This document shows positions 1-64,000 of a DNA stretch of 64,000 nucleotides, piece by piece (within the stretch, counting starts at the first letter, position 1; each line of letters opens with the position of its first letter). Below the pieces are notes generated by a model, which saw only the letters and a list, made by a program, of their open reading frames with translations, did not search any database and was not told where the DNA came from. The translations under genes were made by a program, and so were the position numbers. The DNA comes from Tubulanus polymorphus (lineage: Eukaryota > Nemertea > Palaeonemertea > Tubulaniformes > Tubulanidae), in contig NC_134028.1 in the NCBI RefSeq assembly GCF_964204645.1, positions 8,411,001-8,475,000 on the forward strand. Direction: 5' to 3'.

Positions 1-57
<57 letters not shown>
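1..57. repeat. (TA)n microsatellite
   Basis: Uninterrupted TA dinucleotide run at the left edge; the true length extends outside the window. Confidence 0.95.
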
Positions 58-61
<4 letters not shown>

Positions 62-339
62 ACGACGGAATAAATTATTTTTTGCTATTAATTTCGTGTT
101 TTGTGCAATTGGCTTTGGGATGTTCGAGTTCACTATCAATTTCGTATCCGCGGGACGTATGTCACAGCTGATGAATTGAGTGCCATGCATACCCAACTAC
201 TGAAAAAATGAAAAATGTGGGTATGTGTTTCTAAGAAAGATCCCTGAATTGGCGATCGTCAACCATCTCTTCAGAAATACGTGATCCGATGTGACCCCAT
301 TCAATCTTGCAGACCAGCCAATACGCATTTGTTATGTGT

Positions 340-1175
340 AAAAGTTGGGCGAGGCGTTGTCACTATAATTGCTGGTGTCTTCATTACAAGCAAACATGAA
401 TTTCTGTAATTGTCGACTAATGAAATATTGACTTTGGAAGGTATTACGGGTGTACACATAAGTAGTCTGTGTGTAAATACGCATTTGTTTGATCGAGTAA
501 ATAAAACGAATTCTGATGAAGTATCAGGCAAATATTGCACGACATTATGAGATATTTGATTAGTTGACATTTCAGGATCGTAAGTGAGCTACTAGAATGG
601 ACCAACCGTTTGAGGATATCATGCTCCATTGTTAATCATACGGCATTTCTAAATTGTCTTTATACTTCGTGAAAGACGTTGCTCTGTTTGCAAAATACAT
701 TTTATACGCATATTCAATGGTTTTTTGCGGACAAACTTTAATCCTCGGGTTATGGGAACCTTGGTCCTCAGTTAAGAACCACACCAGTTACATTCACATA
801 AAGATATAGTCTATACTTTTTTGAATGAATTTGCTTCAACTCGTCGTATATGGGACTTATCGATCCGCACAGCTGTCATCAGAGATAATATTATGATTGG
901 GGATTTAACGGCGGAGTTCATGCCGCCAACGGGTGGATGGTTCATTATAGGCCTTCGTAGTAAAATCTACCATAAAATCATCGTTTGAATTTCAAATTCC
1001 TATCTAACTAATGACATGCTCTCCGATTCAAACTTCGATGTAAGTTATCGAGTCGGATCATAGACGGCAATATGAAAATATGTTTATCCCATGAAACGAG
1101 GGGTTATGTAATTTACGACTCGACGTGTATCTAAATGTGTATCTAAATGGCATTTTGTGTCTGAGTACATGAGCT
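340..1175. repeat. Left part of a segmentally duplicated block, no gene
   Basis: About 340-610 aligns by eye with 12740-12990; both share the stretch ending in 'gagatatttgattagttga'. The homology resumes after the LINE, at 5340-5460 versus 13400-13540. So the LINE at about 1180-5180 interrupts this copy of the block. Between 620 and 1175 the similarity fades and nothing coding is seen. Confidence 0.6.
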
Positions 1176-1181
1176 GTAAAC

Positions 1182-1730
1182 TTGCAGATTACACAAGGAA
1201 ACTTGGAGGTAAACGAGACTGTAAAATCAGCAATAGACAAAGAAATCCAAGATGTTCGATGTGAAATTTGGGAGACGGAAATCAGACGAAATAATATACT
1301 GATATATGGCTTACAGGAAGCAAGCGAGGAACAGGTGAAATTAAGGCGTAAAAAAGAGTGGCAAAATCTCTATGGATTTATCACCCAGGGCTTAGGTTTA
1401 ACAGATCTTCATAAACCTAAATTAGTGAACCGTGTAGGACGGTATGAGCAAAATAAATGTCGCCCACTTCGGGTAATACTAGCTACAGAACTCGATAAAG
1501 AATTGATCATAAACAGATTTATCGAATTAAGGAGAAATGGAGATCCATCTATTACAGGGGTATCTGTATCCAGCGATAGAACTATGAACCAAAGAAAACA
1601 CTATCAGAAATTAAGGGAAGAGCTGCAGGAAAGAACAAAAAATGGAGAACGAGGTCTTATCATTCGTGGGAATGATATAGTCAGTAGATTACCGCCGGCA
1701 TTTCGTCAAGCAAACCAAAACCAACCATAA
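1182..1730 (+). CDS. LINE ORF1 protein (RRM-like, nucleic-acid binding), probably 5'-incomplete
   Basis: This open frame of about 182 codons opens with a TTG; no upstream ATG is visible in frame, so its N-terminus is probably missing. It carries the ORF1p signature 'RRNNILIYGL' followed by an alternating basic/hydrophobic region with 'RVGRYEQNKCRPLRV', which resembles the RRM-type domain of LINE ORF1 proteins that coat element RNA. A stop at 1730 is followed 76 bases later by ORF2. No zinc knuckle is visible in the part present. Function is inferred from position and motif. Confidence 0.7.
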   Translation: MQITQGNLEVNETVKSAIDKEIQDVRCEIWETEIRRNNILIYGLQEASEEQVKLRRKKEWQNLYGFITQGLGLTDLHKPKLVNRVGRYEQNKCRPLRVILATELDKELIINRFIELRRNGDPSITGVSVSSDRTMNQRKHYQKLREELQERTKNGERGLIIRGNDIVSRLPPAFRQANQNQP

Positions 1731-1806
1731 GGACAATCAACCAGACAAATCACTGTCAAAAAAATTTTTAAGAAAAAATGATCAAAATCTGAAAAGTAAC
1801 CAATCA

Positions 1807-4800
1807 ATGTTAAAAAGTAATTGCAAATCGAATCAACAAAAACCAGGAAATTATGATAGGAGCCAATCATCAACTGAAATTACGAGAAAGAATCACGAAA
1901 GATCCAAATTACATAAGAATCAACAAAATAGATCAGCGAAAAAGAAATTATTAGTACCAAAACAATCACTCGATAATAATCGCAATAATCAACTGTCAAT
2001 GAATGTTGCATCTAGCAGACCGACACATAACCCTGCAGATGACAGTATATTATATGAAAATGAAGATAATCAAAAAGAATCACCAAAGAATGAAGGATAC
2101 AATAAAAACTCAAACAACTGTTATTACAGAAACCAAGAGAAAAATATTAAAGTTCTATATACTAATGCTGATAGCATGATGAATAAAAAACCTGAGTTGA
2201 GTGCCCTAAAGATCGAACACGATCCAGACATTATATGCATCACTGAAGCTAAACCGAAATATAGTACCTTAGCATATAACCCCAGTGATGTTATGTTCAA
2301 TGGTTGTGAAGAATATGAAACATTTACCAATATAGAGGAAGATGGAAGAGGAATCGCCGTTTTCATCCGATCTACTATGAAACCATGTAAACCGCCCGTG
2401 CGAGTTCTAGAGAGACTGAAGGCATCAATGACTAATGAAATAATTTGGGTAGAAATTCATCATACTTCTAACAAACGGCCTTTGCTCCTGGGATGCGCCT
2501 ATCGAAGCCCAAACAGCAGTCTGGTGAATAACAACCATTTCAGAGATATGATTATATCTTTAGGAACCTTAAAGGAATATCAAACTGTACTATGTGGTGA
2601 TTTCAATTTACCAGAAGTTAATTGGGAAACAAACCACTGTAGACAAGCAGACACTCATGTCTCCACAAAGCTATGGGAAGCAAGTAATGATGCATTTCTC
2701 GAACAACACGTCAAACACCCAACCAGATTTAGAGAAAACCAGGAACCCAGTTTGCTAGATCTACTATTCACTAATGACCAGGAAATAGTTCAGAAGGTTG
2801 ATTACATGGCTGCACTAGGAAAAAGTGACCACATCTGTCTAATGTTTAACCTGAATATACTACTCGAAAGAAATACAGCAATTAAGACCGAAAGGCGGAA
2901 CTACTATCGTGGTAACTACGACAATTTACGAAAAGAATTGAATAACAATCTCAAAAAAGAATCCCTCCTTCAACTGGATATGGAGTCATGTTGGCAAAGT
3001 ATTAAAGAAAATATCCTTAAAGCAGAAAGAACACATGTTCCTCTTTATCAAGCACCACGATGGAAAAGGCACTCCCCACTATGGATGAATAGAAAAGCAA
3101 TGTCAAAAGTTAGAAAGAAACACGAAGCCTGGAAGCGGTATCTCAGGACAAAAGATGGAGAAGATTACAGGAAATTTCAAGTAGCTAGGAATCTAGCAAA
3201 AAAGGAAACAAGAAATGCAATCAAGAACTATGAAAAGAAACTATCCCAAGAGGTAAAAACAAATCCGAAAGCGTTTTGGAGATATTGCCGCAGTAAGACA
3301 TCACCAAAAGGAAGTATACCAGACTTACAAAAGAATGGCACATCCATTTCTGAGGACATTACCAAGGCCAACACCTTCAATGAATACTTTGCAAGTGTAT
3401 TTACAGAAGAGGATACCTCACACATACCAGAACCCAATGCACAAATAAATGAAATTCCTGAAATACATGACATTGAGATCACTCCCGTACTGATTGCAAA
3501 CAAGCTGAAAGGTCTGAATGAAAATAAAAGCATGGGACCTGACTTATTGCATCCGAAAATTTTGAAGGAAGCAGCAGACGAGCTCGCAGAACCACTGAGC
3601 ATTCTCTTCAGGAAAACCTTAGAAGAAGAAAAATTACCTACATCATGGAAAGAAGCTAATGTAACGCCTATCCACAAGAAGGGCCCAAAAAATATTGTGG
3701 AGAATTATAGACCAATTAGCCTGACTAGTATTGTATGTAAAGTCCTGGAATCCATTGTAAGAGATAACATCATGAGTCACCTAATTACTAATGGAGTTTT
3801 AACAGATGCCCAACATGGATTCGTACAGGGTAGATCTACGCTCACACAATTACTGAAATCAATGGATGATTGGACACAAGCCCTAGAAATAAAAAAATCC
3901 ATTGACGTAATTTTTTTGGACTTTCAAAAAGCGTTTGACACAGTGCCCCACAAACGACTTCTAAAGAAAATTGAAAATTGTGGTATCACAGGTAAAGCCT
4001 TGAAATGGATTGAAGACTTCCTAAGTGAAAGGAACCAAGTGGTTAATATAAATGGTGCGACATCCACATCTAAACCAGTGATAAGTGGTGTACCGCAGGG
4101 CAGCGTGCTGGGTCCTTTATTGTTTGCCATTTACATCAACGACCTCCCTGATGAAATTCAAAGTTATATTCTCATGTATGCTGACGATACAAAAATTTAT
4201 AGAATCGTACACAGCATCCAAGATCAACACAGACTTCAGGAGGATCTGGACAAACTATCAGACTGGGCAAAGAAGTGGCAAATGACTTTTCACCCAGACA
4301 AATGCGTGGTGATGCACATAGGAAAAAATAGACAACATTTTCAGTATACTATGGATGCAGGAAACAGAAGACACGAATTGAAGGCGGTCCCAGAGGAGAA
4401 AGATTTGGGAATAATTGTTGATGATAATCTCACCTTTCAGGCACAGTACTCCACGACAATGAATAAATGTAACAAGATCCTAGGAATGATCAAAAGATCA
4501 TTTGAACGTTTAGATGAAAGAACATTCAGTCTTGTCTACAAAGCATTAGTAAGACCAATTGTGGAGTATGCTATCCCCGCATACAACCCACACCTACTAA
4601 AAGATGTAGACAATTACGAAAAAATTCAGCGACGAGCAACCAAATTAGTACCACATCTGTACGATTTACCATACCACGAAAGACTAAAACAACTAAAGCT
4701 TCCATCGTTGAGCTATCGAAGAGCAAGAGGAGATATGATAACTGTCTACAATCTGGTTCATAACAACTACCGCGCTGGAGACTCCTTAGTGCCACGAGAT

Positions 4801-5016
4801 CAACGAAGAGTGAATCTAAGAGGACACTCTCTGAAGATCCAAAAACAGAGAGCTAAGAAGGATATCAGGAAATACTCCTTCCGTCACAGAGTGGTGAACA
4901 ACTGGAACTCGCTCACGGAAGATATAGTGAATGCTCCATCTACAAATGCTTTCAAATTACGTCTCGATAAACACTGGCAAGAAAAGCATTTCCTACTACG
5001 GGTCGAGCACTACTAA
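1807..5016 (+). CDS. LINE ORF2: AP endonuclease plus reverse transcriptase
   Basis: A 1069-residue uninterrupted reading frame starts at ATG 1807. Residues 1-110 are a polar Lys/Asn/Gln-rich leader. From about residue 114 an exonuclease-endonuclease-phosphatase domain begins with 'KVLYTNADSM', and continues with the 'CGDFNLPEVNW' and 'GKSDHICL' metal-site blocks. The reverse transcriptase follows from about residue 580 ('GPDLLHPKILKEAADELAEP', 'VTPIHKKG', 'FLDFQKAFDTVPH', 'SGVPQGSVLGPLLF') with the catalytic YADD at 791-794. A C-terminal thumb/connector contains 'RPIVEYAIPAYNP'. No RNase H is recognised. The lack of any stop or frameshift over 3.2 kb suggests a young copy. Confidence 0.93.
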   Translation: MLKSNCKSNQQKPGNYDRSQSSTEITRKNHERSKLHKNQQNRSAKKKLLVPKQSLDNNRNNQLSMNVASSRPTHNPADDSILYENEDNQKESPKNEGYNKNSNNCYYRNQEKNIKVLYTNADSMMNKKPELSALKIEHDPDIICITEAKPKYSTLAYNPSDVMFNGCEEYETFTNIEEDGRGIAVFIRSTMKPCKPPVRVLERLKASMTNEIIWVEIHHTSNKRPLLLGCAYRSPNSSLVNNNHFRDMIISLGTLKEYQTVLCGDFNLPEVNWETNHCRQADTHVSTKLWEASNDAFLEQHVKHPTRFRENQEPSLLDLLFTNDQEIVQKVDYMAALGKSDHICLMFNLNILLERNTAIKTERRNYYRGNYDNLRKELNNNLKKESLLQLDMESCWQSIKENILKAERTHVPLYQAPRWKRHSPLWMNRKAMSKVRKKHEAWKRYLRTKDGEDYRKFQVARNLAKKETRNAIKNYEKKLSQEVKTNPKAFWRYCRSKTSPKGSIPDLQKNGTSISEDITKANTFNEYFASVFTEEDTSHIPEPNAQINEIPEIHDIEITPVLIANKLKGLNENKSMGPDLLHPKILKEAADELAEPLSILFRKTLEEEKLPTSWKEANVTPIHKKGPKNIVENYRPISLTSIVCKVLESIVRDNIMSHLITNGVLTDAQHGFVQGRSTLTQLLKSMDDWTQALEIKKSIDVIFLDFQKAFDTVPHKRLLKKIENCGITGKALKWIEDFLSERNQVVNINGATSTSKPVISGVPQGSVLGPLLFAIYINDLPDEIQSYILMYADDTKIYRIVHSIQDQHRLQEDLDKLSDWAKKWQMTFHPDKCVVMHIGKNRQHFQYTMDAGNRRHELKAVPEEKDLGIIVDDNLTFQAQYSTTMNKCNKILGMIKRSFERLDERTFSLVYKALVRPIVEYAIPAYNPHLLKDVDNYEKIQRRATKLVPHLYDLPYHERLKQLKLPSLSYRRARGDMITVYNLVHNNYRAGDSLVPRDQRRVNLRGHSLKIQKQRAKKDIRKYSFRHRVVNNWNSLTEDIVNAPSTNAFKLRLDKHWQEKHFLLRVEHY

Positions 5017-5180
5017 CTTGGACCTGAATGTTATCGGAATTCACGGATGTTGTTATGTTTTCCGCTATTACCAAAGTGCTGGCAATACCTGGCAACTTAA
5101 GCGAAACACCGAGGCAGTCAAATTTATAGGCCAATAGGCCTTCTTCAATGACTGCGAAAACGATACGATACGATACGATG

Positions 5181-6290
5181 ATAATGTACATGTATACAAA
5201 TAGTGCTAGTAATTTAGCCTTCTTTTAATGTTCATGCGATGATCACGCGCGCTTTAGGTAATAAAATATACATGTATGTTTGATATCACGAATCAATGAT
5301 TGATGTCGTCAGTTATCAGATTCGCTCACGTAGACATGAGCGATACTTCAACCTTATTAGATTGGGTCAGATTTTTTTTAACGTGTTGTGCGAATATTAA
5401 GGACTTAGCTCCGTACATTAGCTCTGTATATTAAATATGCAATTGTGAGGATCCATAACTCAAAACTAAAAAATGATTGACTTTACGTTCACAACAAAAC
5501 ATCGGAGAACAAAACAACGTAGAATAACGCAGACGCAGAACACACGGGTGTTAGTGAATCCAGACAGCGCAAGAGCGGCACTGTAGCACGATTCTATTTG
5601 GACATCTAGTGTCGCTGAGATGGCAGAGACACAGACGTGGAGTCTCTTAAAACTCATCCCCTTAATATATACATGTATACACTGCTCCACCAAAAAAGTT
5701 CCCCCTCATTATTCTACTATTCCAATACAAATCACGTTCTTACGTTCTTCTTCTTCTTCAAAAATCAGCAGCCAGTCAAATAGGGGATTGCCGTAGCCGG
5801 CCAAATAAATATGAATAAAAAGGTGCGTGTTCACTGCAGGCCCGTAGCCAGGGGAGTTCGTCCGTTCGAACGAACGCCACTTTTTAGAAAGTGCCCTTCA
5901 CATTTTCATTAGAATTTTATCTTTTATTCAAATGGTGACATTTTCTGGTAACATTATAAAACGAATGACCTAGCAATATTGAGACACCATATGATGCCAA
6001 TGACGGAAATTTGAGTCTGAGTAAAATATTCACTATAGATGCTACGGGAAGAGTTTTTAAAAGTGGGAGGCCGATAGCAAGCCATCTGCGGCGCTTGCTT
6101 TTCAAACATACAGAATATGTCAAAAGTACGATCCCTTTTTGTAATTCAAGAACGCCCCTTTCAAAATCCTGGCTACGGGCTTGCCCATCCACGTTCGAAT
6201 TCAGTGATTACGGCAAATATGAAGTAACCAATATTTTAGATAATATTTACTTTTCCGTGGAACTGGGTGCGGCAACGAGCATGTATTATT
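5181..6290. repeat. Duplicated, gene-free block with a possible decayed GPx 3'-UTR relic
   Basis: 5340-5460 continues the block shared with 13400-13540. At 5470-5565 there is a shortened match to the region just beyond the SECIS of the GPx genes (fragments such as 'tgattgactt', 'aacaaaacaacg' and 'gaacacacgg'), with the SECIS missing. From about 5585 the sequence matches 17440-17760, the region upstream of the second nucleoredoxin-like exon copy. It therefore looks like a deletion junction between two duplicated units. The relic interpretation is weak. Confidence 0.35.
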
Positions 6291-6297
6291 TATAATT

Positions 6298-6304
6298 GTC
6301 AAAC
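6298..6304. other. Empty target site GTCAAAC of a palindromic insert
   Basis: In the paralogous copy at 17.8 kb this heptamer is present twice, flanking a 35-bp palindrome. Here it occurs once in the same sequence context (upstream 'gaactgggtgcggcaacga', downstream 'cagattagg' versus 'cagactaat'). It is the pre-insertion state. Confidence 0.8.
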
Positions 6305-6430
6305 AGATTAGGAAACTCGTGCGTGGAGTTACGGCGAGTGACGGATGCATCGTGACTTCAATCAAATTACTCTGACATCTGCACGAGTCGTATATTCTTC
6401 ACAACATACACGGTCCTGTACAAACACGAT

Positions 6431-6518
6431 ATGGAAAGTCTATTGGGCAAAGAAGTTACTGACAAAGCCGGTGAAAAAGTACCCGTATCTCTGCTAAGCG
6501 GCAAAGGAAAATATATAG
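6431..6518 (+). pseudogene. Orphan duplicate of nucleoredoxin-like exon 1 (copy 1)
   Basis: ATG at 6431 opens 29 intact codons plus one base that end at an AG|GCAAGT donor, giving a protein start MESLLGKEVTDKAG. This matches exon 1 of the complete gene at 29490 codon for codon, with a few substitutions and no stop. About 80 bases of upstream sequence ('ctctgacatctgcacgag', 'acatacacggtcctgtac') are conserved too, so the 5' UTR or promoter came with it. No exon 2 or 3 is found before the next gene unit. It is either a dead fragment of the segmental duplication or an alternative first exon of the gene 23 kb downstream; the first is more likely. Confidence 0.6.
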
Positions 6519-6760
6519 GCAAGTGAAATAAAGTATACATTGTATTTTGCCCATGTAGAATTTTTTTATATCTCTTTCTATTCTAGAAGCCCGGATCGGC
6601 CGGATTATAGATACTGTAAAACACTGTCATTTTCCCGGCTTAAATACAAGGGCGCAGATAAATATTTGAATAATAGCGGATGAATGAATCATTCAACTAG
6701 AATGTAAATTCGCAATGTTTTTGGCTCATGGCAGTTCTGTACGTAGGTCTAGTATATATA

Positions 6761-7148
6761 AGTAGTAGTAGTAGTTTATTCCTTATCAAAGTGTGTACTA
6801 CACTTGTATGGCAGATAATCAAAATTACAAATCTTAACAAAGTGATTTAATACAAAATTACATGTTGAAAAAACAGAAATATCAAGTTGATGGGGTAGCT
6901 ATATTTACTCGGTTTCGTCGCCTCGAAGCATTCTCCGTCTTCTGAACATTGAAATCAAATATCTTCCAACAGATCTAACAGATCTCGGATTTAATTAGCA
7001 GTTAAAAGTTGAATAAATTTTGCCATGCTAGGATGCGTTCTAAAATAACGAGGTAAGAGATTACTTTGAAGCGAGTTGTATGAGGGACAGGACATGAGAA
7101 CGTGATATTCGTCCTCAATTTCGTTAGTGGAACAAGTTGTACACATGC

Positions 7149-7153
<5 letters not shown>
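6761..7153 (-). mobile_element. LINE 3' fragment, truncated by a microsatellite
   Basis: Read on the minus strand, about 7153-6991 encodes a typical non-LTR ORF2 tail: 'CTTCSTNEIEDEYHVLMSCP' (zinc-knuckle type CxxC...H...C), followed by 'LPRYFRTHPSMAKFIQLLTA' and a stop. A non-coding 3' end with ACT trinucleotide repeats follows at 6761-6775. The 5' side runs straight into the CT/CCCT tract at 7150. It is a dead 3' remnant of a family different from the 1.2-5.2 kb element. Confidence 0.7.
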
Positions 7154-7716
<563 letters not shown>

Positions 7717-8040
7717 CACATTTTTATATCGTATCGTATGTTTTCACAACCAACGAGAGGCAATTCTAATGATCAATGTTTAGAAAAATAGTACAATTAC
7801 TATGAAATTGTTGGATAAATTTACTTACTGTATGTTAATAAACTATCATTGGTGTTTAAGAATGACTATTAAGTCAGTAAATTTACTATATGTAGTAATC
7901 TTACTACACATGTCGGTCAACTTTCCTGCCAATTTTTTTGGGTAAATTTACTAATTTATTCTTAACAGTGACATGAGATAATGAGGAGCTTGAATGTATT
8001 TAACTCAGAAGAGGAAATAACGCGAAAAAAATTATATAAC
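7717..8040. other. Intergenic, nothing recognised
   Basis: AT-rich spacer between the microsatellite and the 3' end of GPx A. Short ORFs here are not supported. Homology to the GPx C and D 3' flanks begins at about 7985 ('gagcttgaatgta'). Confidence 0.5.
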
Positions 8041-8046
8041 TTTATT
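8041..8046 (-). terminator. Poly(A) signal AATAAA of GPx A
   Basis: AATAAA on the minus strand about 170 bases beyond the SECIS core. The same motif occupies an equivalent place in GPx B and D. Confidence 0.55.
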
Positions 8047-8204
8047 TTTTTCCGATCAATAACTGGATTACATTCGTTTTTAGAACATTTACGTTTGATT
8101 ATTTTGAAATCGAAGAAAAACAACGCCTTGCGAAATAACGCGCCGAACACATGGCCGTTTGTGAAACGTAAATTCTGTGAATCAATGCACTGAAATTCAC
8201 GAAA

Positions 8205-8270
8205 TTCTGTTCCATAATCAGAATAAAGTCTCGCTATGTTTCGACAATATTCTTCACAAATAAACGTCCA
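8205..8270 (-). promoter_or_regulatory. SECIS element of GPx A
   Basis: On the minus strand the core runs from GTGA (8257-8254) to TGAT (8220-8217). Between them GAATA pairs with TATTC and GTC with GAC across a U-U/U-U mismatch. The apical loop is GAAACATAGCGA, carrying the unpaired A run expected of a SECIS. The non-Watson-Crick quartet GUGA/UGAU and the 11-base spacing to the AA fit the eukaryotic SECIS consensus. The 41-base core is the same length in all four GPx genes. It would recruit SBP2/eEFSec for UGA decoding. Confidence 0.85.
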
Positions 8271-8863
8271 AAATGTTTCGTCGATATTTCATTATCGTTA
8301 GAATTCGTCGATTTTATATCAATCAAAAGAAATGGTTGTCATTATTAAACAACATTTATTAGAATCGTATATTCTTTACTGAAATAGCATGTGCAAATTC
8401 CAACTAGTATACATTTCTTAGGCGAGAAAACTTAAGTCCGGCTGAAGGGAAGATTAATCGAAGAATAACTATCATCGAAACGATAGTTGTGGAACTTTCA
8501 TACCTGACCTTTTCTTCCGAGCACACAATAGCAACTATAAACTTGTGTAACATGTTCTAACTATCTCGAAACAATGGTGTCTGAGGTAAACTTCGAAAAG
8601 ATGATTAAACTATGATTATTCTTGCCGTCATTAAGGGGTGTCCGCTATCCATGACATGCAAAATAGGCTCGCCGCCGCAAATGGCATAACGTGCCTAGGA
8701 CCTTTATTCGCAGGTTAAGCAGTTATTTTTGGTCGAGGGTCTTCGCCCTCACCGGCGCCTGCAGCGAACGGCATTATATATTTTCTAGTATGAGAATTTT
8801 TAAATTTGCAAATGCTAATTCTATGATTTATACATACATATGATTATCCAATACCAATACCGT

Positions 8864-10679
8864 TTAGTTGTGTCTTTTTTTCGGATGAGAAATTTTGTTC
8901 AGTTCGGTTCTGAATATTTCTGCATCCGGGGCGACAGTCGGATTCAGCCTTGCGATTGGTTTCCCGTTTTTATCGATGAAGAACTTCTCGAAATTCCACG
9001 TGATGTCGGTCGTTTTGATCGGCTGCCAAAACAACTCTTTCGGGTTTCCGATCAAATCTATTGGATTGGGACAAAGCTCCTGCAAATACAGAATTCATCA
9101 TGTAGTAAGGAGAAGCAGTTTTCAAAAGCACTTGGGCAAATGTTGAAAATGAAATCTTGATATTCTCCGTAAAATGAGGATATTTCATCGACACATTTGA
9201 GTCTGTATAAAAAAAGTCTGCCGAAAGTGTTGAGTATGCCGAAAAACGGAGAACCGAAAAATACTCATTGAAAATTAACTAATTTTAACTCAAAGTTAAC
9301 TCTAACTCATAACTGTGGAACTGGGTCCATAACAGGACCCGGAACCACAGACTCAGAGTTAACTCATCAAAACTGAACTAGTTTTAACCAATAGTTAACT
9401 CTCACTCACAGCTGTGAAACATAATGCCAATTGTGAACCAAATTACTTTAACCTTCGGATTGGTAGACGCCGTAGGTTACTAAATTGTGTGTAAACAAAT
9501 TGTACAATTAGTATATCATGGCTTTAGATATTCAATTAATCTGTTATATAATAACTCGTTCGTTTTTAACACGCTGCATTTTAAAACATACCTGCACGAG
9601 TAAATACTGAACCAGTAAATATAATGCGACAAATCCTACGTATCATACATGGAATGATAGGATGTAATATTGTATGGATTGACTGACATAAATTGAATTA
9701 GTATTACCATAATAACTTTAGGCTAACCCATTTTCAATCGAATAATTTTTACAAAACGCGTAATTAACTGTCTCGCAATTTCCGTTTCTTCAAATATCTA
9801 CTTCAATAAGATCAACTCACCTTTAAATATGTAAAAAGCGCCTGCTCCTTCGGTCCGTTGACTTCAACTTTACCAGAAAAATATATATTTTTATCTACTT
9901 TAAAGTTGTGACCGGGTCGAACGTGTTTGATACCGTTAAACAACTCGTATTCGTTAGCTGCCGGTTCCTGGTGTCCAAACTGGTCACATGGGACACCCAA
10001 AACGTGTACGTCGTCGTATTCAGGAAGAAGTGCATTGAAACCCTTGTAATTACGAACAGTCAAACCTGAAACGTTTAGTGGAAAGCATTACATTTAACCA
10101 TGAGAACATATTTTTTCCTCATTGTGATAGTTAGGTAGAATTTCGCGCTAAATACTGTGTTCGTAATCTTTTGAAATGTATGAAAGTATAGCCAATTTAA
10201 AAAGGCCTATGTGGATGCATTGCCGGTGTCATCTCACCCCAGGCGCAGTAGAGCCAAATATAACTAGACAAGGTTTCCATTTTACGACCGAAAGAATGCG
10301 TATATAAACATATAGCCCAGTACCATATATATATGGTACTAGGCTATTAGAGCTTATTGAATGAATCCCAAGTATCCATTCCGTCATTGAAGTATACATC
10401 ATTACGAAGGGTCTCCTAGATAAGGCTATATCAAACTACGATGTGTTCGAAATGGGTTTTGACAATGTACGTATCTTTCTTACCTCAAAAGGTCGCTACG
10501 TTCGTGATTATCAGTGGCTTTCCTTCGAATACGCTTAAAGAGAAGTTTTCTTTCGGATTTTCTAACTTCGGCAGTGAATATTGGTAGATATTATCGGTTG
10601 AAGAACCGCAATAGGATACATCACCGTAGACCAGCCCTATCAGCATCGATACGAGCACGGCCTCCCTTGAAACACCCAT
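8864..10679 (-). CDS. Secreted selenocysteine glutathione peroxidase (GPx3-like), copy A
   Basis: Three coding exons: 10679-10484, 10065-9821 and 9079-8864 (218 residues). The product reduces hydroperoxides with glutathione or another thiol, probably outside the cell: residues 1-20 form a signal peptide ([20 protein letters not shown]). Exon 1 ends ...NVATF-UGA-G, so selenocysteine is residue 65 and the UGA sits one base before the splice donor GTAAG. Exon 2 restores GLT after it. The catalytic tetrad is complete: U65, Q94 (in PCDQFGHQE, where the usual N is D), W175 and N176 (WNFEKF). The start was chosen at the ATG before the hydrophobic segment; an in-frame upstream extension exists but lacks family similarity. 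Introns are phase 1 and phase 0, as in the other three copies. Confidence 0.93.
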
Positions 10680-10799
10680 CGTGACTAACTGAGCTTGCTC
10701 GTCCGAACAACACTCTCTGCTGTTGACTTCTACTACAATATGGTCACTGAAAAATGAAGAGCCAGATGTTTCCAGCGCGACATCGATTGCCGTACGCAA

Positions 10800-12735
10800 A
10801 CAGCTACCGCAGCTGAAAATACACCGTATATATTATGTATATTCTACATTATACAGCAATAATCCACTGGTTTGACTCAGTAATTGGTATATAATCATTC
10901 TGAAAGCCAGGCTCGATACGCACTGCAATTAGGCAATTATACTTATGTGTATGGTAGAACTTAGGCCTAAATGTTTAGTAACGCTCGAATTACGAATTTC
11001 TTTTACAAATGAATTCGTTTTTCAACCAATAGAAATAAAAATTCGAAACCAACTTTACATCAAATAAGAAACTTGTACACGCCTATCTATACGATATGCT
11101 TTCTAGTGGTACCCGTGAGAAGTCTTGTCTTGGCTCGTTTAGGCTACTAGCCGGAGTATTGGTCAGAGGGATTTAGGTATCAGGGAACAGTCGATACATT
11201 TAGACGCGTATTCAGATGATGCCTGCATCAAAAGTTTATCAGATACAACAACTGAAAACTCGATCGTCACATTTGATGTACATAGGCCATGTACATTTTT
11301 CTTATTATATCAGGTAAATCGTTATTTCCTAGCTAGTTTGACAAGGTTGTATACACTAAAAATCGTATACGGAACAATAGACTTTCTTTAGTCTGCCAAC
11401 CTTTCTTTTCAATCGGTTTGACGTTCCATCCTGTTCATCCTATCAAACTATTGATGAATCTTGTACTAGTACTCGAACCAAACTGATATTGACGAATCTA
11501 GCATAAAATAATAGAGGATTAACCTATTACATGAAAACTATCGAATTTTTAACAAAAAATAAGGAGTAGATTTTTAAGTAGAATGTATATCCTCCGATCT
11601 AAAAACGTTTGAAACAAAGAACAGATTTAAGATTGTGTTTCATGATGATTTACATTTCGTTTCGTATTTTCGAATCTCAGTATGGTTTTCGCGCGTTATT
11701 TCGTTGTACAAGTTTGTTTCGTTGTATAGTTTAGTCCGTGTAAAATTATGAAATTTATTTTTTGCCTCCGACGGTAGATTATATGTAGTAAGTTGTAGAT
11801 GCAAGTTTAAAGTATTAGAACTTATTTTGTTTCGGCGTCTTAAAGTTGTCATCGGTCAATATAAAGATTTTTTCCGGTCAAAAACGTATTTTTTACTGTC
11901 CCACACTTTTCGAGCCAAATTGTATTTTAAGAAAACATATTTTTCCGGTCTAATCCAGGTCAATGTAATCTAATATCCGTGTAAAAATATCTTTAGAAAC
12001 AAATTATCTTTATTTTCGTATCAAAATGCTCTAGATACACACATATCTCTACCACACAGTGAAAAATCGATTGCTAACCGGTATCATGATACGAAAAAAA
12101 TGCATTAACAAAGGACTTTTTAAAGATTTGATTGCGTGTACTTACATTCAGTCAGGCAGTGGTTACATGAAATTTTTATCACGTTGCTGTCTGTGCCATT
12201 TTTAGACATACTCAATGTCAAGCAACTCCATACTTACGCTGTGACCGTTGGGACTGTTAAGAGATCATAGCTCATCACTGGCGGCTAATAAGTGAAATGC
12301 CACAGTTGACTGCAATTTTCCGGCCAATACGACATAATATGCTATACTATAGGAAAAATCTGGTGTTGAGTTGTTGTAAAGCATCTGGCTGTTTGATAAA
12401 AACTAATCGTAGTAATGGAATGTGCAATAAAGCTATGGAGCAAAACAGAGAAATACCCACATTACATTAAATGTAACGATATGAATATCGCAGAATATAA
12501 AAAAACAACGAACAGATACACCGTTGAACCATTAAAACATTGATTTAAACTTAACGCTATAGTGGTGATAAAAAACTGTCATATATTTTCACATTTTTCA
12601 ACACCGATGATTTTCAAACGATTTAACATCATTTTTGTTTTCTGATTGAATCACTTTTTCCGACCGCTAGATTTTAGCGCTTTTGTGGCGCATTTTAGAA
12701 TACAGTCATAGATCAAATATCGTGGTGCGATGTCA
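10800..12735. other. Intergenic spacer between GPx A and GPx B
   Basis: About 1.9 kb of AT-rich sequence 5' of GPx A. It presumably holds that gene's promoter and any 5' UTR exon, but no motif is strong enough to name. No coding similarity or repeat family was recognised; short ORFs such as the one at 11640-11852 are low-complexity and unsupported. Confidence 0.5.
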
Positions 12736-12739
12736 GCGG

Positions 12740-13535
12740 TTTCATTTCTGGTGTCTTTATTACGAGCAGATATACAAATTTCCGTAATTGTCAACTAATG
12801 AAATATTGATTAGACTCTGGAATGTATTACGGGTACAATGGTTTGGACTATTTGTGAATAGGCATTTGTTTAATCAAGAAAATTAAACAAATTCTGATGA
12901 ACTATCGCACAATTATCGCACGGCATTATGAGATATTTGATTAGTTGATATTTCCGGATCTTAGTAGGTGTGCTGCTAGACTGGACCAACTGTTAGAGGC
13001 CTGTACATCCCTTCGATAAGAATGGTAATTATGTATTATCAATCATGAGGCATAGCCATAGCCGGCTGTTGTGTTGATTTTTCGTCCGCAGTCCGTCTAG
13101 TTATTTGTGAATGTATTGAAAACGCTTCAGTTACTTGTTTTGATATTTGGTTTGAACATGTATCCTAGACACTACAGCCGAAAGCAGCCCAGTCAAAATC
13201 AAGATGGCCGACTGGTGGCTATCATTCCTCGCCTAAATCAGCACTTTTTACACATTTTCAAAGTTTTTAATATCCCCCAGGTTTTGAAGTATATTTGTAT
13301 CCCCCAAGACCCGACACCTGTAGATTTCTAATGGTTTGTCAATTTTCATTGGGATTTGCAATTTTTGTATTTTAAGAAGATATCTTAAAAATATCAGACG
13401 CGATATTTCAACCATTAGATTGAGTCATATTCTTTAGAGTATCATGCGAATTTCAAAGAAATTAGCTCTGTATATGCGATTCCAAGGACCCATAGTAATA
13501 ATTTAACTCAAGACTATAAAATATCGCAACATGAT
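12740..13535. repeat. Uninterrupted partner of the duplicated block at 0.3-5.5 kb
   Basis: 12740-12990 matches 340-610, and 13400-13540 matches 5340-5460 (for example 'ttagattgagtca' versus 'ttagattgggtca'). This copy has no LINE and leads into the 3' end of GPx B, which suggests that the 0.3-5.5 kb block once also led into a GPx 3' end. Confidence 0.6.
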
Positions 13536-13539
13536 TGAC

Positions 13540-13545
13540 TTTATT
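13540..13545 (-). terminator. Poly(A) signal AATAAA of GPx B
   Basis: Minus-strand AATAAA in 'gagAAATAAAGTC', downstream of the SECIS; the identical context recurs at GPx D. Confidence 0.6.
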
Positions 13546-13692
13546 TCTCTGAACAATAACCGGAAATGTAGATAGAATCCCATGTTTTATCAGTATAAAG
13601 ATCGAAGAAAACAACGCCTTGTAAAAACACACAGAAACACACGGCCGTTTGTGAAACAGATTCTGTTAATCAATGCACTAAAATTCACAGAA

Positions 13693-13758
13693 TTCTGTTC
13701 CATAATCAGAATAAAGTCTCGCTATGTTTTGACAACATTCGTCACAAATAAACGTCCA
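13693..13758 (-). promoter_or_regulatory. SECIS element of GPx B
   Basis: The core runs from GTGA (13745-13742) to TGAT (13708-13705) on the minus strand, with GAATG/TATTC pairing (a G-U replaces A-U here), GTC/GAC and apical loop AAAACATAGCGA. The rest of this 3' UTR is unlike the other copies, so the SECIS block and its flank are what has been conserved. Confidence 0.85.
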
Positions 13759-13926
13759 AGGTTTCGTGATTATTTCCGTTAGATTTCGTTGATCTTATAT
13801 TTGATATCAAACGATATGGCAGTCATTACATTAGTATGTGTGTATGAGACGTATTTGAACTTTTGAAATTAGTCGCATACGCAGTACGTAGAAAACAACG
13901 CAGTAATACGCACTAGTACGCAGTAT

Positions 13927-13985
13927 GCATTACGCATTACGCATTACGCATTACGCATTACGCATTACGCATTACGCATTACGCA

Positions 13986-14024
<39 letters not shown>
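13927..14024. repeat. (GCATTAC)9 minisatellite followed by (ATAC)n, inside the GPx B 3' UTR
   Basis: Nine perfect 7-bp units occupy 13927-13989, then about eight to nine ATAC units run to about 14024. The tract lies between the stop codon (14067) and the SECIS (13745) of GPx B and is absent from the other copies. Confidence 0.95.
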
Positions 14025-14025
<1 letters not shown>

Positions 14026-14066
14026 GCTGATTCCATGTACCTAAATACATTTAATGGTATTGTCGT

Positions 14067-16883
14067 TTAATTCGGATGAGCAATTTTGTTAAGTTCGGTT
14101 ATAAATTCTGTTGAATTCGGTGCGACCGTCGGATTAAGCCTAGCTACTGGTTTCCCGTTTGCATCGATAAGAAACTTCTCAAAATTCCACGTGATATCGG
14201 TCGTTTTGATTGGGTGCCAAAATAAGTCTCGAGGATCACCGATCACGTTTACTGGATTGGGACAAAGCTCCTGCAAATACAGAAATAAATATTTTTGAGA
14301 AATAGTATTTGTTTCTGAACAATATTTTGCAATTATTCAAAAAATGAAATTGTGATTATTCCAATTAAAAACGAGGATATTTCAGTCATTCGCTGCGGCG
14401 ACTACCAGCCAACAGATGCCTCCATATTCAGCCGTCCTGCCGAACTGCAAGCGAAAACAGGCGATCAAATCGGAAACAAGGAAACTGTATTTTGGGCCAG
14501 TCTTAAAATCTAGGTATTAAGTATTGGTCTTAAATCCACCTTGAATTTTAAGACTGGTCTTAAGTTGTTAGATTCTTCATAGAACTTAAGATGGTCTTAG
14601 ACTGTATGATCTTAAGACGAAGCCATGGCTATGGAGCTGGCCCTAGATTAGTTAAGTTACGGGCAAATAAATAGCTTTAAATTTAGTAATGAATTACATT
14701 ATTTGAATCACTGTATATCATCAACTATAAGTATTTGGGTATACTATTCTCCCATACCGGGTCTTTTGCTCAGTGCCGAAAAGCGTTAGCAAACCAAGCA
14801 CAGCGGGCTATGTTCTTTGTTTTAAAAAAGGTTAGCGAATATTCACTCGACGTTGATGTTAGTTTAAAGTTATATGATAGCATGGTATTACCAATTCTAT
14901 TATTTGGTTGTGAAATTTGGGGTTACGAAAATCTCCGAGTTCTTGAGTGCGTGCAGCTGAAATTTTTTAAATATTTACTCAAGTTAAAGAAATCTACTAA
15001 TAGCTCATTTGTCTATGGAGAACTGGGTCGTTTTCCTCTCGAAGTTTACGTACAGCTTAGAATTGTAAATTTTTGGGCAAAATTAATAACTGATGATAAA
15101 TTATCGTCAAAGGTTTACAGTTGTGTTTATAATAGCTATATTGATGGTCAAGCTAACTCTTGGATGGATTCTGTGAAGAACATTTTGCTCCGAAATGGGC
15201 TCGGATATATTTGGGAAAATCAAAATATTCCAAACGCGAATTACTTGAGTCTGATTCTTAAACAGAGATTGCAGGATCAGTTTATGCAAGTCTGGCATGC
15301 AAAACTTACTGATTCCACTATGGCTGTTACGTATTTAACAATCAAATGCCGTTTCGAAATGGAAAAGTATCTAACTGAATTAACCCCTAGGGACCGGTTA
15401 ACTTTATGTAGATTTAGATGCTCAGCTCACAGGCTACCGGTGGAAGTTGGGCGGTGGCGTGGAATTGCCCGTGCCAATAGGCTGTGCCAAAAGTGTGATT
15501 TAGTGGCGGTGGGGGATGAATATCACTTTTTACTCGTCTGCCCGTACTTCCAGGAATCCAGAGCTAGATATATCCCGGAGCGTTATTGGAGATTCCCCAA
15601 TAACGTAAAGTTGTATGATTTGTTTAACTTAAATTGCCAAACTCTTAAAAAATTGGCGTTGTATATACGCAAATGTTTAATACATTTCTAATGTTAAATG
15701 TTGCAATGTCTATTGTAAATTAATTTTGTGCTCTGTGCAATTGTATAATTGTGGAGTAAATAAACTTAAACTTAAAACTCATCATGTAACTAACCAACTT
15801 GCTCCAATCAATTTCAATTTTTCGAAAAGATTCTTCTAAGAACATGACATCTACAACGATTTTCGATTATTTGGTAATTCGTAATACACATCCCGGAATG
15901 AACTCACCTTCAGATATGTAAAAAGCGGCCGTTCGTTCGGCCCGTTGACTTCAACTTTGCCGGAAAAGTAAATATTGGCGTCTGGAGTAAAACCATGACC
16001 GGGTCGAACGTATTTGATACCGTTAACTAACTCGTATTCGTTAGCTGCCGGTTCCTGGTGTCCAAACTGGTCACACGGAACTCCCAAAACGTGTAGATTT
16101 TTGTATCTAGGCAGAAGTGCATTGAAATCCACGTAATTACCAACCGTCAAACCTGAAATGTTTAATGGAAAGGTCGCTTTTTACCACGAGAGAAGGCAAA
16201 AAAAACAATCTATCTATGATATATTTGTACCATATCCAGGTTGAACTTCGCGCAATACAAAGGTTAAATCAATTTCTCAACTCTTTTTTTAAGGTTTCCT
16301 TTTGTTTCGTAGGTTTCTGTTGGGTTCTCGACAATATGCGTTAAATCCCAAATTTACCTCCAAAGCCTAGAAGTTGCTTTAAAAGCTACAGAACGTCTCG
16401 GAATAGGGGCTGAAAATGTTGTATTTTAATGGTGTATTTTACCAGGGAAGTGTGATGAGATGGAATACGGACGCTATTGTACTGCTCTTGTTGAATGTGC
16501 GTTGTAATTGCCCTAATGCCGATAGCGGTTCGTTGGCGAGCACTTTGTTACGTAACGCCCTGATAAGCGATAACCAGCGAGATCGGGAAGCTCCGTCATA
16601 ATTCGGTTGTTTCCGCTCTGTTAAAAATGGCAACGGTGTTATTGTAATCAGGGAATCTCATCACACTTCCCTGATTTTACTTACCTCAAAAGGTCGCTAC
16701 GTTCGTAATTATAAGCGGCTTTCCTGCGAATTCTTTTAAAGAGAATTCCACTTCTGGATTTTCTAACGTCGGCATGGAATATTGATAGATGGTGTTGGGT
16801 GACGATTTACAGTAGGATACATCACCGTAAACCAGGCCTATCAGCAAAGATAGGACCACGGCTTGCCTAGAGACACCGGCCAT
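14067..16883 (-). CDS. Secreted selenocysteine glutathione peroxidase (GPx3-like), copy B
   Basis: Exons 16883-16685, 16152-15908 and 14270-14067 encode 215 residues. A signal peptide (MAGVSRQAVVLSLLIGLVYG) is followed by the GPx fold. Selenocysteine is residue 66 (NVATF-UGA-G at the exon 1 end), with Q95 in PCDQFGHQE and W176/N177 in TWNFEKF. The C-terminus is shorter than in A, C and D, ending AHPN. This is the most diverged copy and the most invaded by repeats: a 231-bp inverted-repeat element fills half of intron 1, and intron 2 carries a MITE (about 14490-14650) and a LINE fragment (about 14700-15776). The splice sites and frame are nevertheless intact, so it is probably functional. Confidence 0.92.
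14490..14650. mobile_element. MITE, family 'GGGGCCRGTTGCA' (copy in GPx B intron 2)
   Basis: Inverted termini: left 'tgggccagtcttaaaatc', right end reading in reverse 'agggccagctccatagccat'. The interior has repeated 'cttaagac' motifs. The right end matches the termini of the clearer copy at 63756-63893. Confidence 0.6.
14700..15776 (+). mobile_element. 5'-truncated LINE (ORF2 C-terminus) in GPx B intron 2
   Basis: An open frame up to 15691 begins within the reverse-transcriptase tail ('YKYLGILFS', 'SMVLPILLFGCEIWG') and ends with a zinc-knuckle region 'CQKCDLVAVGDEYHFLLVCP', the usual C-terminus of Jockey/I-like LINE ORF2. The 3' UTR ends in 'aataaacttaaacttaaa'. It lies opposite in strand to GPx B. 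The reading frame of about 320 codons is uninterrupted, so insertion is fairly recent; the endonuclease and catalytic YxDD region are missing. Confidence 0.85.
16443..16673. mobile_element. 231-bp inverted-repeat element, CAGGGAAGTG family, 7-bp TSD
   Basis: Termini CAGGGAAGTGTGATGAGAT and its exact inverse flank a 190-bp interior without coding capacity. The element is bounded by the direct repeat ATTTTAC (16436-16442 and 16674-16680). The right copy overlaps positions +5/+6 of the GPx B exon 1 splice donor. It shares its first ten bases with the much smaller palindromes at 17793 and 42633. Confidence 0.85.
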
Positions 16884-17439
16884 CGTGGCCTGCAGTTCGA
16901 CTCTGAAAGCTATAGGCTCTGCATGTCGTACTTAAACTCGAATCATGGACGTATAACCTAGTTTAGTCAAATCAGTTTCGAAATATATGATAACATATCA
17001 TTTACGTCTGAAAATGAAGTCATGTATGTTAACACTCGAAAAATGAACTGACACAATTTTTGTAATGAATTTTTTTTTAGTGAAAAGAATTGACACCAAA
17101 TGATTACACGGTTAAGGTGAATGTCAGCTTCAACTAATTAGGTCAGGGCCCCCTTACTTTACTGAAAGAGTTCTGTCTCACCTTTCTACTTTCACAAACA
17201 AAGATTACGTGCTGTTTCCCTTCTTCCGTCGGATAATTCAATCTTGTTTTATCCAAAACTGAGTCGTGTACTTTACCATATAGATTGTTAGTCACCCCTC
17301 AGTCAATTGCATGAAAACGGCCAAGTTTGTCCGCGTTTCTCCACGCAGGATAGATTGGTTTAAAAGAGCTTTTTTTAGAAATATCGAATTCAACATTTCT
17401 CTACAGGACAAGAGCTGATGAAATGATACATGCAGGATT

Positions 17440-17760
17440 TCATTTTGTCATCCAGTGTCACTGAGATGGCACACACACACGTGTAGTCTCTCAAAGCCCA
17501 TCGTTCCACAACCGAGAGCAGCCCCTTGATAAATACTTCTCCAAACAAAATTAGTTCCCCAACCCCCATTGTTCTACTGCTCCAATACAAACTATTTTCT
17601 TCGTCACACATCACCCAGTCATATGGGGTATTACTTCGCAATAAGCAAAATAAAAGGGCAAATGAATAGCAATTAAAAAGGTATAATCTGTGAAGTTTGA
17701 ATTCAGAAATTATATCTTGGCATGGAAATATGAATAGCATTTACTTTCCGTGAAACTGGG
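17440..17760. repeat. Duplicated upstream flank of the nucleoredoxin-like exon copy 2
   Basis: Aligns by eye with 5585-6280 (shared phrases 'cagtgtc.ctgagatggca', 'ttccccaac/ctcat', 'ggtgcggcaacga'). No gene is supported. Between 16900 and 17440 nothing was recognised. Confidence 0.6.
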
Positions 17761-17792
17761 TGCGGCAACGACGATTTATTTCTATGTCAAAC

Positions 17793-17827
17793 CAGGGAAG
17801 TGTTATTACACTCATTACACTTCCCTG
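17793..17827. mobile_element. 35-bp palindromic insert, CAGGGAAGTG family, 7-bp TSD GTCAAAC
   Basis: A near-perfect palindrome with arms CAGGGAAGTGTTAT... and its inverse, ending CACTTCCCTG, flanked on both sides by GTCAAAC (17786-17792, 17828-17834). The duplicated locus at 6298-6304 has one GTCAAAC and no insert. Confidence 0.88.
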
Positions 17828-17965
17828 GTCAAACAGACTAATAAGCTCTGGAGGGTCGTGCGTGGAGTTAACGTTGACGGATGCGTCGTGACTTCAATCA
17901 GATTACTCTGACACCTGCACGAGTCGCAGTTCATCGCATCATACACGGTCCTATACAACCACGAT

Positions 17966-18053
17966 ATGGAAAGTCTATTGGGCAAAGAAGTTATGGACAA
18001 AGCCGGTGAAAACGTACCCGTATCTTCGCTAAGCGGCAAAGGAAAATATATAG
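17966..18053 (+). pseudogene. Orphan duplicate of nucleoredoxin-like exon 1 (copy 2)
   Basis: 29 intact codons plus one base start with ATG 17966 (MESLLGKEVMDKAGENVPVS) and end in the same AG|GCAAGTG donor as the other two copies. Upstream 'attactctgacacctgcacg' and 'acacggtcctatacaacc' match copies 1 and 3. The next unit downstream is the 3' end of GPx C on the opposite strand, and no exon 2 follows. The interpretation is as for copy 1: a fragment carried with the GPx duplication, possibly still transcribed. Confidence 0.6.
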
Positions 18054-18545
18054 GCAAGTGAAAATAGTTTGTGTCGTATTTTGACTGGTACGTAAAGGGT
18101 GTCCTCTGTCTACACTGTCATCCCAAACTGTAAGGGTTCTGCTGTCAACATGGTGTACTTTAATCACCATACTGGTTGTTATCTATGTGGGGTGCTTGTC
18201 TCCTGTCAACCGTCCGGTGTGAGCAAAACTTTGGAATACGTAAACCAATCGAGGATCTATTTCTGTGGAAATTATTTTAGTTCCATTTGCTTTCAACTCG
18301 CGCATTGATACATTTCTTAATACCCCGATTCACTAAAATGTAACTATCCAGACGAGAAAATGACGCGAAAAATGATAATATGACTCGATTTCTCTGTTCA
18401 ATATCGGGACTATATTCGATTTTATAACATATACGTTTTATCGGTATAAAGATCGAAGAAAACAACGCCTTGTAAAAGCACACAGAAACACACGGCCGTT
18501 TGTGAAACGTAAATTCTGTGAATCAATGCACTAAAATTCACGAAA

Positions 18546-18611
18546 TTCTGTTCCATAATCAGAATAAAGTCTCGCTATGTTTTGACAATATTCGTCACAA
18601 ATAAACGTCCA
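18546..18611 (-). promoter_or_regulatory. SECIS element of GPx C
   Basis: The core runs from GTGA (18598-18595) to TGAT (18561-18558), with GAATA/TATTC, GTC/GAC and loop AAAACATAGCGA. Same 41-base spacing as in A, B and D. No AATAAA is visible at the place used by the other copies (there it reads AAATCGAG), so the 3' end of C may use another signal. Confidence 0.85.
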
Positions 18612-19428
18612 AAATGTTTCGTCGATATTTCATTATCGTTAGAATTCGTCGATCTTACATTGATCAAACGAAATGATTGTTTTAATTACACAACTCTTAC
18701 GAGAATCGTCGTATTCTTTACTGAAATAGCATATTTGAAGGATTAATCGAAAAGAGAACCAATCAAAGTGATTTTTATATATGGAATGAAATGTACCCCC
18801 CCCCCCAAAAAGAAAAAAATATGTTGAACTATCACTGCGCCTGGCCGTTTCAAGACATTGCAGACGATGTCGTTCAAATGAACCACAAAAGTAGATCGGT
18901 AACAGATGCCGAATTTCTATCGAATTTTTGGAGTAATCGGTCTGATTACTCCAAACCATATCAATTACGAGTACCTGATGCAACGGACATTTTCTTGCCA
19001 AAACAATTCAACCCGACAATAGCAATTAATTTCATATAACGAGAGAGGGCGTATAACATATTATGTAACATATGTCGAAACAATGGTGTCTGGTAAATTT
19101 AAAAAAGATGATTAAACTATGATTATTCATATCGTCATTACACGGGGTTCCCGCTATCCAAATGGCTTGCAGGATGACAACATTACATGCCTAGGACCTT
19201 TATTCTCGAGTTAAACAGTTATTCGGAGTTCTCCGTCCCTCCCAAGGCATCGACGGGGACAAGAAAAGAATGACACTTACCATTGTTTCTAAATCTAGCG
19301 AAAAAATGCGTCATGATAAACAGGTTTACGTCGGTAGAAAAATGGCATAATCCATTTTCTAATTTGTGAATTTCGAAATTTGCATATGCTAATTCTATGA
19401 GTTATTCGGGATCGAAACAAAAATACGT

Positions 19429-21072
19429 TTAGTTGTGTCTTTTTTTCGGATGAGAAATTTGGTTCAGTTCGGATATAAATTCTGTCGAATTCGGGGCGAC
19501 CATCGGATTCACCCTGATCAATGGTTTCCCATTTTTATCGATTAGAAACTTCTCGAAATTCCAAGTGATGTCGCTTGTCTTGATCGGCTGCCAAAACAAC
19601 TCTTTTGGGTTACCGATCAAATCTCTTGGGGCGGGACAAAGCTCCTGCAAATTCAGATATACATATTTTGTAAATGATTAGTAGCAGTTTTCAAAAACTC
19701 TTTTTCTTTTGAAGATCAAATCTTCGTATCCCCTGTAAATGAGAATATTCAAACAAGAAATTTGTCTCTGCAACAAATACCGGCGATCCGCCAAAAGGCG
19801 ACGTAAAGCATATTTCGGGTTCTATACTCGCATTCTAGGACTTACCTGCAGGAGTAACTATATTTCGTGCTTTAAACTGGAATTGACATATTGAATTAAT
19901 GCCAGTCAACATTATGAACTGCGTTAATAATGTTGACTGGCATTAATTGAATTGATAAGTACTATAACCATAATTCTTATTAAACCTTTTTCTATCGAAA
20001 AGATCCTCATAAAAACTGTCCGACGATTTTTGTTTCTCAAGATGAGTAGCTGGATAAGATCAACTCACCTTTAGATACGTATAAAGCGGCTGCTCGTTCG
20101 GTCCGTTGACGTCAACTTTACCGGAAAGGTGAAAATTTCTATCTAGTTTGAAATTATGACCGGGCCGAACGTATCTGAGACCGTTAAACAACTCGTAAGC
20201 ATTAATTGCCGGTTCCTGGTGTCCAAACTGATCACACGGAACTCCCAAAACGTGTACGTCGTCGTATTCAGGAAGAAGTGCATTTAAACCCTCGTAATGA
20301 CCAATAGTCAAACCTGAATTCATGAAAAATATTATATTTAATCATGATAGAAATCTGGAAATATCTTTTCTACCTACATGTCAATGTCTATATAGGATTT
20401 TGAGCTAAATGTTGTTTTAATAATCTTTTAAATATTATAGTTAATAACAGTATAGAAAGGGTTCAAGTTAAAAAGGCCTATGCGGAGCCGATTCCTCCAT
20501 CGCCACTTCATCTGGCTCCGGGCCCAATATCGAGTCGAATCTAACTAGACAAGGTTTCCTAGTAGATTTACCTCTGTCGCCTCATGCGTATTTCTACTTG
20601 CGATCGAATGCGTGAACTATTGATATAAACATCCTTTGAAGCGATAACAATATAAACAGAATTTTTCTAGTGAGTAAAACATTGGACTCTATCAGTTATG
20701 GATATTTGGTTCCCTGAATTCTCTATACCTAGGATTTTAGGGTTTTAGGGATAACTGAAGGAATCCCAAGTATACATTCCGTCATTGAGATATCGCATTA
20801 CGAAGGGTCTCCTAGATAAAGCTATGTATTAAGCTACTCTGTGTTTGGAATGGGTTTGACAGTGTATCTTACTTACCTCAAAAGGTCGCTACGTTCGAAA
20901 TTATCAGTGGTTTTCCTTCGAATACGCTTAAAGAGAAGTTTTCTTTTGGATTTTCTAAATTCGGCAGTGAATACTGGTAAATATTATCGGGTGAATAACT
21001 GCAATAGGACACATCACCGTAGACCAGCCCTATCAGCATGGATAGGATCATGGCCTCCCTTGAAACACCCAT
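19429..21072 (-). CDS. Secreted selenocysteine glutathione peroxidase (GPx3-like), copy C
   Basis: Exons 21072-20877, 20313-20069 and 19644-19429 encode 218 residues. Signal peptide [20 protein letters not shown]; selenocysteine 65 (UGA then G|GTAAG donor); Q94 in [10 protein letters not shown]175-N176 in ITWNFEKF. Exon 3 is almost the same as that of copy D ([18 protein letters not shown]), whereas exon 1 and intron 1 resemble copy A more (shared intron phrase 'cattacgaagggtctcctag'). That mosaic pattern suggests gene conversion among the copies. Intron 2 carries a 49-bp palindromic insert absent from copy A. Start chosen as in copy A. Confidence 0.93.
19898..19946. mobile_element. 49-bp palindromic insert, AATGCCAGTCAAC family, 7-bp TSD TTGAATT
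   Basis: Arms AATGCCAGTCAACATTAT and ATAATGTTGACTGGCATT are complementary around a 12-base loop. Direct repeat TTGAATT lies at 19891-19897 and 19947-19953. The equivalent place in GPx A intron 2 reads 'aaattgaattagtatta' with a single copy and no insert. Confidence 0.75.
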
Positions 21073-21199
21073 CACGACTAACTGAGCTTGCTCGTCCGAA
21101 TGACGCTCTGCTGTTGACTTCTTCAATACGGTCACTGAAAAATAAAAATGAAGAGCCAGATGTTTGCGGCGGGGCGATTAATCTACGTTAACAGCTACC

Positions 21200-22040
21200 A
21201 CTAGCTGAAAATACACCTCGTTAAATTTTTTATATTATACTGGAAATTAGTATGTAATTAATTTATAATTAGTACGTATATTGTGAATGTCAATTACTTC
21301 TGTTAATTTACATTGCGTATGTTAGAACTATCGTGTGGCCGTCATGACGAGGCAAAACTCAGCAATGAGTCGCGATTAGCTCAAAAAGTTAAGATATCGA
21401 AAACGTTGAAATTCATAGTTTAAATCCGAATTCATTTTCGTTTTTTTCACGAAATCTCAAGGAATGGCCCGAAATACAACATATCACAGTTTATATGGCA
21501 GAAATGACGATGTGCGATGACTAGTCGACAGAATGATATAACCATTATCCCCGTATCCAACATAACCACCATCTTCCATCATCATCTTCCCCAGCATCAC
21601 TATCACCACAATCATCTTCTCCAGCATCACCTTTTTCAGCATCACTATCACCTTCACAGCATCCCCATCACCTTCTTCAGTGCCACTATCACCTTCTCCA
21701 ACATCTCCTCCATTTTCATGATACATGTATAGCAAAATATCACCGTGTTTTCGTTTTCTTTTTCCGCGACATTTTGGACCAAAGATGCGTAGGAAAAACA
21801 AAACATAAACATATTCCATTGATCATATATAAGACATACCCCGAATAACCACACCAGAATTCATTATCTAACTGCATCAAATTTAAATCGATTAGACATA
21901 CATCCATTTCGTACCAAATTTCAAATCAAATTATTCAATATAAACACATTTTTTGGTTAATACGCTAAACTATTACCGTTCAGATAATGATTTGAAATAT
22001 GTGTAAACGTACATTCAGTCTATATAGATTTTAACAGCAC
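21200..22040. other. Spacer between GPx C and the GPCR, with a CAC/ATC-rich minisatellite
   Basis: 21555-21720 is an imperfect repeat of 'catcaccttcttcagca'-like units. The remainder is AT-rich with nothing recognised. The region must contain both the GPx C promoter (leftward) and the GPCR promoter (rightward). Confidence 0.6.
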
Positions 22041-22043
22041 ATC

Positions 22044-23039
22044 ATGTCTGGAAACCGAACGGATGTTATTTGCTATTATCCGAGGGGTTACAACTATGCA
22101 AACATTATGACCATGATTCGAGCCCTGTCGCATATGATCGGCATAGTCGCAAACGTGCTCGCTTTCTTCGTGCTCAGAGCTATGAAGCACCAGGGAAGCA
22201 GCGTATTTTATTTACTTATGTTAGCCATAGCTGATACAGTGAACTGTTCGACAGCAGTTATCGGTAGAGGTATAAATGGACTTTCTAATACAGACTTGTT
22301 CCGTTTTATAAAATACGCTCATTTTTATAAAATGTATCGTCTGCGCGCTTATCAGTCTGTTGACGCCGTATATCAAATGACTACAATAACAAGTTCCTGG
22401 ATACTCTTCGCGTTGAATATCGACCGATATATCGCAATTCGATTTCCACTCTCAGCGAAAAAAGTGTGCACAGTATATAATGCTCGAATTATTTCGAGTA
22501 TCATTTGGATTCTGACATTTATTTTTGATTTGCCAACTTCATGGGACACGGTTGGCACAATCGAACTTAATGATCCGTGTGCATTTACTAAACTAAAACC
22601 ATTACTACTAATGGACAAAAATTACGCAATTTTCTACGATTTCTTTTTTGGTAAGGTCATCTTACAGTTTATTCCTGGAATCGCTATTTCAATATGCAAT
22701 GTTCACATGTTCTGGATAGTAGAAAAAGCCCGACAGAACCGTCGAAAATTCGAACGAAAAAACCCACATATCGCAGCTACTTCAATGCAAATTACATCGA
22801 CAATAGTGACTTTAAACGTGGTTTACTGTTTCCAATACTCTACGGCTCTAGCAAATACATTGATACCACCATTGAATAGATTAACGGGTTGGAGGTTACA
22901 ACGAATTTACTACGAAGCACAATTGTTTCAGTCATTAAATTCGATGATGAATCTGTTTATCTATATGGGCATCCGTTCGGGATTTGCTGAAACACTTGTT
23001 TGGTGTTTGTCTTGTGGTTTTGTTGGCAGTCGGAGGTAG
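22044..23039 (+). CDS. Intronless rhodopsin-like (class A) G-protein-coupled receptor
   Basis: 331 codons in a single exon form a seven-helix receptor expected in the plasma membrane. The N-terminus has one glycosylation-type site (NRT). TM1 holds the GIVANVLAFFVL motif with its conserved N, TM2 the LAIAD motif with conserved D, and the end of TM3 reads NIDRYIAIRFP, the DRY box. TM7 ends NSMMNLFIY in place of NPxxY, with the proline replaced by leucine. A Cys before TM3 is not obvious; one lies in extracellular loop 2 (NDPCAF). The intracellular loop 3 is short and basic (RQNRRKFERK). The style resembles the expanded invertebrate peptide-receptor/orphan group, but no ligand can be named. Confidence 0.85.
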   Translation: MSGNRTDVICYYPRGYNYANIMTMIRALSHMIGIVANVLAFFVLRAMKHQGSSVFYLLMLAIADTVNCSTAVIGRGINGLSNTDLFRFIKYAHFYKMYRLRAYQSVDAVYQMTTITSSWILFALNIDRYIAIRFPLSAKKVCTVYNARIISSIIWILTFIFDLPTSWDTVGTIELNDPCAFTKLKPLLLMDKNYAIFYDFFFGKVILQFIPGIAISICNVHMFWIVEKARQNRRKFERKNPHIAATSMQITSTIVTLNVVYCFQYSTALANTLIPPLNRLTGWRLQRIYYEAQLFQSLNSMMNLFIYMGIRSGFAETLVWCLSCGFVGSRR

Positions 23040-24715
23040 ACTATCAATTTCAAACTATCTATTCGAGTGAACTTGCACCTTACTCAAATTAGGTATGAAT
23101 CGAATTTAGTCTTCCGACATTAAGTCTTCGTACGTATAGTGCTATCCAATAGGGAAGTATAGTTTCCAGTTACCAGGCGCCATGTTCAGGCCAATGACAC
23201 AAAATTACCAATTTTTCTAGGCGCTTTCCTAAACGCTTTGTATCTTTTTTAAACTGTAGCTGTGTCCGATTGCTGCAGCCGAGAGAAATGATATAAACAC
23301 CATCAGAAAATTAGAAATTACCACTTTTCTAACCTCGGTCCAACAATGCGGGACCTGTGGGACCGCCTATGGTAACTGAAAACTTCCATATTAGTCTTAC
23401 GGGTGGGTGAGCAACACAATTCACTTAAGAAGTAGAATTGTCGCATCGTGGTTCATGAGCTTTCGATAAAAACAACAAAGCGCAGCTGGCTATAGTACAT
23501 ATTTTACATTCAGTTTGGTTCCTTCTGGGCAAAATGGACAATAAACAAGCTAAAAAGGATTGCAGCTAAAGAAACAGTTCTTTATTGCACTCACAATCAG
23601 TGGCCAGTTGCTCAAAGGTTGGTTAGAGCTAACCAGTGGCTAGAAGGCATACCCGGTAGTGATAATTGAAAGATCATTGTTATTACTACAATATTTATCT
23701 TTAACAAACTTGTGAGAAAACTGGCCCCAAACTAAATTTTGTTTTCTATTCGAAGTTTTTGATAAGATTATCATTATCACCATAATTATTATTAAGTTTT
23801 TTTGAAATATAGAATAAGAATCCCCCCACTAAAAGAATTGTCATCACATTGTATTTCGGAAATGTAAAAACCCTGTGCGATTTTTCATATCAGAATCTAT
23901 ATACGCTGCGCATCAATGATTCAAATTTCGCGTGAAAAAAAAGAAACTGCTGAGCTCCCTAGGTAACAAATACATTTAATCCAAAACGAAGATTCAAAAA
24001 TACCGTTGATACCGAGGTCTCAAATAATTGCTAGAATTTTCCGGCCCAAGACTGTGCGCGTTTGTCTTTACCAACCATGTAAGACAAAATTAGACGGGCA
24101 AACTATTCTTTACATTTCACGTGAAAAAAGAAACTGCTGTTCTTCTTAATGCGACGTTCATACGTTTGATAATCCACCTATACTGATTCAAAGAAATCCT
24201 TAGATATGCCAATGCAATACATTATTTGGTTGCAAATAATGATGGCATAATCATGCGTCTATAGTAACGCAAACAGCCTCGTAAATACACACTGGACCAC
24301 AAATTGTCTTTTTTGCCTTCCCTGGGACGGAGTCTGCAGTTTGCTTTTACACACCCTATATCTCACTGCCAAGCAGGGGTGCAAATCTGCCACCAATCTC
24401 AACTTGGAATGCAGCAAGGATTGGGGGATTGCTTATTTTCTGCAGGTTGAATCTGATTCGGTTACCATTTTTTGCTGATAGCTGCTTCGGAAGTATGGTC
24501 ACTGAGTTCAAGGTCATGGGGAATGTTCTTGTTTTGGCAAGGACATGAATCTTTTTTCGCTAGTAGAATGTGGCCAATCATGTTGTGTGTTTTACCATCT
24601 GCTGAGTGCCATGCAGCCTTCCTGCTCAGTTTTCGTGGTTGGAAGGCATAAATTTTCAGTCTTAGTAAAATGTCGTATATAGAACTTATCGTATCGGGCC
24701 CAGTCAGATTTCGTT
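23040..24715. other. Intergenic, nothing recognised
   Basis: About 1.7 kb between the GPCR and the 3' flank of GPx D. The only structure noted is a short direct repeat ('cgtgaaaaa(a)agaaactgctg') at about 23931 and 24120. Confidence 0.5.
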
Positions 24716-24818
24716 AGAATATGTCAAGGAAATATGAAAAGCATTACTGCGAGATTGTAAGGAGCTTGAATGTACTGAATTCCAGACAAGAAAATAACGC
24801 AACAATTAATTGTATGAC

Positions 24819-24824
24819 TTTATT
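24819..24824 (-). terminator. Poly(A) signal AATAAA of GPx D
   Basis: Minus-strand AATAAA in 'agagAAATAAAGTCATA', downstream of the SECIS, in the same context as in GPx B. Confidence 0.6.
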
Positions 24825-24980
24825 TCTCTGTTCGACGTCTGGAACATATTAGAGTTGATAACATCGACGTTTGATTAATTTAAAGATCGAAGAAAACAAC
24901 GCCTTGTGAATTAACACGCAGGACGCATGGCCGTTTGTGAAACGTAAATTCTGTGAACCAATGCACTAAAATTCGCAGAA

Positions 24981-25046
24981 TTCTGTTCCATAATCAGAAT
25001 AAAGTCTCGCTATGTTTTGACAATATTCGTCACAAATAAACGTCCA
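24981..25046 (-). promoter_or_regulatory. SECIS element of GPx D
   Basis: The core runs from GTGA (25033-25030) to TGAT (24996-24993) on the minus strand, with GAATA/TATTC, U-U mismatches, GTC/GAC and loop AAAACATAGCGA. Confidence 0.85.
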
Positions 25047-25611
25047 AAATGTTTCGTGAATATTTCACTATCGTCAGAATTCTTCTATCTTATATCAATC
25101 AAACGAAATGGTTGTTATTATAACGCAACACTTACGAGAATCGTATTATTTACTGAAATAGCATATGCAAATTCCAATATTTGCTGGAACTAGTTTTTCT
25201 TAGGTGAAAAAACCTAAGTCTGGTTAGGGAAAAGATTAATCGAAACTTATCAAAGTGATTTTTATATACAATGACATGTACCAACAATGACAATAACATT
25301 CAACTATCAGTGCACCTGACCTTTTTCCGGGAGGAAGGTGACATTGACGATGTCATTCAAATGAGCTACAAAAATATGTCGGTAACAGATGCTGAATTCT
25401 TATCGAACCTTAGCAATCACGAATACCTGTTGCAACGGACATTTTCCTGTCAAAAAAAACCCGCCAATAGCAATTACTTGCATATGACGAGAGGGCGTAT
25501 AACATCTGACGCAACAAAATGTCGAAACAACGATGTCCTGTAAAATTCAAAGATGATTAAACTATGATTCTTCACACTGCGATTACAAGGGGTATCCGCA
25601 ATCCATGACAC

Positions 25612-25652
25612 CATGGACGTATAAACTAGATAATCTAGTTTATACTTCCATG
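25612..25652. mobile_element. 41-bp palindromic insert, CATGGACGTATAAACTAG family, 7-bp TSD ATGACAC
   Basis: Arms CATGGACGTATAAACTAG and CTAGTTTATACTTCCATG (one mismatch) are separated by a few bases. ATGACAC lies directly on each side (25605-25611, 25653-25659). It lies in the 3' UTR of GPx D; the matching 3' UTRs of GPx A and C lack it. Confidence 0.85.
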
Positions 25653-25943
25653 ATGACACGCCTAGAACATACCCGCCGCTGCAAAAGACAGTACGAGGCA
25701 AGGACCTTTATTTGCGAGTTCACTTCTTGGTCCGGTTCTACGCCCCTCCCACCACATCGATAGAGGGACGAGAAAAGCATAAAACTTATCATTATTTGGG
25801 AAAAACTAGCGAAAAAAATGCGTCGTGATTTACAGGTTAGCGTCTGCAGCACGATCTATTTTCTGATTTGATAATTTTGAAATTTGCATATGCTTATTCT
25901 ATGAGGTATATATTATATATGATTACCCAATTCCAGAATATTT

Positions 25944-27808
25944 TTAATAGTTGTATCTATCTTTCGGATAAGCAATTCTTTTCAGCTCGGTTATAAATTC
26001 TCGCGAATCCGGGGCGATCATCGGATTCACCCTGGCGATTGGTTTCCCGTTTTTATCGATAAGAAACTTCTCGAAATTCCAAGTGATGTCGCTTGTCTTG
26101 ATTGGCTGCCAAAACAACTCTTTCGGGTTACCGATCAAATCTCTTGGAGCGGGACAAAGCTCCTGCAAATTCAGATATACTTATTTGGTAAATGATTAGT
26201 AGCAGTGTTTTCAAAAAGACATTTTTCAAAATTGATATCTTCAAATTCCATATAGAATTTGTCTTTGGCTATTTTGCGAAATCCGGCGATGCGACAGAAA
26301 AGGCGAAAGCATATTTCGGGTCCTAGACTTTAAACTCCCTCTTTACATCGGCATGGGACACAACTAGGTTAGAGTTTTCAAGATCCCAAGAATTGAACTG
26401 TACATAATGGTAAATAGGTCCCCCAGAGTTCTACAAATAGGACAGATTACCGTTAACCCTTGAGAGATAGATTGGCGATAAAATGGGGGGATCCCCTGCA
26501 TTGATTTTGTCTGGATTGAGGATACCAATCACAGTGGGAGATTCCTATAAACATAGTTACAGTGCAGTTTCAATTGTCATTATAGTAGTCATCCGAGGTA
26601 TATCAACATCGGAAGTATCACAGCTTTAGATAATCAATATATTCGTAAAACGCACGCAACGTCGTTCATTTCTACAGGTCTACATTTTAGAACTTACCTG
26701 CGGCAGCAGATACCTAACTAATAAATGTAATTCGACAAATTCAATCGTACATTGTTAAACTGGAATTAACTTAGTTGATGATAATGACTGAAAATAATTG
26801 AATAAGTATCCATGATTCTTGCAACTACAAACCTTTTCAATCCAAAAAAAGAACATAATATAAATCGTCCGACGATTTTTGTTTCATAAAATATCTAGCA
26901 CCTCACCTTCAGATATGTAAAAAGCGCCTGCTCGTTCGGTCCGTTGACTTCAACTTTACCGGAAAATTGAATGTTTCTATCCAGTTTAAAGTTGTGACCG
27001 GGTCGAACGTGTTTGATACCGTTAAACAACTCATAAGCATCAGCTGCCGGTTCCTGGTGTCCAAACTGGTCACACGGAACTCCCAAAACTTGTACATCAT
27101 CGAATTCAGGAAGAAGTGCATTGAAACCCTCGTAACTACGAACAGTCAGACCTGAATGTTATAAAAAATATCACAAATATATAACCATGGTACTATAGCG
27201 ATTATCTATTTTTCGCCTACATTTTAATATCTAGATAGAATTTCGTTATGTTTTGATCCTGAGACTTCTCTTGAGACTTCTTTGAAAGTATAGAATGGGT
27301 TCAATTTAAAAAGGCCCATGTGGACTCGATTCCATTGCCCCCAGGGCCAGTTTTGAGTCGAATCCAAAAAAGCCGCGATTACACGAGTGTTTTTGGCCCG
27401 TGCCAAATTTTTCCCGGAACAACTGTTCACACGGGTGCCAAAAACCGGAAATGACCAACTTCGCTTTGTTAAAACATTGTTTAGTATCAAGTGAGCTTTG
27501 TGTGTGAGCGCGCTCTCTGATTAGCGATCCGTGCCAATTTGGCCCAGGCCAAATCGTCTCCGTGTGATCGCGGCTTAAAAACTGCAGTAAGTTCGGAATC
27601 GGACTTTCTTACCTCAGAAGGTCGCTACATTCGTAATTATCAGTGGCTTTCCTTCGAATACGCGTAAAGATATTTCTTCTTTTGGATTATTCAAATTCGG
27701 AAGCGAAAATTGGTAAACATTATCGGGTGAATAATCGCAATAGGATATTTCACCGTAGACCAGCCCTATCAGCATCGATACGAGCACGGCCTCCCTTGAG
27801 ACACCCAT
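25944..27808 (-). CDS. Secreted selenocysteine glutathione peroxidase (GPx3-like), copy D
   Basis: Exons 27808-27613, 27151-26907 and 26162-25944 encode 219 residues. The signal peptide begins [20 protein letters not shown], identical to copy A up to its end. Selenocysteine is residue 65 (NVATF-UGA-G|GTAAG), with Q94 in PCDQFGHQE and W175-N176 in ITWNFEKF. The C-terminus reads AYPKDRYNY. Exon 2 is close to copy A ([11 protein letters not shown]), while exon 3 is nearly identical to copy C. Intron lengths differ from the others and no large insert lies in the coding part. All residues needed for activity are present. Confidence 0.93.
27368..27585. mobile_element. MITE with AGCCGCGATTACACGAG termini, in GPx D intron 1
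   Basis: The left end AAGCCGCGATTACACGAG is mirrored by CGTGTGATCGCGGCTT at the right end. The inside has inverted 'ggcccgtgccaaat' and 'tggcccaggccaaat' motifs. A second, more diverged member is at about 54040-54310. Confidence 0.7.
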
Positions 27809-27929
27809 CGCTTTTGAGTCTATTCGTCCGATTGACTAACTCTGTCGTTGACTTCTACCTCAATATGGTCACTAAAATAAAAATGAGGAGCCAGATGTTT
27901 CCGGCGGGGCGAGTGACATATGAAAATGA

Positions 27930-28405
27930 ATGTAGGAAAAAATGCCACCGGTAAAAATGCCACCAGATGATATGACAGTTAGGAAAAAATGCCCCCGTTG
28001 TTTTTTCAACCGTTTGAACGAAGTACGATCATAAAATGCTACGGTTTATTTTCACATTTCTTCTATCCAGATCATTTACACGTCCGAAGTATCATTAATT
28101 AACTACTATGAACATTATCTAAACTAGGGATAGGCTAATAATTTTCGTATGTAATAAAACAAACATAACCAAATAAAACAGTTACAAACTAAACACATTT
28201 AAAGAAAACCAAACTAGGGGTGCTAAAATACAATGGTGCATATAAGTTAGAAATTAGATAGAAATATATCCCTAATAAGATGATTGATACATATTGCAGC
28301 GTAGTTAAATTTATGTATTAAAATGACTTTATTTTTTCCTGGTGGCATTTGCCTGCTGTGCAAAAAACATTTTTTTCCTGTGGTGCAAATGTTGGTGGTT
28401 TTATT
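27930..28405. mobile_element. Inverted-repeat element with 'ggaaaaaatgccacc' ends
   Basis: The left end contains 'taggaaaaaatgccaccgg' and a second 'aaaaatgccacc'. The right end has 'tttttcctggtggcattt' and 'tgcaaatgttggtgg' in inverse orientation. The interior is AT-rich and non-coding. Ends are approximate. Confidence 0.5.
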
Positions 28406-28689
28406 TTCGTATACCTACGTCTCCTCCCCCAGCAGGGATACATGCACAGGTTAGGTGATGTCATATTTGCCAATCAGAAATCCCGTTTCATTTTAGCCTG
28501 GGTTTTTTAATCTTGTTAATTGAATTTATTTTGCATTTCAAAATTACATTAAAAATTGACAGAAAATTTATCATTGAAAATTTCATAGTTTATCGATGAA
28601 ATTTGCCTCAGCGATTAAACAACAGGCAAGCTGATTGGTGCCGCAATTTTCTTGCGGCAAACTGCGCATGCACCAGCGCACTCGATCTA

Positions 28690-28790
28690 GTGTGGCAGGT
28701 TTGGTTCCGTGGCCGAGTCTAGCCATGGAGTCTAAAACGAGTCCATGGTCTAACGATGCCGTTAGGTTTCAACTCATTTTAACTTGTAAT
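28690..28790 (+). mobile_element. tRNA-derived SINE copy 1, interrupted by a palindromic insert
   Basis: 'ggcaggtttggttccgtggc' starts a tRNA-like head with an A box (TGGCCGAGTCTAG). The B-box region 'ttaggtttcaactc' is degenerate. A 24-bp palindrome sits between the two boxes. Other copies are at 33775, 48110 (minus) and 48360. Confidence 0.55.
28724..28747. mobile_element. 24-bp palindromic insert, CATGGAGTC family, inside a SINE
   Basis: CATGGAGTC - TAAAAC - GAGTCCATG, flanked by GTCTAGC (28717-28723) and GTCTAAC (28748-28754), a 7-bp direct repeat with one mismatch. Uninterrupted SINE copies read straight through this point ('gagtgtagcgatgcc'). Confidence 0.75.
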
Positions 28791-29489
28791 AAATTTGACC
28801 TTAATCTTATTATTCTATTCAAATTTCATAATATATGTAGGCTAATTGATACAGCAAGATACGAATAAATTGAATACATAAATACGAATAAATTGACCTT
28901 AATTTGCACTTGATACAACTGATGGGGGATTTAAATTACGAATCCCTGCGTACGTATAAAAAGCAGCAATCAACAAACGAGTTTCAATGACATTTTAGAT
29001 AGATTATTCTAAAAGGCTCTGCTTACAACTTTAGACGCCGCATTCTTTTAGTGGGTTATTTTTAAAGGTTGATCGTGTCACATCAAGGCTACCTGCTTTT
29101 AAATAAATATATTTCAATTTCAACTGGTTTGATGTGAACAAAGTTGTCGACGAAGATTATGATTTTCAGAGGCCGTAACAAAATCAATATATCCCGATTT
29201 CCCACTTCGTACTATATACACCATGTAATTAAGCTTACTCACATAAAATGAAAATCTCAGGTATGCCAATAAACAAGTTTGAAACGGTTGAATTTGAATT
29301 CAGATCGAAAGCACGTGACCATTAGAAACAAAATAAAATATTTGAGATGAAAGGATGCTTTGAAAGGTCACGCACCGAGTAGCCATAGCTACGCGATTGG
29401 CGACACGAAAACGTCGTGACTTCGATCAGATAGCGTTCTGACACCTGCACGATTCCTTCGCAACATACACGGTTCTGTACAATCACAAT

Positions 29490-32400
29490 ATGGAGAGTTT
29501 ATTAGGCAAACAAGTCGTGGCCAAAGCCGGTGAAAAGGTACCCGTATCTACACTGATCGGCAAAGGAAAATATGTAGGCAAGTGAAAATATTTTTTGTCG
29601 TATTTTGACCATTTGTACAATTTTTCTTTCAAGAGAAACCGAATTTGATACGTAGGTTGTTATACATCGGATCATATAAATCAGTTGTTTTACTGATATA
29701 CCAGCGCGCTGATACATGCATAATTGAATATTATCAGATAAATGAATGAATCAACGAGAATTAGAAATGTGAATATGCGATTAGTGAATACTGTAGGCGT
29801 TCAGGGTAGTTCACCGTCACCTATGTATACCGACCGGTATACGAATGATGAAAATAATGCATTTATGCATTATTTATGCATTATTTTGACCATTCTAGAT
29901 TAAAACGATTTACTTCGGCTAGTTCCTATCAAAACAAAAATAGAGCGAAATGCCATAATAGTACCATATGCCCGATAGTTTGAAGGTTTCATATATTGAT
30001 TGACCGTTATCGAGAAAAAAAGGACAAAATGCTGAAGTTCAGAATATTATCTATTTGATAATTTGAAGGTTTCAAATATATTGATATATGTAGTTATGGG
30101 TTTTGCACAGCTGTATTCAGTTGTGTTTGTTATGTATTTGCTTATCTCTTGTACCGATCCGGAAATATTTCTGTGAATATGTATGATTCTATAGCCATTA
30201 ATCTCAGCAACAGCTGGGCGATTCCAGTAGCCGTCTGTATTTTGCTAAATCGTCAATTTGAAATGTATGAGATTAACTCTCCCCGCGCAACAGGTTTAAC
30301 GCTACGTGTACATACCAAAATATCTCGTCTCTTCGGAAATGCCGTTGGGAATTTGTTTTTAAATATTTTTGCGACCTGCGTTCTGATTCTTATAGCAATC
30401 ACGAAGAATGACGAATGGAGATCTTATGAATTTGTATATTTGAAATTTTGATATATGTATACATTTTTTTCAAATATTTTCGTGCTTAAAAAACGTAACA
30501 TATTTGTTTTCAAGAGGATCTATTTCCGTTGTTTGCATTTGTTTAATTACTTATTCAGACTTTACCTTTCGACCTTTCTAGTTAAGTAGTAGGTCTACCA
30601 TAGCGAAAAACGTGGTGGAATATCAACATTTTTGATTCCAAAAATTAAGTACATTTTAATCAAGACCAGCCAACGCTTCAGTCTTCAGTTATTTCAGTTT
30701 GATTTCAGTTCGGTTTTTCGAGATTTTCTTCTTGCCAGGGGAAGATCTAGGCCGGGGTCTAGAAGAAAAAGAAAGGGATTTTTCAGACAAAGCAGCCATC
30801 TCATTTGCTACTACTTTTGTGGTAGATACTTTTTAAGAAATGTATCTGAAAATATATGCAAGTTACGAAAGGATGAGCATCAAATTAGCAAGTTTTAACG
30901 ATCTTTGAATTGACGAAAAGGGCAACTTCAATGGGAAGGCACTGGTCCCGACGCCCAGACCACCCCCTAAATCCGCCCCTGCACAGCGAACTCCTTTTAA
31001 CTATCTCAGACCCCTCAATCAAATATTATGAAAATTATGATTTTTTTTCTAATTGTATCATGTTATTGAAACGGACGTGTCTCTTGTTTATTGAAGGTTT
31101 ATATTTTTCGGCTCACTGGTGTCCTCCGTGTCGGATGTTCACGCCCAAACTAATCGCCTGGTACAAGTCGATGAAAAAGAAGAACGTCGATATAGAAATC
31201 GTGTTCGTCAGCTCTGATCGGGATGAAGAATCGTGGCGGGAATATTATGAAGAAATGCCGTGGTTGTCGTTGCCTTTTGAACTCAGAGATCTAAAGGTTA
31301 TACTTTGTGATTGATTGATTTTATTATGTGTATACATATGTAGGCTTTATTTCAGTTTCCTATTTCACATAACTTAGGTCTGCGCATTGCGACGCAAGGC
31401 CGACAACCAGTTTAACACTATCTACATAGGTACGGTTTTACTGTCAGTAAAACTCAATTTTTTTAAAATGAAATCCCCCCCAACACACACACTATCTATT
31501 GCGTGAGGAGGTTTCAATAAAGAGTTCAGACCATTAGTCCAAAACCTTCAATATCATACAGTAAAAACAAGAAATTCAAACGTTTAGTTCAAATATAAGG
31601 GCGTAAATTCAGGGGAAATCCTGCTTATGGCTCTTAAGCCAGCATCAAGCCACGCATCGAAGTGGTTTTCGCCCCACATACCCAACCTAATTTTTTGGAA
31701 TAATCAAACCTTTAGAAAGGATCCCCCACCGTGTTTGGTACCCTTACTCCACCGTGTTTGGTACCCTTACTCAAAGCAAAAAAGTCCAGAGAATCCCTTA
31801 TTTTATCATCAATCTGTCTCTCAGGACCAACGGATTTCATTCATATAACCGAAATTCGTAACCTTTATCCCATTTGCAGAATTATTGCAACATTTTCTGG
31901 GGGACCTCTTCTTCGCTCTAGGTACTTTTTTTGAATTTTTGGGTCCGGCCCTACGCATCTTCAAGCTACTAACCTAATTGTGGACTGATGCCATAAGATT
32001 TGACGCTTATGATATTCATTGTGTTTATCAATATGTCGCCTAGCAACTTGCACCCAAACAGTGTGAGGGTGTTAAATTGTTAATTGGTAATGCGTACGGA
32101 AAAGTGTGACAAAAGAATGATTATCACTGACTCCAGTGCGACAGCAGTCGCGGCCACGCACTTAATATCAGTAGAAATATAGCCATGTTGTCACTTTCGT
32201 TTTAGCATTCGTTCGGCTTGTAAAAATGAATTCGTATTCTTTCCTAAAACTGGTTAAAATGCACCTTGACAGTTTGAATGGCGCGCAGTGCATTACGAAG
32301 CCAGTGTAAAACTGCAATGGAGTTGTCTCTAGTGACGTAGCTACAACCATGGACGTATAAACTAGATTATAGTTTATACGTCCATGCTACAACTTAATAA

Positions 32401-32992
32401 TATTCCCACGATTTCATCATTTCTATCGATGATAACAGAGACTAGTTCCAGAACAGTTCCTTGTGTGACATGAATGTTGAGGCTTTAAGAAGTCCAGTCC
32501 CGCGTTCACGTCATTTGTGATGATCGCGATCTTTGAAATTTCTATTCAATATCTTACGAATGATGAAGCCATTGATGGGCCGCAAGACATGCATTTAGTA
32601 ATCAAAAATTGGACTGGTTATCAATCTTTCAAAATGGCGCTATCTAAAGTTTATCATGCGATGTTATCCAAATTTGACAGTTATCCTATCAATGTATGGA
32701 TCAAATCGTTCGTATAAAATGTGGAAAAAAACATGGTCGTTAGATATTGTGTAAAGAATGAGTTTTGAGAAAGCCCAATCTACAAGCCCATTTTGCTACC
32801 CATTGTTTTGTCCTAACCCTAATGTATTTTGAGTTCTGGGTGTTTCAGGCTGAACTATGCACTAAATTCGATGTGAATGGTATACCTACATTCGTCATTT
32901 TGAACGCGGAAGACGGCGTAGTTTTTGCCAGAGATGGAAGAGGCAAAGTCACGTCTAGCGAAGGTCTCAATTTCCCAAATTGGTCCACTTGA
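29490..32992 (+). CDS. Nucleoredoxin-like thioredoxin-fold oxidoreductase (NXNL2-type)
   Basis: Exons 29490-29577, 31097-31296 and 32849-32992 encode 143 residues. Exon 1 (MESLLGKQVVAKAGEKVPVS) is the N-terminal strand region of nucleoredoxin/tryparedoxin-like proteins. Exon 2 gives GLYFSAHWCPPCRMFTPKL with the redox motif W37-C38-P-P-C41 and the family block SSDRDEESWREYYEEMPWL. Exon 3 gives FDVNGIPTFVIL with the cis-proline and ends FPNWST. Such proteins reduce or isomerise disulfides in the cytosol. Intron 1 uses a GC donor (GTAG|GCAAGTG), shared by both orphan exon 1 copies; intron 2 has a weak donor (AAG|GTTATA). The length matches nucleoredoxin-like protein 2 (about 150 residues). The final assignment within the family is inferred. 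Confidence 0.85.
31900..31990. repeat. Interspersed repeat shared with 62985-63065
   Basis: Both places share 'cgctctaggtact', 'tccggccct/ tcctgcccc' and 'ctaattgtgg' phrases in the same order. It lies in intron 2 of the nucleoredoxin-like gene; identity unknown. Nearby, 31729-31776 is a two-copy tandem of 'ccaccgtgtttggtaccc'. Confidence 0.4.
32348..32386. mobile_element. 39-bp palindromic insert, CATGGACGTATAAACTAG family, 7-bp TSD CTACAAC
   Basis: Arms CATGGACGTATAAACTA and TAGTTTATACGTCCATG are exact inverses. CTACAAC directly precedes (32341-32347) and follows (32387-32393). It lies in intron 2 of the nucleoredoxin-like gene. Same family as 25612-25652 and, degenerate, 42334-42375. Confidence 0.87.
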
Positions 32993-33348
32993 TGTAGATG
33001 TCGGTTCCGGCAGAATTAACAGATACGTAATATAGGTATTATAGGTACGGCTATACACTAGATATTTTTCCGTACTATGAAGTAAATACATCAGCGGACT
33101 ATGATAGATAATCTAAAGACTAGATATTTGAATGAATAGGTCTCGATGTGACAACTAGATGGAGACAATGATTTTGGTTGTAAGGCTGTTATGATTTCTA
33201 AATTGATTCAATAATGTCACAAATGATGTATAAAATCTATATACGCGTTAAATGTATTGCTGCGTATATATTCATTTATACAGAAATGAGAAATGCTATA
33301 AGATTATTGTGTACATGTATATGTAAATTGTACTTGTGTCTATGTTGA

Positions 33349-33354
33349 AATAAA
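33349..33354 (+). terminator. Poly(A) signal of the nucleoredoxin-like gene
   Basis: AATAAATAAA about 360 bases after the stop codon; the first good signal downstream. Confidence 0.55.
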
Positions 33355-33501
33355 TAAATCACGAGGCCATGGCTGATAAACACACGAAATTTGTTGGATC
33401 GATTAAAATATGACCGATGAGCCCTTTTTTCTCAATTTTTTTTTCAAAATGAATAATTATAATTCCTTTCAAAAATATCAGTTTCCAATAAGGCTGAAAA
33501 A

Positions 33502-33678
33502 TGATACCTTGATTCTCCTTACCGGTCGGTTAATCGCAATGAAATTTGTAATCAGTTCATTTCTACGGCTGCCGGGTCTGTTCTGGTTAGCTTAGAAAAA
33601 TAGTGTATATGGTAGAAAGACGGCCAGCCGTGCCAACTTTTTAAGCCCAGCAGAAAGGAGAAACAAGGTATTAATTTC
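33502..33678. mobile_element. MITE with TTGTTTCTCC termini (copy 1)
   Basis: The left end 'gataccttgattctccttac' is mirrored by 'aggagaaacaaggtatta' at the right end. The interior ('cggctgccgggtctgtt', 'agacggccagccgtgcc') matches the copy at 44857-45031. Confidence 0.7.
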
Positions 33679-33774
33679 GCTTTGCCTTAAGGCTGATGTC
33701 GACAAGCGACGCCTACCGACTCCCGACGCAACTGAGAGCAACCGCGATCGCAGCCCAGCTTATGTCGGCTGCGC

Positions 33775-33860
33775 TCTACTGATGCAGGGGTTCGTGCCGT
33801 GGCTGAGTGTAGCGATGCCATCAGGTTCGAGTCCCTGCAGAGGGAGGATGTGTGATGAAC
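33775..33860 (+). mobile_element. tRNA-derived SINE copy 2
   Basis: 'gcaggggttcgtgccgtggc' is followed by the A box TGGCTGAGTGTAG, a good B box GGTTCGAGTCC and a closing 'cctgcagagggaggatg'. The GCAGGG/CCTGC ends can pair like an acceptor stem, but the body is too degenerate to be a working tRNA gene. Confidence 0.65.
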
Positions 33861-34689
33861 TTTTTGAGACTAGATCTAAATTATTGCGAATAGATATATT
33901 TTCATTTAGATAATAGACTTCAATTTGAATTCGTATGCTCATTCCATGGAACAACGCAATAAAAAAGAAGGCTTGTGAATCTACCATAATTCTACCAATT
34001 TCGTTTCGAGATCTTCTGTACAGTCATCTACCATGCTGGAGGTTTTTTGTTTGCGTTTGAAACTATTTGAATTTGAAGTACGTAACGACACATTCTCTGG
34101 CAAATAACCATCCGCAAATACGGCGGCACAAAACAGGTTCTTGCGTCACGATTTAACGATGAGCTGTTGCCGCAGCTACCGCGATATACATACGCGATAG
34201 AAGCCAATTACTGCTATCCGAAAGATTGAGTTATGTACGGCAAACGTATGTTTCACTTCCAGATATTGTAGAAATGAGTTTTAGTACGGCAACGCAACGC
34301 CCAAGATTTGTTCGCGAATCCTTGAACTGTATTCTATCAAACGTCGAGTCGTTTCCAAATCATTTTCACTTCAGGACTTCAGATTCATAAACAAAATCAA
34401 TTTTTGAAATCGCATAAGTTTTCAACTATATTTCTGTCATACTATAAACATTTTACATTTTTCATGTTCGTCTTCACATATCTATACAAATCACTACAGA
34501 ATCTAATTTAAGCACATATTATTATCATTACAAGATGTTTTATACATTTCGTTTGATGATAAACTGAACATTCTAGTGTATGAAGGCAATTTAATTAAGC
34601 ACCATTGATACTGATATTATGAATTTTACGAATCGGATATGCTGTCCATTTACATAGAATTCACACTGTTTTCGATTGTATCGAATTGT
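33861..34689. other. Spacer and 3' UTR side of the Nodal-like gene
   Basis: No repeat or coding similarity recognised. No canonical AATAAA is seen on the minus strand near 34690; ATTAAA-like variants at about 34588 are possible. Confidence 0.4.
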
Positions 34690-37600
34690 TTATCTGCAAC
34701 CGCACGTATCCACAACCATTTCCTCGTGGTGCCTCATAACGATTTCATCGAATTCGAAATACAGCAAACTCAAAGGCGATAGTTTAGTCGGCACGCAACA
34801 CGGGGCTAGGACAGATTTGTCTTTGTGTTGCATGAGACTTTGCATAACGGCGTGATTCGTGGGATCGTAGTCCTGCGTGACCGGAGACGGGCAACCACCG
34901 GCGCACAATTGAGCGTTGAAATCTTTCGGATATATGATCCACTTGCTCCAGCCTACGTCGTCGAAACTAATCTGGAAATCGTATTTGGCGCAAGGTTTGC
35001 CTTTCTTCTTGGCGCGCTTCCATTTCGATTTGTTTCTATTGCGATTTTTGTTCCGTTTTTCCGAAGTGCGGCGAACACGTTTCGCCACGTGGACGTTCGC
35101 TAATGCTTTATTCAGATGTTGCTTCAGAAAGTCTTTCTCTTCCGATAACAGTAACAGAATAGCCTCCTGGGTGCGAACGTACCGAGTAAACCTTTGTTTC
35201 ATTCTATTCTCGTGTATTCTCGTTGAACGGCGCGAATTCAGCGATAATTCCAAAAGGTCGTCACCGCCTTTGATAAATCTACGCATTTTTTCGAGGACAG
35301 TCGTAATGCTTAAAACGCGAAAACCGCCGATTTCATCGCGGTGGGTTCCGATCGTGAATTTTCGTCGTTTTCCGTATTTTCCATGCGACCTCAGCCTGGC
35401 GATGATTCTGTAATGCGTCACCCGGTGGCGCTCGTGTCGGTGAGCCTTGACCCGCAGCTCGGCCAATTGGATGCGTTCTTTTTTGTCGATTCCTGACACG
35501 TCAAACATTAAATTGATTTCGCCTCTGTTTCTCAAACGACCGGCATCAACTAAATTAAAAATAAGGGACGTTTAAGACAACAACAAAAGATAATTTTCCA
35601 TCGTATCATGAGATTTTTAAATTCTTAGAAAATATTTGAATATCTTAATTTTTAAGTCATCAAATTTCCATTTATTTCCTCTGCTTGGTTTCTATTTCCT
35701 AATTTGTTTTCCTATATTTTGTGTCAGAAGTCATCAGAATATAGTAGTTAGTTTTCAAGAATATTTCTAACAATCTCAGCTTTGTTCAGCATTGATATTA
35801 TTTCGAGCAATGCAATAAATCTTATATCTGAGACAATAACTATACGTATAATATACTAAACGGCAGAATGCGCGGCGTTCCTTTCTTGGTAAAGTCTTCC
35901 GATTGCCACGGATTAAGTGGGCTTAGTTAGGGTAAATTTGTCGTTCTACCAGTACTAATGCGCATTAGAAAACGCGTTCGAATAAAACATTCTTCATAAT
36001 CAGATGGATTTTATGCGGACAATCTTATTCAAACGAACTTTCGCAAATAATCGGTGGTTAATTTACTGCTTTTCGTGATGTTAATGTTGTCTTGATGCCA
36101 AAATGTCAAAACGCGGTCGTTTCTTTAATACAATCAATTACGTCGCTACTTCACATTATGTTGTAGTAAATTGCTTGCATATTACAGAAGAATGCTTGGT
36201 ATTTAACAATCTGAAAAACCTGCTGTGTTCGTAATTAGAAAGCAGGCACTGGCAATCAAGGATGAATGATAAAACAATGCAAATCGTGCGGACAAACAAT
36301 TCGAATTTGACTATCAATCCTAAGATAATTGATGTTCAGGACCCCTGGGTTTCGAACCCAAAATTCTAGATTATTTTGCACGAGGTGTGACTTCACAGGC
36401 TGTAATTAAACCACCACTTCACCATATAGCTAATTTGCGTATCGAAATATGACATCTAAATGATGACGAAGATGGTTTTAAGAATGGATCTTTTCAACTA
36501 ACCTGACAAATCATGACGGATTGTTTTACCTATGTATTTGGCTAGATCGATGAAGGAAATCATAAAATTTGATTGATTCTAGTCGAGAACTATTGTACTA
36601 CAACGCGGAAACTCCATTACCAATCGTGGATTTATGTAAGGATTCAAGTTTTAATTCCCCAAGAATCAGCTGTCCAAATTGTCACCTAGGATCGAGAATT
36701 AATCCCGCGTAAAAAGACCAAAGGAACGGTGCATGCATCAACAGATTAACTATATGTAACTATTAACATATTTTTACAAGGAACTAGGAAAGGCGGCGAA
36801 ACATTATTCCAATGATTTCACAAATCTTGATTATGGTTAAGAACAATCAGGACGATATTTTCACCCCCACCGTGGGAACTTTGACACTTTTCATTAATTT
36901 TCTATACAGAAGTGTGACCGTGGTCATCAATTAACCGGGCGATCAATCAAGAAACATACTAATTAAGGATGCCATTATATTGATACTTGCGCGCTTGAAG
37001 TGCGTGCGCCTTGCCGTGCCGGGCCTTAAAAACGCGTCAATTCATATGTCAGACCTTATTAATTATGAGATTGATCAAATGTTTGATTTGTAAGTGAAAA
37101 TTGATGTAATCTACGAGCTTCTTATTCTTATGTGACACACCGCTAATTAATGCTCCTAAATTATGAAAGTGAACACATTCTAAATACGCAAGAGGAACCA
37201 ATTTCTATCAACATTAGATTATTGAATATTGCATCTATTCCATACTTTATTTCACTTTTCCGTAAATCATGATTTATTATTCGAGCGTTATTATTCTCAG
37301 AATCGTCCTCAATAGATGAAAATCCATGAAAAAGTCGAGGAAATATTTTCGAACTTTATTTGTTCGTTATACTTGTGGGATTCTCTTTTTACATTATCGT
37401 CACATCACGGATATAGGATCCTATTAATGGTGATTTCTACGATAAATTTTTTCATTGATGCAATGAGAAGAAAAATGCTACATGTATCTAAACCATTTTG
37501 AAGTTAAATTCTAAAATAGCATTTGTAATTTCAAACACTACGAAAGACGTGCCATCGTGTAAAAGACTTAATACATAGATATGAAAGATTCACTGACTTA

Positions 37601-38507
37601 ATCAATCTTAATATAATTTCGGTTGATTTAAGAATCCATTAATAATTCAGGAACAATCTGGTATTCCGTTCTCCTGGGACAGGTTAACGCGAGAAAATCC
37701 GTCCTCAAATATACCCATTACTACACCTAATATATCAATCAACGCCAATTAAGATCGTCTAAATTCCGTCAAAATAGTCTAATAGATATGTCCCTTGGGT
37801 TTTCATTGCTCTTATGAAAAACATAGCAACAGAACATTTCCATATTCACGATTGATGATAACAGGTGTGATAGAAGATTTTGAAAATATGTTGGTTTATA
37901 CCAAGAAAGGAATAGCCGATGTTTTCAATATGTTCTTTGTAGTAGATTTGCTGCTTTAGGACATGAAAACTTGCAATAGTTAGTTTAAGGATACGATTAC
38001 AGATCGAAATATGGAACATTCTTTTTTTTATGGGAACTTTTAAGATCCATTGACAGAATTATTACATGGGACTCTATGTTAACTTTTTAATACTTTAAAC
38101 ATTTGCAAAATATTTCATTCATTCACACGTTTTAATTCATCGACTTATCAAATTATGGGGACGTTACCTTTAGCAGAAATAGTTCTTATTGTGTCCGGTT
38201 TCATCGCAGCCATTTTATCCGCCATTTTGTTGTGACCGGTGGCTTCGAATAAATTCTGGCCTTGATTCGTAACTTTCTCGTAAAGTTCCATCATGAACTT
38301 GGCGCTGATTCTCTGTGCGTCTCCGATCGGCAGTCCAGATTTCAAGATGTGATCTTTCACGATTTTGTCGATTTGTGAGCGGGTTATGTTGGTGCGACTT
38401 CTGACGGCATATCTCGAATTGCTACCGGCGACGAAAATATCGATAAATGCCGCGGAGAATAAGATACAAATTGTCATGAAAACACGCGAAACTTCGGCAG
38501 ACGACAT
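34690..38507 (-). CDS. nodal: Nodal-like TGF-beta superfamily ligand precursor
   Basis: Exons 38507-38168 and 35549-34690 join in phase 1 (AAA G|TT) to encode 399 residues, a secreted growth-factor precursor. Residues 1-27 are a signal peptide (VFMTICILFSAAFIDIFVAG). The prodomain contains FMMELYEKV, typical of the family. A furin site RVRR (about 271-274) releases a mature domain of about 125 residues with all seven family cysteines, including the CC pair used for dimerisation and the terminal CGCR. Blocks WIIYPKDFNAQLCAGGCPSP, DPTNHAVMQSLM, PTKLSPLSLLY and RHHEEMVVDTCGCR read most like Nodal, rather than BMP or activin. Nodal sets left-right asymmetry in spiralians. The single 2.6-kb intron shows no recognised enhancer. 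Confidence 0.88.
35550..38167. other. Intron of the Nodal-like gene
   Basis: AT-rich, with donor AAAG|GTAACG and acceptor TTTAG. No repeat family, ORF or FoxH1-type motif was recognised by eye. Confidence 0.6.
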
Positions 38508-38519
38508 CGTAAAATATAT

Positions 38520-39510
38520 AGTTCGAATTAATTCATACTAAAACCACGTATCAAATGAACACTTCCTTAGTTAAAGAATTCGACTCGCGTTTAAAAGAAG
38601 AAACGTTTTGGAAAAAATATCCACCACCGAACACGAGTTATGTTTATCTCAGTTAAGAGCGAATTTCCGTTAAAAGGTCACAAAACAAAAGACGAAAGTC
38701 GCAGCCTATCTCGTATATCAATCTGAATATGTAACTGCGCTGGTTTTTAAAAACGACGTAATATCCTGAAGCGAATAACTCTCCGGAGACCGATCGTTCC
38801 CGAGCCTGCCAGGTCAATGAGAGCGCGATGACCCGAACTAAATTCGGAGCTGCTCTCTGAATGGCCCGTCATTTCCAATACCCGACATCTTAATTGCACC
38901 AATTTAAAACCCCCCAAGCCCGGGTATGCTGCCACCAAACTTTGTTTTATTGAATTGAGCGGCTACAAATCATCTATGAATGAGCCTATTAGATAACACA
39001 ATTGGGGGCACAAAAGAGCCGCATAATTCTTCACTAATATCATCACACAGAAATACACTGCCTTTTCAGACCATATTAGCGAGAGGAGTGAAGACAACGT
39101 CGACATTTTAAGAAACCAGAGCAACGGACTAGAAAATCCGCGGTATTGTATTTCTCAATGAGAGAGGATCATTTTCAACCAATAAACTTAATCTGACCAG
39201 CAGACAACCGAAGTGCCCCACTTGATTAATTACACCCGAGGTCTTCACGTGTAGAGATTAAATCTGAAGTATAGACAAATTCAGATGTTTAAATAAATCT
39301 GATATGCTTCTCGCCTATGATGATTGTAAAGATTCGAATGATAGATATAACTGTGTATCGTGTATTGTGGCACGTGGTCATGAACTGCCCTCTTCTGGGT
39401 TTCTGGTATTGTACAAAGTAGTAAAAAACAACGACGAACGATTTTCATTTTCGAGGAAGGCTCAGTTATGTACACGGTATTTGAAGAAGTCCCACGTGAT
39501 AGAATTTATC
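38520..39510. other. Upstream region of the Nodal-like gene
   Basis: Presumed promoter side. No convincing TATA box or Smad/Fox cluster was found by eye. The ORF at 38747-38938 (minus) shows no family similarity. Confidence 0.4.
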
Positions 39511-39870
39511 ATTATGAAACTACAACGTTTCGGCTGCTAACAGCCGTCATCAGGTCGAATGTCCAGAAACACAAGTTGTGTTGAAACCATTGGTGAACCA
39601 CTATCCCACGTATAACGATGTGTAGATAAAACGATATATAGATCGAAAAGTCGATTCAATATAGCTTGAAGGAGATTTTTCGGGCTTCATCTTTCTCGCT
39701 TTATTAGTGTGATTCTCTATATATTGTGTTGAAACACTTTTGTTTCAGCACCAGAAACCGCGGTATAAAGTTTGGTATGTTTGAGGCCAGAAACAATTGT
39801 ATTTTTGGCTATTACCACCCGATGATGGCTGTTAGTCAACAGCCGAAACGTTGTGGTTTCATTTCAATAC
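39511..39870. mobile_element. Penelope-like or retrozyme-like repeat with two hammerhead-type motifs
   Basis: An inverted pair of about 45-base modules bounds the unit. On the minus strand (39553-39524) it reads CTGATGA, stem-loop GGCTG-TTAG-CAGCC, then GAAAC with palindromic AACGTT. On the plus strand (39814-39857) stem I ACCAC/GTGGT encloses CCGATGA, stem-loop GGCTGTT-AGTC-AACAGCC and GAAACGTT. This is the order of a type I hammerhead ribozyme with a minimal palindromic stem III. A related piece without the motif is at 47745-47905 ('cttcatcttt.tcg', 'gactctatatatt'). Confidence 0.6.
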
Positions 39871-40039
39871 ATTCTATCGTATAATATTCCCAATTGTGGA
39901 ACTTCTTCAATTATCTACACTGTAGACGGATTACCCCGGTATAGTATAATTTCTTCGACTACTATCGTAGACGGTGTCACAATACTCGGTGACGTCAAGA
40001 TTTACAAACACTATCTTTCAATAGTCAAAGAAGAAAATT

Positions 40040-40460
40040 TTCAGTAAAAGTATCCGGCCCTTTACTTTGGAATAACATCAGTGAAAATCTAAAAAACATA
40101 GAAAATTCTAAACTGATCCTAAGAAATTATAGAAAGCAACTTTGTGCTTGATTTTATCATACAGTTATTCGAACTGAGTTATTGTTTTTGAAATATTACA
40201 GAAAACAACTGGCTTATTAAATGATTATATCTTAATCAAGCTGTTATCATAGTTTACTTTGATTGCATTTTTGTGTGTTAAGGGTTGACTGTGAGCATAT
40301 TATTTTCTTTATTGCATTTTGATGGACCTGCACAAACTATTCCTTAGTTTCTACAGGCCCCTCCAGGTCTAATTTACTGTATTTTGTATTATGCTTTGCA
40401 CACTATGCTGTAAATTATATTTGAAAAATAAAATGTTCAAATCAAATAAAATCAAACGGT
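40040..40460 (+). mobile_element. LINE 3' end (CR1-like tail)
   Basis: 40045-40150 encodes the usual ORF2 ending 'KVSGPLLWNNISENLKN' ... 'LRNYRKQLCA' and a stop. A 3' UTR with 'tttctacaggcccctcc' follows and ends in AATAAAATG / AAATCAAATAAAATC repeats. The 5' limit is unknown. From 40460 to 41638 no gene is recognised; a short frame at 40502-40792 has no family similarity. Confidence 0.6.
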
Positions 40461-41261
40461 GTCGGTGACCAACACTTTCAGCTGTTTTAGTTGATCTACG
40501 TATGCCCATGTATTTTATGGTTGGATGTCCCTCCGGTGGAGATACCATAAACGCATTCAAAACAGCTGAGATTGATTTTTTTATTTCTAGAGCTCAATTG
40601 ATTCACGAGCTTTTATCAAATGCCGAGGGCAAACACAACAACAAAAAAGTCGCCTATTTTGAAAAACCGGTTACTCATCTACCCTACGACTCGTCTGACA
40701 GTTGTTTTTTCTCTCGTTACTCTGGCGGTTATGACATGTACTACAGAGAAGCCGTCTGCCCTGACATTCATGGAGGAGAAAATTATCGATAGAATCCGGA
40801 GCTAATACCGGGATTAATAGCATTCCAATCGGATGCTGCCAAAATGGAATGTCAGGTAAACTAACCGTTATTTGTACAATAGGTAAATTTACGTCGAAAT
40901 AATTGGCTCTGATCCGTAGAAATAGATAGGAAATCTCTTGTTGTTTTGACCTTGAGTTTCCAGTCAATGGATTAGAAAAAATGTACAATGTACAAGAATT
41001 CATGTTTCTGCGCTGATCAAAATAAATTGACTGATTTATACACTCACAACAGAGAAACCACCCGGAAGAAATAAATGGGCATATTTCGATCCATGTTTAT
41101 GTAGAGAATCAACCTTTTTGCAGAATGATATGTACCGGTATGTGAGGAATGCCTAATGACCTAGGGTTCAAAGTTTCATTTGATATATCGATAATATCAG
41201 GACATGCAAAAAAACTGAATTTCACATATAATATATATTGTCACTGCAATATACACCTAAG

Positions 41262-41288
41262 CGTGGACTCTAAAACGACGAGTCCATG
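41262..41288. mobile_element. 27-bp palindromic insert, CRTGGACTC family, 7-bp TSD
   Basis: CGTGGACTC - TAAAACGAC - GAGTCCATG, flanked by ACCTAAG (41255-41261) and ACCTGAG (41289-41295). Same arms and loop style as the 24-bp insert in the SINE at 28724. Confidence 0.7.
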
Positions 41289-41638
41289 ACCTGAGCAAGT
41301 CATTTGGCGAATCAATAACCCGGGTATGGATAGCAGTACCTCCCGTTGATCCATTGCTTATGAAAAAAATCTTATAAACATCGATTGATTAAATAATTGA
41401 TGGATAGAATTTGCATACTGTATTGCCAAACATAACCAAGACTTGTGAAGTGACTAGAGAGCAACACCTGTCTAGGATAGCCATGCCTCTTTCATGAACT
41501 TGACGTCTTAGAGGTTTGTTCTCGCACTCAGATAGTTCTCGTTTCTTTCATATCTCTCTCATTCCATGTAAACGTACTAGAACGCGCTGTTATCTTACAG
41601 GGTAATTTTTAGTTGCGCGTAGCCACATTCCCAAGACC

Positions 41639-44600
41639 ATGACGAGTGATGCCATTGCAGCTGGAAACCAGTCAAATATCGGGATCGGAATTCATCTCCT
41701 AGGACTGGTTATCGCTCTGATATTTGCGTTTGTTTTGTCCAAACTATTGAGACGTCAATCAAAATTCAGACAACCACCTGGACCGCCTACATGGCCCATT
41801 ATTGGTAATCTGTGGGGTATGTTTTTGGTATTTCCAATATATTATGATTTTGAAAAAAGTTTCTAGTGAAAATAGCAATCCAGTATGCATTTATATTCTT
41901 TTTCAGAGATTGAAAAAGAAGACAAGGTATACCTACTGTTAACGAAGTGGGCCAAACAGTACGGTGACGTATACCAAATCAAAACTGGTAATTTCACACC
42001 ATCGGACACTAGATAAATTAACCGAAAATAAAATAGAATCTTTACTATGAAATATTATTATTCACTACTTTGGTCGTACATAATTGTTTTACTATGGCCA
42101 TTATCAACAACGACCGAAAATGAAATAGCATCTTAAAACTGAAATGTTATTATTCACTACTTTGGTCGTACATAATTGTTTTGCTAATGGTCATTTTCAA
42201 CAACGTTTAGTGGAAGTGTGTCCAAGAGAAATCAACATGATATCTTTTACATTGAGTAACGCTTGGCACATGGCTTTTAAAAGATAATTTCGGATTTTTT
42301 ATGCTGCCAGAACCTTTTTGTCATTGTTAGAATCATGGAAGTATAAACTATCAATCTCCAGTGTATACGTCCATCATAGAACCTAAACCTCTTTGATTGT
42401 AGGCTACAGTTCAATGGATAGTTATCATCAGAATATCTTTTCAGGACCAAAAACAGTAGTGATACTGAGCAGTATTGCGGCAGTAAGAGATGCATTTGTG
42501 AAGAAACAGATCGATTTTTCTAATCGATCAAGAAACGTATCCAGTGAGTTACAATGAATCACGCAGACCCTTAACTCCCATGACATTAGCAAATTGCATG
42601 CGTAGTGATTTGATCTGAAGAGTTCATTTATCCAGGGAAGTGTTCCCTGAAGTGTTCCCTGATTTATCAAAACGTGATGACGTAAAATGGGAGATGGCCA
42701 TATTTTGTAAAATGGAAGGGAAGGCGTAATGTGAACGATCAGAACTACGGACAATGCTTAATGAGTGCCAGAAATGCGAATTTTAAGTACCTAAAAAAAT
42801 AAATATTTTATGCTATGTTTATAAATAAATGGTGATGATATCTTTTATAATTTTCTATGGTTTGTTTGTGATCAATATTCACTATGCTATTTATATGAAT
42901 TCAGACGAACTTCAGTCGGATGGCTACAATGATGTTCTATTTGCACCGTATTCTGAAACCTGGAAAATACACAGAAAACTACTGAACCAAGCTCTCAGGT
43001 AAACTATAATCTCGCATTTTCCGTCAGAGCTTTAAAATATATTGCACGCACCCTGCAGTATGAATCAGCAGACGATGATCTATTTCGAAAAGTTATGGTT
43101 GTTTCATAAGTGCTAAAGAAATTACAGTAAAAACATTTTGTTTGCACTGACTTGGTGTAAATCTTCTATGTGATTTCTTGTGTAATCGTATACAAAATTC
43201 TCCTAAATGGTGCCTTCAAGAAATGGAGTATTTTTCTATTCATAGAAATTTTGCGACCGAAGAACACATGATGCACCACCTGCAGAACAGCATGAACATA
43301 GCCAATGCATTCTTAGCTCCCGATCTCGGAAAATCTTACGATCCGTTTAATTTCGTAACTCTGATAGTTTATAATTTCATCTGCAGTATGATCGTTGGGA
43401 AAGTGTAAGTATTTTGATAGGTTTGTAGTAAAGAAGGAACATGTGATGTTGTAGACCAACACTATAAAGGCTTTCAGCAAACCTCACCTTACTCGGACTT
43501 GACCAACTCGGACAAAAATGAAATCATTTTGTGACTTGCCAACGCATTTTCCTATCCTTAACTCGGACTTCACTTTCTTCGGACCAATTTTGCTGGTCTC
43601 GGTTTGCCCGAGTTGAGTGAGGCTTACTAGTTTACTACACTTTTAGAACTTGGGGTTCTTGGGGCGGTTCTTGATAGAACCTTGGGATCTTGGTGGAAAC
43701 TTAGGGCTCTCTTCATCCATGCTTCTAACTGTCTGGGATTCAAAAGACATTACGGGTGGTTCTTCAAAGAACCGTCAACGTCCTCATTGAAAAATTGAAA
43801 ATGATTCATTAAGAAATCATAAATCAAAAATATATTACCACGAATTTCTGAATAACTGGTCGATTCTAATATGTAATCATTTCATTGTTTGGATAGCTAC
43901 ATACCTTATATTGGTTGGCCTATCAATAAATGATGCTATTTTTGTATGAACTGAAGTTGAACAGGTTCTTTATGCTCCCTTAGTTTTCATTATATGTATT
44001 TAGTTCTTTAATCTAAGAAATACACTTATTTTAGCGAAGATTTCGAATTCATAAGCAGACATCAATGTTAGTCTGTATAAATATAACATATACAACTTTA
44101 CAACTTTACAAAGTGACGGGTGCCGATATAGAAACGGCGTTAGGACATATTATATTTTATATTTTCCGAAATGTAATGTATAGTTCTGTAAGTACTGTAT
44201 TAGAAACTTATTGTATGAAATTAAGGACCATGATGGTCTATTTCAATAAACTTAAACTTATACTTATACTTATATTTCTTGCTTGTTCTAGATTTGACCC
44301 GGACGATCGCGAATTCAACGCTTTGAGAATCCGCCGCAGAGAAATCACGGACACGATCGGAAACGGTTTTTTGGCGGATTTTTTCCCGATGTTGAAGTAT
44401 TTCAGGATTCCTCGACTGCGCAAAGCCCAGGCACTGGTCGACGACATGTTGAAATATTCGCAATCGATTCTAGAAAGTCATAAACACGCGTTCTCAAAAG
44501 GTGAGTTTGAAAACATTATGAGTTTTACAGTTAATGCTAATGAAAATTGTCGGTCAAACTCTGAGATGGAGTCTAAAATTGAGAGAAGTGTTTTCATTTA

Positions 44601-46203
44601 AAATATGTATTCAATTTTAACTTAAGAAAATTTTTCAAATAAAATCTTTGAAATAAACGTCATTTCTATTCCGCAATATTCTAGATAAAATACGCGATTT
44701 TACCGATCATTTGCTCGCTGCCCAGTTGAAAGCCGTTGAACAGGGAGACGAAAACGTCGACGCTTTGAGCGATTGTCATTTGAAAAATACAATCATGGAC
44801 ATCTTCTCCGGTACGCAAAATAGAATTACCGGTATCAGGCTAAAATAGATTCGTTGTTTCTCCTAATCGGCCGGGTCATATTTGTAAACAGCAATAAAAT
44901 CAGTAATCAGTCGATTTCTATAGCTGCCGGGTCTGTTATGGTTAGCTTGATTATGATTTAAAAAAAGTTATACAGGGTATATAGACGGCTGGCTGGGTCA
45001 ACTTAAAAGCTCAGCAGAAAGGAGAAACAAGATATCAATTTGTTTAGCCCTATCATCGTAAAGTTTCACGGGGGCGGGGGAATTCTCACACGAAATTAGT
45101 ATATTTGTTGTAATCTTCAGCTGGGACGGAAACGACGGTGAACACTCTTTACTGGATATTGCTTTACGTAGCCAGTTACCGAGATGTTCAAAAACGAATT
45201 CACGACGAAATTGACCGAGTCGTAGGTAAGCTATGTTTTACTTGTAAACACATATTGAAAATATCGCTGATGAAATAATTGATGCGATTTAAGTAAAAAA
45301 TAGAAATAAACTAAATCAAATGCTTCATTATTCTCCGATGTTATGTAAGGAAATTATATAGCAGATCAGTGAAAAATCGATATCTCATGCATAATCGGAT
45401 ACCTTGCAGATTCCGTAAATGCACCATCGATGAAAGACCGTAAAAATCTTCCGATAACTCAAGCTACAGTAAATGAAGTAATGAGATTGAGGCCGGCAGT
45501 ACCGCTCGGTATTCCTCGTAGCACTGTTTGTGATACCACTGTCTGTAAGTAAATTCGTGTAAAATTCTATCCAGTAAATTAGGAAAATTCTATCTACTAT
45601 AGATTATAGCATTGGATACATCTATTATCAGATAGTGAATTCACAGTCTCACAACTCAATTGAAATTAATAAAAAAAAAACATTTCGAATATTCTTACTA
45701 AAGTCCAGGGGCGGCGTCAGTGGGGCAGGGGCAATAGATTTATCATACATTGGGTTTTGCCTCACCCTCATCCAATACAGGTGGAACCCTCCTGCATGCT
45801 TATCTTGATAACAACATCGACCTTTTTCTTCCAAATTGCAGTCGATTACGATCTGAAATCGGGTACGGATGCTATTGCGAATATCTGGGCGCTTCACCAT
45901 GACCCGAACGAGTGGAACGATCCCGAAACATTCAATCCCGATCGTTTCCTCAATGAAGACGGTACTTTAGCAGAAAAACCGAGGAGTTTCCTTCCATTTT
46001 GTACCGGTCGTCGCGTTTGTATCGGCGAAACGGTCGCCAAACCTGAAATATGTCTAGTGACGGCGATGGTTCTACAGAAATACGCTCTCTCGCTTCCAAC
46101 AGGAATAAAAAGACAATTCGAGCCGGCAAATCTAGGCTTTACCGTTTACTCGAAACCGTATCAGATAATTTTTCAAGAAAGATCCGAACTTCAAGACTCC
46201 TGA
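41639..46203 (+). CDS. Cytochrome P450 monooxygenase, CYP2-clan-like
   Basis: Ten exons: 41639-41816, 41907-41987, 42445-42543, 42905-42998, 43246-43404, 44292-44500, 44685-44810, 45121-45225, 45410-45544, 45842-46203. They keep frame throughout and give 515 residues, the normal family length. An ER-anchoring helix (IHLLGLVIALIFAFVLSKLL) precedes the hinge QPPGPPTWPIIGN. The C-helix WKIHR, I-helix AGTETT, K-helix EVMR and meander NPDRF are present. The heme loop FCTGRRVCIG has Cys455 as heme ligand. It is a microsomal oxygenase working with NADPH-P450 reductase. The clan assignment rests on the AGTETT and FxxGxRxCxG context and on resemblance to CYP1/2/17-type proteins; the substrate is unknown. 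Introns carry several repeats, listed separately. Confidence 0.92.
42010..42210. repeat. Two-copy tandem duplication in P450 intron 2
   Basis: 'ttattattcactactttggt' followed by 'cgtacataattgttttac/gct' occurs at about 42048 and 42142, so each unit is roughly 95 bases and the copies are only slightly diverged. Confidence 0.8.
42334..42375. mobile_element. Degenerate palindromic insert, CATGGACGTATAAAC family
   Basis: Left arm CATGGAAGTATAAACT, right arm AGTGTATACGTCCAT, with imperfect flanking repeats TTAGAAT and ATAGAAC. An older copy, in P450 intron 2. Confidence 0.5.
42633..42661. mobile_element. 29-bp insert, CAGGGAAGTG family, 7-bp TSD ATTTATC
   Basis: Starts CAGGGAAGTGTTCCCTG and ends AAGTGTTCCCTG. 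It is flanked by ATTTATC on both sides (42626-42632, 42662-42668). It lies in P450 intron 3 and has a smaller, rearranged palindrome compared with 17793-17827. Confidence 0.75.
43485..43630. mobile_element. MITE with AAACCTCAC...ACTCGG termini, in P450 intron 5
   Basis: The left end 'aaacctcaccttactcggac' and right end 'cccgagttgagtgaggctta' are inverted repeats. The middle has two further 'actcggac' motifs. Confidence 0.7.
44060..44285 (+). mobile_element. LINE 3' end abutting the P450 exon 6 acceptor
   Basis: 'tatttcaataaacttaaact' followed by (ACTTAT)n at 44250-44275 is the same kind of tail as that of the LINE fragment ending at 15776. It ends within about 15 bases of the acceptor AG at 44291, so the tail forms much of the pyrimidine-rich stretch. 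Confidence 0.5.
44857..45031. mobile_element. MITE with TTGTTTCTCC termini (copy 2), in P450 intron 7
   Basis: Left 'ttgtttctcctaatcggccg' and right 'agcagaaaggagaaacaa' are inverted. The interior matches 33502-33678. A third, solitary left end lies at 49036-49066. Confidence 0.75.
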
Positions 46204-46352
46204 CGAACGTCAGCCTATTTAGAAATACCCAGAAAAAGAAATGGCTTAGTAGCTATTTGACTGCGTTATTTCAATCATGAACGTGGATCACGTGGTACTT
46301 AATTTTCGGTAGAACCGATATGATGATAGATTTCTTAAATTTCTGACACAGG

Positions 46353-46358
46353 AATAAA
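46353..46358 (+). terminator. Poly(A) signal of the P450 gene
   Basis: AATAAA 150 bases after the stop codon at 46203; a second one follows at about 46549. Confidence 0.55.
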
Positions 46359-47019
46359 TATCTAATTCATAGAATCGTGTAATTTTTGTACATCTTATTT
46401 TTACGATTAAGCTGAAAAATATGAGACACTAGCCACCAGAAAATCAAAATGTAGGCTGCTTTACTGATTTAGTTAAGATCGGAAAATTACTGTTATGTAA
46501 TGTACATTATGAAGAGAGATATAGTTAATGTGTTCACGATTGATAGATGAATAAATTCTAATTGTTGGTAAAAGGGTGTTTGGGTTATTCGGGTTATTTC
46601 GATTGGTATAATTCCAGGCCCTATTCGTGGACTGCATTTATGGGACTCGAACCATCGGTCGATTCGGCTAGTGACTGCGATTTAATAGCTACCTCGAGTG
46701 TGCTTTTTGCGCAAAGAAAATTTTCTTTCTGATTGAGATTCTGCGTGATTCTATCGAATAGGATTCGATTCTGGGACTTTGAACTTGGTAATTAGTGCAT
46801 TAGGATAAATGAAGTACCTGTAATGTAGAGAGATTCGGTGTTCCCTTGTGCTGTTGTGGCAAAATTACCAAATTCGACATAAAAAAACAGACTGACAACA
46901 ACCAGCTACTGGTGCCGCCTAGCGGAGATCCTGTGTATCAATGATTTATAGTCTCGAATAGCAATGTACAGTTTCCCCAGCACAAGTGCTCTTTTCTCTC
47001 CCCTCTCTGTGGTTTTTAT

Positions 47020-47212
47020 CACAGGGGCTTGTCACTATTGATAGTGAATGCATATAATAACCTGTATCAATGACCAAGTCCAGTATCCCTGTATAATAAA
47101 AAAACCTAAAAAAAAATGTTAAATGTTTTTTTATTCATTATACAGGGATGCTGGAGTTGGTCATTGATACTGGTTATATTCATTCACTATCAATTGTGAC
47201 AAGTCCCTGTGG
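47020..47212. mobile_element. Long foldback (about 85-bp arms) between P450 and protease genes
   Basis: The left arm starts 'cacaggggcttgtcactatt' and the right arm ends 'caattgtgacaagtccctgtg', and they are complementary throughout. The arms meet at about 47100-47135 in an A/T-rich turn. A third, partial arm in one orientation is at 47383-47435. No clear target duplication is seen. Confidence 0.8.
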
Positions 47213-47960
47213 TATATATACATCTTTGTAGTAGGCCTTTTTTGGACCATGCGTATGAATTCAATTATGACTTCCTACTTTCGAAGACAATGCCACGACG
47301 GACAACAGTGATGTATCCGAAACTGAGAAGAAAAATGGCACCAAACATTTTCTGTTTACCCAAATTAAACCGATGCGACGTAGCAGGGACTTATCACAAT
47401 TGATGAATTAAGGGTCCAATGACCAACTTCAGTATCCCATTAGCCCAAATATTTTTGTGGTTTAGTTTCACGATCGGATATTTTCACAAGCTAAGCCCAT
47501 CGCATTAGCTTACCACCAACGATTAGGTAACTAACTAACCATATGGTGGGTGCGACTTAAGGAGTGAATTCGAAGGAAGTGTGGATGTGAAAAAATGTGA
47601 AAGTTCCTTGAGATCATTTATCGGACCCCTTTGTTTGTTTGTTTGTTTTGGCTTGTTCGGTATCAAAATTTCCCAAACTCAAAAACATGATTCCTGAAGA
47701 TTTATAACCATCGTTGAAACACTACGACGGTGTTGTGATGATGATTAGAGAATCCTCACTAATAAGATGAGAAAGTTGAAGTCCGAAAAGTTTCCTTATT
47801 TATTGATCATCGATTCATGACAGTCAACAAACGTCGAATCATTTGCTTAAAAGAAGCTTTTCGGACTTCATCTTTTTCGTTATATCAGTGTGGGACTCTA
47901 TATATTCTAAATGATTTATTCTCTTTAATTCAGAGGCTGAAATGAAAGTTTAAAAATGTA
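47213..47960. other. Spacer upstream of the astacin gene, with repeat fragments
   Basis: Contains the third foldback arm (47383-47435) and a repeat at 47745-47905 related to the 39.5-39.9 kb element. That repeat is internally inverted: 'gttgaagtccgaaaag' versus 'cttttcggacttcatc'. No gene is supported. Confidence 0.5.
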
Positions 47961-47975
47961 TGAAGCGATTTGATT

Positions 47976-50900
47976 ATGGGCAGCATGTTGTACAGTTCGT
48001 TAGTTACATTTATATCTATGGTAGTTATCTACAGTCGTAGTGTCAGCACTGATGATCGCTCATCGGGTAAGTGTTTCGACTATGATAAAATACTTGAGGT
48101 TCATTACGGTATATCCTCCCTCGGCAGGGATTTGAACCTGATAGCACCGCTAGATTTGACCACGGCATGAAACCTGCCCCACTACAAGCATGGCACCAAT
48201 CAGATTGCCCGTTGTATAATCACGGATGCAAATTGCGTGGTTAATTATTGGTTCAAATACATGGGCTAAAATGAAATCGTCTGTTAAAACGTTTCTGATT
48301 GGCTAATATAGTGAGTGACATCATCTAAGCTACGCATGTAGCTGCGCACTCCGGCTATTAATCAGGTGGTGTTTCGGGCTATGGCAGTCATGATTCCATT
48401 AGGTTTAAATCCTCGCTGAGGGAAGATGTTATCGTACAGTTCATTTCATGAACATATTAACCCACCGGCCATCATATACAGTAGACTTACTGGTTGACTC
48501 GGTAAACCGCTCAAATAGGGAAATTTTTGCGAGAATGTTTATATATAAAGAACATTTTACCTCCCTGATTCTCCCCTTGGTATCCTATCAACTCCGTGAC
48601 CATTGGCTTTGGAACCGTAGCCAAATTGAAATATAATTTCCGCGGCTATATAAGAACAATGTCAAAAATCCGTAATAGGCCATGGCGATTAAAAATTGCT
48701 TCCAACGCGCCTGGTGACTAAAGTCTAAGCGCTACCTAATAAAGTGGAGTCGATGGTAAAGCGGTCTAAATTATTGTCGTTTATTTGCTTTTCAGATGAA
48801 GAATTGAAGCTGAGTTATGAAACAGTAGATTATTACTCGTACTACCCCCGAGCACGTCGGTTTACATCATCAACGAATCACTGGGTAATGTTTAGACTGT
48901 GTTGTATCTTAAAATGATAACTAGTGCAATGATGAATCATATTGAATTTTAGAATGGGCAAAATACAGGTTTTGGAACGTCGTGATTTAAATCTATGACT
49001 CGTCTTCATAACCATTCTTAGGCTAAACAAAAATGATACTTTGTTTCTCCTTATCGGCCGGGTTTGGCGAAGTAAGCGGATCAGAGTATTTTACCTGTTT
49101 TTAATGATAGTTTATCTCTACAGAGATCTAAAAGAGCAGTGACTGCGATTAAAGAACTTCTTTGGCCAAACGCGACCATACCTTATATTATCAACAGCAA
49201 CATAACAGGTATTACTTTTCTTCGTATATTTCCTGGCTTACGTATTAGTACACGATACAATTAAAACCATGTGTAAGTTGGGTGTTTTCGGACTGGAAAC
49301 TTTCTCTGGCAAAAGATGCCTACAAGGATGAGGATGTCAGATTTTCAAGCTTTCGAACGAAAAACTAGTGACTTGAAAAATAGAGCGAGCTTAAGTGCTA
49401 AGTACTGTCAAACCCGGTTATTTCGGAATAGTGAGAACCAACGAAATTCATCTGGTTTACGAGGAATTCAAATTAAGCATCATGTTTTACATATACCTAT
49501 CTATATATACTGGTAGGTGATCTGTAAATGATATCTCGATAAGATAAAAATTTGAACTACTGGTAAGCTAATCCGAATTCAAGCAGGTTTAGGCATGGTT
49601 TACCATACTTCTGGTTCTGAGAATCGCAAGAAAATTCTGATTTAAGTTGGGAAGCAAATTTGATGGATGGATACTTCTGAACCAGTTTATTCCTGAGAAC
49701 TGGGAAATTAGGTTTGAGATTTTGGGGCATACAAACTGTGGTACAAATGGGATTTAATAGGACTAGGTATTAGGGAATATGTGTCCAAAATGTCAAAATT
49801 TAGAGATCTATCTTTAGAGATTTATATTATGTCCATGATTCTTTAGAGATTTATATTTATCGAAATTTATCTTTTCTAACTTCAGATAGAATCAGAAGTA
49901 ACATCCATTACGCAATATCGCACTGGGAAAATTTGACTTGTATTCGATTTGTTGAACGAACAGCGGAGAAAGATTTCATTGAGTTCACACCAGGAGCATG
50001 CGGGTAAGATTTTGCAGCCATCTATTGTTTTTTTTTTCAATATTAACTCGCCTTTGAAATGTTTGGAAATATATTTAACGAATATCATTATATAGATCAG
50101 TTTTTGCTTTTACCATGGGTCTAGTTTCACTAAGCTGATCAATGTTAATTGTTGAAGTCGTACTGAAAAAATGCTACATTTTCGACAAATTTGACCCTAG
50201 GGTCAACGTAACCCTGGAGTTAGTACCGGTAGTAGTCGAAGAGCCACACTGTGACGGGGAGAATAGATGATAAGTTTAAAACCCACACCATGTGTGATGA
50301 TATTATGGGGATGTTCCGTATAGAAGATCAGAATAGAATGAGAAAACCTTCATCATGTAACTGACATGATAAAAAGATGGGGCCCCTTATAAGACTTCTA
50401 GAAGATGTACTTAAGTTCATGTCGCTTCAGTCTGATTGTGTGTCCTGTTTCAATTTTTGTCCATTGTTTCTTCCAGTTGTTGTTCGTTCGTTGGTCGTCG
50501 TGGAAACGGCGTGCAGTTCGTCAATTTGTCGCCTCACTGCGCCATAGTCGGTGTGGTCATCCACGAGATCGGGCACGTGGTTGGATTCTGGCACGAACAC
50601 AGCAGGTCTCAAGAAATTTATTTCCTATCGTTGTTTGTTACTTTCAATAGTAATTTGTTTTCTTGGTTTGGTTTTAAGAAGGTTCCTATTACCAGGTTAT
50701 GTATATAGTTTTATGGGGCGTTCGATTCGCTTACTTACTTGGAACTACTCGGGTAATATATACGAACGCTGTTGGTTGTCGCAAATAAACGAATGATATT
50801 GGGTTAACTCGCCCGAGAATATGTCATTCCGTTCAACATTCACCACCACTACATTTAACATTCTCCACATCGTAATACTTCATCCTGCTGTTGCCTCAAT

Positions 50901-53900
50901 CGGCGGCCATTTTTTCCCCGAGTTACCCACTCGCCGAGGAGGTTACTTAGGCCATCCCCGGGTGAGCTTGTCTGTACCACGCCTCAGGGGCTTCCCCGAG
51001 TTAATTCCGGGCTACCCGAGTGGGATGATCGAACGCCCTATTAATGACTTAGTCGATTTTAATACGGGACGATCTTCTTTCACATTTTCAGACCCGACCG
51101 GGATAAATATATACGTATTTTACTGGAGAATGTCAATCCGAAGAAAAGAGATAACTTCGAGCAGAAGAGGAAAAGTGAAATAGACAGTTTCGGTCAGCCG
51201 TATGACTACGCTTCGATCATGCATTATAAAGATGTGAGTGACATTCTATAACGCGTAGTCTATTAGACTACATACGTTGACCTATAAATGGAAAATTTTT
51301 AGAAAAGTTCATCAATTGCCGCTGCTATTTACTTCAGACTACATTCAGCCTGAATGGAAAGAAAACTCTGGAGGCGTGGAAATCGGACGTGGTGATCGGT
51401 CAAAGGATAGGATTAAGTAAAGGAGACGTGATCCAATCGAATTTACTATACGACTGTCCGAGTAAGTCTTGACCCTACTTCACCTGGCCTGAAGCCCGAC
51501 GCACGCGACGCGGGGAAACGCGGAAACAGGATACAGAAACATGTTTCCAAGCGTTTTCCTGTTATTTCTATTTATTTATTGTTGATTTCTATACAACAAG
51601 TAAAACATACACGAAAATGCAATATGGTAATTAATCATAGCAACTTCAGCGCCCCCTATAGGTGAAAAAATCAGTACCCCAGAGTGGCAACAGGTATTTT
51701 CATGAACTATGGGATCTAATCTATCGATTGATGTATGTTGCCAACTAATAACAAAAAGTGCCGTAATATTTTCTTCTAGAGGTCTTTTACCCCATTGGCA
51801 GGCCGACTATGTGAGTTGTGTGCGTTTACGAGAAACAAGAGACTCGTTTTCAGGAAACTCGCGTTTCCGAGATCAAACATGTTTGATTCTGTGCTTTCCA
51901 GTGTCGTGTGCGTTGGGGTTTAGTGCAGGTATTAATTTTCAGCCTGTAACTAGCCCCCTCTTCAGACATTCACGGCGTGAATTCTTGATCACAATTTGGT
52001 AATAAAGTGTCTAGTGTGCATTTAGCGTTTAGTGTATGTACTACTGCATAGATCCAAATCACGTTGTCGCAATTTGAGACTTATTTATCTGATAAGGTTC
52101 TAAAATGAGATTTACAGCTGCAAATGAGTTATGTAAACCCTTCATGTTGTATTAGTTTATGCTACAATGATAGTTTCATGAGAATGGTTAGAAAATTATG
52201 GAAGTCTTAGGAAAAAACGTACTGATTAGGTTCTGTGTTAGTTTATACTAGAATGATGAAATTATGAAATTCTTTGGACAAAAACATATTGGTAATTGCA
52301 ATGCAAAACCATCTTCGGGTTGAAGAACCGCGGCAACAAATATCTAACGCAGGTATCAATCTGCTGCCTGTACCAAACATTATCGGCCAATCACCTTTTT
52401 TTGGGTGAAGTTTGCATGATTTTCCATGAATGGCAATAAAATGTCTATGACTGGGGATCGAGGAAAAAAACTAGTTAATTTGCAAAAAAAAAAAATTTTA
52501 AAATGTCTTGTGGTCCAGACAAGAGACCGGGCTAAGTCTGGATGATCAGTTGATGATAGTCAATTGTCCCAGGTGGTATGCGGGTGGCAGTGGGTACAGC
52601 ATATCATAGATAACAGGAAATTAGACACTTAAGAACATATCGAAGGGTTTGAGTGGTTGTAATACTGTCATCAGTGTTAAATTATATATGAACTTTCGTA
52701 AGATTTAGATGCTAGCTTTAAGAAGCGATTTGGTGTCGCAGAATACAAAGATGATATGGAACATTTAGTCAAATGTTGTCTCAGCAATTTGATATTTGAA
52801 AAATGGTATGGCCCATTTATATACGTACCACGGTGAATTCTGAATAATGAAACAATCTATTTTGTGATACTGTAGCAGTAATGGATTTCTGCTCGCCTAT
52901 GATATAAAAGTTTAATATCGCGTGGCGTTGACCTTTATTGAATATTGAATATATATATATTCTTATATATCATAAGAATGCTGTTACGTATGTGTTACTC
53001 CGTGGAGTTCTCGCGAACGCGTTCATCCTGAAGGTTGATGATATTGTCTTGAATGCTATAGGTCAGGCTTGACGCGAGCGGGCTTTGAGAGCTGGCCGAG
53101 CTGGTGTGAGACACCTTCCTCGTTAATTTCATTGCTTTAGTAAACCTCTGTATGACATAAAAGAAAAGAAGATAAGAAAGTAAAAGAAGATAAGAAAGTA
53201 AAAAAAGATTTTGATTTTGTAAAAGGATCATTATTTAAGTTTGCAATGCCCTTCTGTACAAACATATAGCCTTAGAAACATTACTACTTTAAGAAAAAGA
53301 AAGAAAAATTTTAATTGGTAGAATAACAATCATTCGTGCTTGCTACCTTCTTTCTTAACATATACATGAATGCGATCAATATCAAAATGAGAGCATTAAC
53401 GCGAATCTTTGGGTCATCTTGATAAGGCCTATAATAAAACAGACGTTGAGTCCGATATGAAAGCAGATTTTCTGTGATGTCATATTTATATCAGATGTGA
53501 TAAACGTGTATTACATTTTACAGTCAATCTGCTGACATCAATTACCGATATTAGAAATTTGGGGTCATCTTTTTTATAATAGAAACACGTCACTCACTAT
53601 AGACGTGTGGATCGCTACATGAATACCAGTATTCAATGACGTCATGCTGACACTTAGTTTGCACTTTGTACCCCCTCATAATATAGCATATAAAAGTTTT
53701 TAAACAAAGCAGTGAGTGACAAATTATTATTTCCAATCCCTGTCTGATACAATCCCGATATAGCACATATCTGGTGAAATGAATTTTATTGTTCTTAAGT
53801 CCAATGCTTGTATAGGCATTAAATAGCGTAGTTTAGTAAATAGTGTTGATTTTGAATCAAAATGAATCATGTATAACAATATGAGGGTTACTGTGACTAT

Positions 53901-56900
53901 AGAAATCGATAAAGAAATCTAGATCGACGAAGTAGGCCCAGTTTTCATTGTGAGGTGAATTCTATTTTCGCGTACAGATATATTGGTCTTAACAATGCAA
54001 CTGACTCCGATTTTTCATCACGATAGTCCCCTGAACCAGCCATAAAGCCGCGATCGTACAAGCGTTTTTGACCAAATAGGCCTGTGGCTGTTTAGCCGGG
54101 CCAAATTTCGCCCGGCCAAAAACGTCGGTCCGGGCAGTCCAAGCCAAATTTTAGCGCGGGACATGATTGAACGTGAGTCACTTCTGGAACCAGTTGCGAT
54201 TCACACGCAATCATTTGTACCACTTGGTCCGACATTTTTGGTTGGGCCAAACAGGCATGGGTCCATTTGGCACCCGTGTAAACAGTAATTTCTGGCCAAA
54301 AACGCTCAAAGTAGTTTCTTACTTCTCAATGAAATATTTCTCTGACATATTCACGCATGATATATTTGTTATTAAGCGGAACAGTTGGGCGCGAGACCTT
54401 CGGGTTAATTTTCGCTATGAACCGCTGTAGTGTTAATATGTATACATTCTGTTCATAGTCATTGAGAACCTGTTTCGATACATAAAGCCGCCGTATTGAA
54501 ATGTATTTTTACTGTATGAATGAGGGACAGTTTTGCGGTTTGCGGTTCTATTACCGCTTGAAAGAAACGGTTGTTGTTGTATAAATAATAATCATGTACT
54601 TGTTCTAGATTTGAAACAATGTTTTCGGTTTTTTTACTCATCACCGGCAATGAATTTCGGATTTATTGTATGATTCGATCTTTCGGGTTCTTTTCGTTTG
54701 CGGCGCATTCCGAATAGCCGTTGTCTAACTTTGCGCTAGTTCGGAGAGGTTACATGATGAAATAGTGGTGCAATCTCCTGGCTGGCTACGAACCAGAAAT
54801 ACACGTCACTGATGATCAATAAACTCTGGCGACATGCATGTTGTGTTCACGCGTCTGCTCGGCTGGCTTCCTATTTGCGTAGACGGGGACTGTTGAATAG
54901 AATCTACGCGAAGATTTCATGCAATTCGTATTCAAACTCTCTTGTTGTCAATTTTCTAGATGAACCGTATATGATAACGTAGTATTTCTAAGTAGGCTAT
55001 GGGATGCATCAAAAATTCATGATCTGAATTTTTGGATACATACATCACCCTTCACGCATTCAGCACTAAATTCTTCCAATCAAATGATTAATCCAAGATA
55101 TATTCTAAAACATGCTTTACTGTCTTGGTCATTGATCTGTGTAAATCTTGTATTCAGATTCTAAATAGTTTATATGTGTGGGCTTGTAAACCCTACTGTA
55201 TACAGTTTATTTTATCCATCATACCTGATGATGCTGAAGCAATCTTGTTGGATTACATCATTTTTAGAAATGAATTCCTGTTGCGCGTTTGAACTTATGT
55301 TTTACGATGGAATTACTGCGCTATACAAATTAACATTATTACTATTATTAGGAATTTTGTTATTAATTGTTGTGATTTTTACAACGAGACTATCGTTCAT
55401 TCGACTCTCTACAATTAGTTTGATCCGTGGGTCGTCACTTGAACATATGATATAACTACCGAACTACAAACATCAGGCACTTTATAAACCATTAATTTGA
55501 AGTCATCATCCTTCTTATGATATGAATGCCTCCTCTAGGAGTGGTTGTCGGCTGCGGGTTGATACTTGATCAAGTGCCCGGTATACATTCGAAGTAAAAA
55601 AGTTTAACTATTTCGTGTCGCGTGTCGTTACTAAACGTTTCGTTTTTCTCGTTTTCAGAACCGAACTGCAGCGCGGTATTCGAGGACAATTCCGGGAACT
55701 TTTCGTCGCCGAATTATCCGCTGAACTATTACAGAGAGCACAGCTGTATTTGGGTGATTCGCGTTCCTCGAGGTAAAATAATGTTCATCAGTATTTTTCT
55801 GGGCCCAGTTTCACGAAAAAGTTTAAGCCTAAATACGGTTTGAGTTTGAATTGTTGTCCTCATTGAAGAAATGAAGTACCCAACGGCAATTACACCAAAA
55901 ATTTTGAGTTAACTTTTTTTGTGAATTTGGGCCCTGTTCGACATCGGCGAGTCCGTTCCGCATCGAATCATTGACATCGTGTCCATCCTGAACTCGAAAT
56001 TGTTGAACTTGCTCAAGTTTAAAACCCATCGTATACAGAATTTAAGAAATTAAAGGCGACATGTTTTTTGTTTTTTTTCGAAAAATGAGATTTGCTTTTT
56101 ATTTTTTTTCGAATTCTGTATATCGCCGGTTTTAAACTTGAAGTCAGAATGTGGCTTTTCTACTGTTGGATGTCCTCGTTTGACTTGTGTGGTCAATAGA
56201 AAAACTTAGTCCATTCTCTAGTCTGCTTTGGAGTCAAATCATCGTCAAATGGAATCAAATCATCTAAATCCTTGCGTCCGTTCAACAGTTTAACTCTAGA
56301 ATAAATCATTTGAAGACCTTTTTATTCCGGTTAAATTCGGATAGATGGATATTTAGGGTTGACTTAAACTATGGAACTAAGGGGCTTAAATATTTTCAGG
56401 CTCATGTACTAAGGATTCATTTAGGACTCCATCTTGGGGGTTTTTGCTCTGTAAGAATCGTCAGTTGGCTATTGAATATAGTCATCCCATTTTGCGATTG
56501 AGTCGAACTTCATCAACCTTTAAAACTGAATCTTGAAACAAGAAATTCAAAAAGCATTTTTTTCAAACGAAGACAAACATAACAGGTTTATTTGGTAGTA
56601 AATATATAAATGCATATAAATTTTTTTCAGGTTTTTCTTTTTTTCTTTCGAAGATTACTAATAGATAGAACCCTATATTACATATGCCGTTATACGTGTA
56701 TAATCTTATTAACAAGTTCAGTGGAAGAATAGAATGAGCTATTTGACTTAACTTAAGAAAATCACAATCGAAAAGTAAAAAGATTTTTTACACATTTATG
56801 TACATACATTTACAAATAGGTATATTTGTGGTTAACCTATATATATAGCTAATTATTTTATATACGATGAAAACTTAGTATGTATGTTTATAGATGATTT

Positions 56901-59900
56901 TCTTCATGATTTAGGCCTACTGGTTAAAAGACACGCTTTTATTTACACAAACTTACTTAACAAATCTTAAGTCCGATTGTTACGCGAACTTGTGTCTTTA
57001 AAACAATCAACAATTTAACTACACATGATTAGTGTTGAGAATGCTGCCAAAATACGACCATACATTACACAAATATCTTTATATGCATAGGTTACACAAA
57101 TTCAAACATGATTCCTTAAAAATGATTCTATGAGAAATGATAGAATAGTATCTTATTCCTAAAATATGTCAAGATAGTCGAAAAAATACCTTGTTCCTCT
57201 TTAAAAAAAAAAACAATCTTGCGATTCTAGAATCAACGCGCGAAGCTTGTGCGAGCAAAAAAGCGCGGGGCGACGTTACACAACGATTGAACACAACCTA
57301 TCGTATGCTCTTTTTGAGGGAAGAAAAAATTCGCTAAATTTTTCATGGAGTGCTCGAAAAAAGATCACAAGATTATGTACAAAATTCCTCAAGTTAGATA
57401 TATATCTACATGCTAGCCTAATAACACAGTCGAATTAGATAAACGAGCTTACAGATCATCGGCGATATTTTTTAGGAGGCTCAGAGTCCGTAGTAGGTAA
57501 TCTAAACGTTCGTACAAAATAATGTGACCCAATGTTTATGATAAGAAACATATTTTTTTTACATGATTTTGCATCTAATTGCAAGTGTTTTTTTTGTTGT
57601 TGTTAATGTAAATACCCGATTTTCTTATTGGAGTAAATTGATGATATATAGTATCATATATACATCTATATATATATGTATAAATATATATAATTTTTTT
57701 CTATCTACACATTTTCTATGACACCTGATATATGAATTGTTAAAACTTCAAACCTGGCGATGAATACATGTAGTTAAGAATTTGATCAACTTATCTTTAC
57801 TTCGTTCATACAAATCTATATTTAACAGCAACACTTCGCACCAGAGAGTCTATATGAATAGCAAAACATTTTTCTCACAATTCGTCACTGCCCTAAGTAA
57901 AACATTCATTAGTTCAACATATCATCAATTTTTCGACTCATCGATATTTTACAACAACTGTTCGCACAGAATCTATATAAATAGTTAAGCAATTTTTTTT
58001 TTTCAAATTTTTCAAAGTTATCTGCCCGAAATTTTTTTAAGGAAAATCCATTATTAGTTTCGTTTCTTCGCCAGATGATCGACTAACGCTTTCTTCATCT
58101 GCTTCGCCGTTTCTTCCATGTCTTTCACTTGTCGTTTCAAGCGAACGTTCTCCGTTTCGAGGTCGACTGCCTGTTGTTCCATCAGCTGGAATTTGTTCTT
58201 GCGGTTTTGACGCGATTTTCGCGACGCGATGTTGTTCTTGATTCGTCGTTCGACGTATTTCGTCGACGGTATCGCGTGAGGGATGATCGAGCGACAATCG
58301 ACGGCGGCGGTCGACGTCGAAGCTACGACGATCTCGGCCGAGTCGTCGACTTCCGGTTTCGCGCGTTTTTCGTCGAGACGGACGAAGTCCCACGATTCGT
58401 TCGCCGAGCGTTTTCGATCGGGTCCATTTTCGTCGATACGGTCGTCGGCGTTTTCTTCGGCGACGGAGAAATCACCGGCTAGATCGGTAATGACCGGTTT
58501 GTTCCCGCTGACTTGCGCGATCAACGCGTCCAGATCGGTGAAATCTTCGGCGCTGTCGAAAAATAACTTTTCGCTGTCGCTCGGCGAGACGAGGCAGTCG
58601 TCGCGCGCCGCGGCGTTTCCGTCGTCGGAGTATAACTCGACGATATTCGGCGCGACGGTGGCGTTCAAAACCGATTTGAAATCGAAGCCGTTTTCGAAGC
58701 GCAGCTCGGGCGTGTCGATCGCGTCGACGTCCGTGTGGATTCGGCCAGCGTCGATCATCGAGAACGCGTCCAACGATAGATCCAGGCTCGTGTTAAATAG
58801 GCCACTTGTCTTCGGTAGTGAACGTGAAAGCGGACAGGGATCCGGCATCGTCGCGGTCGCAAGCGTCGCGAGCGTTCTCCGATCGGCCAGCCCCTGTCGT
58901 TGTCGTCGTCGTGGTTTGGTATCCATCTTCTTCGACGGGTACGCCGAGTATTTTCACCCACTCGTCGTACTCGGCTAAACTGAGCGTGTCGTTATCCAGG
59001 CCGTTCAATAGTTCAAGACTTTCATTCGTTTGCAAGTGTTTTAATTTCGACGCTGCTGTAGATTGCATATTGATATTATTTTCACTGCTCGAATGAAAAA
59101 TGTTTTCGAGAAAATCTTCTAACATATATTCAGCTGGATTTATTACTTCTATTTGTTACCTCTGACAGTTTTTTATCTAAATCCACGACAGGAGCTAGCC
59201 TTCAACACCTCCTCCTTGTACTGTGTGGTTTAGACTACATCAGCATGTTTCAGTGCAGACGGCTTTATTTATACTAGGAATACCTCATCGCTAAAAATAG
59301 CTCATGAGTTCACTCTCGACCAATCAACGAGAGGGTCGTGTTTATATTTAGAAAGTGTGTCATCGACAGCCAATCAATGAATGCCTGATATCATTATGAC
59401 GTAGCTTGTTGCCGGGCAAGCTCAAACACGCTCACTAATGATCAAAACAAGTCGACTACTAACCCCATCTATCCAGTAAATGTCAAATTAAAATTTACAA
59501 TTGCTAGCATTGAGAATGAATATCTCGACATATTTGATTAGTTCATTTTAGTCACCAGTTGTTACGTATTTAGAAAGTGATGATCTACACAGAAACTCAG
59601 CCTATTAATTAAAGTAAAAACAGTTTGGATCCCTGTAAGTGATGTGAAAAACTGCAGGATATTTAGAAAATGATAATCTCGACAGAATCTCAGCCTGTAA
59701 ATGTATACTAGAATAAGAAAAACCACAAAATCCACAGAAAACAGTTCGAGTCCTTGTAATTTAACACATGTCTCAATGAAAATGACTGATTTTAGCTTGG
59801 TTTTAAAAAGGTGATCCCAAGAAACGATTTTATGCACAAATCTAGTACGTAATTTAGAAATGACTGATTGAGATAACGAAGTGAAATAGAACTTAAAATT

Positions 59901-62900
59901 TTGGAAAGGCCCTGTCGAGAGTAAAACATTTAAAAAGGGGTTCAACTGATTTAAATGGCAATATGTGTGTAATTGTAGCTCTTCTTTTCTTTTCTGCCGA
60001 GCTGAAAAGTTGACTTCGCTAACCACAACAGACCGACACTTAAATAAATGTATTGATTTCAAATTAGATCGTAGTTTACATAAGCTTGGAGTAATCATTT
60101 GTCAAAAGATTATTACCCCAAGACAAAAGTGACCGGGTCGATTAGGAGGAACAATGTATTATTTTTTTAGCCTAATTGTTATTTGTTGAGAGATTGCATT
60201 TTTGAACCATATTGATTCAAATGACACATGTTTTTTTATTCGTACTGGGTTTTTTCCTGGGCCTTGTTTCTTAGACCGAGAGTAAAAAATTATCCCTACG
60301 GGTAAATCTTTGAACCTGGGTGACGATTACCAGGGTAACGTATATAGGGGCGGCGAATTTCGAAAAATCTCAGACTTATTTTCGTGACTTTTCAAGGCAT
60401 TTGATCTTATTATCTACGTAATAGCAACTGTGAAAGGGACCATACATTTATTACGTACGCATTAGGGGAGAGGAAGGGGAAAGTGCAATTGCGTACTGTA
60501 ATGCTTAAAGTATATGACAAAAATGGCGATTTTGCGTACAGGGGGGAGGGGGGTTGAAAAAGTCAAATTTCATACGTACGTAATAAATGAATGATTCCAA
60601 ACCATAAATGTACCGGTATTCATGAAAAGGTATTAAAGGATTGGGGAAAAATTTCGGCGGTGATGGCACCCCTACACCCCCCTCTGGATCCACCCCAGCA
60701 ATTAGAAACCGTGGTGATAACCCATTGATTTCAAAATTTTCCTGTCGATTTTTGTACTCCGGGCTATGAAACTCAACCGTATAGTATTTATTACATTTCA
60801 GGACATTCCATTAAACTGGTTTTCGACGATTTCGACATCGAATTTTCGAAAAATTGCTCCTACGATTACGTCGAAATACGACAAGGTAACCGCGGCGAGG
60901 GTCAGCTGATCGGGCGATTGTGCGGACTCGGACAGCCGGGTGATATCCGCTCGGTCGGAGATTTGTGGATTCGGTTTCAGGCAGACGCTTCGGTCGAAGG
61001 TCGCGGATTCCTAGCTTCCTATCGGATAAGTAAGTCATTTACGTTATACAGCTGATTGTTTTCTTTTCATTGCAGGGATGAAAATCTTCCGACGATAGAC
61101 GGATTTCCGACCTTTTCTAACATTTTCTTTATTCCTGAGAACAGTGTAAATCACCTCAATCGCTTTAATCACCTAAATCGCGGGCGTCACATCGGAGCGC
61201 TCCGTAGTTAGGAGTGCTCCTTAAGACGGTTTTCGGCAGTTGTTAGCACAACTGTGGAGTCGGAGAAACCAATATGGCGTCTCATTCAAAAAGCTCTAAT
61301 TCAGGCCCAAACTATTAACATATTGACCAAAAGGAAGTAAGTTTTTTGGCTAAAAGTTACTGATTTTTGTTCCCCAAAAAATTCTTTTTTTTTTGAAAAT
61401 ATTTTCCGACTTTTTCAATATGGGCCGTTTTCATCCCTGTCATTGCCACCTTCGTGAAATTGCTTCTCAATGAAACAGTGACGTAGAGCATCTCTGGGTC
61501 ATCGTTATCAGATAATAGGCCTTTTCTAATCATTTGGAGTACGGTTTAACCTCCTGGAATTCTGCAAAAACTCCAAATTTATAGGAAAAAAAACATTTTT
61601 TGTCCCCCATAGTATTTTCATCACAATTTTCAACGAAAAGAATTTTTTGCCATGTCTTTGGCCTATTTAGATCTAGTGATTTGCAAGGAGTTAATTTTCT
61701 ACGGTTTTAAGTAAGATTTGGCTCAGGAGTTAAGCTATGGAACTATGGACTCTGAAACTGGGCCCTGGCGTTGAACGTCAGAAAAAGAAATAAATTGAGA
61801 ATGCTAAGGTATGAGTCTAGTTTTGGCTCAGTTGCTCAAATGTTGGTTAAAGTTAATTTTCAGATGAATTCCATGGTAATAGTGCATAGTCACGCCAGTC
61901 ATCCACCAGTTTATTACGAATGGCATACGCGCCACTGCCACCAGTGCTTTACGCTTCATAAATTCTGATGGTTTACTTATTTTTGCAGTCGACGACGATA
62001 AAATATTGGACGTAAATAATGAGATGATGGATGACGGGGTAGAGGAAAGTGGAAGTGGTATCATCATGAATACGAAACCCTTTACGTATCGTACAGGTAC
62101 TGGTATAGGTGTAGGCACTCCTCTCTTCTTGAACGCGTTCGCTGCCGACTACAAATATACTCGTACTTCCGGAATATATTCGTAGCTGATTCTTCTTATT
62201 TACAGTTAGATATTTGCACTCTGGCACACGGGAATGACACAGTTCACGATTAGTTGGCAATGCGTAATGCTCATTGGTCAATATCTTGAGCAAAGGCTGA
62301 CTATGTAACAGCTCCAGTGCCGACCTACGAGTATATTTGTAGCATCAATTGGGGGCGGCGCCATATTATCAAGCCCACAGTGAATGCGTTAATCTAACCC
62401 TGGATAACTTTTAATCCATTGCCGTGACTTACCCCATCAGACATTCGATAAGTTATTCCAATTTTTACTTCAAGCTTGTGTTCTGGACCTCACCCCACAT
62501 ATTTATAATCAATTGAATTAAAATGAGGACTACCAATGGGATACATTCCAAAGGACACCCTTTACTTTATTCATACAGTCAAACCCTCTAAGTAGACGAT
62601 AAATGATATCTGGATTAGATCAAAATCTGATGAAATGATCTGAATATTAAAGGCAGGTTTTGACTGGAATAATTTCTTCAGCCCACACTCATTCAAAAAG
62701 TCCGCCGTCGAAGGAGTTTCTCATTGCAAAGTTTCCTTGCTTTTCTTGATTTTCCAGATTGCCCTCGTCTATCCTAACTGATATTTATGTCGGTTTTTCT
62801 ATCGTAGATTGTCAGCAAGAAATTGTAAATGAAAGTGAAGGATTCATTATATCACCTCTCATAATGGCTTTGTACAACGGATTTATAGAATGCAGTTGGA

Positions 62901-63710
62901 CTCTAATTGGAGGTAAGATTTTGTCTCTCACCACCCAAGGATTTCGTAACAGTTTTGCATCGTCGTACCTATGAGGACTTAAACGGGAGCCCTCTTATTC
63001 GTTCTAGGTACTATCTTTGGTCCTGCCCCATGCATCTTGAGTTCAACTAGACTAATTGTGGTCTCACGCTACATTGTACTGAATTCCCAGGAATCTGAAA
63101 TTGGCTCCGGTACTATTGACTTACAAAGCTCTGCCTAATAATCAAGAAAGGGTGGCTACTGACCTGGAAACCTCAGGGAATCAGAAAAATCTGGGAATTT
63201 GACAAATTTTGGCAAAAACCTGTAAAACTCAGGGATTGCAGCTATGGTATTGACCACGTGTTTCTTAATAGATAGGCCCATGTGATTCATAAAATACATT
63301 AACTTTAACATTTTAAACAAAAGAGCTCCATTTCACCTGCAGATTCACTCAGGAAATTTTGTATTCTAATATGGAAAAATTAAGCGAAAACTCAGGGAAT
63401 TTGTTAATGGCAGAAACAAGCCACCCTGCAAGCGGTTAAAAGATTTTTTTGATTGATTGTCTTCAATTGCGGATTGCCTATTCATTGCCCTAAACAGTAG
63501 AACTCTATTTCGCTTGATGTATTTAAAGGCTTTTTTTCGAATTTTTTCAGGCCCTGATGCGTTGGGTATTAAGTTGGAACTAGATTCCGTATATTCTGAA
63601 AATCCTGATGCTTGTTTCGGTGATTTGTTCGCAAAATCGAAGATGAAACCGTCGGATTTGGATCGAAAAACGTTGATCAAAGAAAAATTTCTCATCGAAG
63701 AGAACGATAT
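47976..63710 (+). CDS. BMP1/tolloid-type astacin metalloprotease with CUB domains (3' end outside window)
   Basis: Twelve exons are seen: 47976-48066, 48796-48884, 49124-49208, 49886-50003, 50477-50605, 51092-51233, 51338-51461, 55659-55772, 60802-61029, 61989-62096, 62808-62912, 63551-63710. A secreted zinc protease: signal peptide ([20 protein letters not shown]), a very short propeptide and furin site RSKR (61-64). The catalytic domain has the tolloid-specific [11 protein letters not shown] loop, [13 protein letters not shown] (zinc His from 157) and the Met-turn SIMHY. CUB1 spans exons 8-9 ([18 protein letters not shown] calcium motif). An acidic linker exon ([17 protein letters not shown]) and a second, diverged CUB (exons 11-12) follow. 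Tolloids cleave chordin and procollagens. The unusual linker between CUBs and the short prodomain set it apart from canonical tolloid. Confidence 0.88.
48110..48195 (-). mobile_element. tRNA-derived SINE copy 3
   Basis: On the minus strand 'ggcaggtttcatgccgtggt' leads to the B box GGTTCAAATCC and 'ctgccgagggaggat'. The GGCAGG/CCTGCC ends pair. It lies in intron 1 of the astacin gene. Confidence 0.65.
48360..48440 (+). mobile_element. tRNA-derived SINE copy 4 (degenerate)
   Basis: 'gattccattaggtttaaatc' and 'ctcgctgagggaagatgtta' match the B-box half of the other copies in plus orientation, 170 bases from copy 3. Confidence 0.5.
50711..51045. mobile_element. MITE with GGGGCGTTCGAT termini, in astacin intron 5
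   Basis: Left 'ggggcgttcgattcgc' and right 'gggatgatcgaacgcccta' are inverted. The interior is rich in 'ctcgggtaa' and 'cccgagtta' motifs in both orientations. Confidence 0.7.
51462..55658. other. Intron 7 of the astacin gene
   Basis: 4.2 kb with a MITE-like stretch at 54040-54310 (AAGCCGCGATCGTACAAGCG, related to the GPx D intron element). There is also a short purine-rich tandem at 53160-53215 ('aagaagataagaaagtaaa'). No exon of a further domain was found, so the catalytic domain passes directly into CUB1. Confidence 0.55.
55773..58035. other. Intron 8 of the astacin gene, left of the nested gene
   Basis: AT-rich with poly-T and TA runs (57650-57700). It probably contains the bZIP 3' UTR. 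No other gene or named repeat recognised. Confidence 0.5.
58054..58926 (-). CDS. bZIP transcription factor, nested in the astacin intron
   Basis: An intronless frame of 290 codons from ATG 58926 to TAG/TAA at 58054. The N-terminal two-thirds is acidic (e.g. [18 protein letters not shown]), likely an activation domain. The C-terminus is a basic region [20 protein letters not shown] followed by a leucine-zipper stretch ([20 protein letters not shown] ... ALVDHL) that ends the protein. The core NNIASRKSR resembles the C/EBP-PAR side of the bZIP superfamily, with S instead of the usual V/A; the subfamily is not certain. The GC content and CG-rich codon use contrast sharply with the AT-rich surroundings. 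The start may not be this ATG: an out-of-frame upstream ORF overlaps it (see next entry). Confidence 0.85.
   Translation of the reverse strand: MDTKPRRRQRQGLADRRTLATLATATMPDPCPLSRSLPKTSGLFNTSLDLSLDAFSMIDAGRIHTDVDAIDTPELRFENGFDFKSVLNATVAPNIVELYSDDGNAAARDDCLVSPSDSEKLFFDSAEDFTDLDALIAQVSGNKPVITDLAGDFSVAEENADDRIDENGPDRKRSANESWDFVRLDEKRAKPEVDDSAEIVVASTSTAAVDCRSIIPHAIPSTKYVERRIKNNIASRKSRQNRKNKFQLMEQQAVDLETENVRLKRQVKDMEETAKQMKKALVDHLAKKRN
58793..59125 (-). CDS. Upstream ORF (110 codons) overlapping the bZIP frame
   Basis: ATG 59125 is the first in the transcript after a TATA box at 59266-59273. It opens a protein-like sequence ([16 protein letters not shown] ... [20 protein letters not shown]) that then degrades into a Thr run and stops inside the bZIP ORF. 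It overlaps the bZIP ORF by 134 bases in another frame. Three readings are possible: a true N-terminus joined by a small intron (a GTGAAA...GACAG segment of 67 bases, within the overlap and just upstream of it, would restore the bZIP frame); a regulatory overlapping uORF; or a sequence indel near the ACG repeat. The first and second are both plausible. Confidence 0.55.
   Translation of the reverse strand: MLEDFLENIFHSSSENNINMQSTAASKLKHLQTNESLELLNGLDNDTLSLAEYDEWVKILGVPVEEDGYQTTTTTTTGAGRSENARDACDRDDAGSLSAFTFTTEDKWPI
59266..59403 (-). promoter_or_regulatory. bZIP gene promoter: TATA, MEF2-like, CCAAT and CRE motifs
   Basis: On the minus strand TATAAATA lies at 59273-59266. Farther upstream are CTAAAAATAG (59291-59300, MEF2 consensus), two CCAATCA boxes (59321 and 59371 as read on plus) and a CRE half TGACGTA (59397-59403, read on plus). 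Spacing to ATG 59125 is about 140 bases. Binding by the named factors is inferred from motif only. Confidence 0.55.
59410..60801. other. Intron 8 of the astacin gene, right of the nested gene
   Basis: No exon or repeat family recognised. 59560-59720 contains two loosely similar stretches ('agaaagtgatgatctacaca', 'gaaaatgataatctcgacag'). Confidence 0.45.
62985..63065. repeat. Interspersed repeat shared with 31900-31990
   Basis: See the partner at 31900; same order of 'gttctaggtact', 'ggtcctgccc' and 'actaattgtgg'. It lies in intron 11 of the astacin gene. Confidence 0.4.
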
Positions 63711-63755
63711 GTACGTATTACGTAATCATCTTCTTGAAAGAATTTCCTTAGCCCA

Positions 63756-63893
63756 CCTGGGGTCCGGTTGCATAGTCATGGCTTAGACTTAAGACCAATC
63801 TAAGACAAACTTAGTTCTATAGCCAATATAACAACTTGAAACCAGTCTTAAGATTTAAGACCACTTAAGTCACGACTGTGCAACTGGCCCCTG
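63756..63893. mobile_element. MITE, family 'GGGGCCRGTTGCA' (best copy)
   Basis: Left end GGGGTCCGGTTGCATAGTCA; right end, read in reverse, GGGGCCAGTTGCACAGTCGT. The interior has 'cttaagac' repeats in both orientations. It lies just after the last astacin exon in the window. The family recurs at 14490-14650. Confidence 0.8.
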
Positions 63894-64000
63894 GGACTTA
63901 AGGCTATTGTATTTGCTTTTCGTCTGTCATGCGTTTGTGGACAGAAATTAGTTTTCTAAGGAAGATTTTTGATACGCTTTGATGTCTACGACTTTCATTG

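What the first reader, a model, noticed from the sequence alone, without database searches (positions are those of the whole stretch)
16436..42668. Several unrelated families of 24-49 bp palindromic inserts share a 7-bp duplication rule
At least seven sites show it: 16443 (231 bp, ATTTTAC), 17793 (GTCAAAC), 19898 (TTGAATT), 25612 (ATGACAC), 28724 (GTCTAGC/GTCTAAC), 32348 (CTACAAC) and 42633 (ATTTATC), plus two diverged ones at 41262 and 42334. The arms fall into distinct families (CAGGGAAGTG, CATGGACGTATAAACTAG, CATGGAGTC, AATGCCAGTCAAC). Most begin CA and end TG and insert after a heptamer ending in C. Common TIR superfamilies make 2, 3, 4, 5, 8 or 9-10 bp duplications; 7 bp is unusual. One transposase may mobilise minimal back-to-back termini, giving a 'nano-MITE' class.
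Basis: partly seen in the sequence, partly recalled or inferred. Interest (0 to 1): 0.9.

Follow-up and report, generated by a model that had tools for sequence, protein, structure and literature searches.

The report
Scars left by departed P-type transposons
The short palindromes are most likely not tiny mobile elements but scars left where P-type jumping genes cut themselves out of an animal genome and the broken ends were rejoined, so they form a natural archive of DNA break repair.

Summary
Short palindromes with CA...TG ends and 7-bp direct flanks occur throughout the host genome (268 Mb, an animal). Of 61 independent palindromes whose flanks I read, 47 have exact 7-bp flanks; none has a maximal repeat of 4, 5, 6 or 8 bp, one has 9. 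Their arms are the outer 10-20 nt of the 31-37-nt terminal inverted repeats (TIRs) of P-superfamily transposons in the same genome: a 5,890-bp element encoding P transposase and three 5.5-5.9-kb elements with P transposase matches. Drosophila P transposase cuts 17 nt inside the TIR, and laboratory end-joining products have the same anatomy: duplication, up to 17 nt, microhomology or filler, the inverted end, duplication (PMC2895639). I therefore read them as excision footprints. Galileo, also P superfamily, makes 7-bp duplications at GTANTAC; here the target is TNN-GTYWRAC-NNA. Strict patterns count 66, 149 and 167 such palindromes genome-wide. Site 16443 is a deleted P element rather than a minimal footprint. 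Site 19898 is a single-copy orphan and stays unexplained. Excision was not watched, and no second genome was compared.

The parts
17793..17827 (.). Excision footprint, CAGGGAAGTG family; flanks GTCAAAC exact
25612..25652 (.). Excision footprint, CATGGACGTATAAACTAG family (one arm with a substitution); flanks ATGACAC exact
28724..28747 (.). Excision footprint, CATGGACTCTAAAACGA family (same TIR as the 5,890-bp P element in L030; one substitution); flanks GTCTAGC / GTCTAAC
32348..32386 (.). Excision footprint, CATGGACGTATAAACTAG family; flanks CTACAAC exact
41262..41288 (.). Older footprint, CATGGACTCTAAAACGA family; left arm 17 nt with one change; flanks ACCTAAG / ACCTGAG
42334..42375 (.). Older footprint, CATGGACGTATAAACTAG family; flanks TTAGAAT / ATAGAAC (2 mismatches)
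42633..42661 (.). Likely footprint: left end CAGGGAAGTG, right end matches the family for CAGGGAA only, with a 12-bp unit repeated inside (GAAGTGTTCCCT) as in templated filler; flanks ATTTATC exact
16443..16673 (+). 231-bp P-element derivative: full 31-nt TIR plus subterminal sequence on the left, only 19 nt of TIR on the right; flanks ATTTTAC exact
16944..16961 (+). Lone CATGGACGTATAACCTAG end, possible one-sided footprint
19897..19945 (.). Orphan 49-bp palindrome, 7- or 8-bp flanks, single copy genome-wide; not assigned to the P families

Best explanation
The palindromes are excision footprints of P-superfamily cut-and-paste transposons. Insertion duplicated 7 bp at palindromic TNN-GTYWRAC-NNA sites (shown). 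On excision the transposase made a long stagger, cutting one strand at the element end and the other about 17-20 nt inside the TIR (inferred from the Drosophila enzyme and from the lengths retained). The two donor ends, each with a 3' tail of the same TIR sequence, were rejoined by end joining with 1-2-nt microhomology, blunt joins, or filler copied from the arms (junction anatomy shown; polymerase-theta-type repair inferred). The result is duplication, outer TIR, junction, outer TIR inverted, duplication. The scars are inert; at least one was later copied as a passenger of another repeat.
For: Parents exist with the same ends. L030 (C3) holds a 5,890-bp element with perfect 31-bp TIRs CATGGACTCTAAAACGAAGGGACGTGAAACG, duplication GGTAAAC, and a 773-aa ORF with PF21787, PF21788 (GTP-binding insertion) and a weak PF21789; P transposase 6p5a at E 5.7e-13. 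The TIR CAGGGAAGTGTGATGAGATGGAATACGGACG bounds three 5.5-5.9-kb elements, each with transposase matches, and 33 pairs 2.1-2.2 kb apart; 9 of 10 pairs examined have exact 7-bp duplications. Of 100 arms in 50 listed CAGG palindromes (of 149), one matches the TIR for 20 nt and none for more. Among 100 listed full TIR ends the closest facing pairs are 181 bp apart, so no two full TIRs stand back to back. Flanks: 47 of 61 exact 7 bp, 6 more with one mismatch; swapped-flank control 6 of 3,660. Junctions: of the 50 CAGG palindromes 21 overlap by 1-2 nt, 11 are blunt, 18 have inserts; 19 of 19 distinct CATG inserts of 5 nt or more share a 4-mer with the arms, mean 11.6 after shuffling, 0 of 2,000 shuffles reaching 19. 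Laboratory P excision products have this anatomy; 39 of 66 isolates keep 7 nt or more of both ends by my count, bases in the microhomology not counted. Galileo makes 7-bp duplications at GTAGTAC or GTATTAC.
Against: No excision was watched and no second genome compared. 14 of 61 flanks are not exact 7 bp (6 one mismatch, 1 nine bp, 7 worse). The patterns cap the length at 50 bp, so palindromes with two long arms would have been missed there. For the CATGGACGTATAAACTAG family the only parent end read (L077) differs from the footprints at position 20, and its partner end is not among the listed exact matches, so the retained length (19 or 20 nt) is uncertain. The filler excess is not significant for the CAGG family (6 of 6 against 4.0) or the L030 family (6 of 11 against 5.0). 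Short forms recur at independent sites, e.g. the 38-bp CATG form at 6, as a mobile family would, though one laboratory product also recurred 14 times. Some longer inserts recur at loci whose flanks I could not read: a 14-nt insert at two C1 places and the 8-nt CATG insert at three C7 places. 19898 is not explained.
Confidence: 0.93

Rival explanations
1. Nano-MITEs: the palindromes are minimal back-to-back termini mobilised in trans by a P-type transposase.
For: Exact 7-bp duplications, conserved ends, autonomous relatives in the genome; short forms without inserts recur at several sites; some longer inserts recur at loci with unread flanks.
Against: Only the outer 20 nt or less of the TIR is kept; centres differ between copies; the one insert of 2 nt or more seen at several loci with known flanks shares its flanks. 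Anopheles P-MITEs are said to carry somewhat under 100 bp of P sequence at each end, and D. melanogaster elements to need 138 and 216 bp (PMC1562414, passage).
Confidence: 0.05
2. Another superfamily (hAT, Dada or other) made the 7-bp flanks and left these footprints.
For: CAGGG termini recall hAT ends, and Dada is said to make 6-7-bp duplications (both recalled, no call). 19898 has a possible 8-bp repeat.
Against: The parents carrying two of the three main TIRs encode P-type transposase, an end of the third lies 1.3 kb from one, and the target motif is Galileo-like.
Confidence: 0.02
3. For 16443 only: a small true MITE with about four copies rather than a one-off aborted gap-repair product.
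For: 169 bp of its body match C5:11659977 at 99% and two C3 places at 93% over the full length; exact duplication.
Against: Its right end has only 19 nt of TIR, as a footprint end does; the first 142 bp match the ends of many full elements at 91-92%. The flanks and right ends of the other copies were not read.
Confidence: 0.4

Closest known systems
Drosophila P-element end-joining excision products (PMC2895639, Table 1 in section 7)
   Same: Duplication, up to 17 nt of TIR, microhomology or templated filler, TIR inverted, duplication; 33 of the 39 isolates that keep both ends are 30-44 bp long
   Different: 8-bp duplication there, 7 bp here; there one laboratory locus in Rad51-deficient flies, here hundreds of natural sites; ends of up to 17 nt there, up to 18-20 nt here
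Galileo (P superfamily; PMC2775673, PMC4168063, passages)
   Same: 7-bp duplications at GTANTAC within a longer palindromic target motif
   Different: Galileo has long, variable TIRs; here TIRs are 31-37 bp and the target is TNN-GTYWRAC-NNA; the passages read mention no palindromic scars
P-MITEs of Anopheles gambiae (PMC1562414, passages)
   Same: Non-autonomous derivatives of P elements flanked by duplications
   Different: They keep longer P ends plus a central region and have 8-bp duplications; the palindromes here have no body

Membership tests
P-superfamily excision footprint | Both copies of the duplication present, same length as in the intact element | tested here: met
   47 of 61 exact 7 bp; intact pairs 9 of 10 exact 7 bp
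P-superfamily excision footprint | Retained ends no longer than the transposase stagger, inside a longer TIR | tested here: met
   CAGG arms: 1 of 100 matches 20 nt, none more, TIR 31 nt; one of the two reference TIRs used was a supposed variant. L030 family: at most 19 of 31 nt in 36 arms
P-superfamily excision footprint | Junction with microhomology or templated filler | tested here: met
   Overlaps of 1-2 nt common; fillers above shuffles in the CATG family, not significant in the other two
P-superfamily excision footprint | Produced by transposase cutting about 17 nt inside the TIR | not testable with these tools
   17 is known for Drosophila P (PMC7776569, passage); inferred here
P superfamily (parent elements) | RNase H-type core with P-type GTP-binding insertion | tested here: met
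   PF21787 and PF21788 in P0001; 6p5a E 5.7e-13. In the CAGG family PF21787 at 2.5e-26 but PF21788 only 0.03; 6p5a E 1.9e-7
P superfamily (parent elements) | 7- or 8-bp duplication at a palindromic target motif | tested here: met
Canonical THAP-bearing P element | N-terminal THAP domain | tested here: not met
   No THAP match in the ORFs scanned; CAGG-family proteins begin with a C-x2-C...C-x2-C module instead. L030's N-terminal exon was not resolved. Filed by the catalytic core only, not as canonical P elements
MITE | Copies share internal sequence and move as units | tested here: not met
   At loci with known flanks only forms with at most a 1-nt insert recur at independent sites; the longer shared insert travels with its flanks. 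Some recurring inserts lie at loci with unread flanks

The most novel reading that the evidence does not exclude
The genome holds a large archive (382 strict cases, by the window's ratio probably over a thousand) of germline excision scars from several P-type families whose cuts lie at family-specific depths of 18-20 nt, just before a conserved GG in the TIR. The transposases of two of these families carry, in place of THAP, a zinc module resembling the N-terminal region of RAG1, which would make P-type elements a candidate source of that part of the V(D)J recombinase.
Probability: 0.3. Interest if true: 0.75.

Novelty: new member of a known kind. Interest (0 to 1): 0.5.

Why it matters
Each scar records one excision and one repair event in a natural germline, so hundreds of them let the cut position of uncharacterised P-type transposases and the habits of end joining be read from sequence alone. 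Repeat annotators could mistake them for a new MITE class. In the L030 family scars (167 by a strict pattern) far outnumber surviving full ends (7 with up to two mismatches), so footprints can reveal past transposon activity after the transposons are nearly gone.

Tried and rejected
Chance: rejected by shuffles, reversed-pattern controls and swapped flanks. Mobile nano-MITEs: disfavoured by retained length and centres. A single transposase for all: several related P-type TIR families were found. AATGCCAGTCAAC family: one palindrome genome-wide, and 78 loose 17-mer hits against 48 in the reversed control, so no family shown. Searches for earlier reports of natural genome-wide P-type footprints showed none in the parts of the listings I saw (e.g. 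20 of 4,179, 15 of 62, 10 of 21); the library is partial. Structure prediction of the N-terminal zinc module did not complete.

Full report
WHAT WAS CHECKED. The window is G000:C4:8411001-8475000 of an unnamed 267.8-Mb genome in 77 contigs. ORFs with 7tm, TGF-beta and bZIP domains in the window point to an animal. The nine sites were read directly. Four have exact 7-bp flanks around P-family palindromes (17793, 25612, 32348, 42633, the last with only 7 family bases at its right end); three are older copies with 1-2 flank mismatches (28724, 41262, 42334); 16443 is longer; 19898 is different. An unguided scan of the window and the loci then held (201,465 bases; many loci were fetched because they hold a palindrome) found 17 structures with maximal 7-bp flanks, 10 with any other length from 4 to 14, and one 7-bp case in five shuffled sets.

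GENOME-WIDE. Strict patterns gave 66 CATGGACGTATAAACT pairs, 149 CAGGGAAGTG pairs and 167 CATGGACTCT pairs, each with 0 in the reversed control. I read flanks of 66 palindromes: 36 of the CATG and 30 of the CAGG family, the window's two included; none of the 167. Grouping those with like flanks leaves 61. Of these 47 have an exact 7-bp duplication, 6 more one mismatch, one 9 bp, 7 worse; none has a maximal 4, 5, 6 or 8. Pairing left flanks with other sites' right flanks gave 6 matches in 3,660. The 47 target sites give a palindromic motif TNN-GTYWRAC-NNA: T three bases before the duplication in 39, A three bases after it in 38.

PARENTS. A search with the P-element GTP-binding insertion domain found six matches. 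Around one (L030, C3) lies a 5,890-bp element with perfect 31-bp TIRs starting CATGGACTCTAAAACGA, the arm of the 28724 and 41262 palindromes, and a 7-bp duplication. Its 773-aa ORF has PF21787, PF21788 and a weak PF21789, and matches Drosophila P transposase 6p5a at E 5.7e-13. Around another (L033, C7) lies a 5,311-bp element with 37-bp TIRs starting CAGGGAGGTG and duplication ATATGAC. A search with the L030 protein gave 59 matching stretches. Some of these lie inside 5,511-, 5,910- and 5,910-bp elements bounded by the full TIR CAGGGAAGTGTGATGAGATGGAATACGGACG (C4:10190125, C6:18193703, C8:4047801). That TIR has 114 places with up to two mismatches; of the 100 listed, 6 bound these three, 66 form 33 pairs 2.1-2.2 kb apart, 4 form two pairs 181 bp apart, and 24 are unpaired, 16443 among them. 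Nine of ten pairs examined have exact 7-bp duplications; the C6 copy does not. The CATGGACGTATAAACTAG end at C2:10098912 lies 1.3 kb before a P transposase match; its sequence continues AAGGAAGGCGCACC, and no partner is among the listed exact matches. Ends continuing AWGG number 16.

WHY FOOTPRINTS. Drosophila P transposase cuts the second strand 17 bp inside its 31-bp TIR (PMC7776569, passage). Rejoined donor ends recovered in flies are in Table 1 of PMC2895639 (section 7 read): duplication, up to CATGATGAAATAACATA, a microhomology or filler, the inverted end, duplication. By my count 39 of 66 isolates keep at least 7 nt of both ends, bases in the microhomology not counted. The palindromes here have the same structure. 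In the CAGG family, in the 50 palindromes listed (of 149), arms match the TIR for 10 to 19 nt, and one of 100 arms for 20. In the L030 family, arms of 18 palindromes (of 167; those whose letters were shown) match for 10 to 19 of 31 nt. In the CATG family (50 listed of 66) 51 of 100 arms end at 20 nt and 2 at 21, but position 20 was inferred from the footprints themselves. The patterns for the first two families cap the length at 50 bp, so they could not have shown two long arms; but among the 100 listed full CAGG TIR ends no facing pair is closer than 181 bp. Junctions are 1-2-nt overlaps, blunt joins or inserts. In the CATG family 24 of 24 listed inserts of 5 nt or more share a 4-mer with the arms against 14.3 after shuffling, but several are copies of one; counted once each, 19 of 19 do against 11.6, and 0 of 2,000 shuffles reach 19. 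In the other two families the excess is not significant (6 of 6 against 4.0; 6 of 11 against 5.0). Among loci with known flanks, forms recurring at different flanks carry at most a 1-nt insert; the one longer insert found more than once (three loci) shares its flanks, so it was copied inside another repeat. Two further recurrences are untested because flanks were not read: a 14-nt insert at two C1 places and the same 8-nt insert at three C7 places. That the patterns demanded exact arms makes the arms look more uniform than they are; it does not affect the flank test.

THE ODD SITES. 16443 carries a full TIR and a body that matches the ends of many P elements at 91-92% over 142 bp, one C5 copy at 99% and two C3 copies at 93% over 169 bp, but only 19 nt of TIR on the right. 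It is a deletion derivative, either from gap repair broken off and closed by end joining or a small MITE; I cannot tell. 42633 has an inner 12-bp repeat, as templated filler would. 19898 has one palindrome genome-wide, ends that are not CA/TG, and flanks readable as 7 or 8 bp; it stays unassigned.

KNOWN OR NEW. 7-bp duplications at GTAGTAC, GTATTAC or GTANTAC are known for Galileo of the P superfamily (PMC2775673 and PMC4168063, passages). Footprints of this anatomy are known from laboratory P excision. I saw no report of a natural genome-wide archive of them in the searches named under Tried and rejected, in a partial library and cut listings. The kind is known; these families and their abundance are new members. 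The lengths retained suggest cuts at 17-20 nt, just before a GG that begins the inner half of the TIR; this is inference.

SIDE LEAD. Transposases of the CAGG families begin with a four-cysteine module, not THAP. Evidence for a tie to the RAG1 N-terminus is weak: a three-sequence profile finds RAG1 chain 21wb at E 0.0017, Pfam RAG1_imp_bd scores 0.004, below its cut-off, in one protein, a single sequence gives 21wb only E 0.22, and zf-AD scores better in Pfam though also below cut-off.

LIMITS. Polymerase theta is inferred from junction style only.

Noticed in passing
L061:853-2733 (+), L059, L066, L033:6444-6875 (-), L060, L062, L064, L065: The P-type transposases of the CAGG families (and L065) begin with a C-x2-C...C-x2-C module instead of THAP. 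It scores below cut-off for zf-AD (5.8e-6 and 1e-5) and RAG1_imp_bd (0.004, L033 only); a three-sequence profile finds RAG1 chain 21wb at E 0.0017, a single sequence only at 0.22. The RAG1 N-terminus has been linked to a transposon, N-RAG-TP of Aplysia (PMC8355894, one passage).
   Followed up: partly
L014:1945-1965, L060:1457-1477: A 21-bp CAGG-type palindrome with flanks AGTCTAT / GGTCTAT lies inside P elements themselves, apparently an old nested footprint carried along; similar sequence shows in L062 and L034.
   Followed up: partly
window 61073-61439: A 367-bp element with 12-bp inverted ends starting CAGGGATGAAAA and 6-bp flanks TCATTG; a different family or an eroded duplication.
   Followed up: no
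L038, L051, L053: A 41-bp CATG footprint with an 8-nt insert shares its flanks at three loci: a scar copied inside another repeat.
   Followed up: yes
G000:C5:14489728-14489908 and C5:14525260-14525440: Two 181-bp stretches bounded by two full 31-nt CAGG TIRs, 36 kb apart: the shortest elements with complete ends in the list.
   Followed up: no
window 1807-5016 (+): 1,069-aa ORF with endonuclease and reverse transcriptase domains: a non-LTR retrotransposon.
   Followed up: no
   Followed up: no
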